NCBI RefSeq assembly: GCF_001646655.1
Contig: NZ_LPZN01000001.1
Coordinates: 1-64,000 of the forward strand
Source of the DNA: Rhodococcus gordoniae
GTDB taxonomy: Bacteria; Actinomycetota; Actinomycetes; Mycobacteriales; Mycobacteriaceae
Reading direction: 5' to 3'
Length of the DNA: 64,000 nt
The translations under genes were made by a program, and so were the position numbers. The notes beneath the pieces are model-generated. The model made no database searches, was not told where the DNA came from, and saw nothing but the letters and a program-made list of their open reading frames with translations. Position 1 is the first letter of the stretch. Each line of letters begins with the position of its first letter. Below are positions 1-64,000 of this stretch, one piece after another.

Positions 1-203
1 TGGGTCCACACGATCGTCGGCAGCGCTTCGGTGGTGCCCGGCGGCGTGTACACGTCGAGGAAGGCGTCGGGGTCGTCCCCCCGATACCGGAGATCTGCCA
101 CGAGGTCCGTCTCCGGCGCCTCCACCGCGAGCTTCGCCGTCAGCTCTCGTGCGTCGCGTTCGAACACCTTCCGCACCACCAGCGCTCCCGGCGCCGGCGT
201 CAC
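1..203 (-). pseudogene. Inverted N-terminal fragment of the alpha/beta hydrolase
   Basis: On the minus strand a GTG codon at 203-201 opens a frame that reads to the window edge (67 codons). It includes a segment RYRGDDPDAFLDVYTPPGTT followed by EALPTIVWT. The last residues duplicate the start of the plus-strand hydrolase, and the preceding ones are the N-terminal extension expected for that family. This is therefore the displaced and inverted 5' end of the gene at 204-974, not a separate gene. It is broken by the window edge. Confidence 0.75.
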
Positions 204-256
204 GTGTACACGCCGCCGGGCACCACCGAAGCGCTGCCGACGATCGTGTGGACCCA
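1..256. repeat. Perfect 55-bp inverted repeat (fold-back) at the window edge
   Basis: Bases 1-55 are the exact reverse complement of 202-256, with a 146-base spacer. The inner end of each arm carries the palindrome CGTGTACACG. The arm reaches base 1, so its true length cannot be seen and it may continue outside the window. The repeat lies inside the 5' part of a hydrolase gene. A contig-end fold-back chimera is the simplest explanation; a real inverted duplication is possible. Confidence 0.9.
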
Positions 257-974
257 CGGCGGCGCATGGTTGTCGGGCGACCGCACCAACTACGCCGGCT
301 ACTACCGGCGTCTGGCCGACGCGGGGTTCACCGTCGTGTCGGTCGGCTACTCGCCGGCACCCGGCCACCGCTATCCGACGCCGGTGCGGCAACTCGTCGA
401 CGCCCAGAGCTATCTGCTCGAGCACGCCGGCGAACTGCACATCGACACCGACCGGATCGTGCTCGCCGGTGATTCGGCCGGGGCGCAACTGTCCGCCCAG
501 ATCGCCGCGGCGATCACCGACACCGACTACGCCGAGGCTCTCGGTGTCGACCCGGCCTTCACCCCGGACCAGGTCCGCGGCGTGGTGCTCAATTGCGGCA
601 TCTACGACGTGTCCGCACTCGGCGGGGGCGGCGGGCTGATCGGATGGGGTGTCGAACAGGCGATGTGGGCCTACACCGGTGCTCGCGACTTCGCCTCGTC
701 GGATGCGGCGCGGCAGATGTCGGTCCTGGACTCGGTCACCGAGAATTTCCCCGCCACCTACATCTCGGGTGGCAACGCCGATCCGCTCACCGCCACCCAG
801 TCCGGGCCGCTGTCACGGCGGCTCACCGGGCTGGGTGTACAGGTGGATGCGTTGTTCTATCCGGACGACCACACACCGGAACTGGGACACGAGTACCAGT
901 TCGATCTGTCCACGCCGGACGCTCGCGCTGCCCTCGAGCGGACGATCGACTTCGTCCGCAAGGTCACGACCTAG
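204..974 (+). CDS. Alpha/beta hydrolase (esterase/lipase type), 5' end displaced
   Basis: Carboxylesterase/lipase-like alpha/beta hydrolase fold. HGGAW, about 18 residues in, is the oxyanion-hole motif of the hormone-sensitive-lipase/BD-FAE group. GDSAGAQLS carries the nucleophilic serine. ADPLT probably supplies the acid, and the late DDHTPELGHEY segment the histidine. From the first available GTG only 256 residues are present, about 50 short. The missing residues are found in correct frame on the opposite strand at 1-203, so the gene is intact except for the fold-back at base 202/203. Substrate unknown. It ends convergently against the DJ-1-like gene, overlapping it by 11 bases. Confidence 0.8.
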   Translation: MYTPPGTTEALPTIVWTHGGAWLSGDRTNYAGYYRRLADAGFTVVSVGYSPAPGHRYPTPVRQLVDAQSYLLEHAGELHIDTDRIVLAGDSAGAQLSAQIAAAITDTDYAEALGVDPAFTPDQVRGVVLNCGIYDVSALGGGGGLIGWGVEQAMWAYTGARDFASSDAARQMSVLDSVTENFPATYISGGNADPLTATQSGPLSRRLTGLGVQVDALFYPDDHTPELGHEYQFDLSTPDARAALERTIDFVRKVTT

Positions 975-1677
975 CGCGCGCGGGGATCTCGGCGACGACA
1001 CGTTCGGCGAGCGGACGCGAGGAAGCCGGGTTCTGGCCCGTGTACAGGACGCGGTCGACCACGACGTACGGTTCCCACGCACCTGCGGACGAGAAGACGG
1101 CACCGGCCTCCTGGAGGCGGTCCTGCAGCAGCCAGGGCGCCTTGTCGGCCAACCCGGCCTGGACCTCCTCGATGTTCGTGAAGGACGTCAACCGGTAACC
1201 CTCGAACAACCAGCGGCCACCGGAGCCGTGGGCGGGCAGCAGGGCGGCGGGGGCGTGGCACACCATCGCCACCACCTTGTCGGCCTCGACGAAGTGCCGG
1301 ACGAGTTCACCGAACCGCTCGTCGACGGCGAGATCCTCCATCGGAGCGTGGCCGCCGGGTACGAACAGCAGATCGAAGTCCTCGGCACGCTGATCCTCGA
1401 GCACTGCCGCACCGGCCAGCACCGGTTGCAGCTTCTCGAGCGATGCCTTCAGGTCGGCCACGCGGTCCTCCCCGCCGGCGGCGTCGGGTTCGAGGCTGGC
1501 CTGGTCCACGATCGGCGTGCGACCGCCGGGGGTGGCGACGGTGATGTCGTATCCGGCCTCGTCGAAGACGGTGTACGGCTCGACGAGCTCCTCCGCCCAG
1601 AATCCGGTGGGGTGGCGGGTGCCGTCCTGCAAGGTCCAATGATCGGCGGCACTGACGACGAACAGGATACGAGTCAT
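964..1677 (-). CDS. DJ-1/PfpI superfamily protein (type 1 glutamine amidotransferase-like)
   Basis: 237 residues. This is the Hsp31/DJ-1/PfpI fold, whose members act as glyoxalase III, deglycase-like or chaperone enzymes. The nucleophile elbow AMVCHAPAALL puts the reactive cysteine near residue 140 with His141 beside it. FVPGGH at 105-110 is the family's oxyanion loop, and FWAEE near 27-30 supplies the conserved acidic residue that tunes the cysteine. Full length for an Hsp31-like protein. ATG start at 1677, preceded by a purine-rich AAAGGAA. Likely role is protection against reactive carbonyls; the exact reaction cannot be told from sequence. Confidence 0.85.
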   Translation of the reverse strand: MTRILFVVSAADHWTLQDGTRHPTGFWAEELVEPYTVFDEAGYDITVATPGGRTPIVDQASLEPDAAGGEDRVADLKASLEKLQPVLAGAAVLEDQRAEDFDLLFVPGGHAPMEDLAVDERFGELVRHFVEADKVVAMVCHAPAALLPAHGSGGRWLFEGYRLTSFTNIEEVQAGLADKAPWLLQDRLQEAGAVFSSAGAWEPYVVVDRVLYTGQNPASSRPLAERVVAEIPARARS

Positions 1678-1775
1678 TGTGGTTCCTTTCGGGAGAACGT
1701 AGAGGTCGCGTACCCGCTGCCGGCAGCGCCGACACAGGGCAGGGGGAACGGTCGCGGGATCCGCGAGTGAGACGA

Positions 1776-1808
1776 CGATCGCCGGGCCCTCGAGGGACCC
1801 GGCGATCG
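1776..1808 (-). terminator. Long hairpin terminator downstream of the ferritin-like gene
   Basis: Arms CGATCGCCGGG (1776-1786) and CCCGGCGATCG (1798-1808) pair perfectly, and the loop itself holds the palindrome CCCTCGAGGG, so the stem can extend. It lies just past the stop at 1835 and ahead of the next minus-strand gene. There is no U-tract, as is common for actinobacterial terminators. Confidence 0.6.
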
Positions 1809-1834
1809 TGTGACGGAACTGGAGAGGCGGCGGA

Positions 1835-2794
1835 TCAGACGCCGACCACCTCCTGCGCGATCGCGGCCAGACGGGTCTGGGCCGCGGAGACCACGCCGTG
1901 TCGTGCCTTGTGTGCTTCCTCGTAGGCGACGATCGCCCGGATGTCCGCGGGCTCGGTCAATTCCTTGACCGCCGCCACGGCCTTCGGGACGGTGAGATCG
2001 TCGTAATTGCGGATCGGCAGTTCCTCCTCGGTGAGGACACCGGAGGCGGTGCGTGCCTTGTGCAGGGCGTCGGCGGCGCCGTCGGCACCTTCGCGCCGAC
2101 TCACCCGTTCGGCCGTCTCGAGGGCGGCATCCCGCGAGGCGCCGATGGTCTTGGCTGCCACGTCACCGGCATGCGCGCCGCGGGAGAGCAGCGACTCGAT
2201 GCGGGGCCGCGTCGAACGGGCGACGTCGATCGCACGATCGATCCCGCGCGTCGACCAGGTGACCGGCGTGTTGACCAGGCGGACTGCCGCACCGGCCGCG
2301 GCCTGCAGCGGTGTACGACGCAGGGCGGCGGGACCGCCGAGCGCTTCCTCCGCGATGACGGTGGTCAGCCACTCGACCGTGGCCGTGTGAGCGGTGATCA
2401 GGCGGTCCGCCAGCGAGACGATCGACTTGTGACCGCCCGCCGTGGCCAGGGCCTTCACGTAGCGCGCCCGATCGAGGAGTTGATGTTCGAGGGCGAGGTC
2501 CGACAACAGCGCTTCGTCGAACGGCTGCGCCTGTTCGGTGAGGGTCTTCACCATGATGGCGGCGCGACCGAGGAACGGCCCGACCACATCGGGAAGTCCG
2601 CCCAGATCGCGGATGGCTTCTTCGATCGCCACCGCACGGATGCGGCAGTTCTCGGCGTTCTCGGTCAGCTCCTTACGTACCGCTTCGGTCCGGGCCTGCG
2701 CGACACGCGTTTCGGCGACCTGGGTTTCTGCATGGGTCAGTTCGTGGAGTGTGCGCAACTGGGTGAGCAACGCGGGAGTTCGGTTCTCTGTCAT
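1835..2794 (-). CDS. Ferritin-like domain protein, probably stress-related
   Basis: About 319 residues from the ATG at 2794, which follows a strong GAAGGAGG ribosome site. An upstream in-frame extension to 2872 lacks one. The first 150 residues form long helices with heptad-like spacing and conserved acid/His positions (HELTHAETQ, IEEAIRDLGG, LEHQLLDRARY) resembling the ferritin-like four-helix fold. The C-terminal half is Ala/Arg-rich helical and ends in a second helical block (EEAHKARHGVVSAAQTRL). No signal peptide or membrane segment. Function unknown; metal binding is inferred only from the fold. A SigF/SigB-like promoter is visible upstream. Confidence 0.6.
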   Translation of the reverse strand: MTENRTPALLTQLRTLHELTHAETQVAETRVAQARTEAVRKELTENAENCRIRAVAIEEAIRDLGGLPDVVGPFLGRAAIMVKTLTEQAQPFDEALLSDLALEHQLLDRARYVKALATAGGHKSIVSLADRLITAHTATVEWLTTVIAEEALGGPAALRRTPLQAAAGAAVRLVNTPVTWSTRGIDRAIDVARSTRPRIESLLSRGAHAGDVAAKTIGASRDAALETAERVSRREGADGAADALHKARTASGVLTEEELPIRNYDDLTVPKAVAAVKELTEPADIRAIVAYEEAHKARHGVVSAAQTRLAAIAQEVVGV

Positions 2795-2879
2795 CGTGCG
2801 TTCGCCTCCTTCGCACTGGAAGAGTCGGTGATCTACCGACGAATTCACATCGATCGGAAAATGATGTGACAACTGTCGG

Positions 2880-2904
2880 CTACCCGGGCCCCGGAGCTGT
2901 TAAC
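2880..2904 (-). promoter_or_regulatory. Candidate SigF/SigB-type promoter for the ferritin-like gene
   Basis: On the minus strand GTTA (2904-2901), a 15-base spacer and GGGTAG (2885-2880) approach the alternative-sigma consensus GTTT-N15-GGGTAT. It would start transcription near 2873, leaving a leader of about 78 bases. Confidence 0.4.
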
Positions 2905-2986
2905 GTCGATGTGATTCACAACACACTCCATGGTCGGGTTCGGTGCTGTAATGACCACTCGGCGCACGCGAGTCACTTCGGTCCCG

Positions 2987-3012
2987 GTTTGGACCGGTTA
3001 CTCACGGGGAAA
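2987..3012 (+). promoter_or_regulatory. Candidate SigF/SigB-type promoter toward the small membrane gene
   Basis: GTTT (2987-2990), a 16-base spacer and GGGAAA (3007-3012) resemble the SigF/SigB consensus with one weak position. The predicted leader to the ATG at 3135 is long, about 115 bases. The rest of the 2795-3134 gap shows nothing else recognisable. Confidence 0.3.
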
Positions 3013-3134
3013 CTTCGGAGCACACCTTGACGTGAGATTTCGAGGCCGGAACGAGGCGCGGTCCGCCTGATACTCCAGGCGACCGGCGACCGTGAGGCGG
3101 CCGCAAGCAGCACGAGGAAAGCGGGGACGACACG

Positions 3135-3434
3135 ATGACCACGGCAGCACCCGTCATGCCACCGGACGTGATCAGCGCTCCGGCGACGGCCGTTCCGTCA
3201 CGATCGGTCGATACTCCCGCGCCGAAGATCGATGCCTCCGTGGAGGAAGTGAAGGCTCCGGCGGAGGAGATGCCGGCTCTGCTCGAGCACCCGATCGCGG
3301 GTCTGCTGATGTTCGTCGTCCTCGCCGTCTGTGGATTCGCAGCCGCCGCGGTGGTCGCGGGATCCTTGGCGGCCGGACTCGCTCTGGCGGGTGTCGTCGG
3401 AGGAGCTGCGGCGACTCTCGTCGCTGTTCTCTGA
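3135..3434 (+). CDS. Small single-span membrane protein, function unknown
   Basis: 99 residues. The first 50 are Pro/Ala/Val-rich and probably disordered (for example PATAVPSRSVDTPAPK). An acidic stretch (EEVKAPAEEMP) follows, then one long Ala/Gly/Val hydrophobic segment to the C-terminus (LLMFVVLAVCGFAAAAVVAG and on), enough for one or two spans. The ATG follows GAGGAAAGCGGGG. I do not recognise a family. It precedes a DUF2505 gene by 66 bases on the same strand, so the two may be co-transcribed. Confidence 0.55.
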   Translation: MTTAAPVMPPDVISAPATAVPSRSVDTPAPKIDASVEEVKAPAEEMPALLEHPIAGLLMFVVLAVCGFAAAAVVAGSLAAGLALAGVVGGAAATLVAVL

Positions 3435-3500
3435 CGTGGCAGAACGACACCGGTAGGCCCGTTTCGTCCAGATCCGGGTGGGAGGATATCGTCTCCGGTC

Positions 3501-4001
3501 ATGTCCAAGGAATTCGTTTTCACGTCCACGCTCGACCACAGCGTCGAACGCGTCCACGGCGCTTTGACCAGCGAGGACTTCTGGAACAGCCGGTTGGCTG
3601 CGAGTCAGACCGGCGCGGGGCAGCTCGAGGTCGACTCCCGCCCCGGCACCTTCCGCGCGAAGGTCTCCGACCAGATGGACACCTCGGCTCTGCCCGCGAT
3701 CGTCCGGGGCGTGGTGCGAGGACCTCTGATCATCGAGCGCACCGACGAGTGGGGCGGACTCGAGGGCGGTACCGCGCAGGGAACCCTCGCCGGCAGCACG
3801 TCGGGGCTGCCGATCACGATCGCGGCCCGTTCGGAGCTGCGCGGCAACGCGGCCGGCGGCACCGAGATCGAGGTGCGGGGCGAGGCCGCCGTCAAGGTTC
3901 CTGTCGTCGGCGGGCAGATCGAAGGCCTGATCGTCCAGCTCGTGGAGAGCATCGTCCAGAACGATCGGACCGATCTCGACAAGTGGCTCGCCGAGAACTG
4001 A
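3501..4001 (+). CDS. DUF2505 domain protein
   Basis: 166 residues spanning the whole DUF2505 domain, an actinobacterial family with a START/SRPBCC-like helix-grip look. It opens with the family pattern FTSTLDHSVERVHGALTSED, is rich in beta-strand segments (TEIEVRGEAAVKVPVVGG) and ends in an amphipathic helix (IEGLIVQLVESIVQNDR) that would close the ligand pocket. No catalytic residues known; probably binds a hydrophobic ligand. The ATG at 3501 follows GGAGG at 3481-3485 at a longer than usual spacing. Cytoplasmic. Confidence 0.8.
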   Translation: MSKEFVFTSTLDHSVERVHGALTSEDFWNSRLAASQTGAGQLEVDSRPGTFRAKVSDQMDTSALPAIVRGVVRGPLIIERTDEWGGLEGGTAQGTLAGSTSGLPITIAARSELRGNAAGGTEIEVRGEAAVKVPVVGGQIEGLIVQLVESIVQNDRTDLDKWLAEN

Positions 4002-4057
4002 CCCGGGGGGTCCCCTGATCGGGCCGGCTCCCGATCGACGGGAAACCACCTCCTTCC

Positions 4058-4094
4058 GATGCCGCCGCACCTTTCGTCGAGGTGCGGCGGCATC
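4058..4094 (+). terminator. Strong intrinsic hairpin after the DUF2505 gene
   Basis: GATGCCGCCGCACCT (4058-4072) pairs perfectly with AGGTGCGGCGGCATC (4080-4094) around a seven-base loop, giving a 15-bp stem. There is no U-tract. It separates the DUF2505 gene from the next small gene. Confidence 0.7.
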
Positions 4095-4170
4095 GTCGTT
4101 CGCGGGATCGGCCGGCGACACGCCGGGCCGGGTCCGCGGTGCGGAGTGTGACCCGGGACACCATCGGATC

Positions 4171-4368
4171 ATGTCGATGCCGTGGCACGAGGACGGCGGC
4201 TACGCGTGGGAACGCCGCGAGGCCGGATACACCTGGGATCAGATCGGCAGCGAACTCGGTTGCCCTGCCCATGTCGCACAGAATCTGGGGGAGCGGTACC
4301 ACGCCGACGTCACCGCCGAGACGGCCGAGAACCAGTTGTCACTGTTCGACCTGTCGACGGAGACGTGA
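4171..4368 (+). CDS. Small helix-turn-helix-like protein, function unknown
   Basis: 65 residues. The central part (WERREAGYTWDQIGSELGCP) looks like one helix-turn-helix of the kind found in sigma-region-4 or Trp-repressor-like proteins. The tail is acidic and ends in LFDLSTET. The start could be the ATG at 4171 or 4177. It is too short for a confident family call and might be a DNA-binding adaptor. It lies 138 bases upstream of recC with no terminator seen between. Confidence 0.5.
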   Translation: MSMPWHEDGGYAWERREAGYTWDQIGSELGCPAHVAQNLGERYHADVTAETAENQLSLFDLSTET

Positions 4369-4506
4369 TCCTCTCCCGGCGAGGTTCGCCCCGCCTGTAG
4401 CCCGTCCGCCGCCCGCCGCGCCCGCGACCTGCGGCGCCGTCGCCTGTCCGGACGGTGTGATAAGCCGTACCGGACGGGAACGAGCGACGACGAGGGAGAT
4501 CGACGC

Positions 4507-7500
4507 GTGCTGATACTGCACCGTGCCGAGCGCACCGGCATCCTTGCGGACGCGCTGGCCGAGGTGCTCGCGAAACCCCTCGACGACCCGTTCGCGAGAG
4601 AGGTCGTCGCGGTGCCCGCGCGCGGTGTCGAAAGGTGGCTCACCCAGCGGTTGTCGGGCACGCTCGGTTCCTCCGACGGCGACGGGGTGGCCGCGAACAT
4701 CGACTTCCCGTCCCCGCCCCGCCTCGTCGACGAAGCACTCGCTGCCGCCTCCGGCATCGCCGCCGCCGACGACCCGTGGCACCCCTCCCGCATGCTGTGG
4801 TCGCTGCTCGGCGTGATCGACGAGTGTGTCGACGAAGCGTGGTGCGCCACTTTGGCGCGCCATCTCGGTCACGGCGCGGACGACCATCGGTCCGGGCGCC
4901 GGTACGCCACGGCCGCGCATCTCGCCCGCCTGATGCGCAGCTACGGACTCCAGCGCCCCGGGATGATCGCCCGGTGGGCGGCCGGGGAGGATGTCGACGG
5001 CACGGGTGCCCCGCTCGACGATCATCTCCGGTGGCAGGCGGAGTTGTGGCGACGTCTGCGCGCGCGCATCGGCGTCGACAGCCCGTCGCAGCGACTCGAC
5101 GAACTGTGCGGCCGGTTGCGGGACGACCCGGGCGTCGTCGATCTGCCGGAGCGGCTCTCGATCTTCGGTCCCACCCGGCTCGACACCGTCCTCGTCGACG
5201 TGTTGTCCGCGCTCGGGCATCACCGCGACGTGCACATCTGGTTGCCGCACCCGAGTCCGGCGATGTGGGACGGGTCCGTCCGGCGCCCGGCGTCGATGCG
5301 CCGCGCCGACGATCACAGTGCCCTCGGGGTGCAGCATCCGTTGCTCGCCGCGCTGGGCCGCGACGTGCGCGAACTCCAAAGCCGACTCTCCGGCCTCGAC
5401 TGCACCGACCTCCTGCACGCTTCGCCCCCTCCGCCGGTGACTCTCCTCGGTCGGTTGCAGGCCGATCTCCGGGACGACCGGACTCCCGTGCACGGATCGG
5501 CCGAACCCGACGGAACCGTGATGATCCATGCGTGCCACGGCCCCACCCGTCAGGTCGAAGTTCTCCGCGAGTGCCTGTTGCATCTGTTCCGCGACGACCC
5601 CACTCTCGAACCGCGCGACGTCATCGTCATGTGCCCCGATGTCGAGACGTACGCCCCACTCGTCCACGCGGCCTTCGGCGCCGGGGTGGGGGAGCATCCC
5701 GGTCACACGCTGCGGGTCCGCCTCGCCGATCGCGGTCTGCGCCGGACAGACCCGGTGCTGTCGGTGGTCTCCGGACTCCTCGCGCTCGCCGACGGCCGGG
5801 TCACCGCCAGCGAGATTCTCGACCTCGCCGCCTCGGCTCCGGTGCGCCGGAAGTTCGGATTCGACGACGATCGACTCGAGCGCCTGCAGGAGTGGACCAC
5901 CGAGGCCGGTGCCCGCTGGGGCCTCGGGCCGTGGCAGCGCAAGAGCTTCGGTCTCGGCGATTTCATGCAGAACACCTTCGGTGCGGCGCTGGATCGCATC
6001 CTGCTCGGTGTCGCCGCCGACGGCACGGACGGGGAGTGGCTGTCGCTGTCGTTGCCCCTCGACGACGTCGACAGCAACGACATCGACCTAGCCGGACGGT
6101 TCGCCGAGTTCATCGACCGGTTGACGGTGGTTCTGCTCCGGTTGCGCGGACCGCACCCCGCGGCGCGGTGGGCGGACGAACTCGGTTACGGCATCGACCT
6201 TCTCACCGATGTCCCCGCGGCCGACGCATGGCAGCTCACGCGCGCGCGTCGCGAGATCGGCGAGGCCGTCGAGCATGCCGGCGACACGCAGTTGTCCCTG
6301 AGCGATGTCCGGTCCATGCTCGCCTCCCGGCTCGCGGGGCGCCCGACGCGCTCGAACTTCCGGACGGGCGAACTCACGGTGTGCACCATGGTGCCGATGC
6401 GCTCGGTGCCGCATCGCGTCGTGGTGCTCCTCGGTCTCGACGACGACGTCTTCCCGCGCTCGGCGCACATCGACGGCGACGATGTCCTGACCCAGAATCC
6501 CTGTGTGGGAGAACGCGATCCGCGCAGCGAGGATCGGCAGCTACTCCTCGACGCACTGATGGCAGCGGAGGAGCGGGTGTTGCTGTTCCACACCGGTGCC
6601 GACGCCGTCACCGGAGCACTGCGCCCACCGGCGATTCCGCTCACGGAGGTGCGCGACGTGGTGGCGACGATGACCGGCGTCGAGGTCGACGACGACCGGA
6701 TCGTGCGGCGTCATCCGTTGCAGCCGTTCGATCCGCGCAACTTCCGTGCCGACGACCCGTTCGGCTTCGGTGTCACCGCACTGGCGGGAGCGCGTGCCGG
6801 ACAGGGCGGTTCGGAGGTGCGAGACCGATCGGGTGCGCTGCTCCTCGACGATCTTCCGGCCCCGGCGCGCACCGATGTCGATCTCGACGAGCTCGTCGCC
6901 TTCCTGACACATCCCACCCAGGGATTCCTCCGGCAGCGGCTCGGCTTGCGGATTCCCGACACCGACGAGGGCATCGCCGACGCGCTCGACGTCGAACTCG
7001 ACGGTCTCGCGCAGTGGCAGCTGGGCGACCGCATGCTCGAAGCGCGGTTGGCGGGCATGTCCGCGGGGGCCTTCCAGGACGCGGAGTGGCGTCGCGGCAC
7101 GCTGCCGCCCTTCGCGCTCGGCCGGAAGACCCTCGACGCGGTGAGCGACAACGTCGAACGTCTCGTGCACGCCTGTGCCGGGGTGCACACCGGCCGGGCC
7201 CGCACCGTCGACATCCGTGTGGATCTCGGCGACGGGCGTCGGCTCACCGGCACGGTGGGCGGTGTTCACGACGAGGTACTCGCCCGCAGTACGTACTCCA
7301 AGCTGTCGCCGAAACATCGCCTGGAAGCGTGGATCCGATTGCTCGCCGTCGTCGCATCGGGCCATCCGGGGCACTGGCGCGCGGTGACCACCGGACGCAG
7401 CCGGTCGCGGTCGTATCCGGCCTGGCGCTCGACCCTCCGTGCCCCGGACGACGCCGTCGAGGTGCTCACCGCACTGGTCGATCTGCGCGACCGCGGACTG

Positions 7501-7800
7501 TGCCGGCCGCTGCCGCTGGTGACGGGCACCTCGGCCGAGTACGCCGAGCGCCGCCACCGCGGCGATTCCGTGGAGATGGCGCTGTCGGCGGCCTCGAAGT
7601 CGTTCGGCGGCGCGTTCGGCGACAGGAAGGACCGGCACGTGAGGTATCTGTACGGGCCCGACGTGACGATAGGGCAGCTCACCGCCGACGCCCCGGCCGG
7701 TGCCGAGGCCGGCTGGTTCGACGACCCCACCCGTTTCGGTGTGCTCGCCCGGCGGTTGTGGGAGCCTCTGCTCGCCTCCGAGAACCAGGGGCGCCCGTGA
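4507..7800 (+). CDS. recC: Exodeoxyribonuclease V subunit gamma (RecC)
   Basis: 1,097 residues, normal RecC length. Non-catalytic subunit of RecBCD that splits the duplex and scans for recombination hotspots. The N-terminal part has a degenerate superfamily-1 helicase fold. The middle carries the conserved RecC segment TMVPMRSVPHRVVVLLGLDD, followed by FPRSAHIDGDD. The C-terminal domain is an inactivated nuclease fold. The GTG start at 4507 follows GAGGGAGATCGACGC. Its stop overlaps a GTG of recB, so the operon is translationally coupled. In mycobacteria RecBCD serves single-strand annealing while AdnAB handles homologous recombination; the same division is likely here but is not shown by this sequence. 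Confidence 0.95.
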   Translation: MLILHRAERTGILADALAEVLAKPLDDPFAREVVAVPARGVERWLTQRLSGTLGSSDGDGVAANIDFPSPPRLVDEALAAASGIAAADDPWHPSRMLWSLLGVIDECVDEAWCATLARHLGHGADDHRSGRRYATAAHLARLMRSYGLQRPGMIARWAAGEDVDGTGAPLDDHLRWQAELWRRLRARIGVDSPSQRLDELCGRLRDDPGVVDLPERLSIFGPTRLDTVLVDVLSALGHHRDVHIWLPHPSPAMWDGSVRRPASMRRADDHSALGVQHPLLAALGRDVRELQSRLSGLDCTDLLHASPPPPVTLLGRLQADLRDDRTPVHGSAEPDGTVMIHACHGPTRQVEVLRECLLHLFRDDPTLEPRDVIVMCPDVETYAPLVHAAFGAGVGEHPGHTLRVRLADRGLRRTDPVLSVVSGLLALADGRVTASEILDLAASAPVRRKFGFDDDRLERLQEWTTEAGARWGLGPWQRKSFGLGDFMQNTFGAALDRILLGVAADGTDGEWLSLSLPLDDVDSNDIDLAGRFAEFIDRLTVVLLRLRGPHPAARWADELGYGIDLLTDVPAADAWQLTRARREIGEAVEHAGDTQLSLSDVRSMLASRLAGRPTRSNFRTGELTVCTMVPMRSVPHRVVVLLGLDDDVFPRSAHIDGDDVLTQNPCVGERDPRSEDRQLLLDALMAAEERVLLFHTGADAVTGALRPPAIPLTEVRDVVATMTGVEVDDDRIVRRHPLQPFDPRNFRADDPFGFGVTALAGARAGQGGSEVRDRSGALLLDDLPAPARTDVDLDELVAFLTHPTQGFLRQRLGLRIPDTDEGIADALDVELDGLAQWQLGDRMLEARLAGMSAGAFQDAEWRRGTLPPFALGRKTLDAVSDNVERLVHACAGVHTGRARTVDIRVDLGDGRRLTGTVGGVHDEVLARSTYSKLSPKHRLEAWIRLLAVVASGHPGHWRAVTTGRSRSRSYPAWRSTLRAPDDAVEVLTALVDLRDRGLCRPLPLVTGTSAEYAERRHRGDSVEMALSAASKSFGGAFGDRKDRHVRYLYGPDVTIGQLTADAPAGAEAGWFDDPTRFGVLARRLWEPLLASENQGRP

Positions 7801-7832
7801 GAGAAGGGACGCCCGTGAGAGAAGGACACAGC
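7797..7832 (+). repeat. 18-bp direct duplication carrying two ribosome-site/GTG modules
   Basis: GTGAGAGAAGG occurs at 7797 and again at 7815, exactly 18 bases apart. The duplication encodes VREG-TP then VREG-HS. Together with the GTG at 7833 it gives recB three in-frame possible starts at 18-base spacing, and each of the last two is preceded by an AGAAGG-type ribosome site. Confidence 0.8.
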
Positions 7833-10800
7833 GTGCCCGACAGTGCCATCACCGATCCGCGAGCGGTGGGCGGTCCGCCGCCGGAAGGTTTCGATCTGCT
7901 CGGGCCGCTCCCGAGCGGTACGACCGTGCTCGAGGCCAGTGCGGGAACAGGCAAGACGTACGCCATCGTGGGGCTCGCCACCCGGTTCGTCGCCGAAGGG
8001 CACGCCCGTTTGTCCGACCTGCTGCTCGTCACGTTCAGCCGGGCCGCCACGCAGGAACTCCGCGAACGCACGCGGAACCGGTTCGCGCAGGTCGCCACGG
8101 CTCTCGCCGATCCCGGCAGTGCGCGGCTCAGCAGCGACGTGCTCGTCCGTCACCTCGCGAGCGAGGACGTCGACGCGCGGCGGGCCCGACTGCGACAGGC
8201 ATTGTCCGACTTCGATTCCGGCACCATCTCCACCACGCACGGCTTCTGCCGCCGCATGCTCGACGAGCTCGGGATCGCCGGGGAGCGCGAACCCGACGTG
8301 ACGGTCGTGGAGGACGTCGACGACCTGCGGGTGGACGTCGTTGCCGATCTCTACCTGCAGCGCTACGGCCGGGGGCAGGCTCCCATCACCTACGCCGAGG
8401 CGGCAGTCGCCGCGAAGGAGGCGATCTTCGATCCGCAGGCCGAGCTCGCCCCGAGCGACGCCGACGGCACCGCGGCCGGCGAACGCGTCGAGTTCGCGCA
8501 TGCTGTCCGGAAAGAGGTCGAACGACGCAAGCGACGGCTGGGTCTGCGCGACTTCGACGACCAGCTGTCCTTGCTCCACGCGGTCCTCGGCGATCCCGAG
8601 CACGGCGACGCCGCCTGCCGGCGGATGCGTACGCGTTTCTCCGTCGTCCTCGTCGACGAGTTCCAGGACACCGACCCGAAGCAGTGGGAGATCCTGCGCC
8701 GGGCGTTCCACGGGCACAGCACACTCGTGCTCGTCGGCGACCCGAAGCAGGCCATCTACGCGTTCCGCGGTGCGGAAGTGCTCAGCTATCTCGACGCGGT
8801 CTCCGAATCCGACACCTACTGCGAGCTGACCACCAACTGGCGCAGCGACGGCGATCTGGTCCGGGCGCTCGAACATGTCCATCTCGGCGCCGCGCTCGGT
8901 GATCCCCGCATCGTGGTGAACCCGGTGAAAGCCGCTGCGGCCGAGTCCCGGCTCTCGGGCATCGCGCCCCTGCGGGTACGTCATCTGCCTCGCGCCGGCG
9001 CCGGTCCGCTCAACGACTGGGGTTTCCCTCAGAACCTCGACGGCCTCCGCGGGCGGGTCGCCCGCGACGTCGCGGCCGACATCGTGCGCCTGCTCGACGA
9101 CGAGAACGTCACGGTCGACCTCGGTGCCGGGCCGAAACGCGTGCAACCCGGCCACATCGCCGTCCTGGTGCGCAAGCACAAGCAGGTGGCGCTGGTCCAC
9201 GACGCGCTGACGAAGGCGAACGTGCCGTGCGTGGTCGCCGGTGGCACGAGTGTGTTCGCCACACCGTCCGCGCAGCACTGGTTGTGGGTGCTCTACGCGC
9301 TCGAACAGCCCCACCGCGCCGACCGGGTCCGACTCGCGGCGCTCACCCCGCTGCTCGGCCGCACGATGGCCGACATCGATTCGGAGGGCGAAGCGCTGGT
9401 CGTGGAGGTCGGCGGACTGCTCCGCGAACTGAACGACGTCTACGCCCGCTCCGGTTTCGCCGCCGTCTTCGAACGGCTCGCGTCCTTCGGTTCGGTGGAA
9501 GCCCGCCTTCTCGACGAACCGTCCGGGGAACGCACCCTCACCGACATCCGTCACGTCGCACAGCTGCTCGAGGACGTCGCCTCTGCGCAGTCGCTGGGTC
9601 CGGCCGCCCTCACCCGCTGGCTCGAGGATCGCATCAACGATCCCGACCGCGGTGGGGCCGACCGGATCCGACGCCTCGACAGCGACGCCGCGGCGGTCCA
9701 GATCCTCACCGTGCACGGCAGCAAGGGACTCGAGTTCCCCGTCGTCCACGTCCCGTACGGGTGGGATGCCGCGAAGAACCCCGAACCCGACAAGCTGCTG
9801 CTGCACGAGAACGGGCGCCGCATCCTCGATGTGGGCGGCAAGAGCGGACCCGGCTACGTCGCGCGGCGCCGCCTGCACGAACTCGAGGAGGCCGGGGAGG
9901 AACTGCGCCTGTTGTACGTGGCGGTGACGCGTGCGCAGTGTGCGCTGACCCTCTGGTGGGCACCGTCCACCCCCACCTCTCGGTCGCCGCTGCACCGGTT
10001 GCTGTTCGCTCGCGAGCCCGGTTCGGCGGAGATCGCCGCGGAAGGCCGGATCGGCCACGACGAGGCCATGGCCGAGGAGTTCGACAGGTGGGCCGCGCGC
10101 GCCGATGGGGTCATCGCCGCCGAAGCGGTGGGGCCGCATCCGATTCCGGTGCTGCGCTGGACCCGCCCCCGCGTGGAGACCGGACCGCTCGCCGCCGCCC
10201 GCTTCGATCGGGTCGTCGACGAAAGTTGGCGCCGGACTTCCTATTCGGCGCTCACCGCCTCGGTGCACGATGCGCCCGGGATGGGTAGCGAAGTCGAAGA
10301 GCCGGTGACGACCGACGAGCCGGGTGAGCCTCCATTGAGCGCCGAACCGGGGGACGCAGGCATTCCGTCGCCGATGAACGGCCTGCCCGGCGGCACGGTG
10401 TTCGGCACGTTGGTGCACGCGGTCCTCGAAGTCGTCGACACTTCGGCCGCCGATCTCGAGGCCGAACTGCTCGACTGCTGCCGCGAGACGGTGCGCCGCC
10501 AGATGTCGCCGATCGATCCCGCGCAGCTCGCGGCGGCGTTGCTCCCGGTGATGCGCACCCCGCTCGGGCCGCTCGGCCGGACCCTCGCCGACTTCGCCCC
10601 GTCCGACCGGCTCTCCGAACTCGACTTCGAGTTGCCGCTGACGGGAGGCGAGCGCCCGGTGCCCGTCACCGTCACCCTCGACGCGGTCGGCGGACTGTTG
10701 CGGCGGCACCTGCCCGCCGACGATCCGATGGCGGCCTACGCCGATCCGGTGCGCGCCCTCGAACCCGTGCCGCTGCGGGGTTATCTCAACGGCAGCATCG

Positions 10801-11162
10801 ACGCCGTACTGCGTACCGAGGGGCCGCGATTCGTCGTCGTCGACTACAAGACCAACCGGCTCGCGGCCGTCGACGAGCTGACCACCGCCCACTACACCCG
10901 CGAGGCGATGGCGGCGGAGATGCTCCGTGCCCACTATCCGATGCAGGCCTTGCTCTATTCGGTTGCCCTGCACCGTTATCTGCGGTGGCGGATGCACAAC
11001 TACGATCCGCACGTCCACCTCGGTGGCGTGCAGTATCTGTTCGTCCGCGGCATGGCCGGGCCGGACAGCCCACCCGGCAGTGGGGTGTTCGACTGGCATC
11101 CGCCGGCCGATCTCGTCACCGACCTGTCCGACCTTCTCGCCGGAAAGGCCGTGATCTCGTGA
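7797..11162 (+). CDS. recB: Exodeoxyribonuclease V subunit beta (RecB)
   Basis: About 1,121 residues from the GTG at 7797, which overlaps the recC stop as GTGA; GTG at 7815 or 7833 are alternatives. 3'-5' helicase plus nuclease of RecBCD. Walker A is ASAGTGKT near residue 55, Walker B is VDEFQDTD near 290, followed by GDPKQAIYAFRG. Helicase motif V/VI region reads LTVHGSKGLEF, with LLYVAVTRAQ after it. The C-terminal RecB-family nuclease motif is VVVDYKTNR, followed by the helical Tyr-containing segment. All catalytic elements are present. The stop overlaps the recD start. Confidence 0.95.
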   Translation: MREGTPVREGHSVPDSAITDPRAVGGPPPEGFDLLGPLPSGTTVLEASAGTGKTYAIVGLATRFVAEGHARLSDLLLVTFSRAATQELRERTRNRFAQVATALADPGSARLSSDVLVRHLASEDVDARRARLRQALSDFDSGTISTTHGFCRRMLDELGIAGEREPDVTVVEDVDDLRVDVVADLYLQRYGRGQAPITYAEAAVAAKEAIFDPQAELAPSDADGTAAGERVEFAHAVRKEVERRKRRLGLRDFDDQLSLLHAVLGDPEHGDAACRRMRTRFSVVLVDEFQDTDPKQWEILRRAFHGHSTLVLVGDPKQAIYAFRGAEVLSYLDAVSESDTYCELTTNWRSDGDLVRALEHVHLGAALGDPRIVVNPVKAAAAESRLSGIAPLRVRHLPRAGAGPLNDWGFPQNLDGLRGRVARDVAADIVRLLDDENVTVDLGAGPKRVQPGHIAVLVRKHKQVALVHDALTKANVPCVVAGGTSVFATPSAQHWLWVLYALEQPHRADRVRLAALTPLLGRTMADIDSEGEALVVEVGGLLRELNDVYARSGFAAVFERLASFGSVEARLLDEPSGERTLTDIRHVAQLLEDVASAQSLGPAALTRWLEDRINDPDRGGADRIRRLDSDAAAVQILTVHGSKGLEFPVVHVPYGWDAAKNPEPDKLLLHENGRRILDVGGKSGPGYVARRRLHELEEAGEELRLLYVAVTRAQCALTLWWAPSTPTSRSPLHRLLFAREPGSAEIAAEGRIGHDEAMAEEFDRWAARADGVIAAEAVGPHPIPVLRWTRPRVETGPLAAARFDRVVDESWRRTSYSALTASVHDAPGMGSEVEEPVTTDEPGEPPLSAEPGDAGIPSPMNGLPGGTVFGTLVHAVLEVVDTSAADLEAELLDCCRETVRRQMSPIDPAQLAAALLPVMRTPLGPLGRTLADFAPSDRLSELDFELPLTGGERPVPVTVTLDAVGGLLRRHLPADDPMAAYADPVRALEPVPLRGYLNGSIDAVLRTEGPRFVVVDYKTNRLAAVDELTTAHYTREAMAAEMLRAHYPMQALLYSVALHRYLRWRMHNYDPHVHLGGVQYLFVRGMAGPDSPPGSGVFDWHPPADLVTDLSDLLAGKAVIS

Positions 11163-13051
11163 TCGAGTCCATGACCGACGTTCGGATCGCTCAGCGCGGC
11201 AAGGGTGTTCTGCGGCAGTTCAACGAGGTGGGCGCACTCTCCGCCGCCGACGTGCACGTCGCTCTGCGACTCGCGACGCTCGGCGGCGAGGACGACCCGC
11301 ACGTGCATCTCGCCACCGCACTGGCGGTGCGTGCCGTCCGGTCCGGATCGGTGTGCCTCGACCTCACCCGGCTCCGCGAGGTCACCGTCGAGGAGGACGA
11401 GGACGGGCACCCCGTCGTCGATCCCGCGAGCCTGCCGTGGCCCCGCGACGAGGACGTGCTCGCGGCGTTGCGGCGCAGTCCCCTCGTGGTCGGCGGCGAG
11501 CGCGGGCCGCTGCGTCCGCTGCGCCTCGTCGACACCGCGGAAGGCCCGCTGCTCTATCTCGACCGGTATTTCCGGCAGGAACAGACGATCCGCCGGGTAC
11601 TCGCCGAGCGCACGGCGACCTTCCCCGACCTCGACGAAGAGCGGATCGCGGCCACACTCGACGAGTTGTTCCATCACCCCGACGATCCCGCCAGGCCCGC
11701 ACCGGCACCCGACCGTCAGCGCGTCGCGGCGGCGCTCGCGGTCACCCGGCCGACCACGGTGATCGCCGGCGGACCTGGCACCGGCAAGACCCACACGGTC
11801 GCACGGATCCTCGCGCTGCTCACCCGTCTGTACGGGCACGACCTTCGTATCGGTCTCGCTGCTCCCACCGGAAAGGCCGCCGCGCGCTTGCAGGAGTCGG
11901 TGCGCGAGCAGGAGGCGGAACTGGGTCTGCCGTCGAATCTCACGGCCATGACCGTGCACCGGATGCTCGGCTGGCAGCGCGGACGTACGCGCTTCCGTTA
12001 CCACACGGGCAACCATCTGCCGTACGACGTGATCGTCGTCGACGAGACGTCGATGGTGTCGCTGACGATGATGTGCCGTGTGCTCGAGGCGGTGCGGCCC
12101 GACACCCGGCTGGTGCTGGTGGGCGACCCCGATCAGCTCGCGTCCGTCGACGCGGGTGCGGTGCTGGCCGACCTGGTGGCCCGGCCCGTGACGGGCACAC
12201 TCGACCCGGTCTTCGAGCGGATCGTCATCCGCGATCTGGTGGCGGAGGGGGATCCTGCCGAAGAAAAGGGCTTCTCGGACAAGGAGCGCGACCGGTTGCG
12301 TGGCGGCGTCGTGCGCCTCAGCCGGGGACGCCGGTTCGGTGGTGCGATCGCGGATCTGGCGGTGGCCGTCCGCAAAGGGAACGGCGACGAGGTGCTCGAC
12401 ATCCTGCGCAGCGGCGACCCGCACGTCTCGTTCGTTCCTCCCCACGACCTCGACGCTCTGCGCGACGACATCGTCCGGTCCGCGGAGGAGGTCACCAAGG
12501 CCGCGGAGACGGGCGAGGTGAAGACGGCGCTGACACGGTTCGAGGAACACCGGTTGCTGTGCGCGCACCGCGACGGTCCGGCCGGTGTGCAGTGGTGGGC
12601 GCGGCAGGCCGCCGAGTGGATCGGCGAGGCTGCGGGACAGCATCTCGACCCCGAGGGGTGGTATCCCGGCAGGCCCCTGCTCGTCACCGCCAACGACCAC
12701 GACATGCAGATCTACAACGGCGACACCGGCGTGGTGGTGCGGCGCGGCGACGAACTCGTGGCGGCATTCGCGCGCGGCGAGACGCCGTTCGAACTGCGCC
12801 CGAGCCAGTTACCCGCGGTGAGCACCGTCTACGCGATGACGATCCACCGCAGCCAGGGCAGTCAGTACGGCACTGTGTCGGTGGTGTTGCCCGATTCCGG
12901 ATCGGCGCTGCTCACTCGCGAACTGCTGTACACCGCCATCACGCGGGCGCGGTCGCACGTGCGGATCATCGGGACCGAGGACGCGGTACGCGCGGGTGTG
13001 GCCCGGCAGGTGCTCCGAGCGAGTGGGCTGCGGCGGGCGATCGACGTGTAG
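11159..13051 (+). CDS. recD: Exodeoxyribonuclease V subunit alpha (RecD)
   Basis: About 630 residues from the GTG at 11159 (GTGA overlap with recB); ATG 11171 is an alternative. 5'-3' superfamily-1B helicase subunit. Walker A is AGGPGTGKTHT near residue 205 and Walker B is VVDETSMVS near 295. GDPDQLASV is motif III and TIHRSQGSQYGTV is motif V, with LLYTAITRARSHVRI as motif VI near the C-terminus. Complete and apparently functional. Last gene of the operon; it runs convergently into a membrane-protein gene with only 7 bases between. Confidence 0.95.
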   Translation: MIESMTDVRIAQRGKGVLRQFNEVGALSAADVHVALRLATLGGEDDPHVHLATALAVRAVRSGSVCLDLTRLREVTVEEDEDGHPVVDPASLPWPRDEDVLAALRRSPLVVGGERGPLRPLRLVDTAEGPLLYLDRYFRQEQTIRRVLAERTATFPDLDEERIAATLDELFHHPDDPARPAPAPDRQRVAAALAVTRPTTVIAGGPGTGKTHTVARILALLTRLYGHDLRIGLAAPTGKAAARLQESVREQEAELGLPSNLTAMTVHRMLGWQRGRTRFRYHTGNHLPYDVIVVDETSMVSLTMMCRVLEAVRPDTRLVLVGDPDQLASVDAGAVLADLVARPVTGTLDPVFERIVIRDLVAEGDPAEEKGFSDKERDRLRGGVVRLSRGRRFGGAIADLAVAVRKGNGDEVLDILRSGDPHVSFVPPHDLDALRDDIVRSAEEVTKAAETGEVKTALTRFEEHRLLCAHRDGPAGVQWWARQAAEWIGEAAGQHLDPEGWYPGRPLLVTANDHDMQIYNGDTGVVVRRGDELVAAFARGETPFELRPSQLPAVSTVYAMTIHRSQGSQYGTVSVVLPDSGSALLTRELLYTAITRARSHVRIIGTEDAVRAGVARQVLRASGLRRAIDV

Positions 13052-13058
13052 CCGATCG

Positions 13059-13532
13059 TCAGCGGTCGTCGGCGTCGGCACCGGACCGGGTGAGCACGAG
13101 ACCGGTCCCGCCGATCCCGATGAGGCTGATCGCCAACGCCACGGACGGCCAGCCCTCGGTCTGCCAGTACACGTCTTCGAGGGTGATGAGCAGGGCTGCT
13201 TCGTCGACGATCAGGGCGAGGGCCACACCGAGGGCGAGACCCATCCAGGTCCGCGTCTTCGGCGACCGGTCGACCATGCCGTAGATCGCCACGCCGGCGA
13301 GCAGCAGGATGCCCCACAGGTAGTGGTGGAGGTGTACCCCGCCGGTGCTGATGTCGCCGAAACCCCTCGTGTCGATCTGAATGAGCCAGGTCACGAGGCG
13401 GGCACCGCCGAAGGTCACCGTGAAGGCCAGCCAGGCAAGGACGATCCCGCGGCGCGACGGATCTATCTGACTCCATCGCCGCGGAATCGAGATACGGGAT
13501 CGGGTACCGTCCGATTCGTTAGATTTGCTCAC
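13059..13532 (-). CDS. Four-span integral membrane protein, function unknown
   Basis: 157 residues from a GTG at 13532. The N-terminal 25 residues are charged and cytoplasmic-looking. About four hydrophobic segments follow: IVLAWLAFTVTFGGARLVTW, YLWGILLLAGVAIYGMV, MGLALGVALALIVDEAALLI and VALAISLIGIGGTGLVL. A conserved-looking HLHHYLWG motif and the DEAALL acidic pair lie inside membrane segments and recall small actinobacterial membrane proteins of unknown role. No catalytic motif recognised. It is divergent from the lipase-maturation-factor gene with about 100 bases between, so the two may share a promoter region. Confidence 0.7.
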   Translation of the reverse strand: MSKSNESDGTRSRISIPRRWSQIDPSRRGIVLAWLAFTVTFGGARLVTWLIQIDTRGFGDISTGGVHLHHYLWGILLLAGVAIYGMVDRSPKTRTWMGLALGVALALIVDEAALLITLEDVYWQTEGWPSVALAISLIGIGGTGLVLTRSGADADDR

Positions 13533-13636
13533 TATTCCTGTCTACACCGCACGGCTTCGCGAGTCCGTCTCCACCACCGGACCGGACGTGGCATGCTCGA
13601 ATCGGCGCGCACGACAGAGGACGAACGAGCCGAGCG

Positions 13637-15064
13637 ATGGACTGGCTGGACGCGGACGGGTACACGATCGGGAGGCTGCTGGTCACCCGCGGACTCGCGG
13701 CGTTGTACGCCGTCGCCTTCCTCGCGGCGCTCCTGCAGTTCCGGGCGCTGATCGGGGAGCGCGGCATCCTTCCCGCCCCGCGCTTCCTCGCTCTCACGTC
13801 GTTCCGGCAGTCGCCGAGCCTGTTCCACTGGAGATACTCCGACGGGCTGTTCACCGCCGTCGCCGTGGTCGGTTTCGCGCTGGCCGTGGTGACGGTGCTC
13901 GGTGTCACCGAGCAGTTACCGCTCGTGGTCTGCATGCTCGTGTGGTTCGTGATGTGGCTGCTGTACCTGTCGATCGTCAACGTGGGGCAGGTCTGGTACT
14001 CCTTCGGATGGGAGTCGCTGCTGCTCGAGGCCGGGGTGCTCGCGATCTTCCTCGGCAATGCCGATACCGCGCCGCCGCTGCTCGTGTTGATCCTGCTGTG
14101 CTGGTTGCTGTTCCGGCTCGAATTCGGTGCCGGACTCATCAAGATGCGCGGCGACCGGTGCTGGCGCGACCTGACGTGCCTGTACTACCACCACGAAACC
14201 CAGCCGATGCCCGGCCCGTTCAGCCGGTACTTCCACCTTCTTCCGCGGCCGATGCACAGGGCGGAGGTGGCAGGCAACCACGTCACCCAGCTCGTCGTGC
14301 CGTTCGGGTTGTTCCTGCCGCAACCGGTCGCCGGGATCGCCGCGCTGATCATGATCGTGACGCAGCTGTGGCTCGTGATCAGCGGCAACTTCGCGTGGCT
14401 CAACTGGATCACCATCGTCGTCGCGCTGTCGGTGGTGCCCGACAGCTTCTACGGGATACCGGTCGACGCGACGACGACCTACGGTCCGACCCCCATCGCA
14501 TACACCGTCGCCGTGGTGGCGCTGACCGTGCTGGTCGCGGGGCTCAGCTACTGGCCGGTGGCGAACATGATGTCGCGTCGGCAGGCGATGAACGCCTCGT
14601 TCAACAAGTGGCACTTCGTGAACACCTACGGCGCTTTCGGCACCGTCACCCGCACCCGGCGCGAGGTGATCGTCGAAGGCACATCCGATGCGGTCGTGAC
14701 GCCGGCGACGGAATGGCGCGAGTACGAGTTCAAGGGCAAGCCGGGTGATGTGCGGCGGCGCCCACGCCAGTACGCGCCGTATCACCTGCGTCTGGACTGG
14801 CTGATGTGGTTCGCGGGAATCTCCCGCGACTACGCGGCGGGCTGGTTCCCCAGGTTCGCCGGGAAACTGCTCGAGAACGATCCCGCCATCGTGAAACTGC
14901 TCCGGCACAATCCGTTTCCGGACGAGCCGCCCCGGCTGGTGCGAGCACGCCTGTTCCGCTACCGCTTCGCGACGCGCGCGGAACGACGGGCGACGGGGCA
15001 GTGGTGGATGCGGGAGGAGGTCGGCGACTTCATGATGCCGATGGCCCGGCACGACCTGCCCTGA
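13637..15064 (+). CDS. Lipase maturation factor family protein
   Basis: 475 residues. The family (LMF1/LMF2-like, DUF1222) is known from vertebrate ER proteins that help lipases fold; the bacterial homologues have no settled role. Around ten hydrophobic spans fill the first 300 residues (for example LLYLSIVNVGQVWYSFGWES and LEFGAGLIKMRGDRCWRDL, both family hallmarks). The C-terminal soluble domain contains VTPATEWREYEFKGKPGDV, followed by RLDWLMWFAG, typical of the family. Start at ATG 13637 after GAGCCGAGCG. Membrane-bound; possibly linked to export of an extracellular enzyme. Confidence 0.9.
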   Translation: MDWLDADGYTIGRLLVTRGLAALYAVAFLAALLQFRALIGERGILPAPRFLALTSFRQSPSLFHWRYSDGLFTAVAVVGFALAVVTVLGVTEQLPLVVCMLVWFVMWLLYLSIVNVGQVWYSFGWESLLLEAGVLAIFLGNADTAPPLLVLILLCWLLFRLEFGAGLIKMRGDRCWRDLTCLYYHHETQPMPGPFSRYFHLLPRPMHRAEVAGNHVTQLVVPFGLFLPQPVAGIAALIMIVTQLWLVISGNFAWLNWITIVVALSVVPDSFYGIPVDATTTYGPTPIAYTVAVVALTVLVAGLSYWPVANMMSRRQAMNASFNKWHFVNTYGAFGTVTRTRREVIVEGTSDAVVTPATEWREYEFKGKPGDVRRRPRQYAPYHLRLDWLMWFAGISRDYAAGWFPRFAGKLLENDPAIVKLLRHNPFPDEPPRLVRARLFRYRFATRAERRATGQWWMREEVGDFMMPMARHDLP

Positions 15065-15079
15065 CCACGGCCCTCGCGA

Positions 15080-15658
15080 TCACCAGACCTCGCCGCCGAT
15101 GTCCGACACGGTGAATCCGTGCTCGTCCGTCTCGCAGGTGACACCCGTCTTCTCGTCGACGACGCAGGTGAACGGATCGACTGTGAGGGTGCGGCCGTAG
15201 GGCAGTGTCTTGGGGGCGCCACCGAACTCCATGAACGAGATCTCGCCGATGCCGACCCACTCGCCGGGGCCGTCCGCCGCGAGCATCAGGGCGTTGGCGG
15301 GCACCAGCATGTCCGGCGCACCACTGCCGGGGACCCGGGGCGCACTCGCCGGCATATCGCCCTGGCAGCCCGCGAGTGGGCTGGTGTGGACGAGGATGGC
15401 ACACCCGAACCTGCCGCTCTCCGAGGTGAAGTAGTACACGCCGTCGGACGTGGCGGCGTAGTCGTCGGGATCGGCCGGCTTCGGCGCGGGGGTGGTCGTC
15501 GTCGACGGTGCCGACGACGTGGCAGTGGCGCGTGGTGCCCCGGTGGGTGTTTCGGACGCGATGGCTTCACCCTCGATGCTCCGCGAACAGCCCACCACGA
15601 CGAGTGCCGCACCTGCGACGGCGACGAAGCTGACGAAGCGCGCCCGGCCACTGATCAT
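15080..15658 (-). CDS. Secreted lipoprotein, function unknown
   Basis: About 192 residues from the ATG at 15658; ATGs at 15670 and 15679 are also in frame. The short basic start, hydrophobic core FVSFVAVAGAALVVVGC and lipobox VVGC mark a lipoprotein anchored outside the cytoplasmic membrane. A Ser/Thr/Pro/Ala linker (ATATSSAPSTTTTPAPKP) leads to a globular domain with four further Cys (FGCAILV, LAGCQGD, FTCVVDE, VTCETDE) that could form two disulfides. No enzyme motif recognised. Convergent with the lipase-maturation-factor gene, 15 bases between. Confidence 0.75.
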   Translation of the reverse strand: MISGRARFVSFVAVAGAALVVVGCSRSIEGEAIASETPTGAPRATATSSAPSTTTTPAPKPADPDDYAATSDGVYYFTSESGRFGCAILVHTSPLAGCQGDMPASAPRVPGSGAPDMLVPANALMLAADGPGEWVGIGEISFMEFGGAPKTLPYGRTLTVDPFTCVVDEKTGVTCETDEHGFTVSDIGGEVW

Positions 15659-15738
15659 GCGGGGCAGCATAACCGGCATCGAGATCGACGCAAGTTTCGT
15701 TCCTTCTGCTCGCCCACAGAGATCCTTGCGTCGCCGGG

Positions 15739-16818
<1,080 letters not shown>

Positions 16819-16851
16819 GAGGGAAGTCCTTGCTGGTAGCGGGAATCGGGT

Positions 16852-17742
16852 CTACTTGATGGCGCCGAACGACAATCCGCGCACGAGCTTGTTCTGGGCG
16901 AGCCAGCCCGCGAGCACGACGGGCAGGGCCGCCATCGTCGCGGCCGCGGACAGCCGTGCCCAGTACAGCCCCTCACCGGTGATGAAGCCGACGAGGAAGA
17001 CCGGGATCGTCTGTGCCTGAACGGCGGTGAGGTTGACGGCGAAGAAGAACTCGTTCCACGAGAAGATCACGCAGATCAGGGCGGTGGCGGCGATGCCGGG
17101 GGAGACCAGGGGCAGGATCAGCTCCCGCACCGATGTCCACAGGCTCGCTCCGTCCATGCTCGCCGCCTCGAGCAGCTCACCCGGGACCTCGAGGAAGAAC
17201 GATCGCATCATCCACACCGCGATCGGCAGGTTCATCGCGGTGTAGAGGATGATCAGCGCCCAGATATTGTCGAGAAGGCCGATATTCGCGACGATCACGT
17301 ACAGCGGGATGATCGCGGCGACGATGGGCAGCATCTTCGTGCTGATGAAGAAGAACAGCACGTCCTGGGTCTTCTTCACCGGTCGCAGCGACAGCGCGAA
17401 GGCCGCCGGCACACCGAGCAGGAGGACCAGGGCCGTCGAGACGACGGTGGCGAACGCCGAGTTGAGCAGGGCCGTGCCGACTCCCGTCTCGAACACCGCC
17501 CGGAACTGGTCGAGAGTGGGGGTGAAGAAGAGTTTCGGTGGGTCGGAGTAGGCGTCGGCCTCCTGCTTGAAGGCGGTGAGCACCATCCAGAAGACCGGGA
17601 AGAAGAATCCGATGGCGGCGATCCACGCGACCACACCCCACGGATTCATCTTGCGGTTCTTGCGTTTCCGGGCCGTGCGCATGGCACGGCCGGTAGGCGC
17701 CGTGGTGTCCGAAGCCTGCGGCTGCGTGGCCGTGGTGCTCAT
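16852..17742 (-). CDS. Carbohydrate ABC importer permease (CUT1, MalG-like)
   Basis: 296 residues from ATG 17742, overlapping the upstream permease stop by 4 bases. Six membrane segments; the first is WGVVAWIAAIGFFFPVFWMV after a basic cytoplasmic tail (ARKRKNRK). The coupling-helix EAA loop, ELLEAASMDGASLWTSVREL, contacts the ATPase and lies at about 190-210. It pairs with the 321-residue permease to form the channel. Complete, with a C-terminal GLSFGAIK typical of the MalG side. Confidence 0.92.
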   Translation of the reverse strand: MSTTATQPQASDTTAPTGRAMRTARKRKNRKMNPWGVVAWIAAIGFFFPVFWMVLTAFKQEADAYSDPPKLFFTPTLDQFRAVFETGVGTALLNSAFATVVSTALVLLLGVPAAFALSLRPVKKTQDVLFFFISTKMLPIVAAIIPLYVIVANIGLLDNIWALIILYTAMNLPIAVWMMRSFFLEVPGELLEAASMDGASLWTSVRELILPLVSPGIAATALICVIFSWNEFFFAVNLTAVQAQTIPVFLVGFITGEGLYWARLSAAATMAALPVVLAGWLAQNKLVRGLSFGAIK

Positions 17743-18704
17743 GCCGCTTCCTCCTTGCCGGTGAACGATGTGAAGATCAGGCGCAGTGCGAAGGTGGCGA
17801 TGACGATCGTGCCGACGACGACCACGACACCCATCGCCGCGGCCTGGCCGATGTCGAAGCCGAGGAACGCGCGCTGGTAGATGTAGAACGGGAGGTTGGC
17901 GCTGGCAGTGCCGGGGCCGCCCTGCGTCATCATGTAGATGGCGTCGAACGTGTTGACCAGGTAGATCGCGCCGAGAACGGTGCCGAGTTCGATGAACCGG
18001 CGCAGGTGCGGCAGCGTCAGTTCGCGGAACAGGGAGAACGCCCCGGCGCCGTCCACCCGCCCGGCCTCGAGGATGTCGCGGGGCATGGACTGCAGGCCGG
18101 CGAGGATGAGCAGCATCATGAACGGCGTCCACTGCCACACGAGTGCGACCATCACCGCCGGCAGCGGGAACCGGCTGATCCAGTCCACCTCGCCCACCCC
18201 GAAGGGTGAGAGCACGAAGTCGACGATGCCGAAGACGGGATCGAACATCGACGTCTTCCAGATCAGCGCGCTCGCCACCGGCGTGACGAGGAACGGGGTG
18301 ATCAACAACGTCCGCGCGATACCGCGCCCGAGGAACGCCCGGTCGAGCAGCAACGCGAGCAGCAGACCGAGGATCGCCGAGATGAGGACGGTGCCGACGA
18401 TGAGGATGACGGTGTTGAGGGTGACCTGCCAGAACTGGCTGTCCTGGAAGACATCGACGTAGTTCTGGAGTCCGACGAACCGGCGAGAGCCGGGACTGAC
18501 GAGGTTCCACGACTGGGTCGAGTAGTACAACGTGAACAGGAACGGGATCTGCGTGACCACGATCGTGAAGATCAGGGCCGGGAGCAGGGGTCCGCGTCGG
18601 CGCCATCCCTCGGCTCGGGAGACGCCCTCTTCCTTCGCCTCCCGTACGGCGCGGATTCGGTCGTCGGCGTCCGGTGCGGGACGCTGCGCTGCAGGTGCGG
18701 TCAT
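17739..18704 (-). CDS. Carbohydrate ABC importer permease (CUT1, MalF-like)
   Basis: 321 residues with a long charged N-terminal tail (to about 45) before the first span LLPALIFTIVVTQIPFLFTL. Six spans in all. The EAA coupling loop is DILEAGRVDGAGAFSLFREL near 215-235. It overlaps both neighbours by 4 bases, so translation is coupled with the binding protein upstream and the second permease downstream. Substrate inferred as a polyol from the divergent operon. Confidence 0.92.
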   Translation of the reverse strand: MTAPAAQRPAPDADDRIRAVREAKEEGVSRAEGWRRRGPLLPALIFTIVVTQIPFLFTLYYSTQSWNLVSPGSRRFVGLQNYVDVFQDSQFWQVTLNTVILIVGTVLISAILGLLLALLLDRAFLGRGIARTLLITPFLVTPVASALIWKTSMFDPVFGIVDFVLSPFGVGEVDWISRFPLPAVMVALVWQWTPFMMLLILAGLQSMPRDILEAGRVDGAGAFSLFRELTLPHLRRFIELGTVLGAIYLVNTFDAIYMMTQGGPGTASANLPFYIYQRAFLGFDIGQAAAMGVVVVVGTIVIATFALRLIFTSFTGKEEAA

Positions 18705-20053
18705 TGCTTCTCCCGGTAGGTTGCGCCGACGGCCTCGGCGTACTTCTGTGCCTGGTCGAGAGCTTCCTCGACGGTCTGCCGTCCGGCGATGGCGGCGCTG
18801 ATCTGCTGGCTGACCCGGGTACCGAGGTCCTGGAACTCGGGGATGGCCACGAATTGGATGCCCGTGTACGGGACGGGGTCGACCGTGGGGTTCTGCTGGT
18901 CGGCTCCCTCGATGGATTCGAGGGTGATCGGACCGTAGGCCGCGGCGGCCTCGGCGTATTCGGGGATCTCGTAGGTCGAGAGCCTGCTGCCCGGAGGCAC
19001 GCGCTCCCAGCCGAGTTGCTCACCGACAGTGCGCAGGTACTGCTGGTCGGTCATCCACGAGATGAACTTCCAGGCATCCTCGGTGTGCTCGCTGCCGGCG
19101 GGGATACCGAGCGACCACGTGTACAGCCAGCCGGAGGGGTCCTTCTCCCGGACCGGTGCGGCCGCGTACCCGATCTTCCCGACGACATTGCTCGACGCGG
19201 GATCCTCGAGGGTCGAGACGGCCGAGGTGGAGTCGTACCACATGGCGACCCGCCCCTGCGCGAGTTGTGTTGCGCACTCGCTGAACCCGCTCGTCGCAGC
19301 ACCGGGCTGGCCGTGCTCGCGGACGAGATCGACGTAGAACTGCACCGCTTCACGTACCTCGGGGCTGTTCAGCTGTGCATTCCAATCCTCGTCGAACCAC
19401 CGTCCGCCGAAGGTGTTGATGACGGTGTCGAGCGGAGCGAGCAGCTCGCCCCAGCCGGGCTTGCCGCGCAGGCAGATCCCGTTGATGTCGGGGCTGTCGA
19501 GTCGTGCTGCGGCGTCGGCGACCTCGTTCCAGGTCGGCGGATCGGACAGCGTGATACCGGCCTGCTCGAACAGATCCTTGCGGTACATCAGGAACGACGA
19601 TTCGCCGTAGAAGGGGACCGAGTACAGGTCGCCTTCGTACGAGAGTGCTTCACGCAGCGACGGGATGATGTCGTCGGCGTCGTAGCCGTCGGTCCGCTCG
19701 ATGTACGGCGACAGGTTCGTGAGCCAGCCGTACTCCGCCCACTGGGGCGTCTCGTAGTTGCTGATCATCACGACGTCGAACTCGCCGCCGCCCATCGCCG
19801 TGGATGCGGTGATCTTGGCACGGGCCTGGTTCTCGGAGAGGGTGACGAACTTCAGGTCGATATCGGGATTCTCGGCCTCGAACTGCGACGCGAGTTGCTG
19901 TGCGTCCTGCATCTGGGAGTTCGACACCATCGCGATGGTGACGGTGCGGCCGGACGTACCGATCGATCCTGCACCGGCACAACCGGTCAGTGCAACGCTC
20001 AGGGCCACGGCCCCTGCCGAGGCCGCGCGGATGGTTCTTCTTGCTGTAGGCAC
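18701..20053 (-). CDS. Extracellular sugar/polyol-binding lipoprotein
   Basis: 450 residues, family 1 solute-binding protein. GTG start at 20053 behind GAGGTAG. Signal peptide with lipobox ALTGC near residue 25 anchors it to the outer face of the membrane. The mature part has typical family segments: FEAENPDIDLKFVTLSENQA, GWLTNLSPYIERTDGYDAD and FLMYRKDLFEQAGI. Trp-rich regions (GGRWFDEDWN) probably line the pocket. First importer gene, 11 bases after the regulator stop, so regulator and importer are probably one transcript. Confidence 0.92.
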   Translation of the reverse strand: MPTARRTIRAASAGAVALSVALTGCAGAGSIGTSGRTVTIAMVSNSQMQDAQQLASQFEAENPDIDLKFVTLSENQARAKITASTAMGGGEFDVVMISNYETPQWAEYGWLTNLSPYIERTDGYDADDIIPSLREALSYEGDLYSVPFYGESSFLMYRKDLFEQAGITLSDPPTWNEVADAAARLDSPDINGICLRGKPGWGELLAPLDTVINTFGGRWFDEDWNAQLNSPEVREAVQFYVDLVREHGQPGAATSGFSECATQLAQGRVAMWYDSTSAVSTLEDPASSNVVGKIGYAAAPVREKDPSGWLYTWSLGIPAGSEHTEDAWKFISWMTDQQYLRTVGEQLGWERVPPGSRLSTYEIPEYAEAAAAYGPITLESIEGADQQNPTVDPVPYTGIQFVAIPEFQDLGTRVSQQISAAIAGRQTVEEALDQAQKYAEAVGATYREKQ

Positions 20054-20064
20054 GATGGTCTACC

Positions 20065-21126
20065 TCATTTCGGTGGTGCCTCGCCCTTCGTGGTGCCGTT
20101 CTCGAGGGTGTGGTCGGGATGGTCGAGCAGGTACTGGGCGCAGGCGATGTCGCAGACGAGCATGGTGGCGAGACCGCCGCGGAGAGCACCGAGCACCGCA
20201 CGGTGCTTGGACTGCCCGCCGGTGACGAGAATTGTTGCGGGGCAGTCGCGGACGTCGTCGAGGGGCACCGACATCGTGCGGGTCTCCAGTTCGCCGTGCA
20301 CGGGGGTGCCGTCGGCACGGAAGAACCGGCCGCCGATCTCCCCGACCGCGCCGAGACCGTCGAGCTCGTGGAGCATCGTGGTGTCGAGGAAGCTGCCCTC
20401 GAACAGGGTGGTCGAGGTCGACACCGCGCCCACACCGAAGATCATCACCTCGGCGCGGCGGCCGACCTCGAGGGTGCGGGAGATCAGCGAGTCGGCGCGC
20501 ATCGAGGAGACCGTGGACGGATCGGCGTACAACGGGGTGGGAAGCCGGAGGGGTTGCGCCCGAAGCTGTTCGGCGCAGCGGCCGAGGACGAACTCGGTGC
20601 CGGTCTGGTAGGCGCTCGTGGAGATGGAGCCGTCGAGCTGCACGATCGTCGCGCAGGTGGCGACGCCCGCCGGGAGAGCCTGTGCCACGGCGACGGTCTC
20701 CGGCCCCCAGGTGAATCCGAGGGTGTCGGAGGGGCGGAGGCGCCGGGTGAGCAGGCCGGCGGCGGCGCGCCCCAGGCCGGCGAAACTCGCGGAATCCTCG
20801 ATGGGGCCGGCGTCGTCGACGCGGCGCCCCACGACGACGGCCTCGACGAGTCCGTAGCGCTCCTCGAGTGCCTGTTCGGTCTCGGCGTGCAGATCGTCGC
20901 GCCAGGTGGGTGGCACGGTGACCTCGATGCGCACGAGGCCCTGGGCGCGGGCGCGCGCCACGAGGCGGCCGGCGGTGGGGCGGGAGACGCCGAGACGCTG
21001 GGCCACTTCCGCCTGGGTGAGGCCGTCGAGGTAGTAGAGCGTCGCGGCCCGCACGGCGAGACGGAGATCCTCGGTGGATACCGGGATCTCCGCGTCCGGG
21101 TTGTGGGTGGGGCCGGGGGCGGTCAC
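20065..21126 (-). CDS. SorC/DeoR-type sugar-binding transcriptional regulator
   Basis: About 353 residues from the GTG at 21126, chosen because GAGGAGAG precedes it; the open frame extends to 21210 without a ribosome site. The helix-turn-helix LTQAEVAQRLGVSRPTAGRL sits near residues 35-55. The rest is the SorC sugar-phosphate-binding domain, with LGFTWGPETVAVAQALP and FFRADGTPV, followed by the C-terminal VTGGQSKHRAVLGALRGGL, the family's ligand loop. It likely represses or activates both the importer operon it heads and the divergent polyol-catabolic operon, released by a polyol or keto-sugar phosphate. Confidence 0.9.
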   Translation of the reverse strand: MTAPGPTHNPDAEIPVSTEDLRLAVRAATLYYLDGLTQAEVAQRLGVSRPTAGRLVARARAQGLVRIEVTVPPTWRDDLHAETEQALEERYGLVEAVVVGRRVDDAGPIEDSASFAGLGRAAAGLLTRRLRPSDTLGFTWGPETVAVAQALPAGVATCATIVQLDGSISTSAYQTGTEFVLGRCAEQLRAQPLRLPTPLYADPSTVSSMRADSLISRTLEVGRRAEVMIFGVGAVSTSTTLFEGSFLDTTMLHELDGLGAVGEIGGRFFRADGTPVHGELETRTMSVPLDDVRDCPATILVTGGQSKHRAVLGALRGGLATMLVCDIACAQYLLDHPDHTLENGTTKGEAPPK

Positions 21127-21183
21127 GAGCTCTCCTCGGTGCGAGCGGGTCTCTGCTGCGGACGGGCTTCGGGTCTCGATCCG

Positions 21184-21217
21184 TGAGCATCTGCTCAAGG
21201 GTGCGTGCATCTGCTCA
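21184..21217. promoter_or_regulatory. Tandem operator between the polyol import and catabolic operons
   Basis: TGAGCATCTGCTCA (21184-21197) is a 6-bp inverted repeat around TC. Exactly 20 bases downstream, 21204-21217 repeats 12 of its 14 bases, including ATCTGCTCA. Two copies two helical turns apart fit a tetrameric SorC-family regulator binding one DNA face. Confidence 0.7.
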
Positions 21218-21223
21218 GTACGT

Positions 21224-21229
21224 TAGCAT
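21224..21229 (+). promoter_or_regulatory. Candidate -10 box for a leaderless polyol operon
   Basis: TAGCAT lies 6 bases before the GTG at 21236, which has no ribosome site. Transcription would then start at or next to the start codon. The second operator copy overlaps the spacer just upstream, consistent with control of this promoter. Confidence 0.45.
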
Positions 21230-21235
21230 CGCAGT

Positions 21236-22309
21236 GTGACCCACACAACAGTTCGTCCGGCGCTCCCGGACACGATGCGTGCCGCGGTCCTTCTCGAGCC
21301 GGGCCGCATCGAGATGGAGGAGCGCCCGCTACCTGCGCCGGAGCCCGGCGACGTCCTCGTCCGGGTGACCACCGTGGGGGTGTGCGGATCGGACGCGCAC
21401 TACTACCGCGAAGGGCGGATCGGGGAGTTCGTCGTGACCGCCCCGATCGTGCTCGGTCACGAGGCCGCCGGAGTCGTGGTCGCGGTGGGGGACGGTGTTC
21501 CGGTGGGCCGGATCGGCGAGCGGGTCTCGATCGAGCCGCAGCGTCCCGACCCGCTCACCGAGGAGACGCGACGCGGCGACTACAACCTGTGCCCGCACAT
21601 GCGCTTCTACGCCACCCCGCCCGTGGACGGCGCGCTGTGCGAGTACGTCACCATCGGGGCCGCCTTCGCGCATCCGGTTCCCGACACCGTGTCGGACGAC
21701 GCAGCCGCCCTGTGCGAACCGCTGTCGGTCGGTATCGCCGCGGTCCGCAAGGCCCGCGTCACCGCCGGCTCCCGCGTCCTCGTCACCGGCGCCGGACCCG
21801 TCGGCATCGTCATCGCCCAGGTCGCCCGCGCCTTCGGTGCGGTCGAGGTCGTCGTCACCGACCTCGACGAACGACGACGCGAGACCGCACTGTCGTTCGG
21901 GGCGAGCGCTGCGCTCGACCCCCGCGTCGACGACCCGTCGGCCCTGCGGGTGGACGCCTACATCGACGCGTCCGGCGCCCCCGCCGCCGTCGATTCGGGT
22001 ATCCGCGCGGTCCGTCCCGGCGGCACCGTCGTCCTCGTCGGATCCGGCGCCGAGACGATGACCCTGCCGGTGCAGCTCGTCCAGAACCGCGAACTGATCC
22101 TGACCGGCGTGTTCCGCTACGCGAACACGTGGCCGACCGCGCTCGCACTCGTCGGGTCGGGCCGGGTCGATCTCGACTCGATGGTCACCGCCCGGTTTCC
22201 CCTCGACAAGACCGCCGACGCGCTCGAATCCGATCGGACACCCGGAAACATCAAGGCCGTCGTGGACGTGACCGATCCGGCAGGAAAGGACCGAAGACCA
22301 TGCGTGTGA
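21236..22309 (+). CDS. Zinc-dependent polyol dehydrogenase (sorbitol/xylitol type)
   Basis: 357 residues, medium-chain dehydrogenase. Catalytic zinc ligands are seen in GVCGSD (Cys) and GHEAAG (His-Glu). CPHMRFYATPPVDGAL is characteristic of sorbitol/xylitol dehydrogenases. The NAD-binding GAGPVGIVIAQVARAFG lies near 180-196, followed by VTDLDE, whose Asp favours NAD over NADP. It would oxidise a sugar alcohol to the ketose. GTG start at 21236 (leaderless) or ATG at 21275. Overlaps the next gene by 10 bases. Confidence 0.88.
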   Translation: MTHTTVRPALPDTMRAAVLLEPGRIEMEERPLPAPEPGDVLVRVTTVGVCGSDAHYYREGRIGEFVVTAPIVLGHEAAGVVVAVGDGVPVGRIGERVSIEPQRPDPLTEETRRGDYNLCPHMRFYATPPVDGALCEYVTIGAAFAHPVPDTVSDDAAALCEPLSVGIAAVRKARVTAGSRVLVTGAGPVGIVIAQVARAFGAVEVVVTDLDERRRETALSFGASAALDPRVDDPSALRVDAYIDASGAPAAVDSGIRAVRPGGTVVLVGSGAETMTLPVQLVQNRELILTGVFRYANTWPTALALVGSGRVDLDSMVTARFPLDKTADALESDRTPGNIKAVVDVTDPAGKDRRPCV

Positions 22310-23772
22310 GTGAGCAGACGCTCCCCGAGCTGGGCGTGCCCGTCCCGAGCTACCGGCGCGATGACGTCTCCGTCGGCATCGTGCACTTCGGTGTGGGCGG
22401 ATTCCACCGCGCGCACCAGGCGATGTACGTCGACCGGCTCCTCGAACAGGGGAAGGCGAAGGAATGGGGTATCTGCGGCGTCGGGGTGCTCCCCGGTGAT
22501 CGCCGCATGCAGGAGGCGCTCGCCGCGCAGGACCACCTGTACACGCTGGTGCTCACCCATCCCGACGGCACGTGGGAGCCGCGGGTGATCGGCTCGATCG
22601 TCGACTATCGCTACGCCCCCGACGATCCCGAAGCCGTCGTCGAGCTCCTCGCGGCCCCGAGCACCCGGATCATCTCGCTGACCGTCACCGAGGGCGGTTA
22701 CAACATCCGTCACGACACCGGCGAGTTCGACGTCGACGATCCGGCCGTGCAACACGATCTGCGGTCCGGTGAACCCCCGACCACCGTCTTCGGTCTCGTC
22801 ACCGAAGCTCTCGCCCGGCGCCGGGAGCGGGGGCTGCGCGCCCCGACGGTGATGTCGTGCGACAACATCGAGGGCAACGGAGCCGTCGCGCGCCGCGTCT
22901 TCACCGAATACGCGCGCCTTCTCGATCCGGACCTCGCGGAGTGGATCTCCGAGCACGTCCGCTTCCCCAACTCCATGGTCGACCGGATCACCCCGGTGAC
23001 CACCGACGAGGTGGTCTCGGCGCTGTCCGAACGCTTCGACGTGCAGGACCGCTGGCCGGTCGCCGCCGAATCCTTCACCTCGTGGGTCCTCGAGGAGGCC
23101 TTCGCCGACGGGCGACCGCCTCTCGAGGATGTGGGGGTGCAGATCGTCGATGACGTCGCTCCCTACGAGCTGATGAAGTTGCGTCTGCTCAACGCGGGTC
23201 ACCAGGGACTCTGCTATTTCGCGTATCTCATGGGATACCGGCTCGTCCACGAGGCTGCACAGGATCCGCTCCTCGCCGGGTTCGTGCGCGCCTACATGGA
23301 CACCGAGGCGACGCCCACCCTCGAACCGGTGCCGGGTATCGATCTCGACGAGTACAAGACCACCCTCATCGAGAGGTTCGCGAACCCCGAGATCCGGGAC
23401 ACCATCGCACGGTTGTGCGCCGAATCGTCCGACCGCATCCCGAAGTGGCTGGTGCCGGTGATCCGGGAGAATCTCGCCACCGGTGGTCACGTGCAGTTGT
23501 CCGCGGCGATCGTCGCCTCATGGGCGCGCTACGCCGAAGGCGTCGACGAGCAGGGGGAACCGATCGAGGTGGTCGACCGACTCGCCGATACGCTCGTCCC
23601 GATCGCGCGACGACAACTCACGCATCCCACCGCTTTCATCGAGAACACCGAGGTTTTCGGTGATCTCGCGCAGAACCATCGCTTCGTCGATGCGTACACC
23701 TGGGCGCTCGACGCCCTGCACAACGACGGCGCCCGCGCCACCCTGAAGGAACTTCCGGGAGAGCCGGAATGA
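22300..23772 (+). CDS. Mannitol 2-dehydrogenase family protein (mannitol or D-arabinitol)
   Basis: 490 residues from ATG 22300, after AGGAAAGGA. Long-chain polyol dehydrogenase: the N-terminal Rossmann segment is VHFGVGGFHRAHQAMYVDRL, and the catalytic Lys-x4-Asn-x3-His motif is KLRLLNAGH near 295. Both domains complete. Family members convert D-mannitol to fructose or D-arabinitol to D-xylulose. The downstream PfkB kinase would accept fructose and the xylulokinase D-xylulose, so this operon can cover both. Cytoplasmic, NAD-dependent by family. Confidence 0.9.
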   Translation: MRVSEQTLPELGVPVPSYRRDDVSVGIVHFGVGGFHRAHQAMYVDRLLEQGKAKEWGICGVGVLPGDRRMQEALAAQDHLYTLVLTHPDGTWEPRVIGSIVDYRYAPDDPEAVVELLAAPSTRIISLTVTEGGYNIRHDTGEFDVDDPAVQHDLRSGEPPTTVFGLVTEALARRRERGLRAPTVMSCDNIEGNGAVARRVFTEYARLLDPDLAEWISEHVRFPNSMVDRITPVTTDEVVSALSERFDVQDRWPVAAESFTSWVLEEAFADGRPPLEDVGVQIVDDVAPYELMKLRLLNAGHQGLCYFAYLMGYRLVHEAAQDPLLAGFVRAYMDTEATPTLEPVPGIDLDEYKTTLIERFANPEIRDTIARLCAESSDRIPKWLVPVIRENLATGGHVQLSAAIVASWARYAEGVDEQGEPIEVVDRLADTLVPIARRQLTHPTAFIENTEVFGDLAQNHRFVDAYTWALDALHNDGARATLKELPGEPE

Positions 23773-24701
23773 ACGGCCACGCCCTCGTCGTCGGTGAAGC
23801 CCTCGTCGACATCGTCCACCGCGGCGGTGCCGAACCCGTCGAGCATGTCGGCGGGAGCCCGCTCAACGTCGCACTGGGTCTCGGGCGACTCGGCCGGCCC
23901 GTGCGGTTCACGACACGCGTCGGCACCGACGCCCGCGGGCGGCGGATCGTCGACCACCTCGCGGCCTCCGGTGTGTCGCTGACACCGGGGAGCGCGGCAG
24001 CCGAGCGCACGGCGACCGCGCAGGCGGAGATCGACGAGAAGGGTTCCGCGAAGTACGAATTCGACATCGTCTGGGATCCCGTCGAGCCACCTCCGTCGGT
24101 GGACGCCGTGCTCGTGCACACCGGATCCATCGCGACGGTGCTCGAACCGGGCTGTGACCTCGTCGCCGAACTCGTTGCGCAGCAGTCGACGGCGTCCACG
24201 GTGAGCTTCGATCCGAACGTCCGCCCGGCGCTGATCGACGACCCGGCGCGCGGACGGGCACGTATCGAACGCCTCGTCTCGCTCGCCGATGTCGTCAAGG
24301 CCAGCGACGAGGATCTGCGGTGGTTCGCGCCCGATCGTGACCCTGTCGACACCGCACGGGAGTGGCTCTCGCGAGGACCGGCGATCGTCGCGGTGACCCG
24401 CGGCGAGCACGGTGCGGTGGCGCTGTGCGCGGCCGGAACCGTCGAGGTACCCGCCGTGCGGGTCGAGGTGGTCGACACGGTCGGGGCCGGTGACGCCTTC
24501 ACCACCGGTCTGCTCGACGGATTGTGGACCTGCGGCCTCCTCGGCGCCGACCGGCGGGAACGCTTGCGCGGCATCGGCCTCGGTGAACTGCGCGACGTGC
24601 TCGACACCGCGGCGTGGACGTCCGGCCTGACCGTTGCGCGCGCCGGCGCCGACCTGCCCACGCTGGCCGATCGCACCGCGGCCCGGGAGGCAGCGCGATG
24701 A
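23769..24701 (+). CDS. PfkB-family carbohydrate kinase (probable fructokinase)
   Basis: 310 residues. PfkB signature 1 is [15 protein letters not shown] near 35-49 and signature 2 is [18 protein letters not shown] near 237-254, with the catalytic Asp in GAGDAF. Starts at ATG 23769 overlapping the previous stop and ends overlapping the xylulokinase ATG, so all four genes are coupled. Fructose is the likely substrate because mannitol or sorbitol oxidation gives fructose; ribose or another ketose is possible. Confidence 0.88.
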
Positions 24702-26125
24702 CGCTCGTCGCCGGGATCGACTCGTCCACCCAGTCGTGCAAGGTCGTCGTGTGCGAGGCCGACACCGGAGCCGTCGTGCGCGAGGGTCGCGCTCCGCATC
24801 CGCCCGGTACCGCGGTCGACCCGCTGGAGTGGCGCGCCGCTTTCGAACGGGCGTGTTCCGAAGCGGGAGGACTCGACGACGTCGCGGCGATCTCGGTGGG
24901 AGCGCAGCAGCACGGCATGGTGTGCCTCGACGCCGGCGGCGACGTGGTCCGCGACGCGCTGCTGTGGAACGACACGCGATCCGCCACGGCAGCAGTCGAT
25001 CTCGTCGTCGAAGCCGGCGGCGCGGCCGTGTGGGCCGACGCCGTCGGAGTGGTGCCGCTCGCAGCCGTCACCGTGGCGAAGGCCCGCTGGCTCGCCGACC
25101 ACGAACCCGGCAACGCCGATCGCACTGCGGCACTGTGCCTGCCGCACGACTGGCTGACGTGGACGATGCGCACCGACCGCGATCTCGACCGGCTGATCAC
25201 CGACCGCAGCGACGCGAGCGGCACCGGTTATTTCGACGCCTCCACGAACACCTACCGCCACGAGCTGCTCGAACTGGCCCTGCGTCGACCGAGCCCCCTC
25301 CTTCCGCGGGTCGCCGGGCCGGCCGAGCGCGTCGGTGAGACGAGTTCCGGCGCCCTCCTCGGGCCGGGTGCCGGCGACAATGCCGCGGGCGCGCTCGCCC
25401 TCGGTGTCCGTGAGGGCGACGTGGTCGTCTCGATCGGCACGTCGGGAGTGGTGTGCGCGGTGTCCTCCACTCCGGCCCGCGACGCGGACGGGTACGTCGC
25501 CGGTTTCGCCGACGCGACCGGCAGGCACCTGCCGCTGGTGTGCACGCTCAACGGTGCTCGCGTGCTGGACGCCACGGCGACGATGCTCGGCGTCGACCAT
25601 GCCGAGCTCACTCGCCTCGCGCTCTCGGCGCCGCCCGGGAGTGAGGGGCTGGTGCTGATCCCGTATCTCGAAGGGGAGCGCACCCCGAACCGTCCCGGAG
25701 CGACGGGTGCCCTGCACGGACTCCGGCTCGGCACGGCGACCCCGGCGCATCTCGCCCGGGCGGCCTTCGAAGGTCTGTTGTGTTCGCTCGCCGACGGCAT
25801 CGACCACATCCGGGTGCAGGGCACCGAGGTCCGCCGGGTGCTGCTCGTCGGGGGAGGCGCGCGCTCGCGGGCGGTGTGCGAGCTGGCGCCGGCCGTGCTC
25901 GGCGTGCCCGTCGACGTGCCCGAACCGGGGGAGTACGTGGCGCGGGGCGCCGCCAGGCAGGCAGCGTGGGTGCTGCGCGGAGGCGACGAGCCCCCGGCGT
26001 GGGAATCCGGCGCGACACGCCGCTACGAGGCCGACCCGACCCCGCACGTGCGGGAGCGCTACGCGGAGGTGCGGGACCTGACGGACGGTTCGGACATCGC
26101 CCTGGAATCACGCTCGGTGGGATGA
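24698..26125 (+). CDS. xylB: Xylulokinase (FGGY family)
   Basis: 475 residues. N-terminal phosphate-binding [11 protein letters not shown] near 6-16. The substrate-site segment [13 protein letters not shown] lies near 67-79 and LLWNDTR follows. The C-terminal ATPase half has [21 protein letters not shown] and LVGGGARS, all usual for XylB. Makes D-xylulose 5-phosphate for the pentose phosphate route. ATG at 24698 overlaps the PfkB stop (ATGA). Last gene of the operon, 22 bases short of a convergent LysR gene. Confidence 0.92.
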
Positions 26126-26147
26126 GAACACTCGCTCGGCACCGGGG

Positions 26148-27026
26148 TCATGCGATCGGATCGGTGAGCAGGTCGAGGAAGAGTCTCGCGGCCCTACTGG
26201 GGGACGCGTTGGTGCGTCCGACGAGTGCGAGAGTGCGGCACCGGTTTCCGGTGTTCATGCGAATCCGCCGAAGCCCGCTGCGCTGCGCGATCGGTTCGGG
26301 CACGACCGCCACTCCGAGGCCGTAGCGGACCAGTTCGAGGAGCCGGTCCATGTCGCCGACCCGGAACGTGATGTGCCGGTGCACTCCCGCAGCCGCGAAC
26401 AACGACTCGATCGTGGTCTGCAGACCGGTGCCCGCCTGGAAATCGACGAACGAACAGGACTGCAGGTCGTGCATCTCGATGTCCGTCACCGCAGCGAGCG
26501 GATGATCCGGGGCCGCGACGACGGTCAGTTCCTCACGGTAGGTCCGGAGGGCGGTCAGCCCCGACCGGAGCGGGCGTGCATCGAGTGCGACGAATGCCAG
26601 GTCCAGCTCCGCTGTGGTCACGGCATCGAAGAGTTCGTCCGTGGTCGCTTCTCTCAGCGTCACTCCGATTCCCGGAAACCTGCCGTGCAGGCGCGCCAGC
26701 AGTGCGGGGAGGTCCACTGCGGTGAACGTCTGCACCGTCCCCAGCGTCAGTGTGCCCAGTTCTCCGGTCCGCAACCGGCCGACGGCGGCCACCGCGTCCT
26801 GTGCTTCCCCGAGCATTCTCTGCGCATAGGGATAGAGCACCTTGCCGGCATCGGTCGGGACCACCGAGCGGGTGGTGCGTTCGAACAACGGTGTTCCCAG
26901 CTCGTTCTCCAGCGCGCGGACGGAGGCGCTGAGGGCCGACTGGGACAGGTGCACGGATTCGGCGGCGCGGGTGAAGTGACCGTGCTCGACGACCGCCAGG
27001 AAATGGCGGAGCTGACGAAACTCCAT
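26148..27026 (-). CDS. LysR-family transcriptional regulator
   Basis: 292 residues. The N-terminal winged helix (FRQLRHFLAVVEHGHFTRAA, then QSALSASVRALENELG) is textbook LysR. The effector domain (from about 90) contains VDLPALLARLHGRFPGIGV and the hinge-strand pattern. ATG at 27026. Divergent from an MFS exporter/importer gene across 76 bases holding a candidate LysR box, so it most likely controls that transporter. Effector unknown. Confidence 0.92.
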   Translation of the reverse strand: MEFRQLRHFLAVVEHGHFTRAAESVHLSQSALSASVRALENELGTPLFERTTRSVVPTDAGKVLYPYAQRMLGEAQDAVAAVGRLRTGELGTLTLGTVQTFTAVDLPALLARLHGRFPGIGVTLREATTDELFDAVTTAELDLAFVALDARPLRSGLTALRTYREELTVVAAPDHPLAAVTDIEMHDLQSCSFVDFQAGTGLQTTIESLFAAAGVHRHITFRVGDMDRLLELVRYGLGVAVVPEPIAQRSGLRRIRMNTGNRCRTLALVGRTNASPSRAARLFLDLLTDPIA

Positions 27027-27028
27027 TG

Positions 27029-27052
27029 ATCGATTCTACTTCTGCGATCGAT
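27029..27052. promoter_or_regulatory. Candidate LysR box between the regulator and MFS gene
   Basis: ATCGAT (27029-27034), 12 bases, ATCGAT (27047-27052). This is the inverted-repeat geometry of LysR sites, placed immediately upstream of the regulator start. Confidence 0.45.
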
Positions 27053-27102
27053 CGATTTATCCCGTTGGACAGATCGATGGACGGCGTTCGACGATCGGAT
27101 CC

Positions 27103-28326
27103 ATGTCACGCACCGATATCTCGACGCCTCGTATGGATCGCCGACTCGTCGCGGTGATGGCCCTTGCCTCGGGGTTGGTGGTGGCCAACAGCTATTACGC
27201 GCAACCGCTGGTCGGCGCCATCGCCGAGACCTTCGACGCCTCCACTGCCGAGGTCGGGCTCGTGGTCACGGCCGGACAGATCGGGTACGCGCTCGGCCTG
27301 GCGTTCCTCGTTCCCGTCGGGGACATGGTCGAACGACGGACACTCCTGCGCTGGATGCTCCTCGTCACCGCTGCCGGTTTGCTGGTCATGGCGTGGTCGC
27401 CGGACTGGCGGATCCTGGCGGCGTGCGCCGTCCTGGTCGGTACGGGATCGGTCGTGGGCCAGGTGCTGGTGCCTTTCGCGGCGAGTCTCGCCCGCGACGA
27501 CGAGCGTGGACGTGTCATCGGCAACGTCATGACCGGTCTGTTGCTGGGCATCCTGCTGTCCCGCGTGGTGGCAGGACTGATCGCCGAGGTGGCAGGCTGG
27601 CGGGCGGTGTTCGTATGCGCAGCGGTGCTGATGCTGCTCACCGTGCTGTTGATCCGCACCCTGCCGGAGTCGGCCCCCACCACCGATGCCGGGTACCGTG
27701 CGGTGCTGGCCTCGGTACTCCGACTGATGTCCGCCGAAGCCGTTCTGCGGCAACGGATCGCGTACGGCGCACTGACGTACGCGTCGTTCGGGGTGTTCTG
27801 GACGAGCGTGGGATTCCTCCTCGCCGGACCGGGATACGGGTGGTCCGATGCGCGCATCGGGATGTTCACCCTCTTCGGGGTCGCGGGTGCGTTGGCCGCG
27901 CGTGTGGCGGGTGCTCTCGCCGACCGGGGATATGCGCGTCGCCAGACCGGATTCTTCGTCGCCGTCACCGCGGCGAGTTTCGTGCTGCTCGCCGTCGGGG
28001 AGCGTCACGTCGTCGCGCTGGCGATCGGGGTCGCACTGCTCGATCTGGGGATCCAGGGAACACACATCAGCAACCAGAGTCTGATCTACCCGCTTCGGTC
28101 CGACGCTCGAAGCCGCCTCAACACCGCCTACATGACCTGCTACTTCCTCGCAGGATCGCTCGGGAGTGTGCTGTCCACCCTCGCGTACTTCGGTGGAGGC
28201 TGGAAAGCGGTGTGCGTGCTGGGGGCGGTCTTCCCCACCTGTGGTCTCGGGCTCTGGATTCGCGAGATGCAGGGCGTGAGGCGTGCGCGGACGTGCGTTC
28301 CCGTCGAGCAGGCCGGGAACGCCTGA
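27103..28326 (+). CDS. MFS transporter (multidrug/sugar efflux type)
   Basis: 407 residues, twelve spans predicted. NSYYAQPLVGAIAETF near residues 25-40 is typical of the MFS group related to YnfM/AraJ-like efflux proteins. Motif-A-like VPVGDMVERRTLLRW links spans 2 and 3. Intact. Controlled presumably by the divergent LysR regulator. Substrate not inferable. Confidence 0.88.
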   Translation: MSRTDISTPRMDRRLVAVMALASGLVVANSYYAQPLVGAIAETFDASTAEVGLVVTAGQIGYALGLAFLVPVGDMVERRTLLRWMLLVTAAGLLVMAWSPDWRILAACAVLVGTGSVVGQVLVPFAASLARDDERGRVIGNVMTGLLLGILLSRVVAGLIAEVAGWRAVFVCAAVLMLLTVLLIRTLPESAPTTDAGYRAVLASVLRLMSAEAVLRQRIAYGALTYASFGVFWTSVGFLLAGPGYGWSDARIGMFTLFGVAGALAARVAGALADRGYARRQTGFFVAVTAASFVLLAVGERHVVALAIGVALLDLGIQGTHISNQSLIYPLRSDARSRLNTAYMTCYFLAGSLGSVLSTLAYFGGGWKAVCVLGAVFPTCGLGLWIREMQGVRRARTCVPVEQAGNA

Positions 28327-28386
28327 CACCGTAGTGATCCCCCCGAGATTCCGGGCGTGCGGCCGGCGGGTCTAGTGTTCGGCGAT

Positions 28387-29760
28387 GTGAGTAGACGCAC
28401 CGAAGTGGTGTCCGCGCCGATCCGGCGCCTCGCGAACCGGTTGACGCGCAGCCCGGCCAGGGTGGTGGCGCTGGGCTTCGCCGCAGCGATCGCGGTGGGC
28501 ACGGTGCTGCTGCTGACCCCGGCCGCGACGCAGTCGGGTACCGGAGCAGGCGTGATGGCGGCGCTGTTCACCGCGACCTCCGCGACGTGCCTGACCGGCC
28601 TGATCGTCGTGGACACGCCCACCTACTGGTCCGGATTCGGGCAGGGTGTGATCGTCGGGCTGATCCAGGTGGGTGGACTCGGCATCATGACGATGGCCTC
28701 GTTGATCGGTTTGGTGCTGGCCGACCGGATCGGCCTGAAGGCCCGGCTCAACGCTGCGGCGGAGGTTCGTACGTCCGGACTCGGCGACGTCCGCAGTGTC
28801 GTCGTCGGTGTGGTGCGTACCAGCGTGCTCATCGAAACCGTCGTGGCGTCGGCCCTGGCGCTCCGTTTCGCCGTGGGCTACGACGAAACCCCGGCCCGAG
28901 CGGTGTGGCTGGGGGTCTTCCACGCGATCTCGGCGTTCAACAACGCGGGGTTCGCTCTCTACAGCGACAACATCGTCGGGTTCGCCGCCGATCCGTGGAT
29001 CTGTGTGCCGTTGATGATCGCGGTGATCCTCGGTGGCATCGGGTTTCCGGTGCTGTTCGAACTCGGCAGGCACCTGAGAGGACACCGGAAGCGCTGGTCG
29101 CTGCATACCCGGTTGACGGTGGTGGTGACCGCGGTGCTTCTGGTGGTGGGCCCGCTGCTGGTCCTGGTGCTCGAATGGAATCACACTCTGCAGGGACACG
29201 ATTGGGGCGCGAAGCTGCTCACCGCCACCTTCCAGGGCGTCATGCCGCGCACCGCGGGGTTCAACAGCGTCGACTACGCCCAGGTGGACAACGCGACATT
29301 GCTGGTGACCGATGTACTGATGTTCATCGGAGGCGGGAGCGGCGGCACCGCCGGCGGTATCAAGGTCACGACGTTCGCCCTGCTGTTGTTCGTCATCGCC
29401 GCCGAGGTCCGGGGCGAGAAGTCCGTGACGGTGTTCGATCGGCGCATCGATCCGCGTCTCCAACGCCAGGCCCTGGCGGTGGCGTTGATCGGTGTGGCGC
29501 TGGTGATGGTGCCGACACTCGTGCTTCTCGCCGGTACCGCATTCGACCTCGACGTACTGCTGTTCGAGGTCACCTCGGCGTTCGCGACCGTGGGGCTGTC
29601 CACCGGCATCACCGCTCAGTTGCCGTCCTGGGGACAACTGATCCTGGTGACGCTGATGTATCTGGGCCGGATCGGACCCATCACGCTCGTCAGTGCATTG
29701 GCGGCCCGAGACCGTGGTCGCCGCTACGAACTACCCACAGAAAGGCCCTTCATTGGCTAG
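28387..29760 (+). CDS. Potassium uptake channel subunit (TrkH/KtrB)
   Basis: About 457 residues from GTG 28387. It has the four pore-loop repeats of the Trk/Ktr/HKT superfamily: TATSATCLTGL, SAFNNAGFALY, MPRTAGFNSV and FATVGLSTGIT, each with the selectivity-filter Gly. Length fits KtrB rather than the longer proteobacterial TrkH. A TAGTGT box 8 bases upstream suggests a leaderless message. Its last 8 bases overlap the gating subunit start. Forms the membrane K+ channel with the next gene's product. Confidence 0.93.
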   Translation: MSRRTEVVSAPIRRLANRLTRSPARVVALGFAAAIAVGTVLLLTPAATQSGTGAGVMAALFTATSATCLTGLIVVDTPTYWSGFGQGVIVGLIQVGGLGIMTMASLIGLVLADRIGLKARLNAAAEVRTSGLGDVRSVVVGVVRTSVLIETVVASALALRFAVGYDETPARAVWLGVFHAISAFNNAGFALYSDNIVGFAADPWICVPLMIAVILGGIGFPVLFELGRHLRGHRKRWSLHTRLTVVVTAVLLVVGPLLVLVLEWNHTLQGHDWGAKLLTATFQGVMPRTAGFNSVDYAQVDNATLLVTDVLMFIGGGSGGTAGGIKVTTFALLLFVIAAEVRGEKSVTVFDRRIDPRLQRQALAVALIGVALVMVPTLVLLAGTAFDLDVLLFEVTSAFATVGLSTGITAQLPSWGQLILVTLMYLGRIGPITLVSALAARDRGRRYELPTERPFIG

Positions 29761-30418
29761 GAAACCGGCCGCCGATGTCGTCGTCGTCCTGGGGCTCGGA
29801 CGATTCGGAAAATCGCTTGCGCTCGAACTGATGGCTCAGGGCACCGAGGTGCTCGGTATCGATGCGAGCGAAGCGGTGATCGAGAAGGTGTCGGGCCGGC
29901 TCACGCACGCTGCCGTCGCCGACACCACCGACGAGGAATCACTTCGGCAGTTGTCGGTGCACGAATACGGCCGGGCGGTCGTGGGGATCGGGTCCGACCT
30001 CGAGGCGAGCCTCCTCACGGCCTCGGCGTTGATCAACATGGCGGTACCGAACGTGTGGGCCAAGGCGATCAGCAACGCGCACGCCCGGATCCTCACCCAG
30101 ATCGGTGTGCATCACGTCGTGCGACCCGAGCACGACATGGGCAAACGCGTTGCGCACCTGGTGCGTGGGCGGATGATGGACTACATCGAGTTCGACGACG
30201 GCTTCGCCATGGTCAAGACGGTCGCACCGGCATTCGCCGTAGGAAAGCCTTTGTCGCAGACGACGATCCGAAGCCGCTACGGCGTGACGGTGGTGGCGAT
30301 CAAGCGACCGGGGGAGGGATTCACCTACGCCACGGCCGACACCGTGATCTCTCCCGGCGACACGATCATCGTCTCCGGGCAGGCGCGCGAGACCGAACGG
30401 TTCGCCGAACTGGCGTGA
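29753..30418 (+). CDS. Potassium uptake gating subunit (TrkA/KtrA)
   Basis: About 221 residues from a TTG at 29753, chosen because AAAGG precedes it and the length then matches KtrA; no ATG lies near. The RCK-N domain has VVLGLGRFGKSLALELMAQG near 10-29, the nucleotide-binding Gly motif, followed by VLGIDAS, whose Asp binds the ribose of NAD/ATP. The RCK-C domain begins near 140 and ends TIIVSGQARETERFAEL. Soluble ring that opens the KtrB-like channel on ligand binding. Confidence 0.92.
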   Translation: MARKPAADVVVVLGLGRFGKSLALELMAQGTEVLGIDASEAVIEKVSGRLTHAAVADTTDEESLRQLSVHEYGRAVVGIGSDLEASLLTASALINMAVPNVWAKAISNAHARILTQIGVHHVVRPEHDMGKRVAHLVRGRMMDYIEFDDGFAMVKTVAPAFAVGKPLSQTTIRSRYGVTVVAIKRPGEGFTYATADTVISPGDTIIVSGQARETERFAELA

Positions 30419-30468
30419 GGCCGGATCGGGCGACGGGAGAGGGTGTCGGCCGTCACGCCCCCACGTGT

Positions 30469-30474
30469 CATACT
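30469..30474 (+). promoter_or_regulatory. Candidate -10 box directly before the monooxygenase
   Basis: CATACT lies 6 bases before the ATG at 30481, with no ribosome site between. This fits a leaderless transcript. Confidence 0.45.
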
Positions 30475-30480
30475 TTTGGT

Positions 30481-31965
30481 ATGACGCCGGGTAACGCCTA
30501 CGTTCACCACGATGTGGTCGTCATCGGTGCCGGTATCTCCGGTCTCGGTGCCGCGGTCCACCTGCGCCGACACGGTATCGACTTCGTCGTCCTCGAGAAG
30601 GCCGACGCGATCGCCGGAACCTGGCGGGACAACACCTACCCCGGCTGTGCATGCGATGTGCCGTCGGCGCTCTATTCCTACTCCTTCGCGCCCAACCGCG
30701 AGTGGTCCCGCTTGTTCGCCGGACAGGCCGAGATCCGGCGGTACATCGAAGACGTGGCCGAGACGAACGGAGTGCTCCCGCACATCCGGTTCGGCACCGA
30801 GATGCAGCGCGCCCGGTGGGACGACCGCGCCCATCGGTGGACGGTGCACACGTCCGCCGGAGTGATCACGGCCGATGCGCTCGTCGCGGCCGCGGGCCCG
30901 TGGAACGAACCGCTCATCCCGCACATTCCCGGGCTCGACACCTTTCCCGGTGAGGTGTTCCACTCCTCCCGATGGAACCATCGGTACGACCTGAGCGGAA
31001 AACGCGTCGCGGTGGTCGGGACCGGCGCGTCGGCGGTGCAGTTCGTTCCCGAGATCCAGCCGGACGTTGCCGAACTGCACCTGTATCAGCGCACCGCCCA
31101 ATGGGTGCTGCCGAAACCCGACTATCCCCTCCGGCGTCTCGAACGTGCCGTCCTGCGCCGAGTGCCGGGTGCCCACGAAGTGTTGCGACGATCCGAGTAC
31201 GCGATCATGGAAATGCTGGGGCTCGGCTTCCGGAACCCGGCGTTCATGAAGGTGCTGCAGCAGGTCGGCCGGGCATGGTTGCGTCTGCAGGTGCACGACC
31301 GGCGACTACGCGACCTCCTCACACCGGAGTACACGCCGGGTTGCAAACGCATGCTGTTCTCCAACACCTACTACCGATCCCTGACCCGGTCGAACGTCGA
31401 AGTGCATCCCACCGCCGTGGCGTCGGTGCGGGGAAATGTGGTGATCGGCGGGGACGGTGTCGAACGCGAGGTGGACGCCGTCATCTTCGGTACGGGTTTC
31501 CGCATCCTGGACATGCCGATCGCCGGGCGGATCGTCGACGGGCAGGGTCGTAGCCTCGACGATCACTGGAGTGGCAGCCCCCAGGCGTATCTCGGAACGA
31601 CGGTCGCCGGTTTCCCCAATGCCTTCGTTCTGCTCGGCCCCTCGTTGGGCACCGGACACACGTCCGCCTTCACGATCCTGGAAGCGCAACTGGGATACGT
31701 CATGCAGGCGCTGATCCGAGCGCGGCAGGAGGGATGGACCCGGATGGAGCCGCGACGGGCCGTGCAGGATGCCTTCAACCGGACGGTGCAGGACGCACTC
31801 GACGGGACCGTGTACAACGCCGGCGGTTGTCGTAGTTACTTCTTCGATGTCAACGGCCGCAACAGTTTCAACTGGCCGTGGTCCACGGACCGGATGCTGC
31901 GGGAGCTGTCGACGTTCGACGAGGCGGCGTTCGATGTCTCCTCGGTCCCACCCGCACGAATGTGA
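30481..31965 (+). CDS. Flavin-containing monooxygenase, probable Baeyer-Villiger type
   Basis: 494 residues. FAD-binding VVIGAGISGLGAAVHLRRHG near 13-32 and a second Rossmann motif VAVVGTGASAVQFVPEI near 178-194 for NADPH. The fingerprint FPGEVFHSSRW near 156-166 fits F-x-G-x3-H-x3-W of Baeyer-Villiger monooxygenases. EKADAIAGTWRDNTYPGC follows the first motif, as in the family. Would insert oxygen next to a ketone or oxidise a heteroatom; substrate unknown. Rhodococci carry many paralogues. Stands alone, convergent with a pentapeptide-repeat gene. Confidence 0.9.
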   Translation: MTPGNAYVHHDVVVIGAGISGLGAAVHLRRHGIDFVVLEKADAIAGTWRDNTYPGCACDVPSALYSYSFAPNREWSRLFAGQAEIRRYIEDVAETNGVLPHIRFGTEMQRARWDDRAHRWTVHTSAGVITADALVAAAGPWNEPLIPHIPGLDTFPGEVFHSSRWNHRYDLSGKRVAVVGTGASAVQFVPEIQPDVAELHLYQRTAQWVLPKPDYPLRRLERAVLRRVPGAHEVLRRSEYAIMEMLGLGFRNPAFMKVLQQVGRAWLRLQVHDRRLRDLLTPEYTPGCKRMLFSNTYYRSLTRSNVEVHPTAVASVRGNVVIGGDGVEREVDAVIFGTGFRILDMPIAGRIVDGQGRSLDDHWSGSPQAYLGTTVAGFPNAFVLLGPSLGTGHTSAFTILEAQLGYVMQALIRARQEGWTRMEPRRAVQDAFNRTVQDALDGTVYNAGGCRSYFFDVNGRNSFNWPWSTDRMLRELSTFDEAAFDVSSVPPARM

Positions 31966-31987
31966 TCGGTCGGGCGGGGAATCGTCC

Positions 31988-32656
31988 TCAGGAGGGGTCT
32001 TCGATGCGCAGACCGAGATGAGCGGCGAAGTGTCCTGCCAGTTCGACGGCCTGATGGGCGCTGATCGTCGCACCCTTCATACCGCCCGGGTTGCGGATCG
32101 TGTCGATCCGCAACCCGCGGAGATCGACCTGGTCGAGAGATGCGCGGTCGACGTCGAGGACACCGACGGAACAGTCCTCGAAGGCGACGCGGGTGAACGT
32201 GCCGCCTCCCAGATCCAGTTCGTCGAGGATGCAGCCGCGGAAGAGCACGTCGCGTCCCGTGGCGGCCCGCAGATTGACCAGGCCGAGTTTCGAATCCGCG
32301 ATCGTGACGCTGCGCAGATCCGCGTCGAAGAGGTCCAGCGCACCGATCCGGCTGTCCCGGATGTGCACGCGGTGCAGGCCGCTGCGCGGCGCGAACAGAT
32401 TCGGTGCCTGCATGCGCTCGACCAGAGTGTCGCGCAGGCGTGCGCTCGTGAGGTCGCTGTCGGCGACGATCGGTGTGACGAGCGAACATTCGGACATGAC
32501 GATCCCCGTCAGATCACGGCCCGTGAGGTCCGTGTCGGTGTAGCGCACGCTCTCGAAGATCCCGTGCGCGAGCAGCTCGTCGCCGTCCGCGTCGGTGAGG
32601 ACACCGAGGTCCGGAGCGTCGATCCTCGGCGGGTGGGTGGTGGAACGAGCAGCCAT
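31988..32656 (-). CDS. Pentapeptide-repeat protein
   Basis: 222 residues. From about 35 to 190 it has imperfect five-residue periodicity with a central Leu/Val/Ile (DLTGRDLTGIV, DSDLTSARLRDTLVERMQAP, DADLRSVTIADSKLGLVNLR), which builds the right-handed quadrilateral beta-helix. The last 30 residues form a helix (AHQAVELAGHFAAHLGL). ATG at 32656. Some relatives (MfpA, Qnr) mimic DNA and protect gyrase; nothing here shows that specifically. Confidence 0.85.
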   Translation of the reverse strand: MAARSTTHPPRIDAPDLGVLTDADGDELLAHGIFESVRYTDTDLTGRDLTGIVMSECSLVTPIVADSDLTSARLRDTLVERMQAPNLFAPRSGLHRVHIRDSRIGALDLFDADLRSVTIADSKLGLVNLRAATGRDVLFRGCILDELDLGGGTFTRVAFEDCSVGVLDVDRASLDQVDLRGLRIDTIRNPGGMKGATISAHQAVELAGHFAAHLGLRIEDPS

Positions 32657-32768
32657 GGTTCTCGGGGCCTCCGGATCGGTCGGGTGTCTGCCGTTCAGCT
32701 TCCCAACCCGTCGGGTTCGGGGGAACGTGGGGGACAGTCCCGTCGCCGGTGGCGATGTGCTACTCGGG

Positions 32769-33320
32769 CTATGCGGGTCGACGCTGCTGGGCCGCCCGCG
32801 CTCGGTGCCTGCGCACAGCGGCGCGGTTCGCGCAGCGCACGGAGCAGTACCGCTGGCGACCGTTGCGGGTGATGTCGACGACCACGGCCGAGCACGGGTT
32901 GGTGGGAATGTCCGCTGCGGCGCACCGGTGGAGGCGGTGCATTCCGCGCGTGGTGAGGTGCAGTGCCGTGCCGACGCTGATCACCGCGCGCAGTACGTCG
33001 GGGAGCGGTTGCACCTCGTCGCGGTAGTGCAGGTGCCACCCCTCGCCGTCGTGATCGGTCAGCCGGGGATAGGCCGCTGCGGTGGCCATCTGCGCGTTGA
33101 GCAGGCGCGCACGTTCCCTGGGGTCGGACGCGTCGACGATGGCGAGCCAGTCGTCGATGACCTCGCGGGTGCGTGGATGGTCGTCGGGCGCGGTCGGGAA
33201 GTCCATGGTCATCCCCACCTCGCGCGTACGGGCCACGATGCCGTCCCGATCGTCGGGCCAGTCGCCGGCCAGCGACGCCGCGAGGAGGACCGCATACTCG
33301 CCGTAAGGGGTGAGATGCAT
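32769..33320 (-). CDS. CGNR zinc-finger protein (ABATE-domain regulator)
   Basis: 183 residues. The N-terminal ABATE-like domain probably senses a small ligand. A C-terminal treble-clef zinc finger reads CSAVVVDITRNGRQRYCSV, followed by RCANRAAVRRHR, with CANR in place of the usual CGNR. The basic tail suits DNA binding. ATG at 33320 with TGTAAT 6 bases upstream suggests leaderless expression. It is back-to-back with the small gene at 33335, so the two promoters overlap. Confidence 0.85.
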   Translation of the reverse strand: MHLTPYGEYAVLLAASLAGDWPDDRDGIVARTREVGMTMDFPTAPDDHPRTREVIDDWLAIVDASDPRERARLLNAQMATAAAYPRLTDHDGEGWHLHYRDEVQPLPDVLRAVISVGTALHLTTRGMHRLHRCAAADIPTNPCSAVVVDITRNGRQRYCSVRCANRAAVRRHRARAAQQRRPA

Positions 33321-33334
33321 AAGGCCATTACATC

Positions 33335-33559
33335 ATGGTGGTGGACATGACCGCTATCGAAGCTCGGAACCCACAGGAATGCCCGGTCCGGACTCCCGCT
33401 CACGAACACGCGTGGAGCGTGGAGTCGAGTCACGCCACGTCGATCGGACAGGTGCTGTACGTGCGCTGCGTCGGGTGCGGGGCCCGGCGCGTCGATCTCG
33501 GCGGGGCGCCTTTCGTTCCACCGACCGCGCTGAGTACCGAAGTGTCCCCGAACGATTGA
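33335..33559 (+). CDS. Small zinc-ribbon-like protein, function unknown
   Basis: 74 residues (ATG 33335; ATG 33347 also possible, preceded by GGTGG). HEHAWSVESSHATSIGQVLY followed by VRCVGCGARRVDL resembles a small actinobacterial family with one CxxC and His residues that may bind one zinc. No other domain. Divergent from the CGNR regulator with 14 bases between the starts. Confidence 0.65.
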   Translation: MVVDMTAIEARNPQECPVRTPAHEHAWSVESSHATSIGQVLYVRCVGCGARRVDLGGAPFVPPTALSTEVSPND

Positions 33560-33596
33560 GTCACCGGGGCGAGAGCCGGACGTGTGCAGATTCCCG

Positions 33597-34115
33597 TCAG
33601 AAATCGCCCTCGGCGACCTGGAAGCACACCAGTCCCATCCGTCGCCACATGCGCACCACCTGATCGCGATCGTCGAGCACCGCGATGATGCGATAGCGGT
33701 GCCGGATGTGACGGTCGAACAGCTCGGCCTTGACGATCGAATCCTTCCGGTTGTCGCCGGCCGGACGCATGTACAGCTCGTCGTAGGGGATGTCGTGCCG
33801 GGCGAGCCACTCCTCGGTTTCCGGCCGGCACACGCCGTCGCGTCCCGAGAGCAGCACGATCGCCGCCCTGTCGGGTGCGGCGGCGAACGCTCGCACCGCG
33901 GCCTCGACCGCCGGGGAGACGGTGTCCTCGCCCACCCTGTGCCAGTGATACGGACTCCGGTCGCTCATGTGCGCGAGCGTTCCGTCGATGTCGACGAGCC
34001 AGGCCGCCGGGAGGGTCGGATCCTCGACGTACCGTGCCGGAGTTGCGGGCGCGTTTCCCGGCGGCCGGTGCCGCTGCCTTGGTCGTTCCCTGCGATCGCG
34101 TGTCTTCTTCGCCAC
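33597..34115 (-). CDS. HAD-family phosphatase like the PNKP 3'-phosphatase domain
   Basis: About 172 residues from GTG 34115. A basic N-terminal tail (KKTRDRRERPRQRHRPP) precedes the HAD core. Motif I is LVDIDGTLAH, motif II is VLLSGRD, and a late VLDDRDQVVRMWRRMGLVCF, then QVAEGDF, matches the phosphatase domain of T4-type polynucleotide kinase. The kinase domain is absent. It may process 3'-phosphate ends or a small phosphoester; the basic tail suggests nucleic acid contact. Divergent from the next gene. Confidence 0.82.
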   Translation of the reverse strand: MAKKTRDRRERPRQRHRPPGNAPATPARYVEDPTLPAAWLVDIDGTLAHMSDRSPYHWHRVGEDTVSPAVEAAVRAFAAAPDRAAIVLLSGRDGVCRPETEEWLARHDIPYDELYMRPAGDNRKDSIVKAELFDRHIRHRYRIIAVLDDRDQVVRMWRRMGLVCFQVAEGDF

Positions 34116-34214
34116 GGACGTCGTATACCCACTCCTGCTCCGCGATGAGTATGCGAGCCGAGCGGGGTCTGCCTTCGTGACAGTGGAACACATTCGACGA
34201 TACGAGGAGTCACG

Positions 34215-34703
34215 ATGCCCAGGATCACTCCGTGGTTGTGGTTCGACATGAACGCCGAGGAGGCCGCGAACTTCTACCTCGGCATCTTCCCCAACTCCAA
34301 GATCGGTGAGATCACCCGCTACACCGAAGAGTCCACCGGAGGTGACATCCCGGTTCCGCCCGGGACCCCGATGACGGTCGAGTTCTTCCTCGACGGTCAG
34401 GTCTTCTACGGACTCAACGGGGGACCGCAGTTCCGGTTCTCCGAAGCGGTGTCCTTCCAGATCGACTGCGCCGATCAGGAGGAGGCCGACCACTACTGGT
34501 ACGCGCTGACCGCCGACGGCGGTGAGGAATCCGCCTGCGGATGGTTGAAGGACAAGTACGGCCTGTCGTGGCAGGTGGTACCGAAACGGCTGAACGAACT
34601 TCTCGCCGACCCCGATCCGGAGGTCGCGAAGCGCGTGACCGCCGCGATGATGAAGATGCGCCGGATCGACGTGTCGGCGCTGGAGGCCGCCGCGCGCGGC
34701 TGA
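34215..34703 (+). CDS. PhnB-like VOC (glyoxalase-fold) protein
   Basis: 162 residues. Opens with ITPWLWFDMNAEEAANFYLG and ends with KRVTAAMMKMRRIDVSALEA, the hallmarks of the PhnB-like/'3-demethylubiquinone methyltransferase' DUF within the VOC superfamily. Contains GWLKDKYGLSWQVVP, common to this group. ATG preceded by CGAGGAGTC. Probably a metal-dependent small-molecule enzyme or binding protein; the methyltransferase label often given to this family is not supported by its fold. Confidence 0.88.
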   Translation: MPRITPWLWFDMNAEEAANFYLGIFPNSKIGEITRYTEESTGGDIPVPPGTPMTVEFFLDGQVFYGLNGGPQFRFSEAVSFQIDCADQEEADHYWYALTADGGEESACGWLKDKYGLSWQVVPKRLNELLADPDPEVAKRVTAAMMKMRRIDVSALEAAARG

Positions 34704-34736
34704 TCGGCGCCCGAGCGCTGCGGTACGTTTCGGTGC

Positions 34737-36059
34737 ATGACCACTCGCACCCAGCGGCTCGACGACCTGCCGTTCACCGGCAGACATCGCCGCCTGCTGA
34801 CCGGCTCCGGCGTGGGCTGGGCCCTCGACGCCATGGACGTTGGGTTGATCTCGTTCGTCATGGCAGCCCTGGCCGTGCAGTGGGATCTGTCGTCGACGCA
34901 GCTCTCGTGGATCGGATCCATCGGCTTCGTCGGCATGGCGATCGGTGCGTCCCTCGGTGGTCTGCTCGCCGACCGCATCGGACGCCGGCAGGTCTTCGCC
35001 GCGACGCTGCTCGTCTACGGTCTCGCGACCGGTGCGGCGGCGCTGTCGACCTCGGTGGCGATGCTCATCGTCCTGCGGTTCGTCGTCGGACTCGGTCTCG
35101 GTGCCGAACTGCCGGTCGCGTCGACGCTGGTCAGTGAGTTCGCGCCCCGCAAGGTGCGAGGACGCGTGGTCGTCGCCCTCGAGGCGTTCTGGGCGGTCGG
35201 CTGGCTCCTGGCCGCTCTCATCGGTTATTTCGTCGTTCCCACCAGCGACAACGGGTGGCGGTGGGCGCTCGCCGTCGGGCTCGTCCCGGCCGCCTACGCC
35301 CTCGTCGTGCGGTTCGGCCTACCCGAATCCGTGCGTTATCTCGAGAGTCGCGGACGGCACGCGGAAGCCGAGGCGATCGTGCGGGACTACGAGCAATCGG
35401 CCGGTGTCACGTCCGTTCCGGAGGACGAACAACCCGTCCGGACCGTCGCGGAAGTCGAGCGCGCTCCCCGGGGCTCGGTGTGGGCGCCGAATCTGCGCCG
35501 TCGCACCGCGGCGCTGTGGATCGTGTGGTTCGGCATCAACTTCTCGTACTACGGCGTCTTCATCTGGTTGCCGAGCCTGCTCGTCGCGCAGGGCTTCGAC
35601 CTGGTCACCTCGTTCGGATACACGCTGATCATCACCCTTGCCCAGCTGCCTGGCTACGGCGTCGCGGCGTGGCTGATCGAGGTGTGGGGACGACGCACGA
35701 CGCTGGGTGTCTTCCTCGCCGGTTCGGCCGTCTCGGCAGGGTTGTTCGGCCTCGCCGAGACACCGGGAACGATCGTCGCGGCCGGTATGGCGCTGTCGTT
35801 CTTCAATCTCGGAGCATGGGGTGCGTTGTACGCGATCGGCCCCGAGCTGTATCCCACACCGGTCCGCGGCGCCGGTACCGGTTCGGCCGCGGCCTTCGGC
35901 CGGCTCGCGTCGATCATCGCCCCGCTGCTGGTGCCGGTGCTGCTGGACACCGGTGGCAACGGTCTCGTCTTCGGCGCGTTCGCGGCGTCGTTCGTCGTCG
36001 CCGCACTCGCCGCGTTCACCCTGCCCGAGCGGGCCGGGACGGTCCTCGACGAGAGGTGA
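34737..36059 (+). CDS. MFS transporter (sugar/aromatic-acid porter type)
   Basis: 440 residues, twelve spans, with a central cytoplasmic loop (about 215-260) that is charged. The start GWALDAMDVGLISFVMAAL and GGLLADRIGRRQVF, the conserved loop 2-3 motif, are typical of the sugar/metabolite:H+ symporter group. PESVRYLESRGRHAEA marks the loop before span 7. TACGTT 7 bases upstream of the ATG suggests a leaderless message. Substrate unknown. Confidence 0.88.
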   Translation: MTTRTQRLDDLPFTGRHRRLLTGSGVGWALDAMDVGLISFVMAALAVQWDLSSTQLSWIGSIGFVGMAIGASLGGLLADRIGRRQVFAATLLVYGLATGAAALSTSVAMLIVLRFVVGLGLGAELPVASTLVSEFAPRKVRGRVVVALEAFWAVGWLLAALIGYFVVPTSDNGWRWALAVGLVPAAYALVVRFGLPESVRYLESRGRHAEAEAIVRDYEQSAGVTSVPEDEQPVRTVAEVERAPRGSVWAPNLRRRTAALWIVWFGINFSYYGVFIWLPSLLVAQGFDLVTSFGYTLIITLAQLPGYGVAAWLIEVWGRRTTLGVFLAGSAVSAGLFGLAETPGTIVAAGMALSFFNLGAWGALYAIGPELYPTPVRGAGTGSAAAFGRLASIIAPLLVPVLLDTGGNGLVFGAFAASFVVAALAAFTLPERAGTVLDER

Positions 36060-36079
36060 CGTCGGGAACCGTCCCGGCC
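36032..36079. terminator. Bidirectional hairpin between convergent genes
   Basis: GGCCGGGACGGT (36032-36043) pairs perfectly with ACCGTCCCGGCC (36068-36079), spanning the MFS stop and the gap to the convergent acyl-CoA ligase. It can terminate both strands. Confidence 0.6.
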
Positions 36080-36084
36080 GGAGC

Positions 36085-37611
36085 TCAGAAGCGCTCGCGC
36101 AGTTCGACTTTGCGGATCTTTCCGGACGCGGTCTTCGGCAGGGCACCGAAGACGATGCTGTCGGGCACCTTGAAGCCGGCGAGCTGCGAACGCACGTGTG
36201 CCCGCAGTTCCGCCTCGTCGGCGTTCGCGCCGCTGCGCAACGTCACGTAGGCGACGGGACGTTCGCCCCACTTCTCGCTCGGTGCTGCGACCACGGCCGC
36301 CTCGAGAACGACCGGGTGGCTGATGAGAGCCGCCTCGACCTCGGCGGAGGAGATGTTCTCGCCGCCGGAGATGATGACGTCCTTGGCGCGGTCGCGGATC
36401 TCGATGTAGCCGTCCGGATGCATGACGCCGATGTCGCCGGTGCGGAACCAGCCGTCCGGCACCGCGCGGGCGGTCGCGTCCGGGTTGTTGTAGTAGCCGA
36501 GCATCACATTGTTGCCGCGCAGTGCGATCTCGCCGGACGTCTCACCGTCGGCCGGAACGTCGGATCCCATCGCGTCGACGATGCGGACTTCACCGGCCAC
36601 GATATTGCCGACACCCTGCCGGGAACGCAGCCGTGCCTTCTCGTCCTCGGGGAGGACATCCCACTCCGAACGCCACTCGCAGATCGCCGCCGGACCGTAT
36701 GTCTCGGTGAGCCCGTACAGGTGGGTGATGTCGAGTCCGAGGGCGGTGCACCGCTCGATGAGGGCGGGCGCCGGCGGTGCGCCACCGATGGCGGCGACCA
36801 CACGATGGTCGATGCCGCCGGCAGTGGGGGCGTCCACCAGCGACGCGAGCACGGTCGGCGCGCCGCACAGGTGCGTGACGTTCTCGGTGCGCACGAGATC
36901 CCAGATCCGTTCGGGATCGACCTTGGGCAGGCACACGTGCGTGCCACCGGCCGCGGTGACCGCCCAGGTGAACGTCCAGCCGTTGCAGTGGAACATCGGC
37001 AGCGTCCACAGATAGGCGGATCCGCTGTCCAGCCCGAAGTGCGCGACCATTGCCAGGGCCTGCAGGTAGGCGCCGCGCGCGTGGTACATCACGCCCTTCG
37101 GATCACCGGTGGTGCCGGACGTGTAGTTCAGAGCGATCATGCTGCGCTCGTCGGCGAGCGGCACGTACCGGTGGCGGGCCTCCGCGAGCCTGTCCTCGTA
37201 GTCGTCGCCGACGACGGTAATGGACGGCAGGCCGGCCGTCGCCTCGCGGGCCAGGTCGGCCAGCGACTGCTCGACGAGCAGGACCCGGCTGCCCGAGTGC
37301 TCGAGGACGAACCGGAGTTCCGGCGCGGTGAGGCGAGTGTTGAGCGAGACGAGCACGGCGCCTGCGTAGAGCACGCCGTAGTGCGCCTCGAGCATCAGCG
37401 AGGTGTTCGGCGCGAGCACCGCGACACGGTCGCCGGGTTGGACGCCGAGAGCGTGCAACATGCCCGACTGCCGCAGGCACCGATCGCGCAGTTCGGCGTA
37501 GGTGCGGCGGATGTCTCCGTCCACCACCGCGAGGTCGTCACGGAAGACTCGGGCGGAACGGTCGAGAAATGCTGTGGGCGTGAGTGTTTCGAAACTGAAA
37601 AGCTCGGTCAC
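36085..37611 (-). CDS. Acyl-CoA ligase (AMP-dependent synthetase, FadD-like)
   Basis: 508 residues. ATP-binding [20 protein letters not shown] near 168-187, GLTETYGPA near 300 and GWFRTGD near 384. The catalytic lysine is in KTASGKIRK near the C-terminus. Closest in style to medium-chain/alkyl ligases ([12 protein letters not shown] in the middle). GTG start at 37611 behind GAAGGAG at a rather long spacing. Activates a carboxylic acid to its CoA thioester through an acyl-AMP. Stands alone, so the substrate cannot be told. Confidence 0.92.
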
Positions 37612-37847
37612 CTTGGTCGGTGCTCCTTCGGATTACGTCGCGCGCGTACTCCCCGTCGCGAACGATGATGCGCACACCTCCCCGTGTGCTGTGAGGGCAT
37701 TGCTCATTCTTCCAAGAGCCGTTACCGATCTTGAACAGGGTCCATCTCTTTCCGTACCGGCTGAACGCTCCGTCTGCCGTTGACCGGACCCGGAATCCGG
37801 CGTTCACTGAGAGGCACCGTGCCCGTCCACGAGAGAAGGCGAGCGGT

Positions 37848-38660
37848 ATGAGTGCTCGGCAGAACGAAGCCCGCCGAACCTCCCGTCCGGCGCGGCGGTC
37901 GACCGCGACGCGCGCGAGGACCACGGGGACGGAGACTCCCGCCGAGCCTGCGCGGACGCGCAGCCGTCGACCTCGCGAGCCCGAGCCCGCGGCGCGGCGC
38001 GGCACTCGCGAACCCGACAGCACCGCGCGGCGCCGAGATCGCGACCCCGGAACCGGCTCGCGACGCACCTCGACCCGAACCTCATCCCGATCGACCACTC
38101 GGACATCGACCCGTTCGGACGCCACGCCCCGCGCTCGTGCGAAGCCGGCACTTCCGACGGAGAGACGACCGCGTCCGCCGGCGAACGACGCCCGGGCAGG
38201 AAAACCGACACGCCGGGCACGTGAGCGGACACGACCCGAGCAGACCCGACCCGAGCAGACCCGACCCGAGCAGACACAGCCGGAACCCGCATCGCTCCTC
38301 GAGAGGTTGAAGGATGCACTGCGGACCGGTGTCCGTACCGCGCTGGCCGGACTCCGGGGACTCGGGGCGAGACTGATCCGGAAGATCCGCGGATGGGTGG
38401 ACTCGCTCCTCGGCGAGGTCACCAGCGGTGGCGTGGGACTGCAGGCGGTCCTCGCCGGCATCCGGGCCGCGCTGGAGGGTCGCAATCCGGCCCTCGCCGC
38501 ACTCGGCGGGTTGATCTCCGGACTCAGCACCAAGGCGAAGATCGGCCTGGCCGTCGTGATCGCGCTGGTGCTGCTGCTCGGACCCGTCCTGCTCGTGATC
38601 CTGTTGCTGGCCGTCCTTGTCGCAGCGGTGATCAGCGCCGTCCGGTCCGCGGGGGACTGA
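37848..38660 (+). CDS. Arg/Thr/Pro-rich disordered protein with a C-terminal membrane anchor
   Basis: 270 residues from ATG 37848 (AGAAGG upstream). Residues 1-140 are almost only Arg, Thr, Ser, Pro, Glu and Ala, strongly basic and surely disordered. Three EQTRP/EQTQP repeats follow. An amphipathic helix region (LLERLKDALRTGVRTALAGL) leads to LAVVIALVLLLGPVLLVILL and on, one or two spans, at the C-terminus. No family recognised. The basic cytoplasmic arm could bind DNA, RNA or anionic lipid. Neighbours: fadD-like gene divergent, clpP pair downstream after 77 bases. Confidence 0.65.
   Translation: MSARQNEARRTSRPARRSTATRARTTGTETPAEPARTRSRRPREPEPAARRGTREPDSTARRRDRDPGTGSRRTSTRTSSRSTTRTSTRSDATPRARAKPALPTERRPRPPANDARAGKPTRRARERTRPEQTRPEQTRPEQTQPEPASLLERLKDALRTGVRTALAGLRGLGARLIRKIRGWVDSLLGEVTSGGVGLQAVLAGIRAALEGRNPALAALGGLISGLSTKAKIGLAVVIALVLLLGPVLLVILLLAVLVAAVISAVRSAGD
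38233..38277 (+). repeat. Three tandem 15-bp units inside the disordered protein gene
   Basis: GACCCGAGCAGACCC occurs at 38233 and 38248 without change and at 38263 with one substitution. It encodes the RPEQT/EQTRP pentapeptide repeat, so copy-number change keeps the frame. Confidence 0.85.
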
Positions 38661-38737
38661 TCTGCCGGAACGACCGGTCCGTCTGCCGTGAGCAGACGAA
38701 CCGCCGGTTCGCGCCCATCGGGGGTCAGGCTGGCTGC

Positions 38738-39346
38738 ATGACGACCACCGAACCACTCTCGTACCGGGACCAACTGGCCGACAGACTCTTCCGTCAGCGC
38801 ATCCTGCGACTGACCGGAGAGGTGGACGACGAGATGGCCGAGCGCGTTTGCTCGGAACTCGTCCTGCTCGCCTCCGCCGACGACCGGCGCGACATCGTCC
38901 TGCACATCAACTCGCCCGGCGGATCCGTCTTCGCCGGCCTCGCCATCTACGACACGATGCAACTCGTTCCCAACGACATCGTCACCGTGGCAGCGGGATT
39001 CGCCGCCAGTATGGGGCAGGTCCTGCTCGCGGCAGGCACCAAGGGCAAACGCGCGAGCCTTGCCCACAGCCGGATCATGATGCACCAACCCTCGGCCGGA
39101 TTCTCGGGGACGGCCGTCGACATCGCGATCCAGGCCGAGAATCTCGAATACATGAAACTGCAGTCGCAGCAGATTCTCTCGGACGCCACCGGACATTCAC
39201 TCGAGGAGATCGAACGCGACAGCGACCGCGACCGGTGGTTCACCGCCGAACAAGCACGCGAGTACGGCATCGTCGACACCGTCGTCGGGTCGCTCGCCGA
39301 ACTGGCGCCGTTCGCCGCGGGACGACAGATGGGACTGGGACGATGA
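38738..39346 (+). CDS. clpP: ATP-dependent Clp protease proteolytic subunit (first of pair)
   Basis: 202 residues from ATG 38738. The serine-protease triad is complete: Ser91 in [14 protein letters not shown], His116 in [11 protein letters not shown] and Asp near 164 in [26 protein letters not shown] is the oxyanion region. No propeptide of note. Overlaps the second clpP (ATGA). Not next to clpX or tig as the housekeeping clpP1P2 operon would be, so this is probably an accessory pair forming a mixed ring with the next product. Confidence 0.92.
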
Positions 39347-39936
39347 GCACCTACACGATCCCCAACGTCATCGAACGCACACCGGCGGGGGAGCGGTCGT
39401 TCGACGTCTTCAGCCGGTTGCTCAACGAACGCATCGTCTTCCTCGGCACCGAGATCGACGACGGGGTCGCCAACGTCGTGATGGCCCAGATGCTGCATCT
39501 CGAGGCCGAATCTCCCGACCGGGAGATCGGTCTCTACATCAATTCGCCCGGTGGATCGTCCACCGCGATGCTCGCGATCTACGACACCATGCAGTTCCTG
39601 CGTCCGAAGGTCGCGACCTACTGCATGGGTCAGGCCGCCTCGGCGGCCGCCGTGCTGCTCGCGGCCGGAGCCCCCGGTCGCCGACACGTGCTCGCCCATT
39701 CGCGGGTGTTGCTGCACCAGCCCTCGGCGCAGGGGCAGGGCACCATCTCCGATCTGGCCCTGCAGGCGGCGGAGGTGATGAGGGTGCGGGCCCAGACCGA
39801 GGAGATCCTGGCCGCGCACACCGGGCGCGACATCGACCGACTGCGCCGCGACACCGACCGGGACCGGATCTTCTCGCCGACGGAGGCGGTGGCCTACGGC
39901 CTGGCCGATCACGTCGTCGTCGACCGGGACGGATGA
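39343..39936 (+). CDS. clpP: ATP-dependent Clp protease proteolytic subunit (second of pair)
   Basis: 197 residues. Triad: Ser100 in [14 protein letters not shown] (SAA where most ClpPs have SMG), His125 in RVLLHQPSA and an Asp in [28 protein letters not shown] is intact. Start overlaps the first clpP stop. A mixed ClpP ring with the first subunit is likely by analogy with mycobacterial ClpP1P2. The altered residues after the serine could change pocket shape. Confidence 0.92.
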
Positions 39937-39955
39937 CCCGTCACACCGTCACGTG

Positions 39956-39968
39956 GTCACACTGTGAC
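39956..39968. promoter_or_regulatory. Palindrome between convergent clpP and regulator genes
   Basis: GTCACA-C-TGTGAC is a perfect 6-bp inverted repeat with a one-base centre, flanked on both sides by copies of GTCACACCGTCA (from 39940 and 39972). It may act as a short terminator or a protein site. Confidence 0.35.
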
Positions 39969-39980
39969 GCAGTCACACCG

Positions 39981-40358
39981 TCATGCCGCGCACAACTCGA
40001 CGCCGGCGTGACCCGTGGCCCGGAGTGTGCGGTGCGCGGTCATCCGGCGGATCCCGCGCGCGAGCAGTTGCTCCATCGGAAGCTCCAGCGCATCGCACAC
40101 GGACCGCAGCATCTCGGAGGAGGCCTCCTTGCGTCCACGTTCGACCTCCGACAGATACTGCTTCGACATCCCCACCGTGCGGGCGACGTCCTCGAGGCTG
40201 CGGTCCTGATCGCGACGCTCGTCGCGCAGGATCTCGCCGTAGATCTGGCGGAGCAGCCGGGGCTCGGTGCTGTCGGCTCCCCGCGCGGGAGTCCGTGCCG
40301 ACTTCGCGGCGGTGGCGAAATCGATCACGCGACCCTGCTCCGGCTCCATGCCGACCAT
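39981..40358 (-). CDS. clgR: ClgR-like XRE-family regulator of Clp genes
   Basis: About 125 residues; ATG at 40358 or 40349. The XRE helix-turn-helix is RSLEDVARTVGMSKQYLSEV, followed by ERGRKEASSEMLRSVCDALE, matching ClgR, the actinobacterial activator of clpP and clpC transcription. The long N-terminal arm (about 40 residues) is normal. The C-terminal end RATGHAGVELCAA is short, nonpolar and ends Ala-Ala, like ClgR tails that are themselves Clp degradation signals. Convergent with the clpP pair, 44 bases between, which supports the assignment. Confidence 0.8.
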   Translation of the reverse strand: MVGMEPEQGRVIDFATAAKSARTPARGADSTEPRLLRQIYGEILRDERRDQDRSLEDVARTVGMSKQYLSEVERGRKEASSEMLRSVCDALELPMEQLLARGIRRMTAHRTLRATGHAGVELCAA

Positions 40359-40426
40359 TGTGCCGTCGATCCGGCGGCATCGGATCGGGTTCAGCCGAGG
40401 ACGAACACCGCCCCGGCAGATGTGTA

Positions 40427-40436
40427 ACGGGCCCGT
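40427..40436. promoter_or_regulatory. Palindrome ACGGGCCCGT upstream of the ClgR-like gene
   Basis: A perfect 10-bp palindrome about 70 bases before the regulator start, in the divergent region shared with the purine operon. It may be a self-regulatory site; the match to the described ClgR box (CGC-N-GCG type) is poor. Confidence 0.25.
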
Positions 40437-40489
40437 AACCGCAGTTAACCGAACACATGACCTGGCGCCGATAACGTCGGCGCACCACG

Positions 40490-40511
40490 ACGTATACAGC
40501 CGTGGATACAG
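40490..40511. promoter_or_regulatory. Candidate purine-catabolism operator before the allantoin operon
   Basis: On the minus strand this reads CTGTATCC-N6-GTATAC. The same pattern with 15 of 22 identical bases lies before the nucleobase permease at 63320-63341. It ends 13 bases before the GTG at 40525, touching the ribosome site, a repressor-like position. Confidence 0.55.
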
Positions 40512-40524
40512 GACAGGAGTTCGG

Positions 40525-41799
40525 GTGCCGACAGGATTGCACAGGCTTGCGGCTGCGCTCGACGCGCAGCTCGCGGACACCGACGCGGCATACGCCGCGA
40601 CCTATCCCGGGACCGACGGTGCCCGCCAACCGGTGCACACCGTCTACCTCCCGGCCGACCGCTACGACGCCGGGATCGTGGCACGGTGGGGAGCCGACGC
40701 GCTCGACACCCTCGACACCCACATCGACGGACCCGCGGACCTCGCCGCGGTCACCGGCATCGAACCCGAACTCGCCGAGACGGTCCTCCCGCTCGTGGAG
40801 GCCAAACTGCGCACCGAACCGATCGAGGATCTGCGCATCGACTTCGAGGACGGTTTCACTCGCCCCGGCATTCCCGAGCACGAACGCGACGCCGACGAGG
40901 ACGCCCACGTCGCCCGCGCCGCCGCCGAACTCGCGACCGATCCCACCGCGACACCCTTCGTCGGCATCCGGTTCAAGTCCTTCGAGGCCGCCACCCGGCG
41001 CCGCGGCCTCCGCACACTCGACGTCTTCGTCGCCGAACTCACCGGAAAGTGCGCTCTCCCGGACGGATTCGTCGTGACGCTGCCCAAGGTCACCGCGCCC
41101 GAACAGGTGGCCGCCATGGTGACGGTCTGCGAACACCTCGAGGCCACCTACCCCCTCGCCGCACCCCTGCGGTTCGAGATCCAGATCGAGACGCCACAGG
41201 CGATCTGCGGACCCGACGGCACCGCGGCCGTCGCCACGATGATCCGAGCGGCCCGCGGACGCTGTTCGGGACTGCACTACGGCACCTACGACTACTCGGC
41301 CGCGTGCGACATCGCCGCGGAGTACCAGGCGATGGACCACCCCGTCGCCGACCACGCCAAGGCCACGATGCAGGTCGCGGCAGCGGGCACCGGGGTGCGG
41401 TTGTCCGACGGGTCCACCAACCGCCTTCCCGTCGGCACCCGCGACGAGATCCGTGCGGCATGGGGACTGCACGCCCGCCTGATCGACCGGTCGCTGCGCC
41501 GCGGTTTCTACCAGGGCTGGGATCTGCACCCGGCGCAGTTGCCCACCCGCTACGCCGCGACCTTCGCGTTCTATCGCCGGTCGCTGTCCACCGCCGCGGG
41601 ACGCGTCGCGGCCTATCTCGACCCGGCCCTGTCGTCGGGATATCTCGACGAACCCGCCACCGCCCGTGCTCTCGCCGCCTTTCTCCTGCGAGGAACGAGC
41701 TGCGGAGCCCTCACCGAGAAGGAAGTATGCGATCGCACAGGCACGAATCTCGACCACCTGGCCCGGCTCGCGGGTCGACCGACGGCGGTGACGCGATGA
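40525..41799 (+). CDS. DUF6986 aldolase/citrate-lyase-like protein of the allantoin operon
   Basis: 424 residues from GTG 40525 with AGGAG upstream. Belongs to the HpcH/HpaI aldolase-citrate lyase-malate synthase TIM-barrel superfamily: DLRIDFEDGFTRPG near 110-123 supplies metal-binding acids, GIRFKSFE the substrate Arg and FEIQIETPQAI near 215-225 the second acidic ligand. RCSGLHYGTYDYSAACDIA is also characteristic. First gene of a purine operon, overlapping allantoinase by 4 bases. Streptomyces allantoin loci carry a malate synthase, so a glyoxylate-using or glyoxylate-releasing role is plausible but unproven. Confidence 0.82.
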   Translation: MPTGLHRLAAALDAQLADTDAAYAATYPGTDGARQPVHTVYLPADRYDAGIVARWGADALDTLDTHIDGPADLAAVTGIEPELAETVLPLVEAKLRTEPIEDLRIDFEDGFTRPGIPEHERDADEDAHVARAAAELATDPTATPFVGIRFKSFEAATRRRGLRTLDVFVAELTGKCALPDGFVVTLPKVTAPEQVAAMVTVCEHLEATYPLAAPLRFEIQIETPQAICGPDGTAAVATMIRAARGRCSGLHYGTYDYSAACDIAAEYQAMDHPVADHAKATMQVAAAGTGVRLSDGSTNRLPVGTRDEIRAAWGLHARLIDRSLRRGFYQGWDLHPAQLPTRYAATFAFYRRSLSTAAGRVAAYLDPALSSGYLDEPATARALAAFLLRGTSCGALTEKEVCDRTGTNLDHLARLAGRPTAVTR

Positions 41800-43148
41800 C
41801 CACCATGATCCGCGCGCGACGCGCCGTGGTGGGGGACGAGGAACGCAGCTGCGCCGTCCACGTGCGCGACGGTCGCATCGTCGCAATCGAGGAGTACGAC
41901 GACGCCGCTCCGGCCGGTGCACGGGAGATCGTCCTCGCCGACGACGAGATGCTGCTCCCCGGCCTGGTGGACACGCACGTCCACGTCAACGAACCCGGCC
42001 GCACCGAATGGGAGGGATTCGCGACGGCGACACGTGCCGCCGCGGCCGGGGGAGTGACGACGATCGTCGACATGCCCCTCAACTCCATCCCGTCCACCGT
42101 AGACGTGGAGGCCCTCGAGGTGAAGCAGAAGGTCGCGGCCGAGCAGGTCACCGTCGACGTCGGATTCTGGGGCGGTGCGGTCCCCGGCAACCTCGCCGAG
42201 CTCGAACCTCTCTGGGACGCAGGGGTGTACGGCTTCAAGTGCTTCCTCGCGTATTCGGGTCTCGACGAGTACCCGCCGCTGGACCGCGAGCAGATGGTCG
42301 AGGCGATGCGTGTGATCGCCGGCTTCGGCGGCCTGCTCATCGTGCATGCCGAGGACGGACCGACCCTCGATGCGCAGGACCCGCCGGCCGGTCCTCGATA
42401 CGACGACTTCCTGTACTCGCGACCACCGGTCGCCGAATCTCGTGCCGTGGCCCAGGTCATCGACGGCGCGCGGCAGACCGGATGCCGCGTGCACATCCTG
42501 CACCTGTCGGACGCGGGAAGCCTCCCGCTCGTCGCCGCGGCGAAGGCCGAGGGGCTGCCCGTCACCGCGGAGACCTGCCCGCACTATCTGTCGCTGTTCA
42601 GTGAGGAGATCCTCGACGGCTCCACACATTTCAAGTGCTGCCCACCGATTCGTGAGGCCCGTAACCGGGAAGCGCTGTGGCGCGGCCTGGCCGACGGCAC
42701 ACTCGACTGCATCGTCTCCGATCACTCGCCGTGCCTGCCGGAACTGAAGAAGTTCGTCACCGGCGACTTCGGCGAGGCCTGGGGCGGAATCTCGTCGCTG
42801 CAACTCGGACTGCCCATCGTGTGGTCGGAGGCCCGCAAGCGCGGGCACACACTCGTCGACGTGGTGCGCTGGATGGCCGGTCGCACCGCCGACCTCGTGG
42901 GCCTGGCCGACCGCGGTGCCATCGCCGTGGGCAACAGTGCCGACCTGTGCGTCTTCGCGCCCGACGACGCCTTCGTGGTCTTCCCGGAGCGACTGCACCA
43001 CCGCAACGCGGTGACGCCCTACGCCGAACGCGCGCTGGCCGGGGTCGTGCGGCAGACCTGGCTCGCCGGTGAACCACTCACCGTCACCCTCGGCGCCACC
43101 GACCCCGCACCGCGTGGTGCGCTGCTCTCCCGAAAGGAAAACCGTTGA
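41796..43148 (+). CDS. allB: Allantoinase
   Basis: 450 residues. Cyclic amidohydrolase with metal ligands His-x-His in GLVDTHVHVNEPGRTEWEGF, the carboxylated lysine in GFKCFLAYSG near 148, later histidines in HAEDG and HILHLSDAGS and the Asp in IVSDHSPC near 310. CPHYL and the C-terminal WLAGEPLTV fit AllB. Opens the allantoin ring to allantoate. Overlaps both neighbours by 4 bases (ATGA, TTGA). Complete. Confidence 0.94.
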   Translation: MTTMIRARRAVVGDEERSCAVHVRDGRIVAIEEYDDAAPAGAREIVLADDEMLLPGLVDTHVHVNEPGRTEWEGFATATRAAAAGGVTTIVDMPLNSIPSTVDVEALEVKQKVAAEQVTVDVGFWGGAVPGNLAELEPLWDAGVYGFKCFLAYSGLDEYPPLDREQMVEAMRVIAGFGGLLIVHAEDGPTLDAQDPPAGPRYDDFLYSRPPVAESRAVAQVIDGARQTGCRVHILHLSDAGSLPLVAAAKAEGLPVTAETCPHYLSLFSEEILDGSTHFKCCPPIREARNREALWRGLADGTLDCIVSDHSPCLPELKKFVTGDFGEAWGGISSLQLGLPIVWSEARKRGHTLVDVVRWMAGRTADLVGLADRGAIAVGNSADLCVFAPDDAFVVFPERLHHRNAVTPYAERALAGVVRQTWLAGEPLTVTLGATDPAPRGALLSRKENR

Positions 43149-44113
43149 CCGAAGCAGATTTCCTGCAACTGCCCGATCTCGCCGCGCGATCGCTGGGCGG
43201 AGCCGTCGTGTACGCGAACGACGAGTTCTTCGCGAGTCGCGAGAACCTGATCTCGCCGGGCGCACCCGATTTCGATCCGTCCGAGTTCGGGCACAAGGGA
43301 AAAGTCTACGACGGGTGGGAGACCCGGCGTCGCCGCGAGTCCGGGCACGACTTCGCGGTGGTCCGGCTCGGCGTTCCCGGTGTCGTCGAGGGCATGGTGA
43401 TCGACACCGCCTGGTTCACCGGCAACTACCCGCCCTTCGCATCCGTCGAGGGGGTGAACCTCGATGGTTACCCGACCGATCGGGAACTCCTGGACGCACC
43501 GTGGGAACCGGTCCTCGAGCGGGTGGCCCTGAAGGGGGACACCGCGAACGCCTTCGCGGTGGACGACAACCGGCGCTGGACGCACCTGCGCCTGAACATC
43601 TTTCCCGACGGCGATGTGGCCCGATTCCGCGTGCACGGACATGCGCGCCCGGACCCGGCCTTCCTCACGGGCACGATCGATCTCGCGGCCCTCGAGAACG
43701 GTGGCGACGTCGTCGCGTGCTCGAACCGTTTCTATTCGTCGCCGCGCAACATCATCGGCCTCGGTCGCTCGCGGCACATGGGGGAGGGCTGGGAGAACGC
43801 CCGTCGCCGCGACGACGGCAACGACTACGTGGTGATCCGCCTCGCCGGGCAGGGCTGCGTCGATCATGTCGAGATCGACACCTCCTATTTCGTCGGCAAC
43901 GCACCGGGAGCGGCACGCCTGAGCGGAATTCCCAGCGAGGACGCGATGTCCGACGAATCGTCCTGGGTCGACCTCGTGCCGCGGACCGCACTGCTGCCGG
44001 ACTGCCGGCATCGTTTCCGCGTCGATTCGCCGACGCCGGTCGAGTTCGTGCGGCTCGACGTCTATCCCGACGGCGGCATCGCCCGCCTGCGTGTGAACGG
44101 ACGACTGACCTGA
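43145..44113 (+). CDS. alc: Allantoicase
   Basis: 322 residues from TTG 43145, coupled to allantoinase by a TTGA overlap with GAAAGGAAAACC upstream. Two tandem allantoicase repeats, each a jelly roll: ANDEFFASRENLISPGAPDF in the first and CSNRFYSSPRNIIGLGRSRH in the second. WETRRRRESGHDFAVVRLG and WENARRRDDGNDYVVIRLAG mark the repeat cores. Splits allantoate into urea and ureidoglycolate. No ureidoglycolate lyase gene follows in this window. Its last 52 bases overlap the antisense whiB tail. Confidence 0.94.
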   Translation: MTEADFLQLPDLAARSLGGAVVYANDEFFASRENLISPGAPDFDPSEFGHKGKVYDGWETRRRRESGHDFAVVRLGVPGVVEGMVIDTAWFTGNYPPFASVEGVNLDGYPTDRELLDAPWEPVLERVALKGDTANAFAVDDNRRWTHLRLNIFPDGDVARFRVHGHARPDPAFLTGTIDLAALENGGDVVACSNRFYSSPRNIIGLGRSRHMGEGWENARRRDDGNDYVVIRLAGQGCVDHVEIDTSYFVGNAPGAARLSGIPSEDAMSDESSWVDLVPRTALLPDCRHRFRVDSPTPVEFVRLDVYPDGGIARLRVNGRLT

Positions 44114-44514
44114 GACAGATCTGACGAACGTATTACCCAGGTGACGACGGTGTTCGACGTCACCGCCAAAGACGCGCGACGAACGCGCTTGCGCGGTGGG
44201 CAGAAGCCGGACCGGTGTGGGCTGTGCGTGTCACGTCCGGTCGACCGGTTCACCGCTCTTCGTCGGGCGTGCTCCGTCATGGCGCCCCAGATGCCGTGTG
44301 TTTCTCCGGCGGCGAGCGCATAGTCGCCGCACTCTCCACGAACGCTGCAGCTCATGCAGATACTGCATGCCAGCTGCTCCCGGCGCGCTCGTGCACCTCG
44401 GGTTTCGACTTCGGGTGCAAAGAACATCTCCGCGCCGTAGAACCGGCAGAGTGCCCGACTCTGCCAGTCCCAGGCGTGTCCGTCGAGACTCGTGTGCGAC
44501 AGGCGTTTTCCCAT
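44062..44514 (-). CDS. WhiB-family iron-sulfur transcription factor with a long tail
   Basis: 150 residues from ATG 44514 (two TTG codons lie 12 bases upstream). The [4Fe-4S] cysteines are Cys23, Cys53, Cys56 and Cys62 (ICMSCSVRGEC), with an extra Cys50. GIWGAM at 74-79 replaces the usual GVWGG turn that contacts the sigma factor. After the DNA-binding basic stretch (EHARRRAVNRS) it continues about 55 residues, Arg/Ser-rich, ending antisense within allantoicase. Most WhiBs stop sooner, so the tail is unusual. It forms the left edge of the catabolic island. Confidence 0.85.
   Translation of the reverse strand: MGKRLSHTSLDGHAWDWQSRALCRFYGAEMFFAPEVETRGARARREQLACSICMSCSVRGECGDYALAAGETHGIWGAMTEHARRRAVNRSTGRDTHSPHRSGFCPPRKRVRRASLAVTSNTVVTWVIRSSDLSQVSRPFTRRRAMPPSG
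44140..44164. terminator. Hairpin after the allantoicase gene
   Basis: GGTGACG (44140-44146) pairs with CGTCACC (44158-44164) around 11 bases, 27 bases past the allantoicase stop. It lies inside the antisense whiB reading frame. Confidence 0.4.
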
Positions 44515-44532
44515 CGCTTTCAACAATCCGTC

Positions 44533-45528
44533 TCAACTCACCCCGAGGAACCGCATTGCATTCTCGTGCTCGATCATGGCGCGGGCCTCGGGCGTCAGGA
44601 ACTCACTCTTACGAACCACGCTTCCCACCGGTCGCTCGCCGAGGGGATACGGATAGTCACTACCGACGAGTACCCGTTCGGAACCCATCGTATCGACGAG
44701 CAGTCGAAGGGCTCGCTCGTCGAATACGACGGAATCGACGTAGAACCGGTCCACATATTGGGAGGGTGGCTTGGCCGACGTGCCGATGATGTCGTGACGG
44801 CGGTGCCACGCGTTGTCGACGCGACCGAGCCAGAATGCGAAGGACCCACCGCCATGAGCGAACGCGATTCGCAGACCCTCGTCAATCCGGTCGAATCCTC
44901 CGCCCAGAATCAGCGAGAGAATCGACAAGTGGGTCTCGGCCGGCATTCCTGCGAGCCACTGGGCCATCCACCGGTCCAAGCGTGGCGAGTTTGCCATGTC
45001 CCACGGATGCACGAACACCGGAACCGACAGCGAGGCGCAGTGCTGCAGGAAGGTCACTATCCCATCGCTGTCGAGATCGCGATCACCGACGTGATTACCG
45101 ATCTCGACGCCGCGGTGCCCATTTTCGACACACCGTTCCAATTCGCGGCATGCGGCATCCGTGTCCTGCAGGGGGACTTGGCAGAACGGAATGAGCCGAT
45201 CCGGTGCCGGTTCGACGATCGTGAGAGCCAGGTCGTTGAAGATGCGCGCGATCCGCTCGGCTTCTTCGGGCGTACGTCCGTAATTGAAGAAAGCGGGGGT
45301 GGGGGAGACGACCTGTGCCCGGACACCGTCCGCATCCATGTCACGCAGTCGCACTTCGTAATCCCACGCATCGGACTGGATACGGCGGAACTCACGCGTA
45401 CCCATCATGATGATTGCGTCGGATTCGCTTTCGACCCGAAGCCACGGTGCGTCGACCCCGGCGTCGGCACTCAGGTCGGGCCACCCCTTCGGAACGTAAT
45501 GGGTGTGTACGTCGATGATGTCGCTCAT
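44533..45528 (-). CDS. 2-amino-3-carboxymuconate-6-semialdehyde decarboxylase (ACMSD-like)
   Basis: 331 residues from ATG 45528, behind GAAAGGGATGAC. Amidohydrolase-fold decarboxylase: metal His-x-His in IDVHTHYVP (His8, His10), a further His in FVHPWDMANSPRLDRW, His in IAFAHGGGSF and the catalytic Asp in LVGSDYPYPLGE. HPWDM and HGGGSF are typical of ACMSD. It converts the ring-cleavage product of 3-hydroxyanthranilate to 2-aminomuconate semialdehyde. The dioxygenase that makes its substrate is encoded one base upstream, which makes the assignment strong. Confidence 0.9.
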   Translation of the reverse strand: MSDIIDVHTHYVPKGWPDLSADAGVDAPWLRVESESDAIIMMGTREFRRIQSDAWDYEVRLRDMDADGVRAQVVSPTPAFFNYGRTPEEAERIARIFNDLALTIVEPAPDRLIPFCQVPLQDTDAACRELERCVENGHRGVEIGNHVGDRDLDSDGIVTFLQHCASLSVPVFVHPWDMANSPRLDRWMAQWLAGMPAETHLSILSLILGGGFDRIDEGLRIAFAHGGGSFAFWLGRVDNAWHRRHDIIGTSAKPPSQYVDRFYVDSVVFDERALRLLVDTMGSERVLVGSDYPYPLGERPVGSVVRKSEFLTPEARAMIEHENAMRFLGVS

Positions 45529-45529
45529 G

Positions 45530-46048
45530 TCATCCCTTTCCGGGATGCAGTGCGCCGCAGGTACTGCAGGTCCGCGCGGTCTCGTCGTTATAGAAATCGA
45601 CGAACACGGGCGGCAGGTCCGCAACGATGTCACGTACCTGCAGTTCGACTTCGTGGATGAGAGCATCGCACTCGAGGCAGTACCACTGGAACTTCTCTAG
45701 TGTTCCTTCGCGCCGTACACGCTCGATTACGAGTCCGATGCCTTCGGTGGGGCGCTGAGGCGAATGGGGGATGTTTCCGGGGAGCAGCCAGGATTCGCCC
45801 TCGCGAATGTGCACCGCGCGAGTGCCCTCCTCGGTCATGACATTGACGTGGATATCGCCTTCGATCTGGAAGAACCACTCCTCGTATGGATCCACGTGGT
45901 AGTCGGTGCGCTGGTTGGGACCACCGATGACCTGCACGATGAAGTCGTCCCCGAGAGCCATGGTCTGGTTGTTCACCGGCGGAGCGAGGAGGTGCCGGTT
46001 GTCGGCGATCCACTTGTGGAAGTCGATGACGGGCGGAATGGTTGTCAT
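45530..46048 (-). CDS. 3-hydroxyanthranilate 3,4-dioxygenase
   Basis: 172 residues, bacterial length. The catalytic iron ligands His51, Glu57 and His95 are exactly where the characterised enzyme has them (YHVDPYEEWFFQ, GNIPHSPQRP). A second, rubredoxin-like iron site is formed by Cys124, Cys127, Cys161 and Cys164 (CLEC, CSTC). Opens the ring of 3-hydroxyanthranilate to ACMS using O2. RQTD-type substrate arginine is present in NQRTDYH. Middle of a leftward operon. Confidence 0.95.
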   Translation of the reverse strand: MTTIPPVIDFHKWIADNRHLLAPPVNNQTMALGDDFIVQVIGGPNQRTDYHVDPYEEWFFQIEGDIHVNVMTEEGTRAVHIREGESWLLPGNIPHSPQRPTEGIGLVIERVRREGTLEKFQWYCLECDALIHEVELQVRDIVADLPPVFVDFYNDETARTCSTCGALHPGKG

Positions 46049-46064
46049 GGCGTTCTCTTTCGGT

Positions 46065-46493
46065 TCAGTGGTGACGGGCGCCAGGTAGATGGGCTACTGC
46101 TTGCATCTCGATGAGCAGGTGCGGATGGGGCAGCTGGTGCACTGCCACGGTCGTCCGTGTCGGGCCTGCTTCGTCGAGCATTTCGGCGTAAACCTCGTTG
46201 TATCCGCCAAAGTCGTTCATCGACACGAGGTAGGTAGTGACCTGGACGAGGTCGGTAAGGTCGGCTCCGACCTCCGCGAGAATTGCCTGGATATTGCTGA
46301 TAACCGCGCGCGTCTGGGCGCGGATATCGAGGCGTGTCGTGCCCATCTCGTCTACCTCGACACCTATGAAAGTGTTGTCGGGCCGACGAGAGCTGGTGCC
46401 GGAGACGTAAACGAAATCGCCGGCGACCTTGACGTGGGGGAACCTACCCCGAGGTGTGGCGAGCCCCTCGATCACTCGTGCGTTCCCGGTCAT
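46065..46493 (-). CDS. RidA-family 2-aminomuconate deaminase
   Basis: 142 residues. RidA/YjgF trimer fold: [20 protein letters not shown] at 18-37, [20 protein letters not shown] in the middle and [20 protein letters not shown] near the end; the latter replaces the usual RidA Arg motif, as in AmnD/NbaF-type deaminases. It would release ammonia from 2-aminomuconate to give 4-oxalocrotonate. Its ATG overlaps the stop of the upstream decarboxylase/hydratase gene (ATGA). Operon context makes the substrate likely. Confidence 0.85.
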
Positions 46494-47275
46494 GCGATTC
46501 CCTTCAGGCTCACGGTTCCCAAACCTTCCACTTCACATTCGACGCTGCCTGTCGTCAGCGGTGTTGCCGCAGTTGCGGCTCCGGCCAGCACCACATACCC
46601 GGCGCGCAACGGAATCTGCCGACGTCGTGCGATTTCCAACAACTCGCGGACGGCATTGGCCGGGTCGTCGAGGACAGCGTTCGTCGAGCCTTCCACGACG
46701 GTGCCGGATGTGGAGAGGCGGACAGCGCGATTGCTGACATCCTGCAGCGGATGCCACGGCCCGATGACGTAAGCTGCTGCGGAGGTGTTGTCCGCCACCA
46801 CGTCGGTGTAGGTGAAACGGAAATCCCGATACCGTGAATCGATGATCTCCATCGCGGGAGCGACAGCATCTACGTATGCGGCAATATTCGGCATAGGTCC
46901 GTCGAAGTCGATATCGGCGGAGATGCGGTACGCGATCTCGGGTTCGATCTTCGGGTGGATGAAGCGCGAGAGGTCTACGCTCTCGCCGTCGGCGACCTCC
47001 ATGGCGTCCGTGAGTCGCCCGACGATGATTTCCGATACGCCCATCTGGGCCATTTTCGCTCGGCTGGTGAAGCCGAGTTTGACGCCGACCAGATTCTCTC
47101 CCCGTGCACATCGACGGGCGACGAGTTCTTCCTGGATTGCGTAGGCGGCGTCGACGTCGATGTCGATGTCGTCTGCCAAGCTGTTCGTTTCGATGCGGTC
47201 CTGCTCAGCCGAGTCCAGGCGGGCGGCCAGCTCTGTGACAGTGTCCGTGGCCATGTTCATGTGGTTGTCCTTCAT
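46490..47275 (-). CDS. 4-oxalocrotonate decarboxylase / 2-oxopent-4-enoate hydratase family
   Basis: 261 residues. FAA-hydrolase-related fold: [20 protein letters not shown] near 65-84 (Lys and surrounding residues), then [16 protein letters not shown], whose Glu-x-Glu binds the metal, and [11 protein letters not shown] near 143. The HPKIEPE form is shared by the decarboxylase and hydratase. Because only one such gene is present, decarboxylase (the step after deaminase) is preferred, and the hydratase and aldolase must lie elsewhere. Several ATGs at the start (47275, 47260, 47254). Confidence 0.85.
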
Positions 47276-47288
47276 CGGTGATTCTCGG

Positions 47289-48764
47289 TCACAGTTGCAC
47301 GCAAACGTTGGTCGGTTCGGAATAGAAGTGGAGTGAGGACTCCCCCCCTTCTCGTCCGATCCCCGAGAGTCCCATCCCGCCGAACGGAGATCGAAGTTCG
47401 CGGGTGAACCAGGTGTTGACCCACGAGATGCCCACGTGCATCTTCTGGGCGACGCGGTGGCCTCGACGGAGGTCGTTCGTCCACACGGCTGATGCGAGCC
47501 CGTATTCCGTGTCGTTCGCGAGTGCGATCGCTTCGTCTTCGGTGTCGAACGGTACGAGTGCTGCCACGGGACCGAAAACCTCTTCTCGGAGTATGCGGTC
47601 GGTGTTCGTCAGCCCGGTCCACAGTGTCGGTTCGATCCAGGATCCGCCGTCGAGGTCCGGTCCGAGCTCGGGAATGCTGCCCCCGGTCAGTACCTTCGCT
47701 CCGGATTCCTCGGCGAGCCGGAGATACCCGAGGACCTTGTCCCGGTGCCCCTGGGAGATCAGCGGACCGGTCGTCGTGTTCGGATCGTTGGGGTCGCCGA
47801 GTCGAAGGCTCTCGGCGCGCTCGGCGAGTCCGGCCGCGATGTCGTCGAAGATCGCCCGGTGGACGTACACCCTCTCGGTGCACAGACACACCTGACCGGT
47901 ATTGGTGAAGATCGACTTTGCCAGCCCGGTCACTGCTTCGTCGATGTTCACATCGTCGAATACGATTGCGGCGTTCTTTCCGCCGAGTTCGAACGAGACC
48001 GGACGAACTCGGGGTGCGACCGTTTTCATCACGTGGGCACCGGTCGCTGACGATCCGGTGAAGGTGACACCGTCGATACCCGGATGGGTGGTCAGATATT
48101 CACCCGCCGAGTCGGCGCCGAAGCCGTGCACGACGTTGTAGGCACCGGCGGGCAGGCCGGCTTCGGCAAGTACCTCGGCGAGAAGCGTTGCTGTCGAGGG
48201 GGTCTCCTCGCTCGGTTTGACCACGATCGCATTGCCGCATGCGAGTGCGGGTGCGACCTTCCACGTCAGCAGGAGCAGTGGGAGATTCCACGGCACGATT
48301 ACGGCCACGACGCCGAGCGGCTTGCGGACAGCGTAATTGAGGGCTTGTCTTCCGCCTGCAAGATCGGTGAGGAAGGACTCCTGTCCGGCGGCTGCGACGA
48401 TGTCGGCGAAGGTGCGGAAATTCACGATCGCCCGAGTGACGTCCAGTTCTCGGGCCTGGGTGAGAGGCTTTCCGGTATCGGTCATTTCGGCGGCGACGAA
48501 CTCGTCGAACCGTTCTTCGATCCGATCGGCGACTCGACGTAGCAGCGCGGTGCGCTCTCGTACGGGAGTGTCGGCCCAGCCGCTGTCCAGTGCGTGGCGC
48601 GCCGCGGTGACCGCACGGTCGACGAGAGGGCGGTCTGCTTCGTGGACTCGGGCGACGATCCGGCCCGTCGAGGGGTCGATCTGATCGAACCCGCGTCGGG
48701 AATCGGGTTCGACGAATTCGCCGTCGACGAAATTGCGAATCCAACCGTCCTGGATGGGTTTCAT
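47289..48764 (-). CDS. 2-aminomuconate 6-semialdehyde dehydrogenase (ALDH family)
   Basis: 491 residues. All catalytic residues are present: Asn160 in VPWNLP, Lys183 in VVKPSEETP, Glu259 in SFELGGKN and Cys293 in GQVCLC, with VFGPVAALVPFD later. It resembles the AmnC/NbaE/ALDH8 group of hydroxymuconic or aminomuconic semialdehyde dehydrogenases and fills that step in this operon. First gene of the distal operon; ATG 48764 follows GAGGATTG. The LysR-type box lies 53-74 bases upstream. A degenerate relative is encoded at 51319. Confidence 0.9.
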   Translation of the reverse strand: MKPIQDGWIRNFVDGEFVEPDSRRGFDQIDPSTGRIVARVHEADRPLVDRAVTAARHALDSGWADTPVRERTALLRRVADRIEERFDEFVAAEMTDTGKPLTQARELDVTRAIVNFRTFADIVAAAGQESFLTDLAGGRQALNYAVRKPLGVVAVIVPWNLPLLLLTWKVAPALACGNAIVVKPSEETPSTATLLAEVLAEAGLPAGAYNVVHGFGADSAGEYLTTHPGIDGVTFTGSSATGAHVMKTVAPRVRPVSFELGGKNAAIVFDDVNIDEAVTGLAKSIFTNTGQVCLCTERVYVHRAIFDDIAAGLAERAESLRLGDPNDPNTTTGPLISQGHRDKVLGYLRLAEESGAKVLTGGSIPELGPDLDGGSWIEPTLWTGLTNTDRILREEVFGPVAALVPFDTEDEAIALANDTEYGLASAVWTNDLRRGHRVAQKMHVGISWVNTWFTRELRSPFGGMGLSGIGREGGESSLHFYSEPTNVCVQL

Positions 48765-48803
48765 GTTTCAATCCTCAGTTCTCGAACGATTACGGGCAAA
48801 TGC

Positions 48804-48838
48804 CAATCACGTGATTGCTATGCCCATCTTGTAATAGC
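48804..48838. promoter_or_regulatory. Regulatory region of the distal operon: palindrome plus LysR-type box
   Basis: CAATCACGTGATTG (48804-48817) is a perfect 14-bp palindrome. It abuts GCTAT (48817-48821), 12 bases, ATAGC (48834-48838); with flanks the arms are ATTGCTAT and ATAGCAAT. The second element shares TAT, CCA and TGTAATA with the box before the LysR gene at 61995-62016. Confidence 0.6.
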
Positions 48839-49090
48839 AATGGAGAGGGGCCGCAGCCTTTGCTCTTGTCGACGACTCGGCCGATCCGTTCTCCGAACAC
48901 AGAAGGCGCCCCGAACGAGGGCATCTCGGGTCCGACCGATGTCATCGACCGGGCACTCCGACACGGTGAGGAGGCGTCGTCACTGCAAATCGGTCCCGAG
49001 GACTCGGATGCGCTTGTGTCGGCGGCCCGGTTCATCTCGAAATCGGTTCCGGGACAGGGTGAACCTGTCACCGGAAGAAAGTTGCGTGCT
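48839..49090. other. Gap between the two island operons
   Basis: About 250 bases with no convincing gene. A weak plus-strand frame (48815-49156) and a weak minus-strand one (48790-49071) are open but have no ribosome site, no recognisable domain and unconvincing composition. The segment may hold a remnant of a lost gene. The upstream operon's transcript would have to cross it to reach the distal genes. Confidence 0.5.
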
Positions 49091-50035
49091 TCAGAGGACT
49101 ACGGCAGCGCGGCCGTTGACGTGCCCGCTCCTCAGGGCATCGAGAGCAGAGGGTAGTTCGTGCAGAGCGAACTCGTGCACGGGAAGCGCCAGTCGGCCCG
49201 AGGTGATCAGGTCACACATCATCGGGACGAGCGACGCTTGTTCCTCTCGTCGGCGCATCATGTTCAAGGGTAGTAGCGCCACGTCGTGCAGGAGGAAGTT
49301 GGGCAGGTCGAGGCTGACGGCTTCACCGCGTGTGTAGCCGATCAGGACTGCCCGACCTCCCGGCACGACGCCCCCGAGCAGGCTCGCCAGTTGTTGTCCG
49401 CCCACAGTATCGATGAGTACGTCGAACATCGGTTTCGATGCAAGACGATCCAGGACATCCGGAGACGACACGAGCGGCTCGACTCCCTGGGGGAGAGTTG
49501 CGGCCTTGGCGTGCGTCGAGACGAGTCCGGTGACACTCGCCGCGCCGGCATGGAGGGCGAACTGGCCGGATGCGGCGCCCACGGCACCCGACGCTCCGGT
49601 GACGAGCACCCGTTCGCCGGGTGTTATCCGAGCGACACCCGTGACCGCGAGGTAGCCGGAGGTGGAGGGGGAGAGGAAAGTGGCTGCTGCGGCTGGAGGT
49701 AGAGACCGGGGCAACTCCATGAGTGCGGTATCAGGGGCTGCCACGTACTCGGCCCAGCATCCGGGCCGGTCGACGCCCACCCCCCCGCCACGGACCAACA
49801 CGCGTACTCCCGGTTCGAATCGATCGGATTCGACGATGGTCCCGACTGCGTCGGTCCCCCCGATGTGGGGGAGGCGGGGCGGAACCGAGAATCGGCCCGA
49901 CGCGATGGTCACGTCCAGGTGGCCGACCGCGGCGGCCGCCACTTCGACCAGAGATTCGTTCGCTCCAGGGTGAGGGACTTCGGTCTGCTCGATCCGTGGG
50001 GACTGCCCGTAGCGGTGGAGTAGGGCGGCTCGCAT
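49091..50035 (-). CDS. Quinone-oxidoreductase-like medium-chain dehydrogenase
   Basis: About 314 residues from ATG 50035; the open frame runs to 50101 but would overlap the upstream gene. Zinc-free MDR of the QOR type: no Cys/His zinc ligands. The nucleotide motif is VLVTGASGAVGAASGQFALH near 128-147 (AxxGxxG form typical for NADPH quinone oxidoreductases). Ends HVNGRAAVVL. It may reduce an enone, quinone or enoyl intermediate in the island's upper pathway. Last gene of the proximal operon. Confidence 0.85.
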   Translation of the reverse strand: MRAALLHRYGQSPRIEQTEVPHPGANESLVEVAAAAVGHLDVTIASGRFSVPPRLPHIGGTDAVGTIVESDRFEPGVRVLVRGGGVGVDRPGCWAEYVAAPDTALMELPRSLPPAAAATFLSPSTSGYLAVTGVARITPGERVLVTGASGAVGAASGQFALHAGAASVTGLVSTHAKAATLPQGVEPLVSSPDVLDRLASKPMFDVLIDTVGGQQLASLLGGVVPGGRAVLIGYTRGEAVSLDLPNFLLHDVALLPLNMMRRREEQASLVPMMCDLITSGRLALPVHEFALHELPSALDALRSGHVNGRAAVVL

Positions 50036-50043
50036 GGAGTGCA

Positions 50044-50460
50044 CTATTTCAGCGTCAGTGCGACATCGACGTTGTTCCGGACTGCCTTGGAATACGGGCA
50101 CTTCTGATGTGCGCCCTCGACCACGGTGCGTGCAACGTCCTCGTCGACTCCGGGCATGTTCACCACGAGCTCGACCGAGAGACCGAACCCCTCACCGTGA
50201 TCCGCGATCGTGACTCGCGCGGTCACCGTGGGGTCGGTGAGCCGCACCTTGTGCACGCGCGCAACGGACGACAATGCCGACAGGAAACAACCGGCGTATC
50301 CGGCAGCGAAGAGTTGTTCCGGATTGGATCCGCCGCCGGCGCCCCCCAGTTCGACAGGGATGCCGAGAGCGACGTCGACCAGTCCGTCGTTCGAAGCGAC
50401 ACGGCCGTTTCGGCCGTTGCCGTCTGCGGTTGCCTCTGCGGTGTATTCCATCACAGTCAC
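50044..50460 (-). CDS. Ohr/OsmC-family peroxide reductase
   Basis: 138 residues. Reactive cysteines in AGYAGCFLSAL (about 58) and HQKCPYSKAVRNNV (about 122), with the Arg/Glu-bearing N-terminal segment of Ohr proteins and NPEQLFAAGYAGCF intact. Thiol-dependent reduction of organic hydroperoxides. Within a pathway that uses oxygenases or reactive aromatic amines it may protect against peroxides, or it may be recruited for another thiol reaction. Only one base separates it from the racemase-like gene. Confidence 0.9.
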   Translation of the reverse strand: MTVMEYTAEATADGNGRNGRVASNDGLVDVALGIPVELGGAGGGSNPEQLFAAGYAGCFLSALSSVARVHKVRLTDPTVTARVTIADHGEGFGLSVELVVNMPGVDEDVARTVVEGAHQKCPYSKAVRNNVDVALTLK

Positions 50461-50461
50461 T

Positions 50462-51256
50462 TCAGTTCCTTCCGATCAGAGTGAGAAGTTCTTCCACTGC
50501 ACGTGGAGTGGCTCGGGCGAATGTGCCTCCGCGCGAGACGGGTGTGCCGGTTGCCCGCGCAACGCTGACCGCGAGCTCTGCCTGTCGCACGGCGAGGTAG
50601 GTGGGATTGGCAACCATGGCGCCGTCCAACTGCAGGTCGGTGTCGGTGGCGCTCAGCAATGCGAACAATCCTCCTGCGGACATCACTACTTCGACGCCGC
50701 TCTCACGGACCATGGCCTGTGCCGCGTCGAGGAACATCTTTTTGATTGCGTCGTATCCGGCCGGATCATCGTATGCAGCTACTGCCTCGTCGGGGGTGAT
50801 CTGCATGCATCGGACGTCGACAACTCTCGATTCGAGTCCGTACCGACGAATCTGTTCGTGATGCCACGGGAGGTAGACGGGGTCGATGGAGACGATCCCG
50901 ACCCGTCCACCGAGCATGCATGCTTGATGCATGCTGGCTTCGCCGTGTCCGATGACCGGGATGTCGACGGCGGTCCGTGCCTCGAACAGGCCCGCGTCCT
51001 GGAAGTGCCCGACGAGTACCGCGTCGAACCCCTCCCGTTCCGCTTCGACGATGCCGGCGATGGACTGGACACTGCACCGTAGCTCACTCAGACGTCCCAG
51101 CTGAGTGTCTGCGGGGCTGATTCCGCGGACCTCGAACGAGACACCCGGTGCGGCGATCCCGGCAAGGTAGTCGGCCAGCCGAGAGAGATACGGCTGGTGG
51201 AGGGCCGGGTCCGTGTAGCTCTGATACAGAATACGTACGGGGGCGTGTGCTGACAT
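50462..51256 (-). CDS. Asp/Glu/hydantoin racemase-family protein
   Basis: 264 residues. Two-lobed racemase fold: VRILYQSYTDPALHQPYLSR at the start and DAVLVGHFQDAGLFEARTAV near 80-99. Cys near 112 lies in SMHQACMLGGRVGIVS. The second active-site Cys normally found in a xxGCxG segment reads EVVMSAGGLFALL here, so two-base racemisation looks impaired. Relatives include maleate isomerase and arylmalonate decarboxylase, which use one cysteine. It could isomerise or decarboxylate an acid in the upper pathway. Confidence 0.75.
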   Translation of the reverse strand: MSAHAPVRILYQSYTDPALHQPYLSRLADYLAGIAAPGVSFEVRGISPADTQLGRLSELRCSVQSIAGIVEAEREGFDAVLVGHFQDAGLFEARTAVDIPVIGHGEASMHQACMLGGRVGIVSIDPVYLPWHHEQIRRYGLESRVVDVRCMQITPDEAVAAYDDPAGYDAIKKMFLDAAQAMVRESGVEVVMSAGGLFALLSATDTDLQLDGAMVANPTYLAVRQAELAVSVARATGTPVSRGGTFARATPRAVEELLTLIGRN

Positions 51257-51318
51257 GGTGACTTCCTTTCTCTTTTGCCGAATCGGGAAGAGACCCTGGT
51301 GTTCCGGCGATCGGACGG

Positions 51319-52722
51319 TCAGTCCGGTGGTAAGGAGAAGATTCTGGTGAGGTGGGTGTGCGAGTTCATTCGCGTCGCCGGATCTCCGGCGTCATACATG
51401 TCGTGTGTCTTTCCCGGAGGTTCTGCAAGATAGGGGTGGTCGACGAACCACGAGTCGACCCAGACGGTGTCGGCGTCGATCGTTCGAGCGAGGTCGTGAC
51501 CCCGCTCGGGAGCCCTTGTCCATATCGAGGTCCAGAGACGGCCCTCTCCGCAGAAGGCGCGCCGATTCAATTCACGCTCGTCGTCGAACGGTACGAGGAT
51601 CGCGGTAGGCCCGTCGATGCGCTGGAACGCTCGGGCTCGGGGCAGATCGTCCGCCGCCCAGAGAGTCGGCCGAATCCAGAAGCCGTCACGCAGGTCGCGG
51701 GGTACGTCGGTCGGGTCGTGTTCCGTGATGCGTTTCGATCCGGATGTTGCTGCGCGATCGAAAGCGTGGACTACCGCTTCGTAGTGTGGTCGCGAGATGA
51801 GCGGTCCGAAGTCCGCGCCGGCATGTTGGCTGTCGAGGATCTCCGTCAGGCGACTGCACATCTCGTCGTACACGGACCGGTCGATATACACGCGATCGAC
51901 GCTTGCATCGGACTGGCCGGACTTGAACGCAATCGATCTCGCGATGCTCCCGGCCGCGGCAGCGATGTCGGCATCCGCGCATACGATCGCGACGCAGGTG
52001 ACCCGCTCCGGTGTCCCTGACGCCGACCGGTGTCGCAGCCGTCGTCCTTCCTCCTGCAGGATGCTGCGTACTCTGTGATGTTTGGACAACCGTTCCGATG
52101 CCGCCCCTGTATCGAACCCGTGCACGACGTTGTAGACGCCGGCCGGCAGACCGGCTTCGGTGGCAATTCCGGCCAGCAACGTCGCGGTCCCCGGTGTATC
52201 GACCGCCGGTTTCACGACAGCGGTGTTTCCCGCGGCGAGAACGGGAGCGAGGCCGGAGGCCAGGGACAGGAGTGGTAGACGCCACGAGGGAAACACCCCG
52301 ACCACACCCAGCGGTTTGCGGATCTGGTAGGTCGCAGGACGGCGGCCGGGCGTAACGTGCGAAATCGCAGTGGCGAGTGCGTCGGCACAGGCACGAAACT
52401 GTGCGGCGGCGTGGACGATGTCGAACTCGGTTACATGGCTCGACGGTTGTCCGGTATCCGTGACCTCCGCAGCGACCAGGGCATCGGAATGATCTTCGAT
52501 AGCTGCGGCGACAGCGTAGAGGATTCCGCACCTCTCGACGCTGTCGATTCGACCCCATGCTCGGTCGAATATGTCGTGCGCCTCGTCCACAGCACGGTCG
52601 GCGAGGCGTACATCGGCCTCGTGTACCCAGGCTGCGGGTTGTCCGGTGGCCGGGTCGATAGCAGCGAATGCCCCTGTCCCATCCACGAATCGACCGCCGA
52701 TGTAGTTCTTGTACTCGAGCAC
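51319..52722 (-). CDS. Catalytically degenerate aldehyde dehydrogenase homologue
   Basis: 467 residues in one open frame, clearly ALDH by RKPLGVVGVFPSWRLPLLSL at 135-154, AAGNTAVVKPAVDTPGTATL at 163-182 and GLPAGVYNVVHGF. The catalytic residues are gone. Asn of PWN is Arg148 (SWR). The active Cys of GQxC is Asp272 (GQSDAS). The Glu-Leu-Gly-Gly-Lys loop is deleted. The Gly-x-x-x-x-Gly turn of the cofactor site (family FTGS) is replaced by an Arg-rich stretch RRLRHRSAS. Lys171 is kept. Either a pseudoenzyme partner of the active ALDH at 47289 or a decaying paralogue; the intact frame argues for some use. Confidence 0.85.
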   Translation of the reverse strand: MLEYKNYIGGRFVDGTGAFAAIDPATGQPAAWVHEADVRLADRAVDEAHDIFDRAWGRIDSVERCGILYAVAAAIEDHSDALVAAEVTDTGQPSSHVTEFDIVHAAAQFRACADALATAISHVTPGRRPATYQIRKPLGVVGVFPSWRLPLLSLASGLAPVLAAGNTAVVKPAVDTPGTATLLAGIATEAGLPAGVYNVVHGFDTGAASERLSKHHRVRSILQEEGRRLRHRSASGTPERVTCVAIVCADADIAAAAGSIARSIAFKSGQSDASVDRVYIDRSVYDEMCSRLTEILDSQHAGADFGPLISRPHYEAVVHAFDRAATSGSKRITEHDPTDVPRDLRDGFWIRPTLWAADDLPRARAFQRIDGPTAILVPFDDERELNRRAFCGEGRLWTSIWTRAPERGHDLARTIDADTVWVDSWFVDHPYLAEPPGKTHDMYDAGDPATRMNSHTHLTRIFSLPPD

Positions 52723-52781
52723 TCGATTACCTCCTGCGAATGATGTGGACCTGGTGAGTCGCTGATGTGGACGAGTGACCG

Positions 52782-54380
52782 TCAGGGTGCGCTGACACGA
52801 ATACGGGCGGATTCTCGGTCCCAGACGGCGGCGTCGGCTCCGAGTTTGCGAAGAACGTTCTTGTTCACCTTCCCGTTCTCCGTGAGGGGGAGCGCCTGGT
52901 GCACCGAGAAGAATCGAGGGATGGCAAAGTAGGCCAGGCGGGGCTCGCAGAATGCAGTGACTTCCTCGAAGTCGAGTCTCACGCCCGGTTCGACCACCAC
53001 GGCGGCCATCACCTCGTCCTCGCCGAGTTCCGACTCGACGGCGAAGACGGCAGCGTCGTCGATGTTCGGATGTAGGCGCAGTACCTGCTCCACCTCGACC
53101 GACGAAATATTCTCGCCTCGTCGACGAATGACGTCCTTGATCCGATCGACGAAGCGAACCCAGCCGTCGGCGTCGATCGCCACGCGATCACCGGTGTGGA
53201 ACCACAGGTCTTGCCAGGCTTCCACCGTAGCTTCGGGCATTCGGAAGTACCCCGATGCGAAGGCGAACGGTTGTTCGCTGCGAAGAAGCAGTTCCCCGGG
53301 AGTTCCGGGTTCGACTTCCAGACCGTGCTCGTCGACGACTCGGGCGACGAAGCCGGGCTGGATCCGTCCCATGTATCCGGCCCTCTGCTCGGTGCGGGAC
53401 GAGGAGATGATCGCGTTGGTTTCAGTAGAGCCGTATCCGTCGATCAGGGTCACTCCGAAACGCTCTCGGAAAGGGGTGAGCAGCTTTGCCGGTGTGGCGG
53501 GAGAGAGGGCAGCGCGGACATTGTGTGCTCGATCGGCGGAGCTTTCGGGCTTGCTGCAGAGAATGCTCACCATCGCACCCAACAGGTAGGTGAACGTGGC
53601 GTTGTTCTGCGCTGCATCGACCCAGAACCGGGAGGCCGAGAAGCGGGGGCCCACGGCGTAGCATGCGCCTGCCACCAGCGCCTGGCTGAACGCATTGAGT
53701 GCGTTGGTGTGGAAGAGGGGGAGACAGGTGTAGAGAGTGTCCTCGGATGTGATGCCGAGCTGAGCGGTGACATTGCAGCCCCACCAGTAGAACTGGGCAT
53801 GAGGGCAGACGACGCCCTTGGAAACGCCCGTGGTGCCGGAGGTGTACAGAATCACCGCCGGATCGCCGAGTTCGGGGCGAATCGGATCAATCTGTTCCGT
53901 AGCTGTGGGCAACGATACGGTCCGCCACGGGAGATCGTCGTGACCTGGGCGGGAGTCGATCAGCCAGACGTCGGTCACATCCTCCAGCGGCGCGATGGCC
54001 TGCACATGCTCGATGAGCGCGGATTCGATGACCAGCAGACGTGCCTGGGAGTTGCTGAGGACCTGATGGAGTTGGGTGCCGCGCGCCGCCGTATTGATGG
54101 GGACGGCCACGGCCCCGATCCATGCGCAGCCGAGAATGAGGTCGAGCAACTCGATTCGGTTCGAGGACATCAGCGCCACTCGATCCCCTCGGTGCACGCC
54201 GTGACTGTGCAGCATGTGCCCGGTTCGGGCCACTGCTTCGCGCATCTCCGCTGCAGTACGGCGGGTCTCACCGAAGATGAGGGTGGGAGCGTGTGGGGTC
54301 AATCGTGCTCGAAGGCTCAACATGCCCGGCAACGTCATGTCGGTCGGGCTCAGATCGTCGGGAAATCGATTGCTGTTCAC
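52782..54380 (-). CDS. Acyl/aryl-CoA ligase (AMP-binding)
   Basis: 532 residues from GTG 54380 (GAAAGGAAA upstream at long spacing); ATG at 54338 is an alternative. P-loop-like LYTSGTTGVSKGVVCPHAQ near 176-194, then DGYGSTETNA near 317-326 and LWFHTGDRVAID near 400. The catalytic Lys is in TENGKVNKNVLRKL near the end. Fits the class I CoA-ligase group that includes caiC-like and aryl-acid ligases. Next to a thiolase and a DUF35 protein, so it likely activates an acid that is then cleaved thiolytically. Confidence 0.9.
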   Translation of the reverse strand: MNSNRFPDDLSPTDMTLPGMLSLRARLTPHAPTLIFGETRRTAAEMREAVARTGHMLHSHGVHRGDRVALMSSNRIELLDLILGCAWIGAVAVPINTAARGTQLHQVLSNSQARLLVIESALIEHVQAIAPLEDVTDVWLIDSRPGHDDLPWRTVSLPTATEQIDPIRPELGDPAVILYTSGTTGVSKGVVCPHAQFYWWGCNVTAQLGITSEDTLYTCLPLFHTNALNAFSQALVAGACYAVGPRFSASRFWVDAAQNNATFTYLLGAMVSILCSKPESSADRAHNVRAALSPATPAKLLTPFRERFGVTLIDGYGSTETNAIISSSRTEQRAGYMGRIQPGFVARVVDEHGLEVEPGTPGELLLRSEQPFAFASGYFRMPEATVEAWQDLWFHTGDRVAIDADGWVRFVDRIKDVIRRRGENISSVEVEQVLRLHPNIDDAAVFAVESELGEDEVMAAVVVEPGVRLDFEEVTAFCEPRLAYFAIPRFFSVHQALPLTENGKVNKNVLRKLGADAAVWDRESARIRVSAP

Positions 54381-54397
54381 TGGATGTAGGTTTCCTT

Positions 54398-54706
54398 TCA
54401 CTGCAGACCGGGGGTACGGGCCGGCACGAAACCGGCCGGATCGGCACCGTCGGTGATCGTGTGGTTCAGTGCCACCACCGCGCCGGGACGCAGGTCGGTC
54501 GGCGTCAATCGGGCGATGACGCACAGGCGCGGCCCGCACCGTACGGTGCCGATGGCCACGTCGGCGGCGGTCCGGACCACATCCTCGACGGTGCCGGAAT
54601 CGATCTCGACGTCGGCGAAACTCGCTTCCCCGCATGCGGGACAGACGAGGCGATACGGGAAATAGTGTTCGCCGCAGTTCCGGCAGGACTGAACGATGAT
54701 GCTCAT
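54398..54706 (-). CDS. DUF35 zinc-ribbon/OB-fold partner of the thiolase
   Basis: 102 residues. N-terminal rubredoxin-like zinc ribbon: CRNCGEHYFPYRLVCPACG with Cys at about 8, 11, 22 and 25. The OB fold follows (GTVEDVVRTAADVAIGTVRC and on). DUF35 proteins sit beside SCP2-type thiolases and acyl-CoA binding enzymes and form complexes with them, shuttling acyl-CoA. It overlaps the thiolase stop by 4 bases, supporting a physical complex. Confidence 0.9.
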   Translation of the reverse strand: MSIIVQSCRNCGEHYFPYRLVCPACGEASFADVEIDSGTVEDVVRTAADVAIGTVRCGPRLCVIARLTPTDLRPGAVVALNHTITDGADPAGFVPARTPGLQ

Positions 54707-55851
54707 GCCGCCTCCAGAATCGCCACATTGGCACAGGATCCGTGCCTGTAGAGCACCATGCCGTAGCCGCTGACGACACCGATTCGGGCGTCGACCTGCC
54801 GACCCGGTGCCCGTCCGTGAAGTTGGCGCGCGACTTCGACGAGCCCGTGCATGCCTCCGGCGGACCCGGCCTGGCCGGCGGAGAGCTGACCGCCGGAGGT
54901 GTTCACGGGAAGATCGCGGGTCGCAATTCGCTCGGCGATGAACTTGCTCGTGTCCTCGTCCGGGGTCAGGAACCCCAGATCTGCGAGTTGGGCGACGACC
55001 ATGGAGGGATAGTCGTCATAGACGCTCACCACATCCGCATCGTTCGGCTCCACGCCGGCGAGGTCCCACGCTCGTGGTCCGACAGCGGCGAGACCTGTAA
55101 CCAGTCCGTCGCCGAGCTGGTCATCGCTGTTGTACGACGTGGTGACGGCCAGGACACGAGCGCGGGGCCCACCCTTCGCGGCGCGATGTTCGGCAACGAC
55201 CACGACCGCATCTGCGCCCGTCACCGGAGGTACGCAGTCGTATCGTCCGAGGGGGCCGGCGACCATCGGGGCGTTCAGGTACTCGTCGAGAGTCAACGGG
55301 TCACGATATACAGCACCAGGATTGGCGCTCGCCCAGGTCCGTTGTGTTGTGGCGATCCTTCCGTAGTCCACTCGCTCGAGACCCAAGGTCTGCATCTGAC
55401 GTGTCGTCTGCAGCGCGAACAGTGCGTTGGGTCCCGACATCGGCAGCGGTGCCAGATGTTCTTCGGTCGCCCGGTTGTACGTGGCAACGAGCCGTTCGTG
55501 CGCTGCTTTGTCCATCACGTCACCGGCAGCAAGAACGACGACGGAGGCGTCACCCGCTTCGATCGCACGTACGGCGTGTTGGAGCATTCCGCCTGCGCTC
55601 GCACCCCCATTGGTGTCCTGCATCAACCACGTCAGGCGAAGACCCATTCGCCAAGCGAGGTCGACAGCATGATCGGGCCCGAGGGTGAAGCTCGAGACTC
55701 CGAAACCGTCTACGTCACGGATGGACAGACCTGCGTCCGCGAGTGCGCGCAGGACAGCGTCGGCGATGACCGATCCGGTGGTGGTCCCTGGCGGGGCGTG
55801 CCGTGTGTAGGGGGACTCTCCAGTTCCCACTACGAGTGCTGTGCCGCTCAA
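54703..55851 (-). CDS. SCP2-type thiolase family protein
   Basis: 382 residues. Family features: ALVVGTGESPYTR at the N-terminus, WLMQDTNGGASAGGMLQHAV near 75-94 (the reactive-Cys loop reads NGGAS, with Gly/Ser where classical thiolases have Cys), DDYPSMVVAQL and NTSGGQLSAGQAGSAGGMHG near the C-terminus. Loss of the loop cysteine is usual in this lipid-transfer/aldolase-type subgroup paired with DUF35, whose characterised members act as retro-aldolases on steroid side chains. A retro-aldol C-C cleavage of an acyl-CoA is therefore likely. Confidence 0.87.
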   Translation of the reverse strand: MSGTALVVGTGESPYTRHAPPGTTTGSVIADAVLRALADAGLSIRDVDGFGVSSFTLGPDHAVDLAWRMGLRLTWLMQDTNGGASAGGMLQHAVRAIEAGDASVVVLAAGDVMDKAAHERLVATYNRATEEHLAPLPMSGPNALFALQTTRQMQTLGLERVDYGRIATTQRTWASANPGAVYRDPLTLDEYLNAPMVAGPLGRYDCVPPVTGADAVVVVAEHRAAKGGPRARVLAVTTSYNSDDQLGDGLVTGLAAVGPRAWDLAGVEPNDADVVSVYDDYPSMVVAQLADLGFLTPDEDTSKFIAERIATRDLPVNTSGGQLSAGQAGSAGGMHGLVEVARQLHGRAPGRQVDARIGVVSGYGMVLYRHGSCANVAILEAA

Positions 55852-55916
55852 AATGATGTCCTTGCTTGTGGATCGACGTGATGAGGTGACGTGATGAAGT
55901 GAGGAAGCCGGCGCAG

Positions 55917-56876
55917 TTACAGCGATCGATACATTTTGTCGGCGCTGAACGATTCCTTGACGATGCCCACTTCCACCATGAGGTCGATCACGGATTGGAC
56001 GTCCTCGGCGTCGTACTCGGTGACGTACTCCGGCAGATTCATGTTTCGCGCGGTGTCCTCGTCCATGTCCGAGAACCGAGGCAGCGTTTCTGCAGCTACT
56101 GCGTGAGGATCGAGCTCGATGTCTTCGACGGCCCTTGCAAGCGCCGCGCGGAAGGCACGAATGGCGTCGGGATTGGTTTCGATCACTTTCTCCGACGTGG
56201 CGAAGAGACCCTGCGGGCCGTTCTGGTATGCGATGGAGCGCAGATCGACGGTCTCGAGGGCGGAACTCAGTGTCGGCTCGGTGATGAATGCCGCGTCGAC
56301 GTCGCCGGCTGCAAGGGCGGTAGCCATGTTCGCCTGAGGAAGCTCGACGAAGTCGACCTGGTTGTAATCCAAACCTTCGGAGAGGAGAACGCCTCGGAGG
56401 AAGATGTCGCCCACGGATCCGAGGGAGGGGGTAGCGACCTTCTTGCCCAGCAGGTCTGCTGCCGTGGCGGCGGAGGAATCACTCCGTACGTAGATGCCGC
56501 CCTTGTAATCGTCTGTTCCATCGATGCCTGTTGCAGCGATCGTGACGGGCAGACCGGAGTCGACTGCTTTGATGATCGACGGGTAGGACACCAGCGCGAG
56601 GTCGGTGCTGCCGGAGATCAACGCATTGATCGTAGTCGCCCCGTTGGCTGCCGGGGTCAGTTCGATCTCGAGATCGTTGTCTGCGAAGTAGCCCTTCATC
56701 TGGGCGACGTACACCGGCAGAGAATCTCCGACGGGAGGGATGGACAGCGTCATGCGGGTGATGCCGTCTTCGGAGGGGGCCCCGGAGGAGGAGGTCTCGC
56801 CCCCGCAGGCGGCGACGGTGCCGGCCAGTGCGAGGGTGGCCACGGCCGCGCACACTCGTGCGAATCGTGTCTTCAT
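55917..56876 (-). CDS. ABC importer substrate-binding lipoprotein (NMT1/SsuA-like)
   Basis: About 319 residues from ATG 56876. Signal peptide ARVCAAVATLALAGTVAACG with lipobox VAAC near residue 22. The NMT1/SsuA fold shows in YVAQMKGYFADNDLEIELTP and ATTINALISGSTDLALVSY, followed by the second-lobe PSLGSVGDIFLRGVLLSEGL. Relatives bind taurine, alkyl sulfonates, aromatic carboxylates, pyrimidines or riboflavin. With the island's enzymes an aromatic or heteroaromatic acid is likely. Confidence 0.9.
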   Translation of the reverse strand: MKTRFARVCAAVATLALAGTVAACGGETSSSGAPSEDGITRMTLSIPPVGDSLPVYVAQMKGYFADNDLEIELTPAANGATTINALISGSTDLALVSYPSIIKAVDSGLPVTIAATGIDGTDDYKGGIYVRSDSSAATAADLLGKKVATPSLGSVGDIFLRGVLLSEGLDYNQVDFVELPQANMATALAAGDVDAAFITEPTLSSALETVDLRSIAYQNGPQGLFATSEKVIETNPDAIRAFRAALARAVEDIELDPHAVAAETLPRFSDMDEDTARNMNLPEYVTEYDAEDVQSVIDLMVEVGIVKESFSADKMYRSL

Positions 56877-56926
56877 GTGTTCTCCAGGTTCCGGTCGAGG
56901 GGGGAACTTCGGGGGGTGTGACGGGC

Positions 56927-57721
56927 TCAGACTTCGACGTGCAGGCCGCCGGGACACGCTTGCCGGATGAGGCGGGCGACTTCGCCGCGGGTGGTGACGA
57001 ACAGTTCCTCTTCGCGAGTGCGGATCTGGTCGCGGGGGAAATCGAGCGGGATACGCAGGTCCGCGGTCTTGACTGTCGGTGCTTTGCTCAGCGAGACGAC
57101 CCGAGTGCTCAGGTAGACGCTCTCGTCGACGTCATGCGTGACGAACAGGATCGTCATGTCGTATCGATCGCGTACCCGTAGGAGAAGGTCTTCGAGGTCC
57201 GATCGTGTCTGGGCGTCGACGGATGCGAACGGTTCGTCCATCAGTAGCAGTTTCGGCTGCATCGCGAGAGCCCGGGCGATTGCGACACGTTGCTGCATAC
57301 CGCCGGACAGTTGCCACGGGTAGCGTTCCTCCATTCCCTCGAGTCCGACGGCGGCGAGGGATTCGGCTGTGCGGGCGCGTCGTTCGGATTTTCCGACGAT
57401 TCCGAGCAGGGGGAATTCGACGTTGGCTCCAACTCTTCGCCAGGGAAACAGTGAAGCGCGGTAGTCCTGGAAGACCATCGCGAGTCCTTCGGGAACGCCG
57501 TCGATCACCCGTCCTCCGAGTGAGATGGTGCCGCCTGTCGGTTTGAGGAGGCCGGAGAGGGTGCGCAGGAGAGTGGTCTTGCCGCAGCCCGACGGTCCGA
57601 CGATCGAGACGAACTCGCCGTCGTCGACCGAGAACGACAGCCCGTTCAGGACACGCTGTTCACCGCGGTCGGTGTGGTAGGTGTGGCTGAGGTTATCGAC
57701 CTCGAGCAATGCGTTAGCCAT
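56927..57721 (-). CDS. ABC importer ATPase (SsuB/TauB-like)
   Basis: 264 residues. Walker [10 protein letters not shown] near 40-48, signature [15 protein letters not shown] near 138-152, Walker [11 protein letters not shown] near 158-167 and switch His in [29 protein letters not shown] is the Q-loop region typical of the nitrate/sulfonate/taurine group. Runs with two permeases upstream and the binding protein downstream in one leftward operon. Confidence 0.93.
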
Positions 57722-57734
57722 GTTTGTGTTCCGA

Positions 57735-58556
57735 TCAGTTGTCGATGGCCATGCGAAGGCGGTGCCAGTCCAGGAGGGAATGCTCGATACGTACGAGCAG
57801 GAGGTTGGACAGATAGCCGAGGAGCGAGAGGGCGACGATGTAGGACCACATCGTCAAGAACTCGAACGAGCGCTGTGCTTGGGACAGACCGAAACCGATG
57901 CCGTCCGACGCAGCGTAGAGTTCCGATGCGATCAGCAGGATGATACCGAGTGATGTCGACACTTTGATGCCGGCGAAGATGCCCGTGCTCGCCGAGGGCA
58001 GGATCACCCGGAACAGCATTCCTGTCCGGCTGATGCGGGTCGATCGTGCGGCGTCCTCGAATCCTTCGGGTACCTGGCGTACGGCGCTGTACGTGTTGAA
58101 CAGGACGGGCCAGATCGCGCCGAAGGTGATCAGGCCGATCCTCATCGCGGAACCGGTTCCTATCAGCACCAGGGCCAGGGGTAGGAGAACCGGGCCGGGC
58201 AGGCCGCGCATGAAATGTAGAAGGGGTTCGATGGTCATCGCCAGCACGGGAATCCGGCCGAGAAGTACTCCCAAGGTGATGCCCACTACCCATGCGATCG
58301 CCAATCCGACCAGGAGCCGTCCGATGCTGGGAAGGATGTCGGAGTAGAACGAGTCGGTGAGGATGCCGTGTGACAATCCCGCGGAGAACCAACGGTCGTA
58401 GACGTTGCCGAAGATGTCGATCGGCGTGGGGAAGTACGGGGATCGGGCACTGGCAGCCCCCAGTTGCCAGACGAGAAGAAGTACGGCGGCCGCAGTCCAT
58501 CCGAGTGCCGCATTCGACCATCGGGAGACAGTGGTCGAACTCAGTGTGGTCGTCAT
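57735..58556 (-). CDS. ABC importer permease (SsuC-like), second of two
   Basis: 273 residues, about six spans. The coupling loop VPEGFEDAARSTRISRTGML near 160-180 matches the EAA motif of SsuC/TauC. Only moderately similar to the 281-residue permease just upstream, so the channel is probably a heterodimer; most SsuC-type systems encode one permease. Overlaps the upstream permease by 4 bases. Confidence 0.9.
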   Translation of the reverse strand: MTTTLSSTTVSRWSNAALGWTAAAVLLLVWQLGAASARSPYFPTPIDIFGNVYDRWFSAGLSHGILTDSFYSDILPSIGRLLVGLAIAWVVGITLGVLLGRIPVLAMTIEPLLHFMRGLPGPVLLPLALVLIGTGSAMRIGLITFGAIWPVLFNTYSAVRQVPEGFEDAARSTRISRTGMLFRVILPSASTGIFAGIKVSTSLGIILLIASELYAASDGIGFGLSQAQRSFEFLTMWSYIVALSLLGYLSNLLLVRIEHSLLDWHRLRMAIDN

Positions 58557-59398
58557 CCTTCATCCCTTCGTGCCCAGGACGCGTACTTCGTTTCGAGGAC
58601 GCTCACGATTGCATTGATGACCAGGCCCAAGAGGCCGGCGATGATGACACCGGCGCAGACGGAGTCGATGCCCTGAGGCAGCATGCTCTGTAGTAGGAGC
58701 CACGAGCCCAGACCGGTGGTGCTTCCGCCGATGAACTCGGCGCCGATGCAGAGGATCAGGGCGATGGATACTGTTACGCGCACACCCGTGAGTACGGACG
58801 GGACGGCCGATGGCCATACCACTCGATATGCCACGAGCGCGGGGGACCACCCGAAGGATCGGGCGGTGGCTCGTGCGACACCATTGGTCGAGTGAACACC
58901 GTGGATGGTATTCACTAGCAACGGAAATACGCAGCCGAGAGCCACGACTGCGGACTTCATCTCCAAGCCTTGTCCCGCCACCAGGACGAGGAGAGGTACC
59001 AGACCGATAGGGGGCAAAGGTCGTACCAGCTCGACGATGGTCGAGGTAGCAGCGTAGACGCGATTTGAAAGGCCGAGGAGCAGTCCGAGAGGCACCGCGA
59101 TGAACAGTGCGATGGCGTATCCGACGAGCGCCGCCCAGAGGGTGTAACCGATCTGCGTCAGAAAGGCGGGGTCGGTGAGCAGTTCGGCGGCCCGCGCCAA
59201 GGTCGTCGATGCGGGGGGGAGTGCGTCACGGGGGAGCAGGTGCAGGCGGGCGACGAGTTCCCAGAGTGTGAGGAAACCGAGCACTCCGATCGTGCCCCAG
59301 AACAGATGGGTGAGGTTCGTCCTGCGGAGGAAGCGGTCCTGCGAGGACGTACTGAGTGTCACCGGCAGAGTAGGGGTGATCTCCGTCGTGCTGGTCAC
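58553..59398 (-). CDS. ABC importer permease (SsuC-like), first of two
   Basis: 281 residues with an N-terminal tail, then LFWGTIGVLGFLTLWELVAR and five further spans. The EAA-like loop GVARATARSFGWSPALVAYR lies near 170-190. IVELVRPLPPIGLVPLLVLV is the region typical of the nitrate/sulfonate permeases. Forms the membrane part of the importer with the next gene's product. Confidence 0.9.
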   Translation of the reverse strand: MTSTTEITPTLPVTLSTSSQDRFLRRTNLTHLFWGTIGVLGFLTLWELVARLHLLPRDALPPASTTLARAAELLTDPAFLTQIGYTLWAALVGYAIALFIAVPLGLLLGLSNRVYAATSTIVELVRPLPPIGLVPLLVLVAGQGLEMKSAVVALGCVFPLLVNTIHGVHSTNGVARATARSFGWSPALVAYRVVWPSAVPSVLTGVRVTVSIALILCIGAEFIGGSTTGLGSWLLLQSMLPQGIDSVCAGVIIAGLLGLVINAIVSVLETKYASWARRDEG

Positions 59399-59483
59399 TG
59401 GGTGCCCCCTGAATATCGTGGTGAAATGGGTGGGAGGGCGTGCTGTCCCTCCTCGATGACGCGTCTCATCGCATCGGTTCCGC

Positions 59484-61127
59484 TCAGTGACCGAATGCTT
59501 CTTGGAGCCACCATGAGCCCTCCCGAGAGACGATCTTGGCGTCGATTACGAGCGGGCGGTCGGGATCTGCTGCAAGCCAGGATTCGACGGGGTGCAGGTC
59601 GGTCACATTCCGGACGGTGGCCGCCTCGCAGCCGTAGCCGCGTGCGATCGCAGCGATGTCGGTGTCGGGGAATGTCACCGAGTCGAGAGGCGGTCCGTCC
59701 GTTCCGAAGTGGTGAACCTCAGCGCCGTACATGGAGTCGTTGTATACGACGACGAGCAGCGGAAGCTTCAGTCGAACTGCAGTTTCCAACTCGGAGATGC
59801 CCATGAGGAATCCGCCGTCTCCGCACGCCACGACGGGCAGACGATGAGGTTGTGCCAGTGCCGCACCCAACCCGGTTGCAAGGCCGAGTCCGACCGACTG
59901 GAATGCCTGGGTGAAGCAGAATCCGTACTCGTCGGGCACATCGAGGTACATGCTCGGGTAGCCGAGGAAGTTCCCGGAGTCCACGGACACGATCCGCTCG
60001 GTCGGGAGCATGGTGTTCAACGTGGCCGACAGGGTTCGAGGATCGATGAGTCCATCACCGGATTCGTCGTCGAACGCAACCTGGTTCCACCGCAGCCCTG
60101 TTTCGATGCGGCTCTTGACCTCGGCGGTGCGGTAGCCCTCACGATGAGTCATACCCTTCGCCTCGAGCCATGCCGACGTGGCCTCGGCGGTTTCGGCAAC
60201 CCCGCCGAACAATCCGAGCGTGACGTCGCGGTGCCGGCCGATCGCGGTGGGGTTCGTGTCGACCTGTACGACGGAAGCGTCTTCTGCGATCAGCTTGCCG
60301 TGTCGCATCGTCCACATGTTGAGGGCGCAACCGAACCCGACAATGAGGTCGGCACCTGCGATCAGCTCGGCGGTGAGGGGGGAGCTGAAGCCACCCGAGA
60401 CGTCGATGCTCCACGGGTCGTCATTGAACATCCCTCGGGCGACTGCTGAAGTGGCTACCAGGGCGCCGGCCTGCTCGGCCAGCACCTGGACGGCTTCCTT
60501 GGACCCGCGAGATCGGCTGCCGCGACCGGCCACGAAGACCGGCCTTTCGGCAGAGAGGATGAGCTCAGCGAACCGTGCAACCTCGTCCGATGCGGGCTGG
60601 GGCGCGGCGGCACGAACGTAGGTGCGCTTTGCGGTGTTGCCCTGAAAGAGCATGTCCTGCACGTCCAGCGGAACGTTGAGCACGACGGTGCGCTGACCGT
60701 CCCGGCACAGATTGAAAGCGCGTGTGACGTCGTCCAATGCGGTCAACGGGGACCGGACACGCATCGACACTGCGCCGACACCGTTGCCGATTCCTTCCTG
60801 ATCGATGAAGAAGTTCGAGGTCGGTTCGGTGGCCTCGGCCGTCAGGACCAGCAGGGGAGTGTTGCTCTTCGCCGCCTCTGCGATCCCGGTGATCGCGTTG
60901 GTGTAACCGCAGCCCTGATGCAGGGACAGCACTCCGACCTCACCCGACATGCGCGCGTACGCATCGGCCATCGTGGCGGCACCGCCTTCGTGGCGGGCTG
61001 CGACGAAGCGGGCGCCCCGTTCGATCATGGCATTGGTGAAGTGGAAGTTTCCGCTACCCACGACTCCGAAGACCGTGGACACGCCCATGTCTGCGAGGGC
61101 GTACCCGATTGCGTCTCTTACCAGCAT
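59484..61127 (-). CDS. Thiamine-diphosphate-dependent decarboxylase/lyase (benzoylformate decarboxylase type)
   Basis: 547 residues. N-terminal Pyr domain: GVVGSGNFHFTNAMIERGAR, then ARHEGGAATMADAYAR with the catalytic Glu near 48. The C-terminal PP domain has GDGGFLMGISELETAVRLKL, the Mg-ThDP motif, with the Asn/Asp-rich VVYNDSMYGAEVHHFG after it. No large insertions, so it is nearer to benzoylformate decarboxylase and acetolactate-synthase-like lyases than to oxidoreductases. Beside a ring-opening cyclase gene, it could decarboxylate a 2-aminophenylglyoxylate-type acid. Substrate unproven. Confidence 0.85.
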   Translation of the reverse strand: MLVRDAIGYALADMGVSTVFGVVGSGNFHFTNAMIERGARFVAARHEGGAATMADAYARMSGEVGVLSLHQGCGYTNAITGIAEAAKSNTPLLVLTAEATEPTSNFFIDQEGIGNGVGAVSMRVRSPLTALDDVTRAFNLCRDGQRTVVLNVPLDVQDMLFQGNTAKRTYVRAAAPQPASDEVARFAELILSAERPVFVAGRGSRSRGSKEAVQVLAEQAGALVATSAVARGMFNDDPWSIDVSGGFSSPLTAELIAGADLIVGFGCALNMWTMRHGKLIAEDASVVQVDTNPTAIGRHRDVTLGLFGGVAETAEATSAWLEAKGMTHREGYRTAEVKSRIETGLRWNQVAFDDESGDGLIDPRTLSATLNTMLPTERIVSVDSGNFLGYPSMYLDVPDEYGFCFTQAFQSVGLGLATGLGAALAQPHRLPVVACGDGGFLMGISELETAVRLKLPLLVVVYNDSMYGAEVHHFGTDGPPLDSVTFPDTDIAAIARGYGCEAATVRNVTDLHPVESWLAADPDRPLVIDAKIVSREGSWWLQEAFGH

Positions 61128-61129
61128 TG

Positions 61130-61942
61130 TTATTCGGTCTCCTTCGATGTTTCGCCTTCGATCAGTGCGAGGATGCGCGCTGGGCTCCCAGAGCCTCCGA
61201 CGATGCGCAGCGGGGCGACAACGAGGAGGGTGCCGACCGGTGGCAGTCGGTCGAGATTCTGCAACTGGGTGATTCCGTACTTACCGGCTCCCAACAGGAA
61301 CGAATGCACGGGGAACTCCGGCTCGAACCGGAAGGCCTGACCCGCATCGGTGCCGACCGTCTCGACCCCCAGTCCGATGATCGGGGCTTCGTTGGCAAGC
61401 CATTCCGCGCAAGCGGGCGTCACGCCCGGTGTGTGGGGGCCGTTGTCATCGGCATTGATGAAGCGTTCCTGGTGTTGGGATCGAGCAGACCAGCCGGTTC
61501 GGAAAAGTAGCCAGCCTGCGGGCAGGGGGCCGAACTCTTCCTGCCACTGCATCACGTCATCGATATCGAGAAGGAAGTCCGGATTCTCGGCAACTTCGGC
61601 AGTCTTGTCTATCACCACCGCCGGCGCAACAAGCCTGTCGACCGGTACGGAGGCGACGTCACCGTGGGCCACACCCGTGATCCAGTGGCAGGGCGCGTCG
61701 AAATGGGTCCCTACGTGCTCACCGGTGTGAATACCGTTCTGATAGGAAGTCGGACCCCTGTCGTCGTATCTGGCCAACTCCTCCAGTTCGAAACGGGGGA
61801 TCGGAGCCATGCCCTCGGGCAGTGGGAGAACCGGCGTCGACGACGACAACGGTGCGGTCAAGTCGAGTACCCGAATGTCGGAGCGAGCCAACGAAAGCGC
61901 TACAGCGGCCAGTGCGCTCGGGGAAGTGGACGAGAAGCTCAT
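61130..61942 (-). CDS. Cyclase-family metal hydrolase (isatin hydrolase/kynurenine formamidase type)
   Basis: About 270 residues from ATG 61942; the frame is open to 61978 only through a TTG. The family metal motif H-x-G-T-H-x-D-x-P-x-H is seen as HVGTHFDAPCHW, preceded by GIHTGE. FRTGWSARS and the late GVETVGTDAGQAF are further family blocks. The family includes isatin hydrolase and KynB, which open or hydrolyse N-acyl anilines and lactams. First gene of the proximal operon, two bases from the ThDP enzyme, and divergent from the LysR gene. Confidence 0.85.
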   Translation of the reverse strand: MSFSSTSPSALAAVALSLARSDIRVLDLTAPLSSSTPVLPLPEGMAPIPRFELEELARYDDRGPTSYQNGIHTGEHVGTHFDAPCHWITGVAHGDVASVPVDRLVAPAVVIDKTAEVAENPDFLLDIDDVMQWQEEFGPLPAGWLLFRTGWSARSQHQERFINADDNGPHTPGVTPACAEWLANEAPIIGLGVETVGTDAGQAFRFEPEFPVHSFLLGAGKYGITQLQNLDRLPPVGTLLVVAPLRIVGGSGSPARILALIEGETSKETE

Positions 61943-61994
61943 GGACTGATCATGCGAGAGGAGCCAGAGCAAAACCAATGCTAAAGTGCGTTCC

Positions 61995-62016
61995 GGTATA
62001 TCCAGGGTGTAATACC
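61995..62016. promoter_or_regulatory. LysR-type box in the divergent promoter of the island
   Basis: GGTAT (61995-61999), 12 bases, ATACC (62012-62016); the arms extend to CGGTAT/ATACCG. The spacer shares CCA and TGTA with the box before the distal operon. It lies 44-65 bases before the LysR start, between it and the cyclase gene. Confidence 0.6.
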
Positions 62017-62059
62017 GATCACATAATGTTTCGTCAATGTTTCAGAGGAATGACAAGGG

Positions 62060-63022
62060 ATGAATCCACAACGCATGTTCGACGGGCGCCTCAAGATTCG
62101 GCACTTGATTCTCCTGACGACGCTGGCCGACGAGGGCAGTATGGTTCGTGCGGCGGAGGTCCTCCGCGTCACTCAACCCGCCATCACCCGTGCCGTACGT
62201 GAGGCCGAAGATGTACTGTCGGCGACGCTCTTCGAACGAAAGCCGCGAGGGGTGGCGCCGACAGAACTCGGCGAGATATTCCTCGAGAGCGCGCGGACGG
62301 CTTTGAACTCGCTGCGCGCCGCCGCCGAGAGCATCGACGAGATGCAACGGGTCGGTGTGCGCCCGGTACGGGTGGGCACCAATCTGGCCGGTGCGTACTC
62401 GTTGTTGCCACAGGCCCTTGTGGCACTCAAACGTGATCACCCCAAGTTGTCGGTTTCGGTCATCGAAGAATTGCCGGAAGATCTGGCTACCTGTCTCGCG
62501 CGGGACGAGATCGACCTGGTCGTGGGTCGGCTCGACCCGCAGGGGTACAGCACTGCCACCCACAGCATTCGCCTGTACGACGAACCCGTTCGCGCAGTGG
62601 TGAGGCGAGGGCACCCCGCCGCCGATCTCGAGAACCCCGATATTCGCGACTTGCTGGATTATCCGTGGATCCTGCCGGCTCGGCCGACCCAACTACGGCA
62701 TGAACTGGACGAACTGTTCGCACGCGAAGGGCTGGGCTTGCCTCAGAACATCATCGAGTGCTCGACGATTCTCACCCTCCGGCCGATTCTGATCAGCACC
62801 GATGCGATCGCACCGCTACCGATGTTGATCGGGGCGCGCGACGAGCACCTCACGCTACTACCGACCTCTCTCGCGACTGTTCCGCGCTCGATCGGTATCA
62901 CGATGCCTTCGGATCGCTCATTGAGTGCCAGCGCGCGGAGCTTGATCGATGTATTGATCAGCACAGCAAGGATTATCGCCCGGGACAACGTTCTCGATGT
63001 CAACCGAGTGCTCTCGGCCTGA
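62060..63022 (+). CDS. LysR-family regulator of the catabolic island
   Basis: 320 residues. The winged helix is IRHLILLTTLADEGSMVRAA, then TQPAITRAVREAEDVLSATL. The effector-binding domain starts near 95 (VRPVRVGTNLAGAYSLLPQA). GRLDPQGYSTATHSIRLYDE and the C-terminal ILISTDAIAPLPMLIG fit the GbpR/PcaQ-like branch that responds to aromatic-pathway intermediates. Divergent from the proximal operon, and its presumed box is repeated before the distal operon, so it most likely activates both. Confidence 0.92.
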   Translation: MNPQRMFDGRLKIRHLILLTTLADEGSMVRAAEVLRVTQPAITRAVREAEDVLSATLFERKPRGVAPTELGEIFLESARTALNSLRAAAESIDEMQRVGVRPVRVGTNLAGAYSLLPQALVALKRDHPKLSVSVIEELPEDLATCLARDEIDLVVGRLDPQGYSTATHSIRLYDEPVRAVVRRGHPAADLENPDIRDLLDYPWILPARPTQLRHELDELFAREGLGLPQNIIECSTILTLRPILISTDAIAPLPMLIGARDEHLTLLPTSLATVPRSIGITMPSDRSLSASARSLIDVLISTARIIARDNVLDVNRVLSA

Positions 63023-63319
63023 GGGCATAATCGAGGGTCTCTGCTTGTTCCGACCCTGTCGTGACTTCCGGTGGTGCAACTCGCGGAGGCCTCTGGATGC
63101 CCGCGATACCGGATCGGTGAGGTGCTGGTGCGTGGAGCTCACCGAACACGGTGATCCGATTCATGACGAGGTCGGAACCATCACTCGCACGGTAGAGGGA
63201 CGTGACCGCAAGGATGACGTCGGCTTCAGGCGTTCGTAGCGACGGCATGCCGGTGTGATGAGCGGTTCCTTACCCGCACGAAACACGATGACTCGAGCCC
63301 GAAAACTTCGGCCCCCAAG
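63023..63319. other. Gene-free segment at the right edge of the island
   Basis: About 300 bases with no convincing gene, repeat or mobile-element end. Short frames exist on both strands (for example 63000-63248 minus) but show no domain and no ribosome site. It marks the junction between the catabolic island and the nucleobase permease. Confidence 0.5.
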
Positions 63320-63341
63320 CTGTATCCGGCACCGTATACAG
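63320..63341. promoter_or_regulatory. Palindromic operator before the nucleobase permease
   Basis: CTGTAT (63320-63325) and ATACAG (63336-63341) are inverted around 10 bases; 9 of 11 base pairs of the full dyad match. The pattern CTGTATCC-N6-GTATAC recurs, inverted, before the allantoin operon at 40490-40511. It ends 27 bases before the permease ATG. Confidence 0.6.
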
Positions 63342-63368
63342 CACTGCATCCGAAATGGGAGCGATCAC

Positions 63369-64000
63369 ATGACCTCACCGCACCCGTCGACGCGCGACTG
63401 CCGTTCCTCCGGCAGTTCGGGTTCGGCCTCCAGCATGTCCTGATCATGTACACCGGATGCATCACCGTCCCGTTGGTCTTCGGCGCGGCCGTCGGACTCG
63501 ACCGCGACACCATCGCGATGCTCATCAGCGCCGACCTGCTGATCGCCGGTCTGATCACCATCGTCCAGAGCCTCGGTGTCGGCAAACTCGTCGGCGTCCG
63601 CCTGCCCATCGTCTGCGGTGCGACCTTCGCCGGCCTGACGCCGATGATCCTCATCGCGAAGGAATACGGCCTGCAGGCCGTCTACGGCTCCATGCTGATC
63701 GGCGGCATCATCGGTCTCGCCCTGGCCTGGCCGTTCGCCAGGATCATCCGGTTCTTCCCGCCGCTCGTCACCGGTGCCGTCCTCACCGTCGTCGGTATCT
63801 CGCTCATCGGCGTGGCAGGAGGACTGATCGTCGGCACCGACCCGTCGTCTCCCACCTTCGCCTCGCCCACCAACATCGCCCTGGCCGTGCTGGTCATCGT
63901 CGTCGCCGTCGGATTCCTGTGCCTCGGTCGCGGCATCTGGGCGCAGCTCGGGATGTTGATCGCCCTCGCGATCGGCACGGTCGTCGCGGTTCCGCTCGGC
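63369..64000 (+). pseudogene. NCS2 nucleobase (xanthine/uracil) permease, frameshifted at the 5' end
   Basis: ATG 63369 (GGGAG upstream) reads MTSPHPSTR and soon meets a stop. One base shift at the CCC near 63383-63385 gives MTSPHPVDARLPFLRQFGFG, with the family's conserved HPVD, and then an unbroken frame to the window edge: LQHVLIMYTGCITVPLVFGA, VGVRLPIVCGATFAGLTPMI and RIIRFFPPLVTGAVLTVVGI are classic NCS2 segments. No start codon exists in the long frame before an ATG inside the first span. So either a C was lost in the gene or in the sequence. Cut by the window end. Imports a purine base, fitting its shared operator with the allantoin operon. Confidence 0.82.

Follow-up and report, generated by a model that had tools for sequence, protein, structure and literature searches.

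In the iad route of bacterial auxin degradation, a CoA synthetase, a "thiolase" and an isatin-hydrolase-like cyclase are described in excerpts of two reports (PMC12633357, PMC9613470), which record the detection of C8H7NO2, C8H7NO3, C7H7NO and anthranilate. For isatin hydrolases, the metal ligands and catalytic residues are named in part of PMC6117287. For the steroid retro-aldolases Ltp2 and Sal, the Tyr of the YDHF/YDCY motif is given as the catalytic base in an excerpt of PMC12329534.

The window, i.e., the whole 64,000-nucleotide stretch of Rhodococcus gordoniae DNA that was analyzed, carries a sharply bounded inserted island of about 19.1 kb (44112..63246) between an allantoicase gene (43145-44113) and a xanthine/uracil-type permease gene (63446 onward). 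These two genes adjoin each other in nine of the twelve fetched loci of the genus that have no insert at this site. In two relatives (L154 and L155), the empty site matches window positions 43001-44111 and resumes at 63247 or 63249, with approximately 7-9 bases between. Across positions 44001 to 64000, the G+C content of 2-kb blocks was 0.617-0.645, lower than in the flanking blocks on both sides (about 0.65-0.73). The initial annotation had proposed an 18.5-kb island at 44533..63022; its presence was confirmed, and its limits were corrected to about 44112-63246, as set by the empty site of the relatives. All genes that it named were found; they lie on the minus strand, apart from the LysR gene, which is divergently oriented.

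The lower operon (all minus strand) comprises an amidohydrolase, probably 2-amino-3-carboxymuconate-6-semialdehyde decarboxylase (ACMSD; 44533..45534; PF04909, 1.8e-37), 3-hydroxyanthranilate 3,4-dioxygenase (HAO; 45530..46048; PF06052, 2.3e-51), a RidA-family protein, probably 2-aminomuconate deaminase (46065..46493; PF01042, 3.7e-26), a DmpH-like 4-oxalocrotonate decarboxylase (46490..47275; TIGR03218, 2.4e-58), and a 2-aminomuconate/2-hydroxymuconate semialdehyde dehydrogenase (47289..48764; TIGR03216, 768 bits, cut-off 693). By family, these are the five steps of 3-hydroxyanthranilate (3-HAA) meta-cleavage. HAO scored above cut-off with both NF009763 (254 bits, cut-off 220) and TIGR03037 (211, cut-off 146), and it was the sole match in the genome. 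The DmpH-like protein, with 197.6 bits for TIGR03218 against an equivalog cut-off of 350.55, is related and not an equivalog match. The start of the ACMSD candidate is uncertain, its open frame extending to 45666.

Intact active sites had been claimed for all five enzymes. This holds by alignment for the dehydrogenase, which keeps the catalytic Cys and Glu (GQVCLC, FELGGKN), and the other four rest on family matches. The reported lack of kynureninase and tryptophan dioxygenase was borne out, as the whole genome gave no match for either, and kynurenine was rejected as the source of 3-HAA on these grounds.

The upper operon (minus strand) encodes an NMT1-type ABC substrate-binding protein (55917..56882; PF09084, 2.6e-34), an ABC ATPase (56927..57721; PF00005), two ABC permeases (57735..58556 and 58553..59398; both PF00528), and an AMP-forming acyl-CoA ligase (52782..54362; NF004808, 819.5 bits, cut-off 722). 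The LysR-type regulator (62060..63022, plus strand; PF03466/PF00126) is PcaQ-like, with a TIGR02424 match of 5.9e-53 that is below cut-off. An MDR/QOR-like reductase (49091..50041; PF08240/PF00107) and an OsmC/Ohr organic-hydroperoxide reductase (50044..50460; PF02566, 1.9e-17) were also present, and relatives of the latter occur in Rhodococcus R138 and in an Agrobacterium cluster.

The Asp/Glu/hydantoin-racemase-fold protein (50462..51256; PF01177, 1.3e-22) has His and Ala at the places of the two catalytic Cys in 12 of 12 aligned rows, where 3qvj has Cys at both. The "racemase-like step" is thus reduced to a racemase fold, and a hydantoin-type racemase step was rejected. One member of the upper operon missing from the initial list is an aldehyde-dehydrogenase-like gene (51319..52722; PF00171, 2.5e-68). 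In its product the catalytic Cys is replaced by Asp (GQSD), and the R138 counterpart reads GQHD at this site; it is probably not a working aldehyde dehydrogenase.

The island may serve to take up a 2-amino-3-hydroxyphenyl compound and channel it fully into 3-HAA meta-cleavage through a variant of the auxin isatin branch, with a 7-hydroxylated (di)oxindole-3-acetate as the likeliest substrate, a reading for which we consider the balance to be even. Built on the observed parts, residues, linkage and insertion, the proposal for the substrate and the first six steps would be as follows. The substrate would be imported by the ABC transporter (step 1) and converted to a CoA ester by the ligase (step 2). 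The thiolase-fold/DUF35 pair would cleave the beta-hydroxyacyl-CoA by a retro-aldol reaction to 7-hydroxyisatin and acetyl-CoA (step 3), the cyclase would open the ring of 7-hydroxyisatin to give 2-amino-3-hydroxyphenylglyoxylate (step 4), and ThDP-dependent decarboxylation would yield 2-amino-3-hydroxybenzaldehyde (step 5), which a dehydrogenase without an assigned gene would convert to 3-HAA (step 6). The HAO, ACMSD, semialdehyde dehydrogenase, RidA and DmpH-like reactions would complete the route (step 7), as expected from established knowledge of the 3-HAA pathway. Speculatively, Ohr might reduce a 3-hydroperoxide of the oxindole. Against the proposal, there is no dedicated aldehyde dehydrogenase, the local paralogue lacking its Cys.

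A compound of the proposed kind, 7-hydroxy-oxIAA, is made from auxin by maize, according to excerpts of PMC9458244 and PMC8329485. Although the maize compound is reported to be a glucoside, no glycosidase was noticed. No oxygenase to introduce the C3-OH or C7-OH was identified in the island, and no oxygenase family recurred near linked clusters by similarity clustering in 14 genomes, which is not a full annotation; the substrate would thus have to be already hydroxylated on arrival or be produced by genes unlinked to the island. A glycosidase or oxygenase common to linked clusters was rejected after the unassigned frames of 15 loci in these 14 genomes had been clustered (window, G111 and G123 left out; domain search on part of the clusters only). 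Besides antisense frames, the clustering yielded a QOR-like gene, an IclR-like regulator, DmpG/DmpF-like genes, MFS transporters and a metallo-beta-lactamase-fold/MFS pair.

The cyclase (61130..61942, minus strand) belongs to the isatin hydrolase family, and its best PDB relatives are characterised isatin hydrolases (5nmp, 7.7e-79; 5nna, 2.2e-66; 4j0n, 1.7e-65). Its His76, His80, Asp82, His86 and His213 align with His69, His73, Asp75, His79 and His207 of LaIHA. The pocket is altered: Trp59/Trp61 of isatin hydrolases correspond to Ser66/Gln68, and the signature GLQC/GLAS reads GITQ. Lacking this signature, the protein is classed as a relative of isatin hydrolase and not as an isatin hydrolase, and isatin itself may therefore not be its substrate. 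A role as kynurenine formamidase was rejected (TIGR03035, 24.8 against a cut-off of 223).

Ser and Gln in place of both isatin-stacking Trp were found in 15 of 30 cyclases, which form one clade (support 100/97). The fetched DNA contained HAO for 11 members of this clade and for one of the remaining 15 cyclases, an association that counts as one evolutionary event because the Ser/Gln pocket is a single clade. One exception, Arthrobacter mobilis (L033), combines HAO with another cyclase pocket.

The ThDP-dependent enzyme, a proposed (hydroxy)isatinate decarboxylase (59484..61127, minus strand; PF02776/PF00205/PF02775), has E47, H70 and GDG invariant in six of six sequences. Its nearest PDB chains are BbmA, followed by 2-hydroxyacyl-CoA lyase; a search of open-licence papers for BbmA turned up nothing.

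The altered pocket and GITQ would also suit another N-aromatic compound built on a 2-amino-3-hydroxyphenyl core, either an N-acyl amide or of the 8-hydroxyquinoline/quinolone type, for which the cyclase would open a different lactam and the ThDP enzyme would act on another 2-oxo acid. In the Burkholderia and Caballeronia clusters, HAO is accompanied by SDR, dienelactone-hydrolase-like and TrpC-like genes (domains of L106), and all four Burkholderiales loci pair the ligase and thiolase-fold protein with HAO and have no cyclase or ThDP match. These clusters imply that the substrate of the ligase/thiolase-fold pair does not always have to go through isatin. Such a substrate is nevertheless rather unlikely here, as the nearest characterised cyclases are isatin hydrolases, the TIGR03035 score is as low as given above, and 3-hydroxyoxindole-3-acetate is the simplest explanation of the ligase-aldolase-cyclase-ThDP set.

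It is also unlikely, and slightly more so, that dioxindole-3-acetate or isatin is converted by the upper operon to plain anthranilate, which an unlinked hydroxylase would take on to 3-HAA. The upper set is iad-like and the iad route yields anthranilate in the excerpts of PMC9613470 and PMC12633357, hydroxylation of anthranilate has been reported as a way to 3-HAA (part of PMC6221969), and the best-matching isatin hydrolases work on unsubstituted isatin. However, the HAO-linked clade has lost the stacking Trp pair and the signature, whereas the Roseibium (L031) and Agrobacterium (L030) cyclases keep W-W/GLQC, and the similarity clustering of linked loci showed no recurrent hydroxylase family.

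The thiolase-fold protein, the proposed retro-aldolase (54703..55851, minus strand), is encoded next to a DUF35-type partner with a ChsH2-like zinc ribbon (54398..54706, minus strand; PF12172, zf-ChsH2, 3e-8; C-x2-C-x10-C-x2-C), whose zinc finger Cys are kept across 34 aligned rows. The motif YDDY (Y278-D279-D280-Y281), GQ at the place of the thiolase GHP His, and Gly at the site of the nucleophilic Cys were each found in 90 of 90 rows; a Cys three places before this site occurs in 37 rows, including Burkholderiales. In Foldseek, the Sal-Shy(DUF35) aldolase ranked first and Ltp2-ChsH2(DUF35) second and third. Sequence comparison likewise puts Sal first, and fold comparison by itself does not part aldolase from thiolase (tied Z). 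The features of the Ltp2/Sal type that were found are a thiolase fold without nucleophilic Cys, the base Tyr in a YD motif, and a DUF35 partner with a zinc ribbon. The Ltp2/Sal acid (Tyr344 or Cys304) is missing: Asp280 stands at the place of Sal Cys304, and this Asp, at the Ltp2/Sal His/Cys place of the motif, is a candidate acid only.

The "thiolase cleavage" of the initial annotation is accordingly hard to maintain, since the protein has neither the Cys nor the His of thiolases and is similar to Sal and Ltp2; judged from these residues, cleavage by the pair is probably retro-aldol. True thiolysis of 2-amino-3-hydroxybenzoylacetyl-CoA to 3-hydroxyanthraniloyl-CoA and acetyl-CoA, which that wording implied, is very unlikely, given Gly and Gln at the two catalytic places in every row and the first rank of Sal in both comparisons.

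The upper and lower sets co-occur in Rhodococcus, Gordonia, Streptomyces, Nocardioides and Nonomuraea with differing orders, inversions and transporters, and the ligase/thiolase-fold/HAO combination is also found in Burkholderia and Caballeronia. Conserved linkage in the five actinobacterial genera supports the earlier view that the two operons form one functional unit feeding 3-HAA. HAO was found in 12 of 80 thiolase-relative loci, and in 7 of the 15 among them with both cyclase and ThDP enzyme (>45% identity); in L045 and L046, it lies 0.4-0.5 kb beyond the fetched DNA. Strong HAO matches occurred in 6 of 7 thiolase-positive genomes and in 28 of 244 others (Fisher p 2.6e-5, kinship ignored; of 41 HAO matches, 7 weak ones with E values of 1e-6 or higher were excluded). 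One of these six, Gordonia aichiensis (G211), carries its HAO gene on a different contig.

Exceptions were noted. In Nonomuraea sp. PA05 (L044), a cyclase with the Ser/Gln pocket and a complete upper set come with no HAO in the cluster; none lies between the genes flanking HAO in L043, and HAO is present only on other contigs. HAO matches were found elsewhere in the genomes of L036, L082 and L060, whose clusters have no linked HAO or another pocket. Ruicaihuangia caeni (L042) carries HAO, ligase, ABC and ThDP genes with no cyclase match. That the two operons are mere neighbours with unrelated substrates, as the 326 bp gap between them, the inverted lower set and second LysR gene between the sets in R138, and the L044 cluster could suggest, is highly improbable in view of the linkage, which five genera preserve with differing gene orders, the hydratase-, acetaldehyde-dehydrogenase- and aldolase-type genes also present in the Gordonia upper operon, and the location of HAO between upper genes in two Nonomuraea.

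The ligase, thiolase-fold protein and cyclase are of the IadF/IadG/IadI type by family and are 33%, 40% and 45% identical, respectively, to proteins of a Roseibium MarR-Rieske cluster. An Agrobacterium pusense plasmid cluster contains relatives of the Ohr, racemase-like, QOR-like and ThDP genes beside cyclase, SDR and thiolase-fold genes. Regarding Rieske IadDE, the genome has one Ring_hydroxyl_A match, on another contig and with 33% identity to the Rieske alpha subunit of the Roseibium cluster; it is presumably a benzoate dioxygenase. IAA itself as a substrate through Rieske IadDE was rejected, the only Rieske alpha match in the genome being distant. At the locus, the adjacent regulator is LysR and not MarR. 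The upper pathway, initially called unrecognised, parallels the isatin branch of the iad route as described in excerpts of PMC9613470 and PMC12633357, and isatins, among the test compounds suggested earlier, were a good guess. For benzoxazinones, also on that list, no pointer came up in searches directed at other questions. No characterised cluster with this gene set was found in searches of open-licence papers.

It is conceivable, although we lean against it, that the island represents the first bacterial route to be recognised for ring-hydroxylated plant auxin waste, in which the maize catabolite 7-hydroxy-(di)oxindole-3-acetate would be cleaved to 7-hydroxyisatin by a thiolase-fold retro-aldolase of a new class (YDDY) and passed through a re-pocketed isatin hydrolase to 3-HAA meta-cleavage, the IadG "ketothiolase" being by homology a retro-aldolase too. 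If true, actinobacteria, some of them plant-associated, would have a dedicated use of the auxin breakdown products of plants, and the turnover of plant hormones would be tied to the carbon and nitrogen supply of bacteria. The iad route would also gain a mechanism for its least understood step, in which a thiolase-fold enzyme that has no thiolase residues removes the side chain, and two testable pocket residues would set enzymes for hydroxylated isatins apart from those for plain isatin.

When compared with known systems, the lower operon shares HAO and the ACMSD-like, semialdehyde dehydrogenase, RidA and DmpH-like functions with the nba/onb 2-nitrobenzoate and kynurenine lower routes. In contrast to these, the upper module is CoA- and ThDP-dependent, and, unlike in the kynurenine route, kynureninase is absent and 3-HAA has another source. 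With Ltp2-ChsH2 and Sal-Shy, the thiolase-fold pair shares the fold without thiolase Cys, the catalytic Tyr and the DUF35 partner, with the same C4 zinc finger as ChsH2 and the same Gln in place of the thiolase His as Sal, in which the Tyr344 place of Ltp2 is also Gln. The motif differs (YDDY against YDHF/YDCY), as does the substrate, presumed to be an oxindole here and a steroid there. With LaIHA, LaIHB and RsIHA, the cyclase shares the fold family, metal ligands and catalytic His, and it differs in Ser/Gln for the Trp pair and GITQ for GLQC/GLAS.

Compared to the iad locus of the Variovorax/Bradyrhizobium type, the CoA synthetase, thiolase-fold enzyme and cyclase are the same, as would be the route via isatin-type intermediates. 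The second half of that route has counterparts in the ligase, the thiolase-fold/DUF35 pair, the cyclase and the ThDP enzyme, with no Rieske oxygenase. The island lacks IadCDE, has LysR where iad has MarR, and carries a separate ThDP enzyme, a changed cyclase pocket and attached 3-HAA ring-cleavage genes. Whereas the product of iad is anthranilate, the genes linked in the island point to 3-HAA.

Eighteen genes are read on the minus strand from 61942 to 44533, and a LysR gene (62060-63022) diverges from them; the initial annotation's inventory of a catabolic island was confirmed. In order, the upper set encodes an isatin-hydrolase-family cyclase, a ThDP enzyme, two ABC permeases, an ABC ATPase, an NMT1-type binding protein, a thiolase-fold protein, a DUF35-type protein, an acyl-CoA ligase, an ALDH-like protein, a racemase-like protein, OsmC/Ohr and a QOR-like reductase. 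The lower set, also on the minus strand and separated by a 326-bp gap, encodes a semialdehyde dehydrogenase, a DmpH-like decarboxylase, RidA, 3-hydroxyanthranilate 3,4-dioxygenase (HAO) and an ACMSD-like amidohydrolase. HAO scored above both curated cut-offs and was the sole match in the whole genome, the DmpH-like protein fell below its equivalog cut-off, and a DmpG-type aldolase domain was located on a different contig of the same genome.

Two proteins showed altered catalytic positions. The ALDH-like protein beside the ligase carries Asp for the catalytic Cys both in the window (51319-52722, GQSD) and in Rhodococcus erythropolis R138 (L026, 14576-16018, GQHD), and in all 12 rows the racemase-fold protein (50462-51256) and its relatives have the two catalytic Cys replaced by His and Ala.

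The island behaves as a discrete insertion. Its G+C content was 0.617-0.645, compared with about 0.65-0.73 on both sides, and comparison with the empty site of locus L154 placed the insert at 44112-63246. It is flanked by purine genes: allantoicase and DUF6986 protein genes precede it (40267-44113), and a xanthine/uracil-type permease gene follows (63446 onward). The allantoicase locus was obtained from 15 of 18 genus genomes, and the island occupied this site in three: the window's own genome, G111 and G123. The permease directly followed allantoicase in nine of the 12 loci without the island there, and no permease match was found in the fetched stretch of the remaining three. At E 1e-60 or better, four of the 18 genomes have the cyclase; one Rhodococcus sp. 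(G223) has an empty allantoicase site and a divergent form of the cluster at another location.

Between G111 and the window, the region at 42-73 kb was 97-100% identical per kb, whereas blocks further out were 81-96% identical, a pattern that suggests recent exchange. Two genes look disrupted in G123 (locus L014; about 5.7-7.4 kb and 16.1-17.8 kb). Some 1.35 kb of inserted DNA, bearing a transposase-like frame that is presumably IS256-type, interrupts the racemase gene, and matches to the ThDP gene fall into two frames. Judged from these sequences, the pathway in G123 looks to be decaying.

That the upper and lower operons act as one joint pathway is well supported by their linkage across actinobacterial genera in differing arrangements. 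G111 and G123 hold close copies of both sets. R. erythropolis R138 has the genes on its plasmid pLRE138; there the lower operon is inverted, and a second LysR gene separates it from the upper set. G223 and a Gordonia sp. (G129) carry an MFS transporter instead of the ABC genes; the G129 upper operon also includes hydratase-, acetaldehyde-dehydrogenase- and aldolase-type genes. A named-genome scan with the thiolase-fold protein as query retained 80 loci of 105 relatives. HAO was located inside 12 of the 80 loci: Arthrobacter mobilis, Nocardioides zeae, Nocardioides luteus, Streptomyces antibioticus, Ruicaihuangia caeni, Nonomuraea soli, Rhodococcus sp. JCM 9791 (L052, corresponding to G223), Gordonia sp. 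'Campus' (L061, corresponding to G129), three Caballeronia and one Burkholderia cenocepacia. In L045 and L046, HAO lay 0.4-0.5 kb past the end of the fetched DNA, and for L040 a HAO match lies at a compatible position, about 2 kb past that end, on a contig that may be the same one.

In a sample of 251 genomes from the family, the thiolase-fold protein (E 1e-60 or better) was found in seven, a strong HAO match in 34 and both in six, side by side in five of these six. Mapping the presence of HAO onto the thiolase tree required six changes, five of them forced by starred branches, and the Burkholderiales group was separate from the actinobacterial groups. Nonomuraea sp. PA05 (L044) is a counter-example: the upper set and the dehydrogenase are present, but no HAO was found where L043 has it, and the genome's two HAO matches are on contigs other than that of the cluster.

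Cleavage by a thiolase, as initially annotated, was not sustained beyond the fold, and the protein is probably a retro-aldolase. All 90 aligned rows have Gly instead of the nucleophilic Cys, GQ at the position of the thiolase His, and a YDDY motif; in 37 of 90, a Cys stands three places ahead of the nucleophile site (CHGGAS and like). The true thiolases 7yvy and 6esq carry their Cys exactly at this site. The steroid side-chain retro-aldolases Sal and Ltp2 cleave beta-hydroxyacyl-CoA esters with a DUF35 partner, the base being the Tyr of YDCY/YDHF (PMC12329534), compared with YDDY here. An AlphaFold model (mean pLDDT 85, pTM 0.90) returned Sal and Ltp2 at Foldseek ranks 1-3. VIA-align Z values tied them with true thiolases, and the argument therefore rests on residues rather than on fold. 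Such an enzyme would convert a dioxindole-3-acetyl-CoA directly to an isatin and acetyl-CoA.

3-Hydroxyanthranilate is anthranilate with a hydroxyl at the carbon equal to indole C7, and a 7-hydroxylated substrate is our hypothesis. The cyclase's best PDB relatives were isatin hydrolases, but it reads GITQ, not the isatin hydrolase signature. In LaIHA, Trp59, Trp61 and others form the pocket against the product isatinate (PMC6117287). The alignment, made without the repeats L001-L008, L052, L059 and L061 and matches below 60% coverage, contained 30 cyclases, the window, L011 and L014 rows being near-copies. The Trp59/Trp61 places are Ser and Gln in 15, with G[IVL]TQ instead of GLQC/GLAS. For these, HAO was in the fetched DNA in 11, just beyond it in two, at a fitting position in one and absent from the cluster in one (L044). 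The other 15 were mixed (Trp-Trp in ten, with GLQC 5, GLAS 3, GLTQ 1 and GLTS 1; Trp-His in five), and one, L033, had HAO in the fetched DNA. Since the Ser/Gln cyclases form a single clade (support 100/97), the pocket represents one event spread across several families, not 15 independent ones.

Certain inconsistencies were noted. No gene for C3 or C7 oxygenation was found in the island, nor was a glycosidase noticed; none of the island genes is a sure candidate for the aldehyde dehydrogenase of step 6 (aldehyde to 3-hydroxyanthranilate), and L042 gave no cyclase hit. The GITQ motif of the cyclase, the lack of a clustered HAO in L044 and the gene content of the Burkholderiales loci likewise fit poorly. 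Searches of open-licence literature tied no bacterium to 7-hydroxy-oxIAA, a maize auxin catabolite. Speculatively, Ohr could reduce a 3-hydroperoxyoxindole arising from air oxidation. The upper-route chemistry is plausible and testable.

Several variants were also observed. Burkholderia/Caballeronia clusters (L101, L106, L110 and L111; about 6.8-21 kb) contain ligase, thiolase-fold, semialdehyde dehydrogenase, RidA, HAO, ACMSD-like and two DmpH-family genes, and L106 additionally has MFS and porin genes within the run. By the domains read in L106, the Burkholderiales route to HAO includes SDR, dienelactone-hydrolase-like and TrpC-like (indole-3-glycerol-phosphate-synthase) genes; the Agrobacterium pR76 cluster (L030), too, has a gene with the annotation trpC nearby. 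In L082 (14155-17881), the cyclase adjoins a TPP_enzyme_C and DUF6537 pair, presumably indolepyruvate-oxidoreductase-like; the ThDP partner there is of another type, although the step may be of the same kind. L017 (G205; 3.9-14.8 kb) encodes a thiolase-fold protein of 59% identity together with DUF35, ligases and MFS, near two bicupin genes, presumably gentisate-dioxygenase-like, and a dienelactone-hydrolase-like gene; its gene content suggests the same cleavage module joined to another lower pathway. A metallo-beta-lactamase-fold hydrolase and MFS pair (L026, 665-2953; L046, 15398-17979) is common to R138 and three Streptomyces clusters.

The upper pathway, initially considered unrecognised, has parts that parallel bacterial auxin degradation (iad). 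In the scheme proposed for iad, C10H9NO4 (dioxindole-3-acetate) is converted to anthranilate, with intermediates C8H7NO2, C8H7NO3 and C7H7NO, by a CoA synthetase (IadF), a 'thiolase' (IadG), a dehydrogenase (IadH) and a cyclase (IadI) (PMC12633357, preprint; PMC9613470). Seven Paraburkholderia thiolase-fold loci (L085, L086, L094, L096, L097, L105 and L107) contain a Rieske alpha subunit that shares 55-58% identity with the one in a Roseibium cluster; the thiolase-fold family therefore extends to probable auxin-degradation loci. The Roseibium plasmid clusters MarR, Rieske, ligase, thiolase-fold, SDR and cyclase genes. Relatives of the racemase-like, cyclase, SDR, thiolase-fold, Ohr, QOR and ThDP genes occur on a plasmid of Agrobacterium pusense. 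Because of these clusters and the likeness of its cyclase, ligase and thiolase-fold protein to iad, the window, without iad's Rieske oxygenase, corresponds to the second half of the iad scheme.
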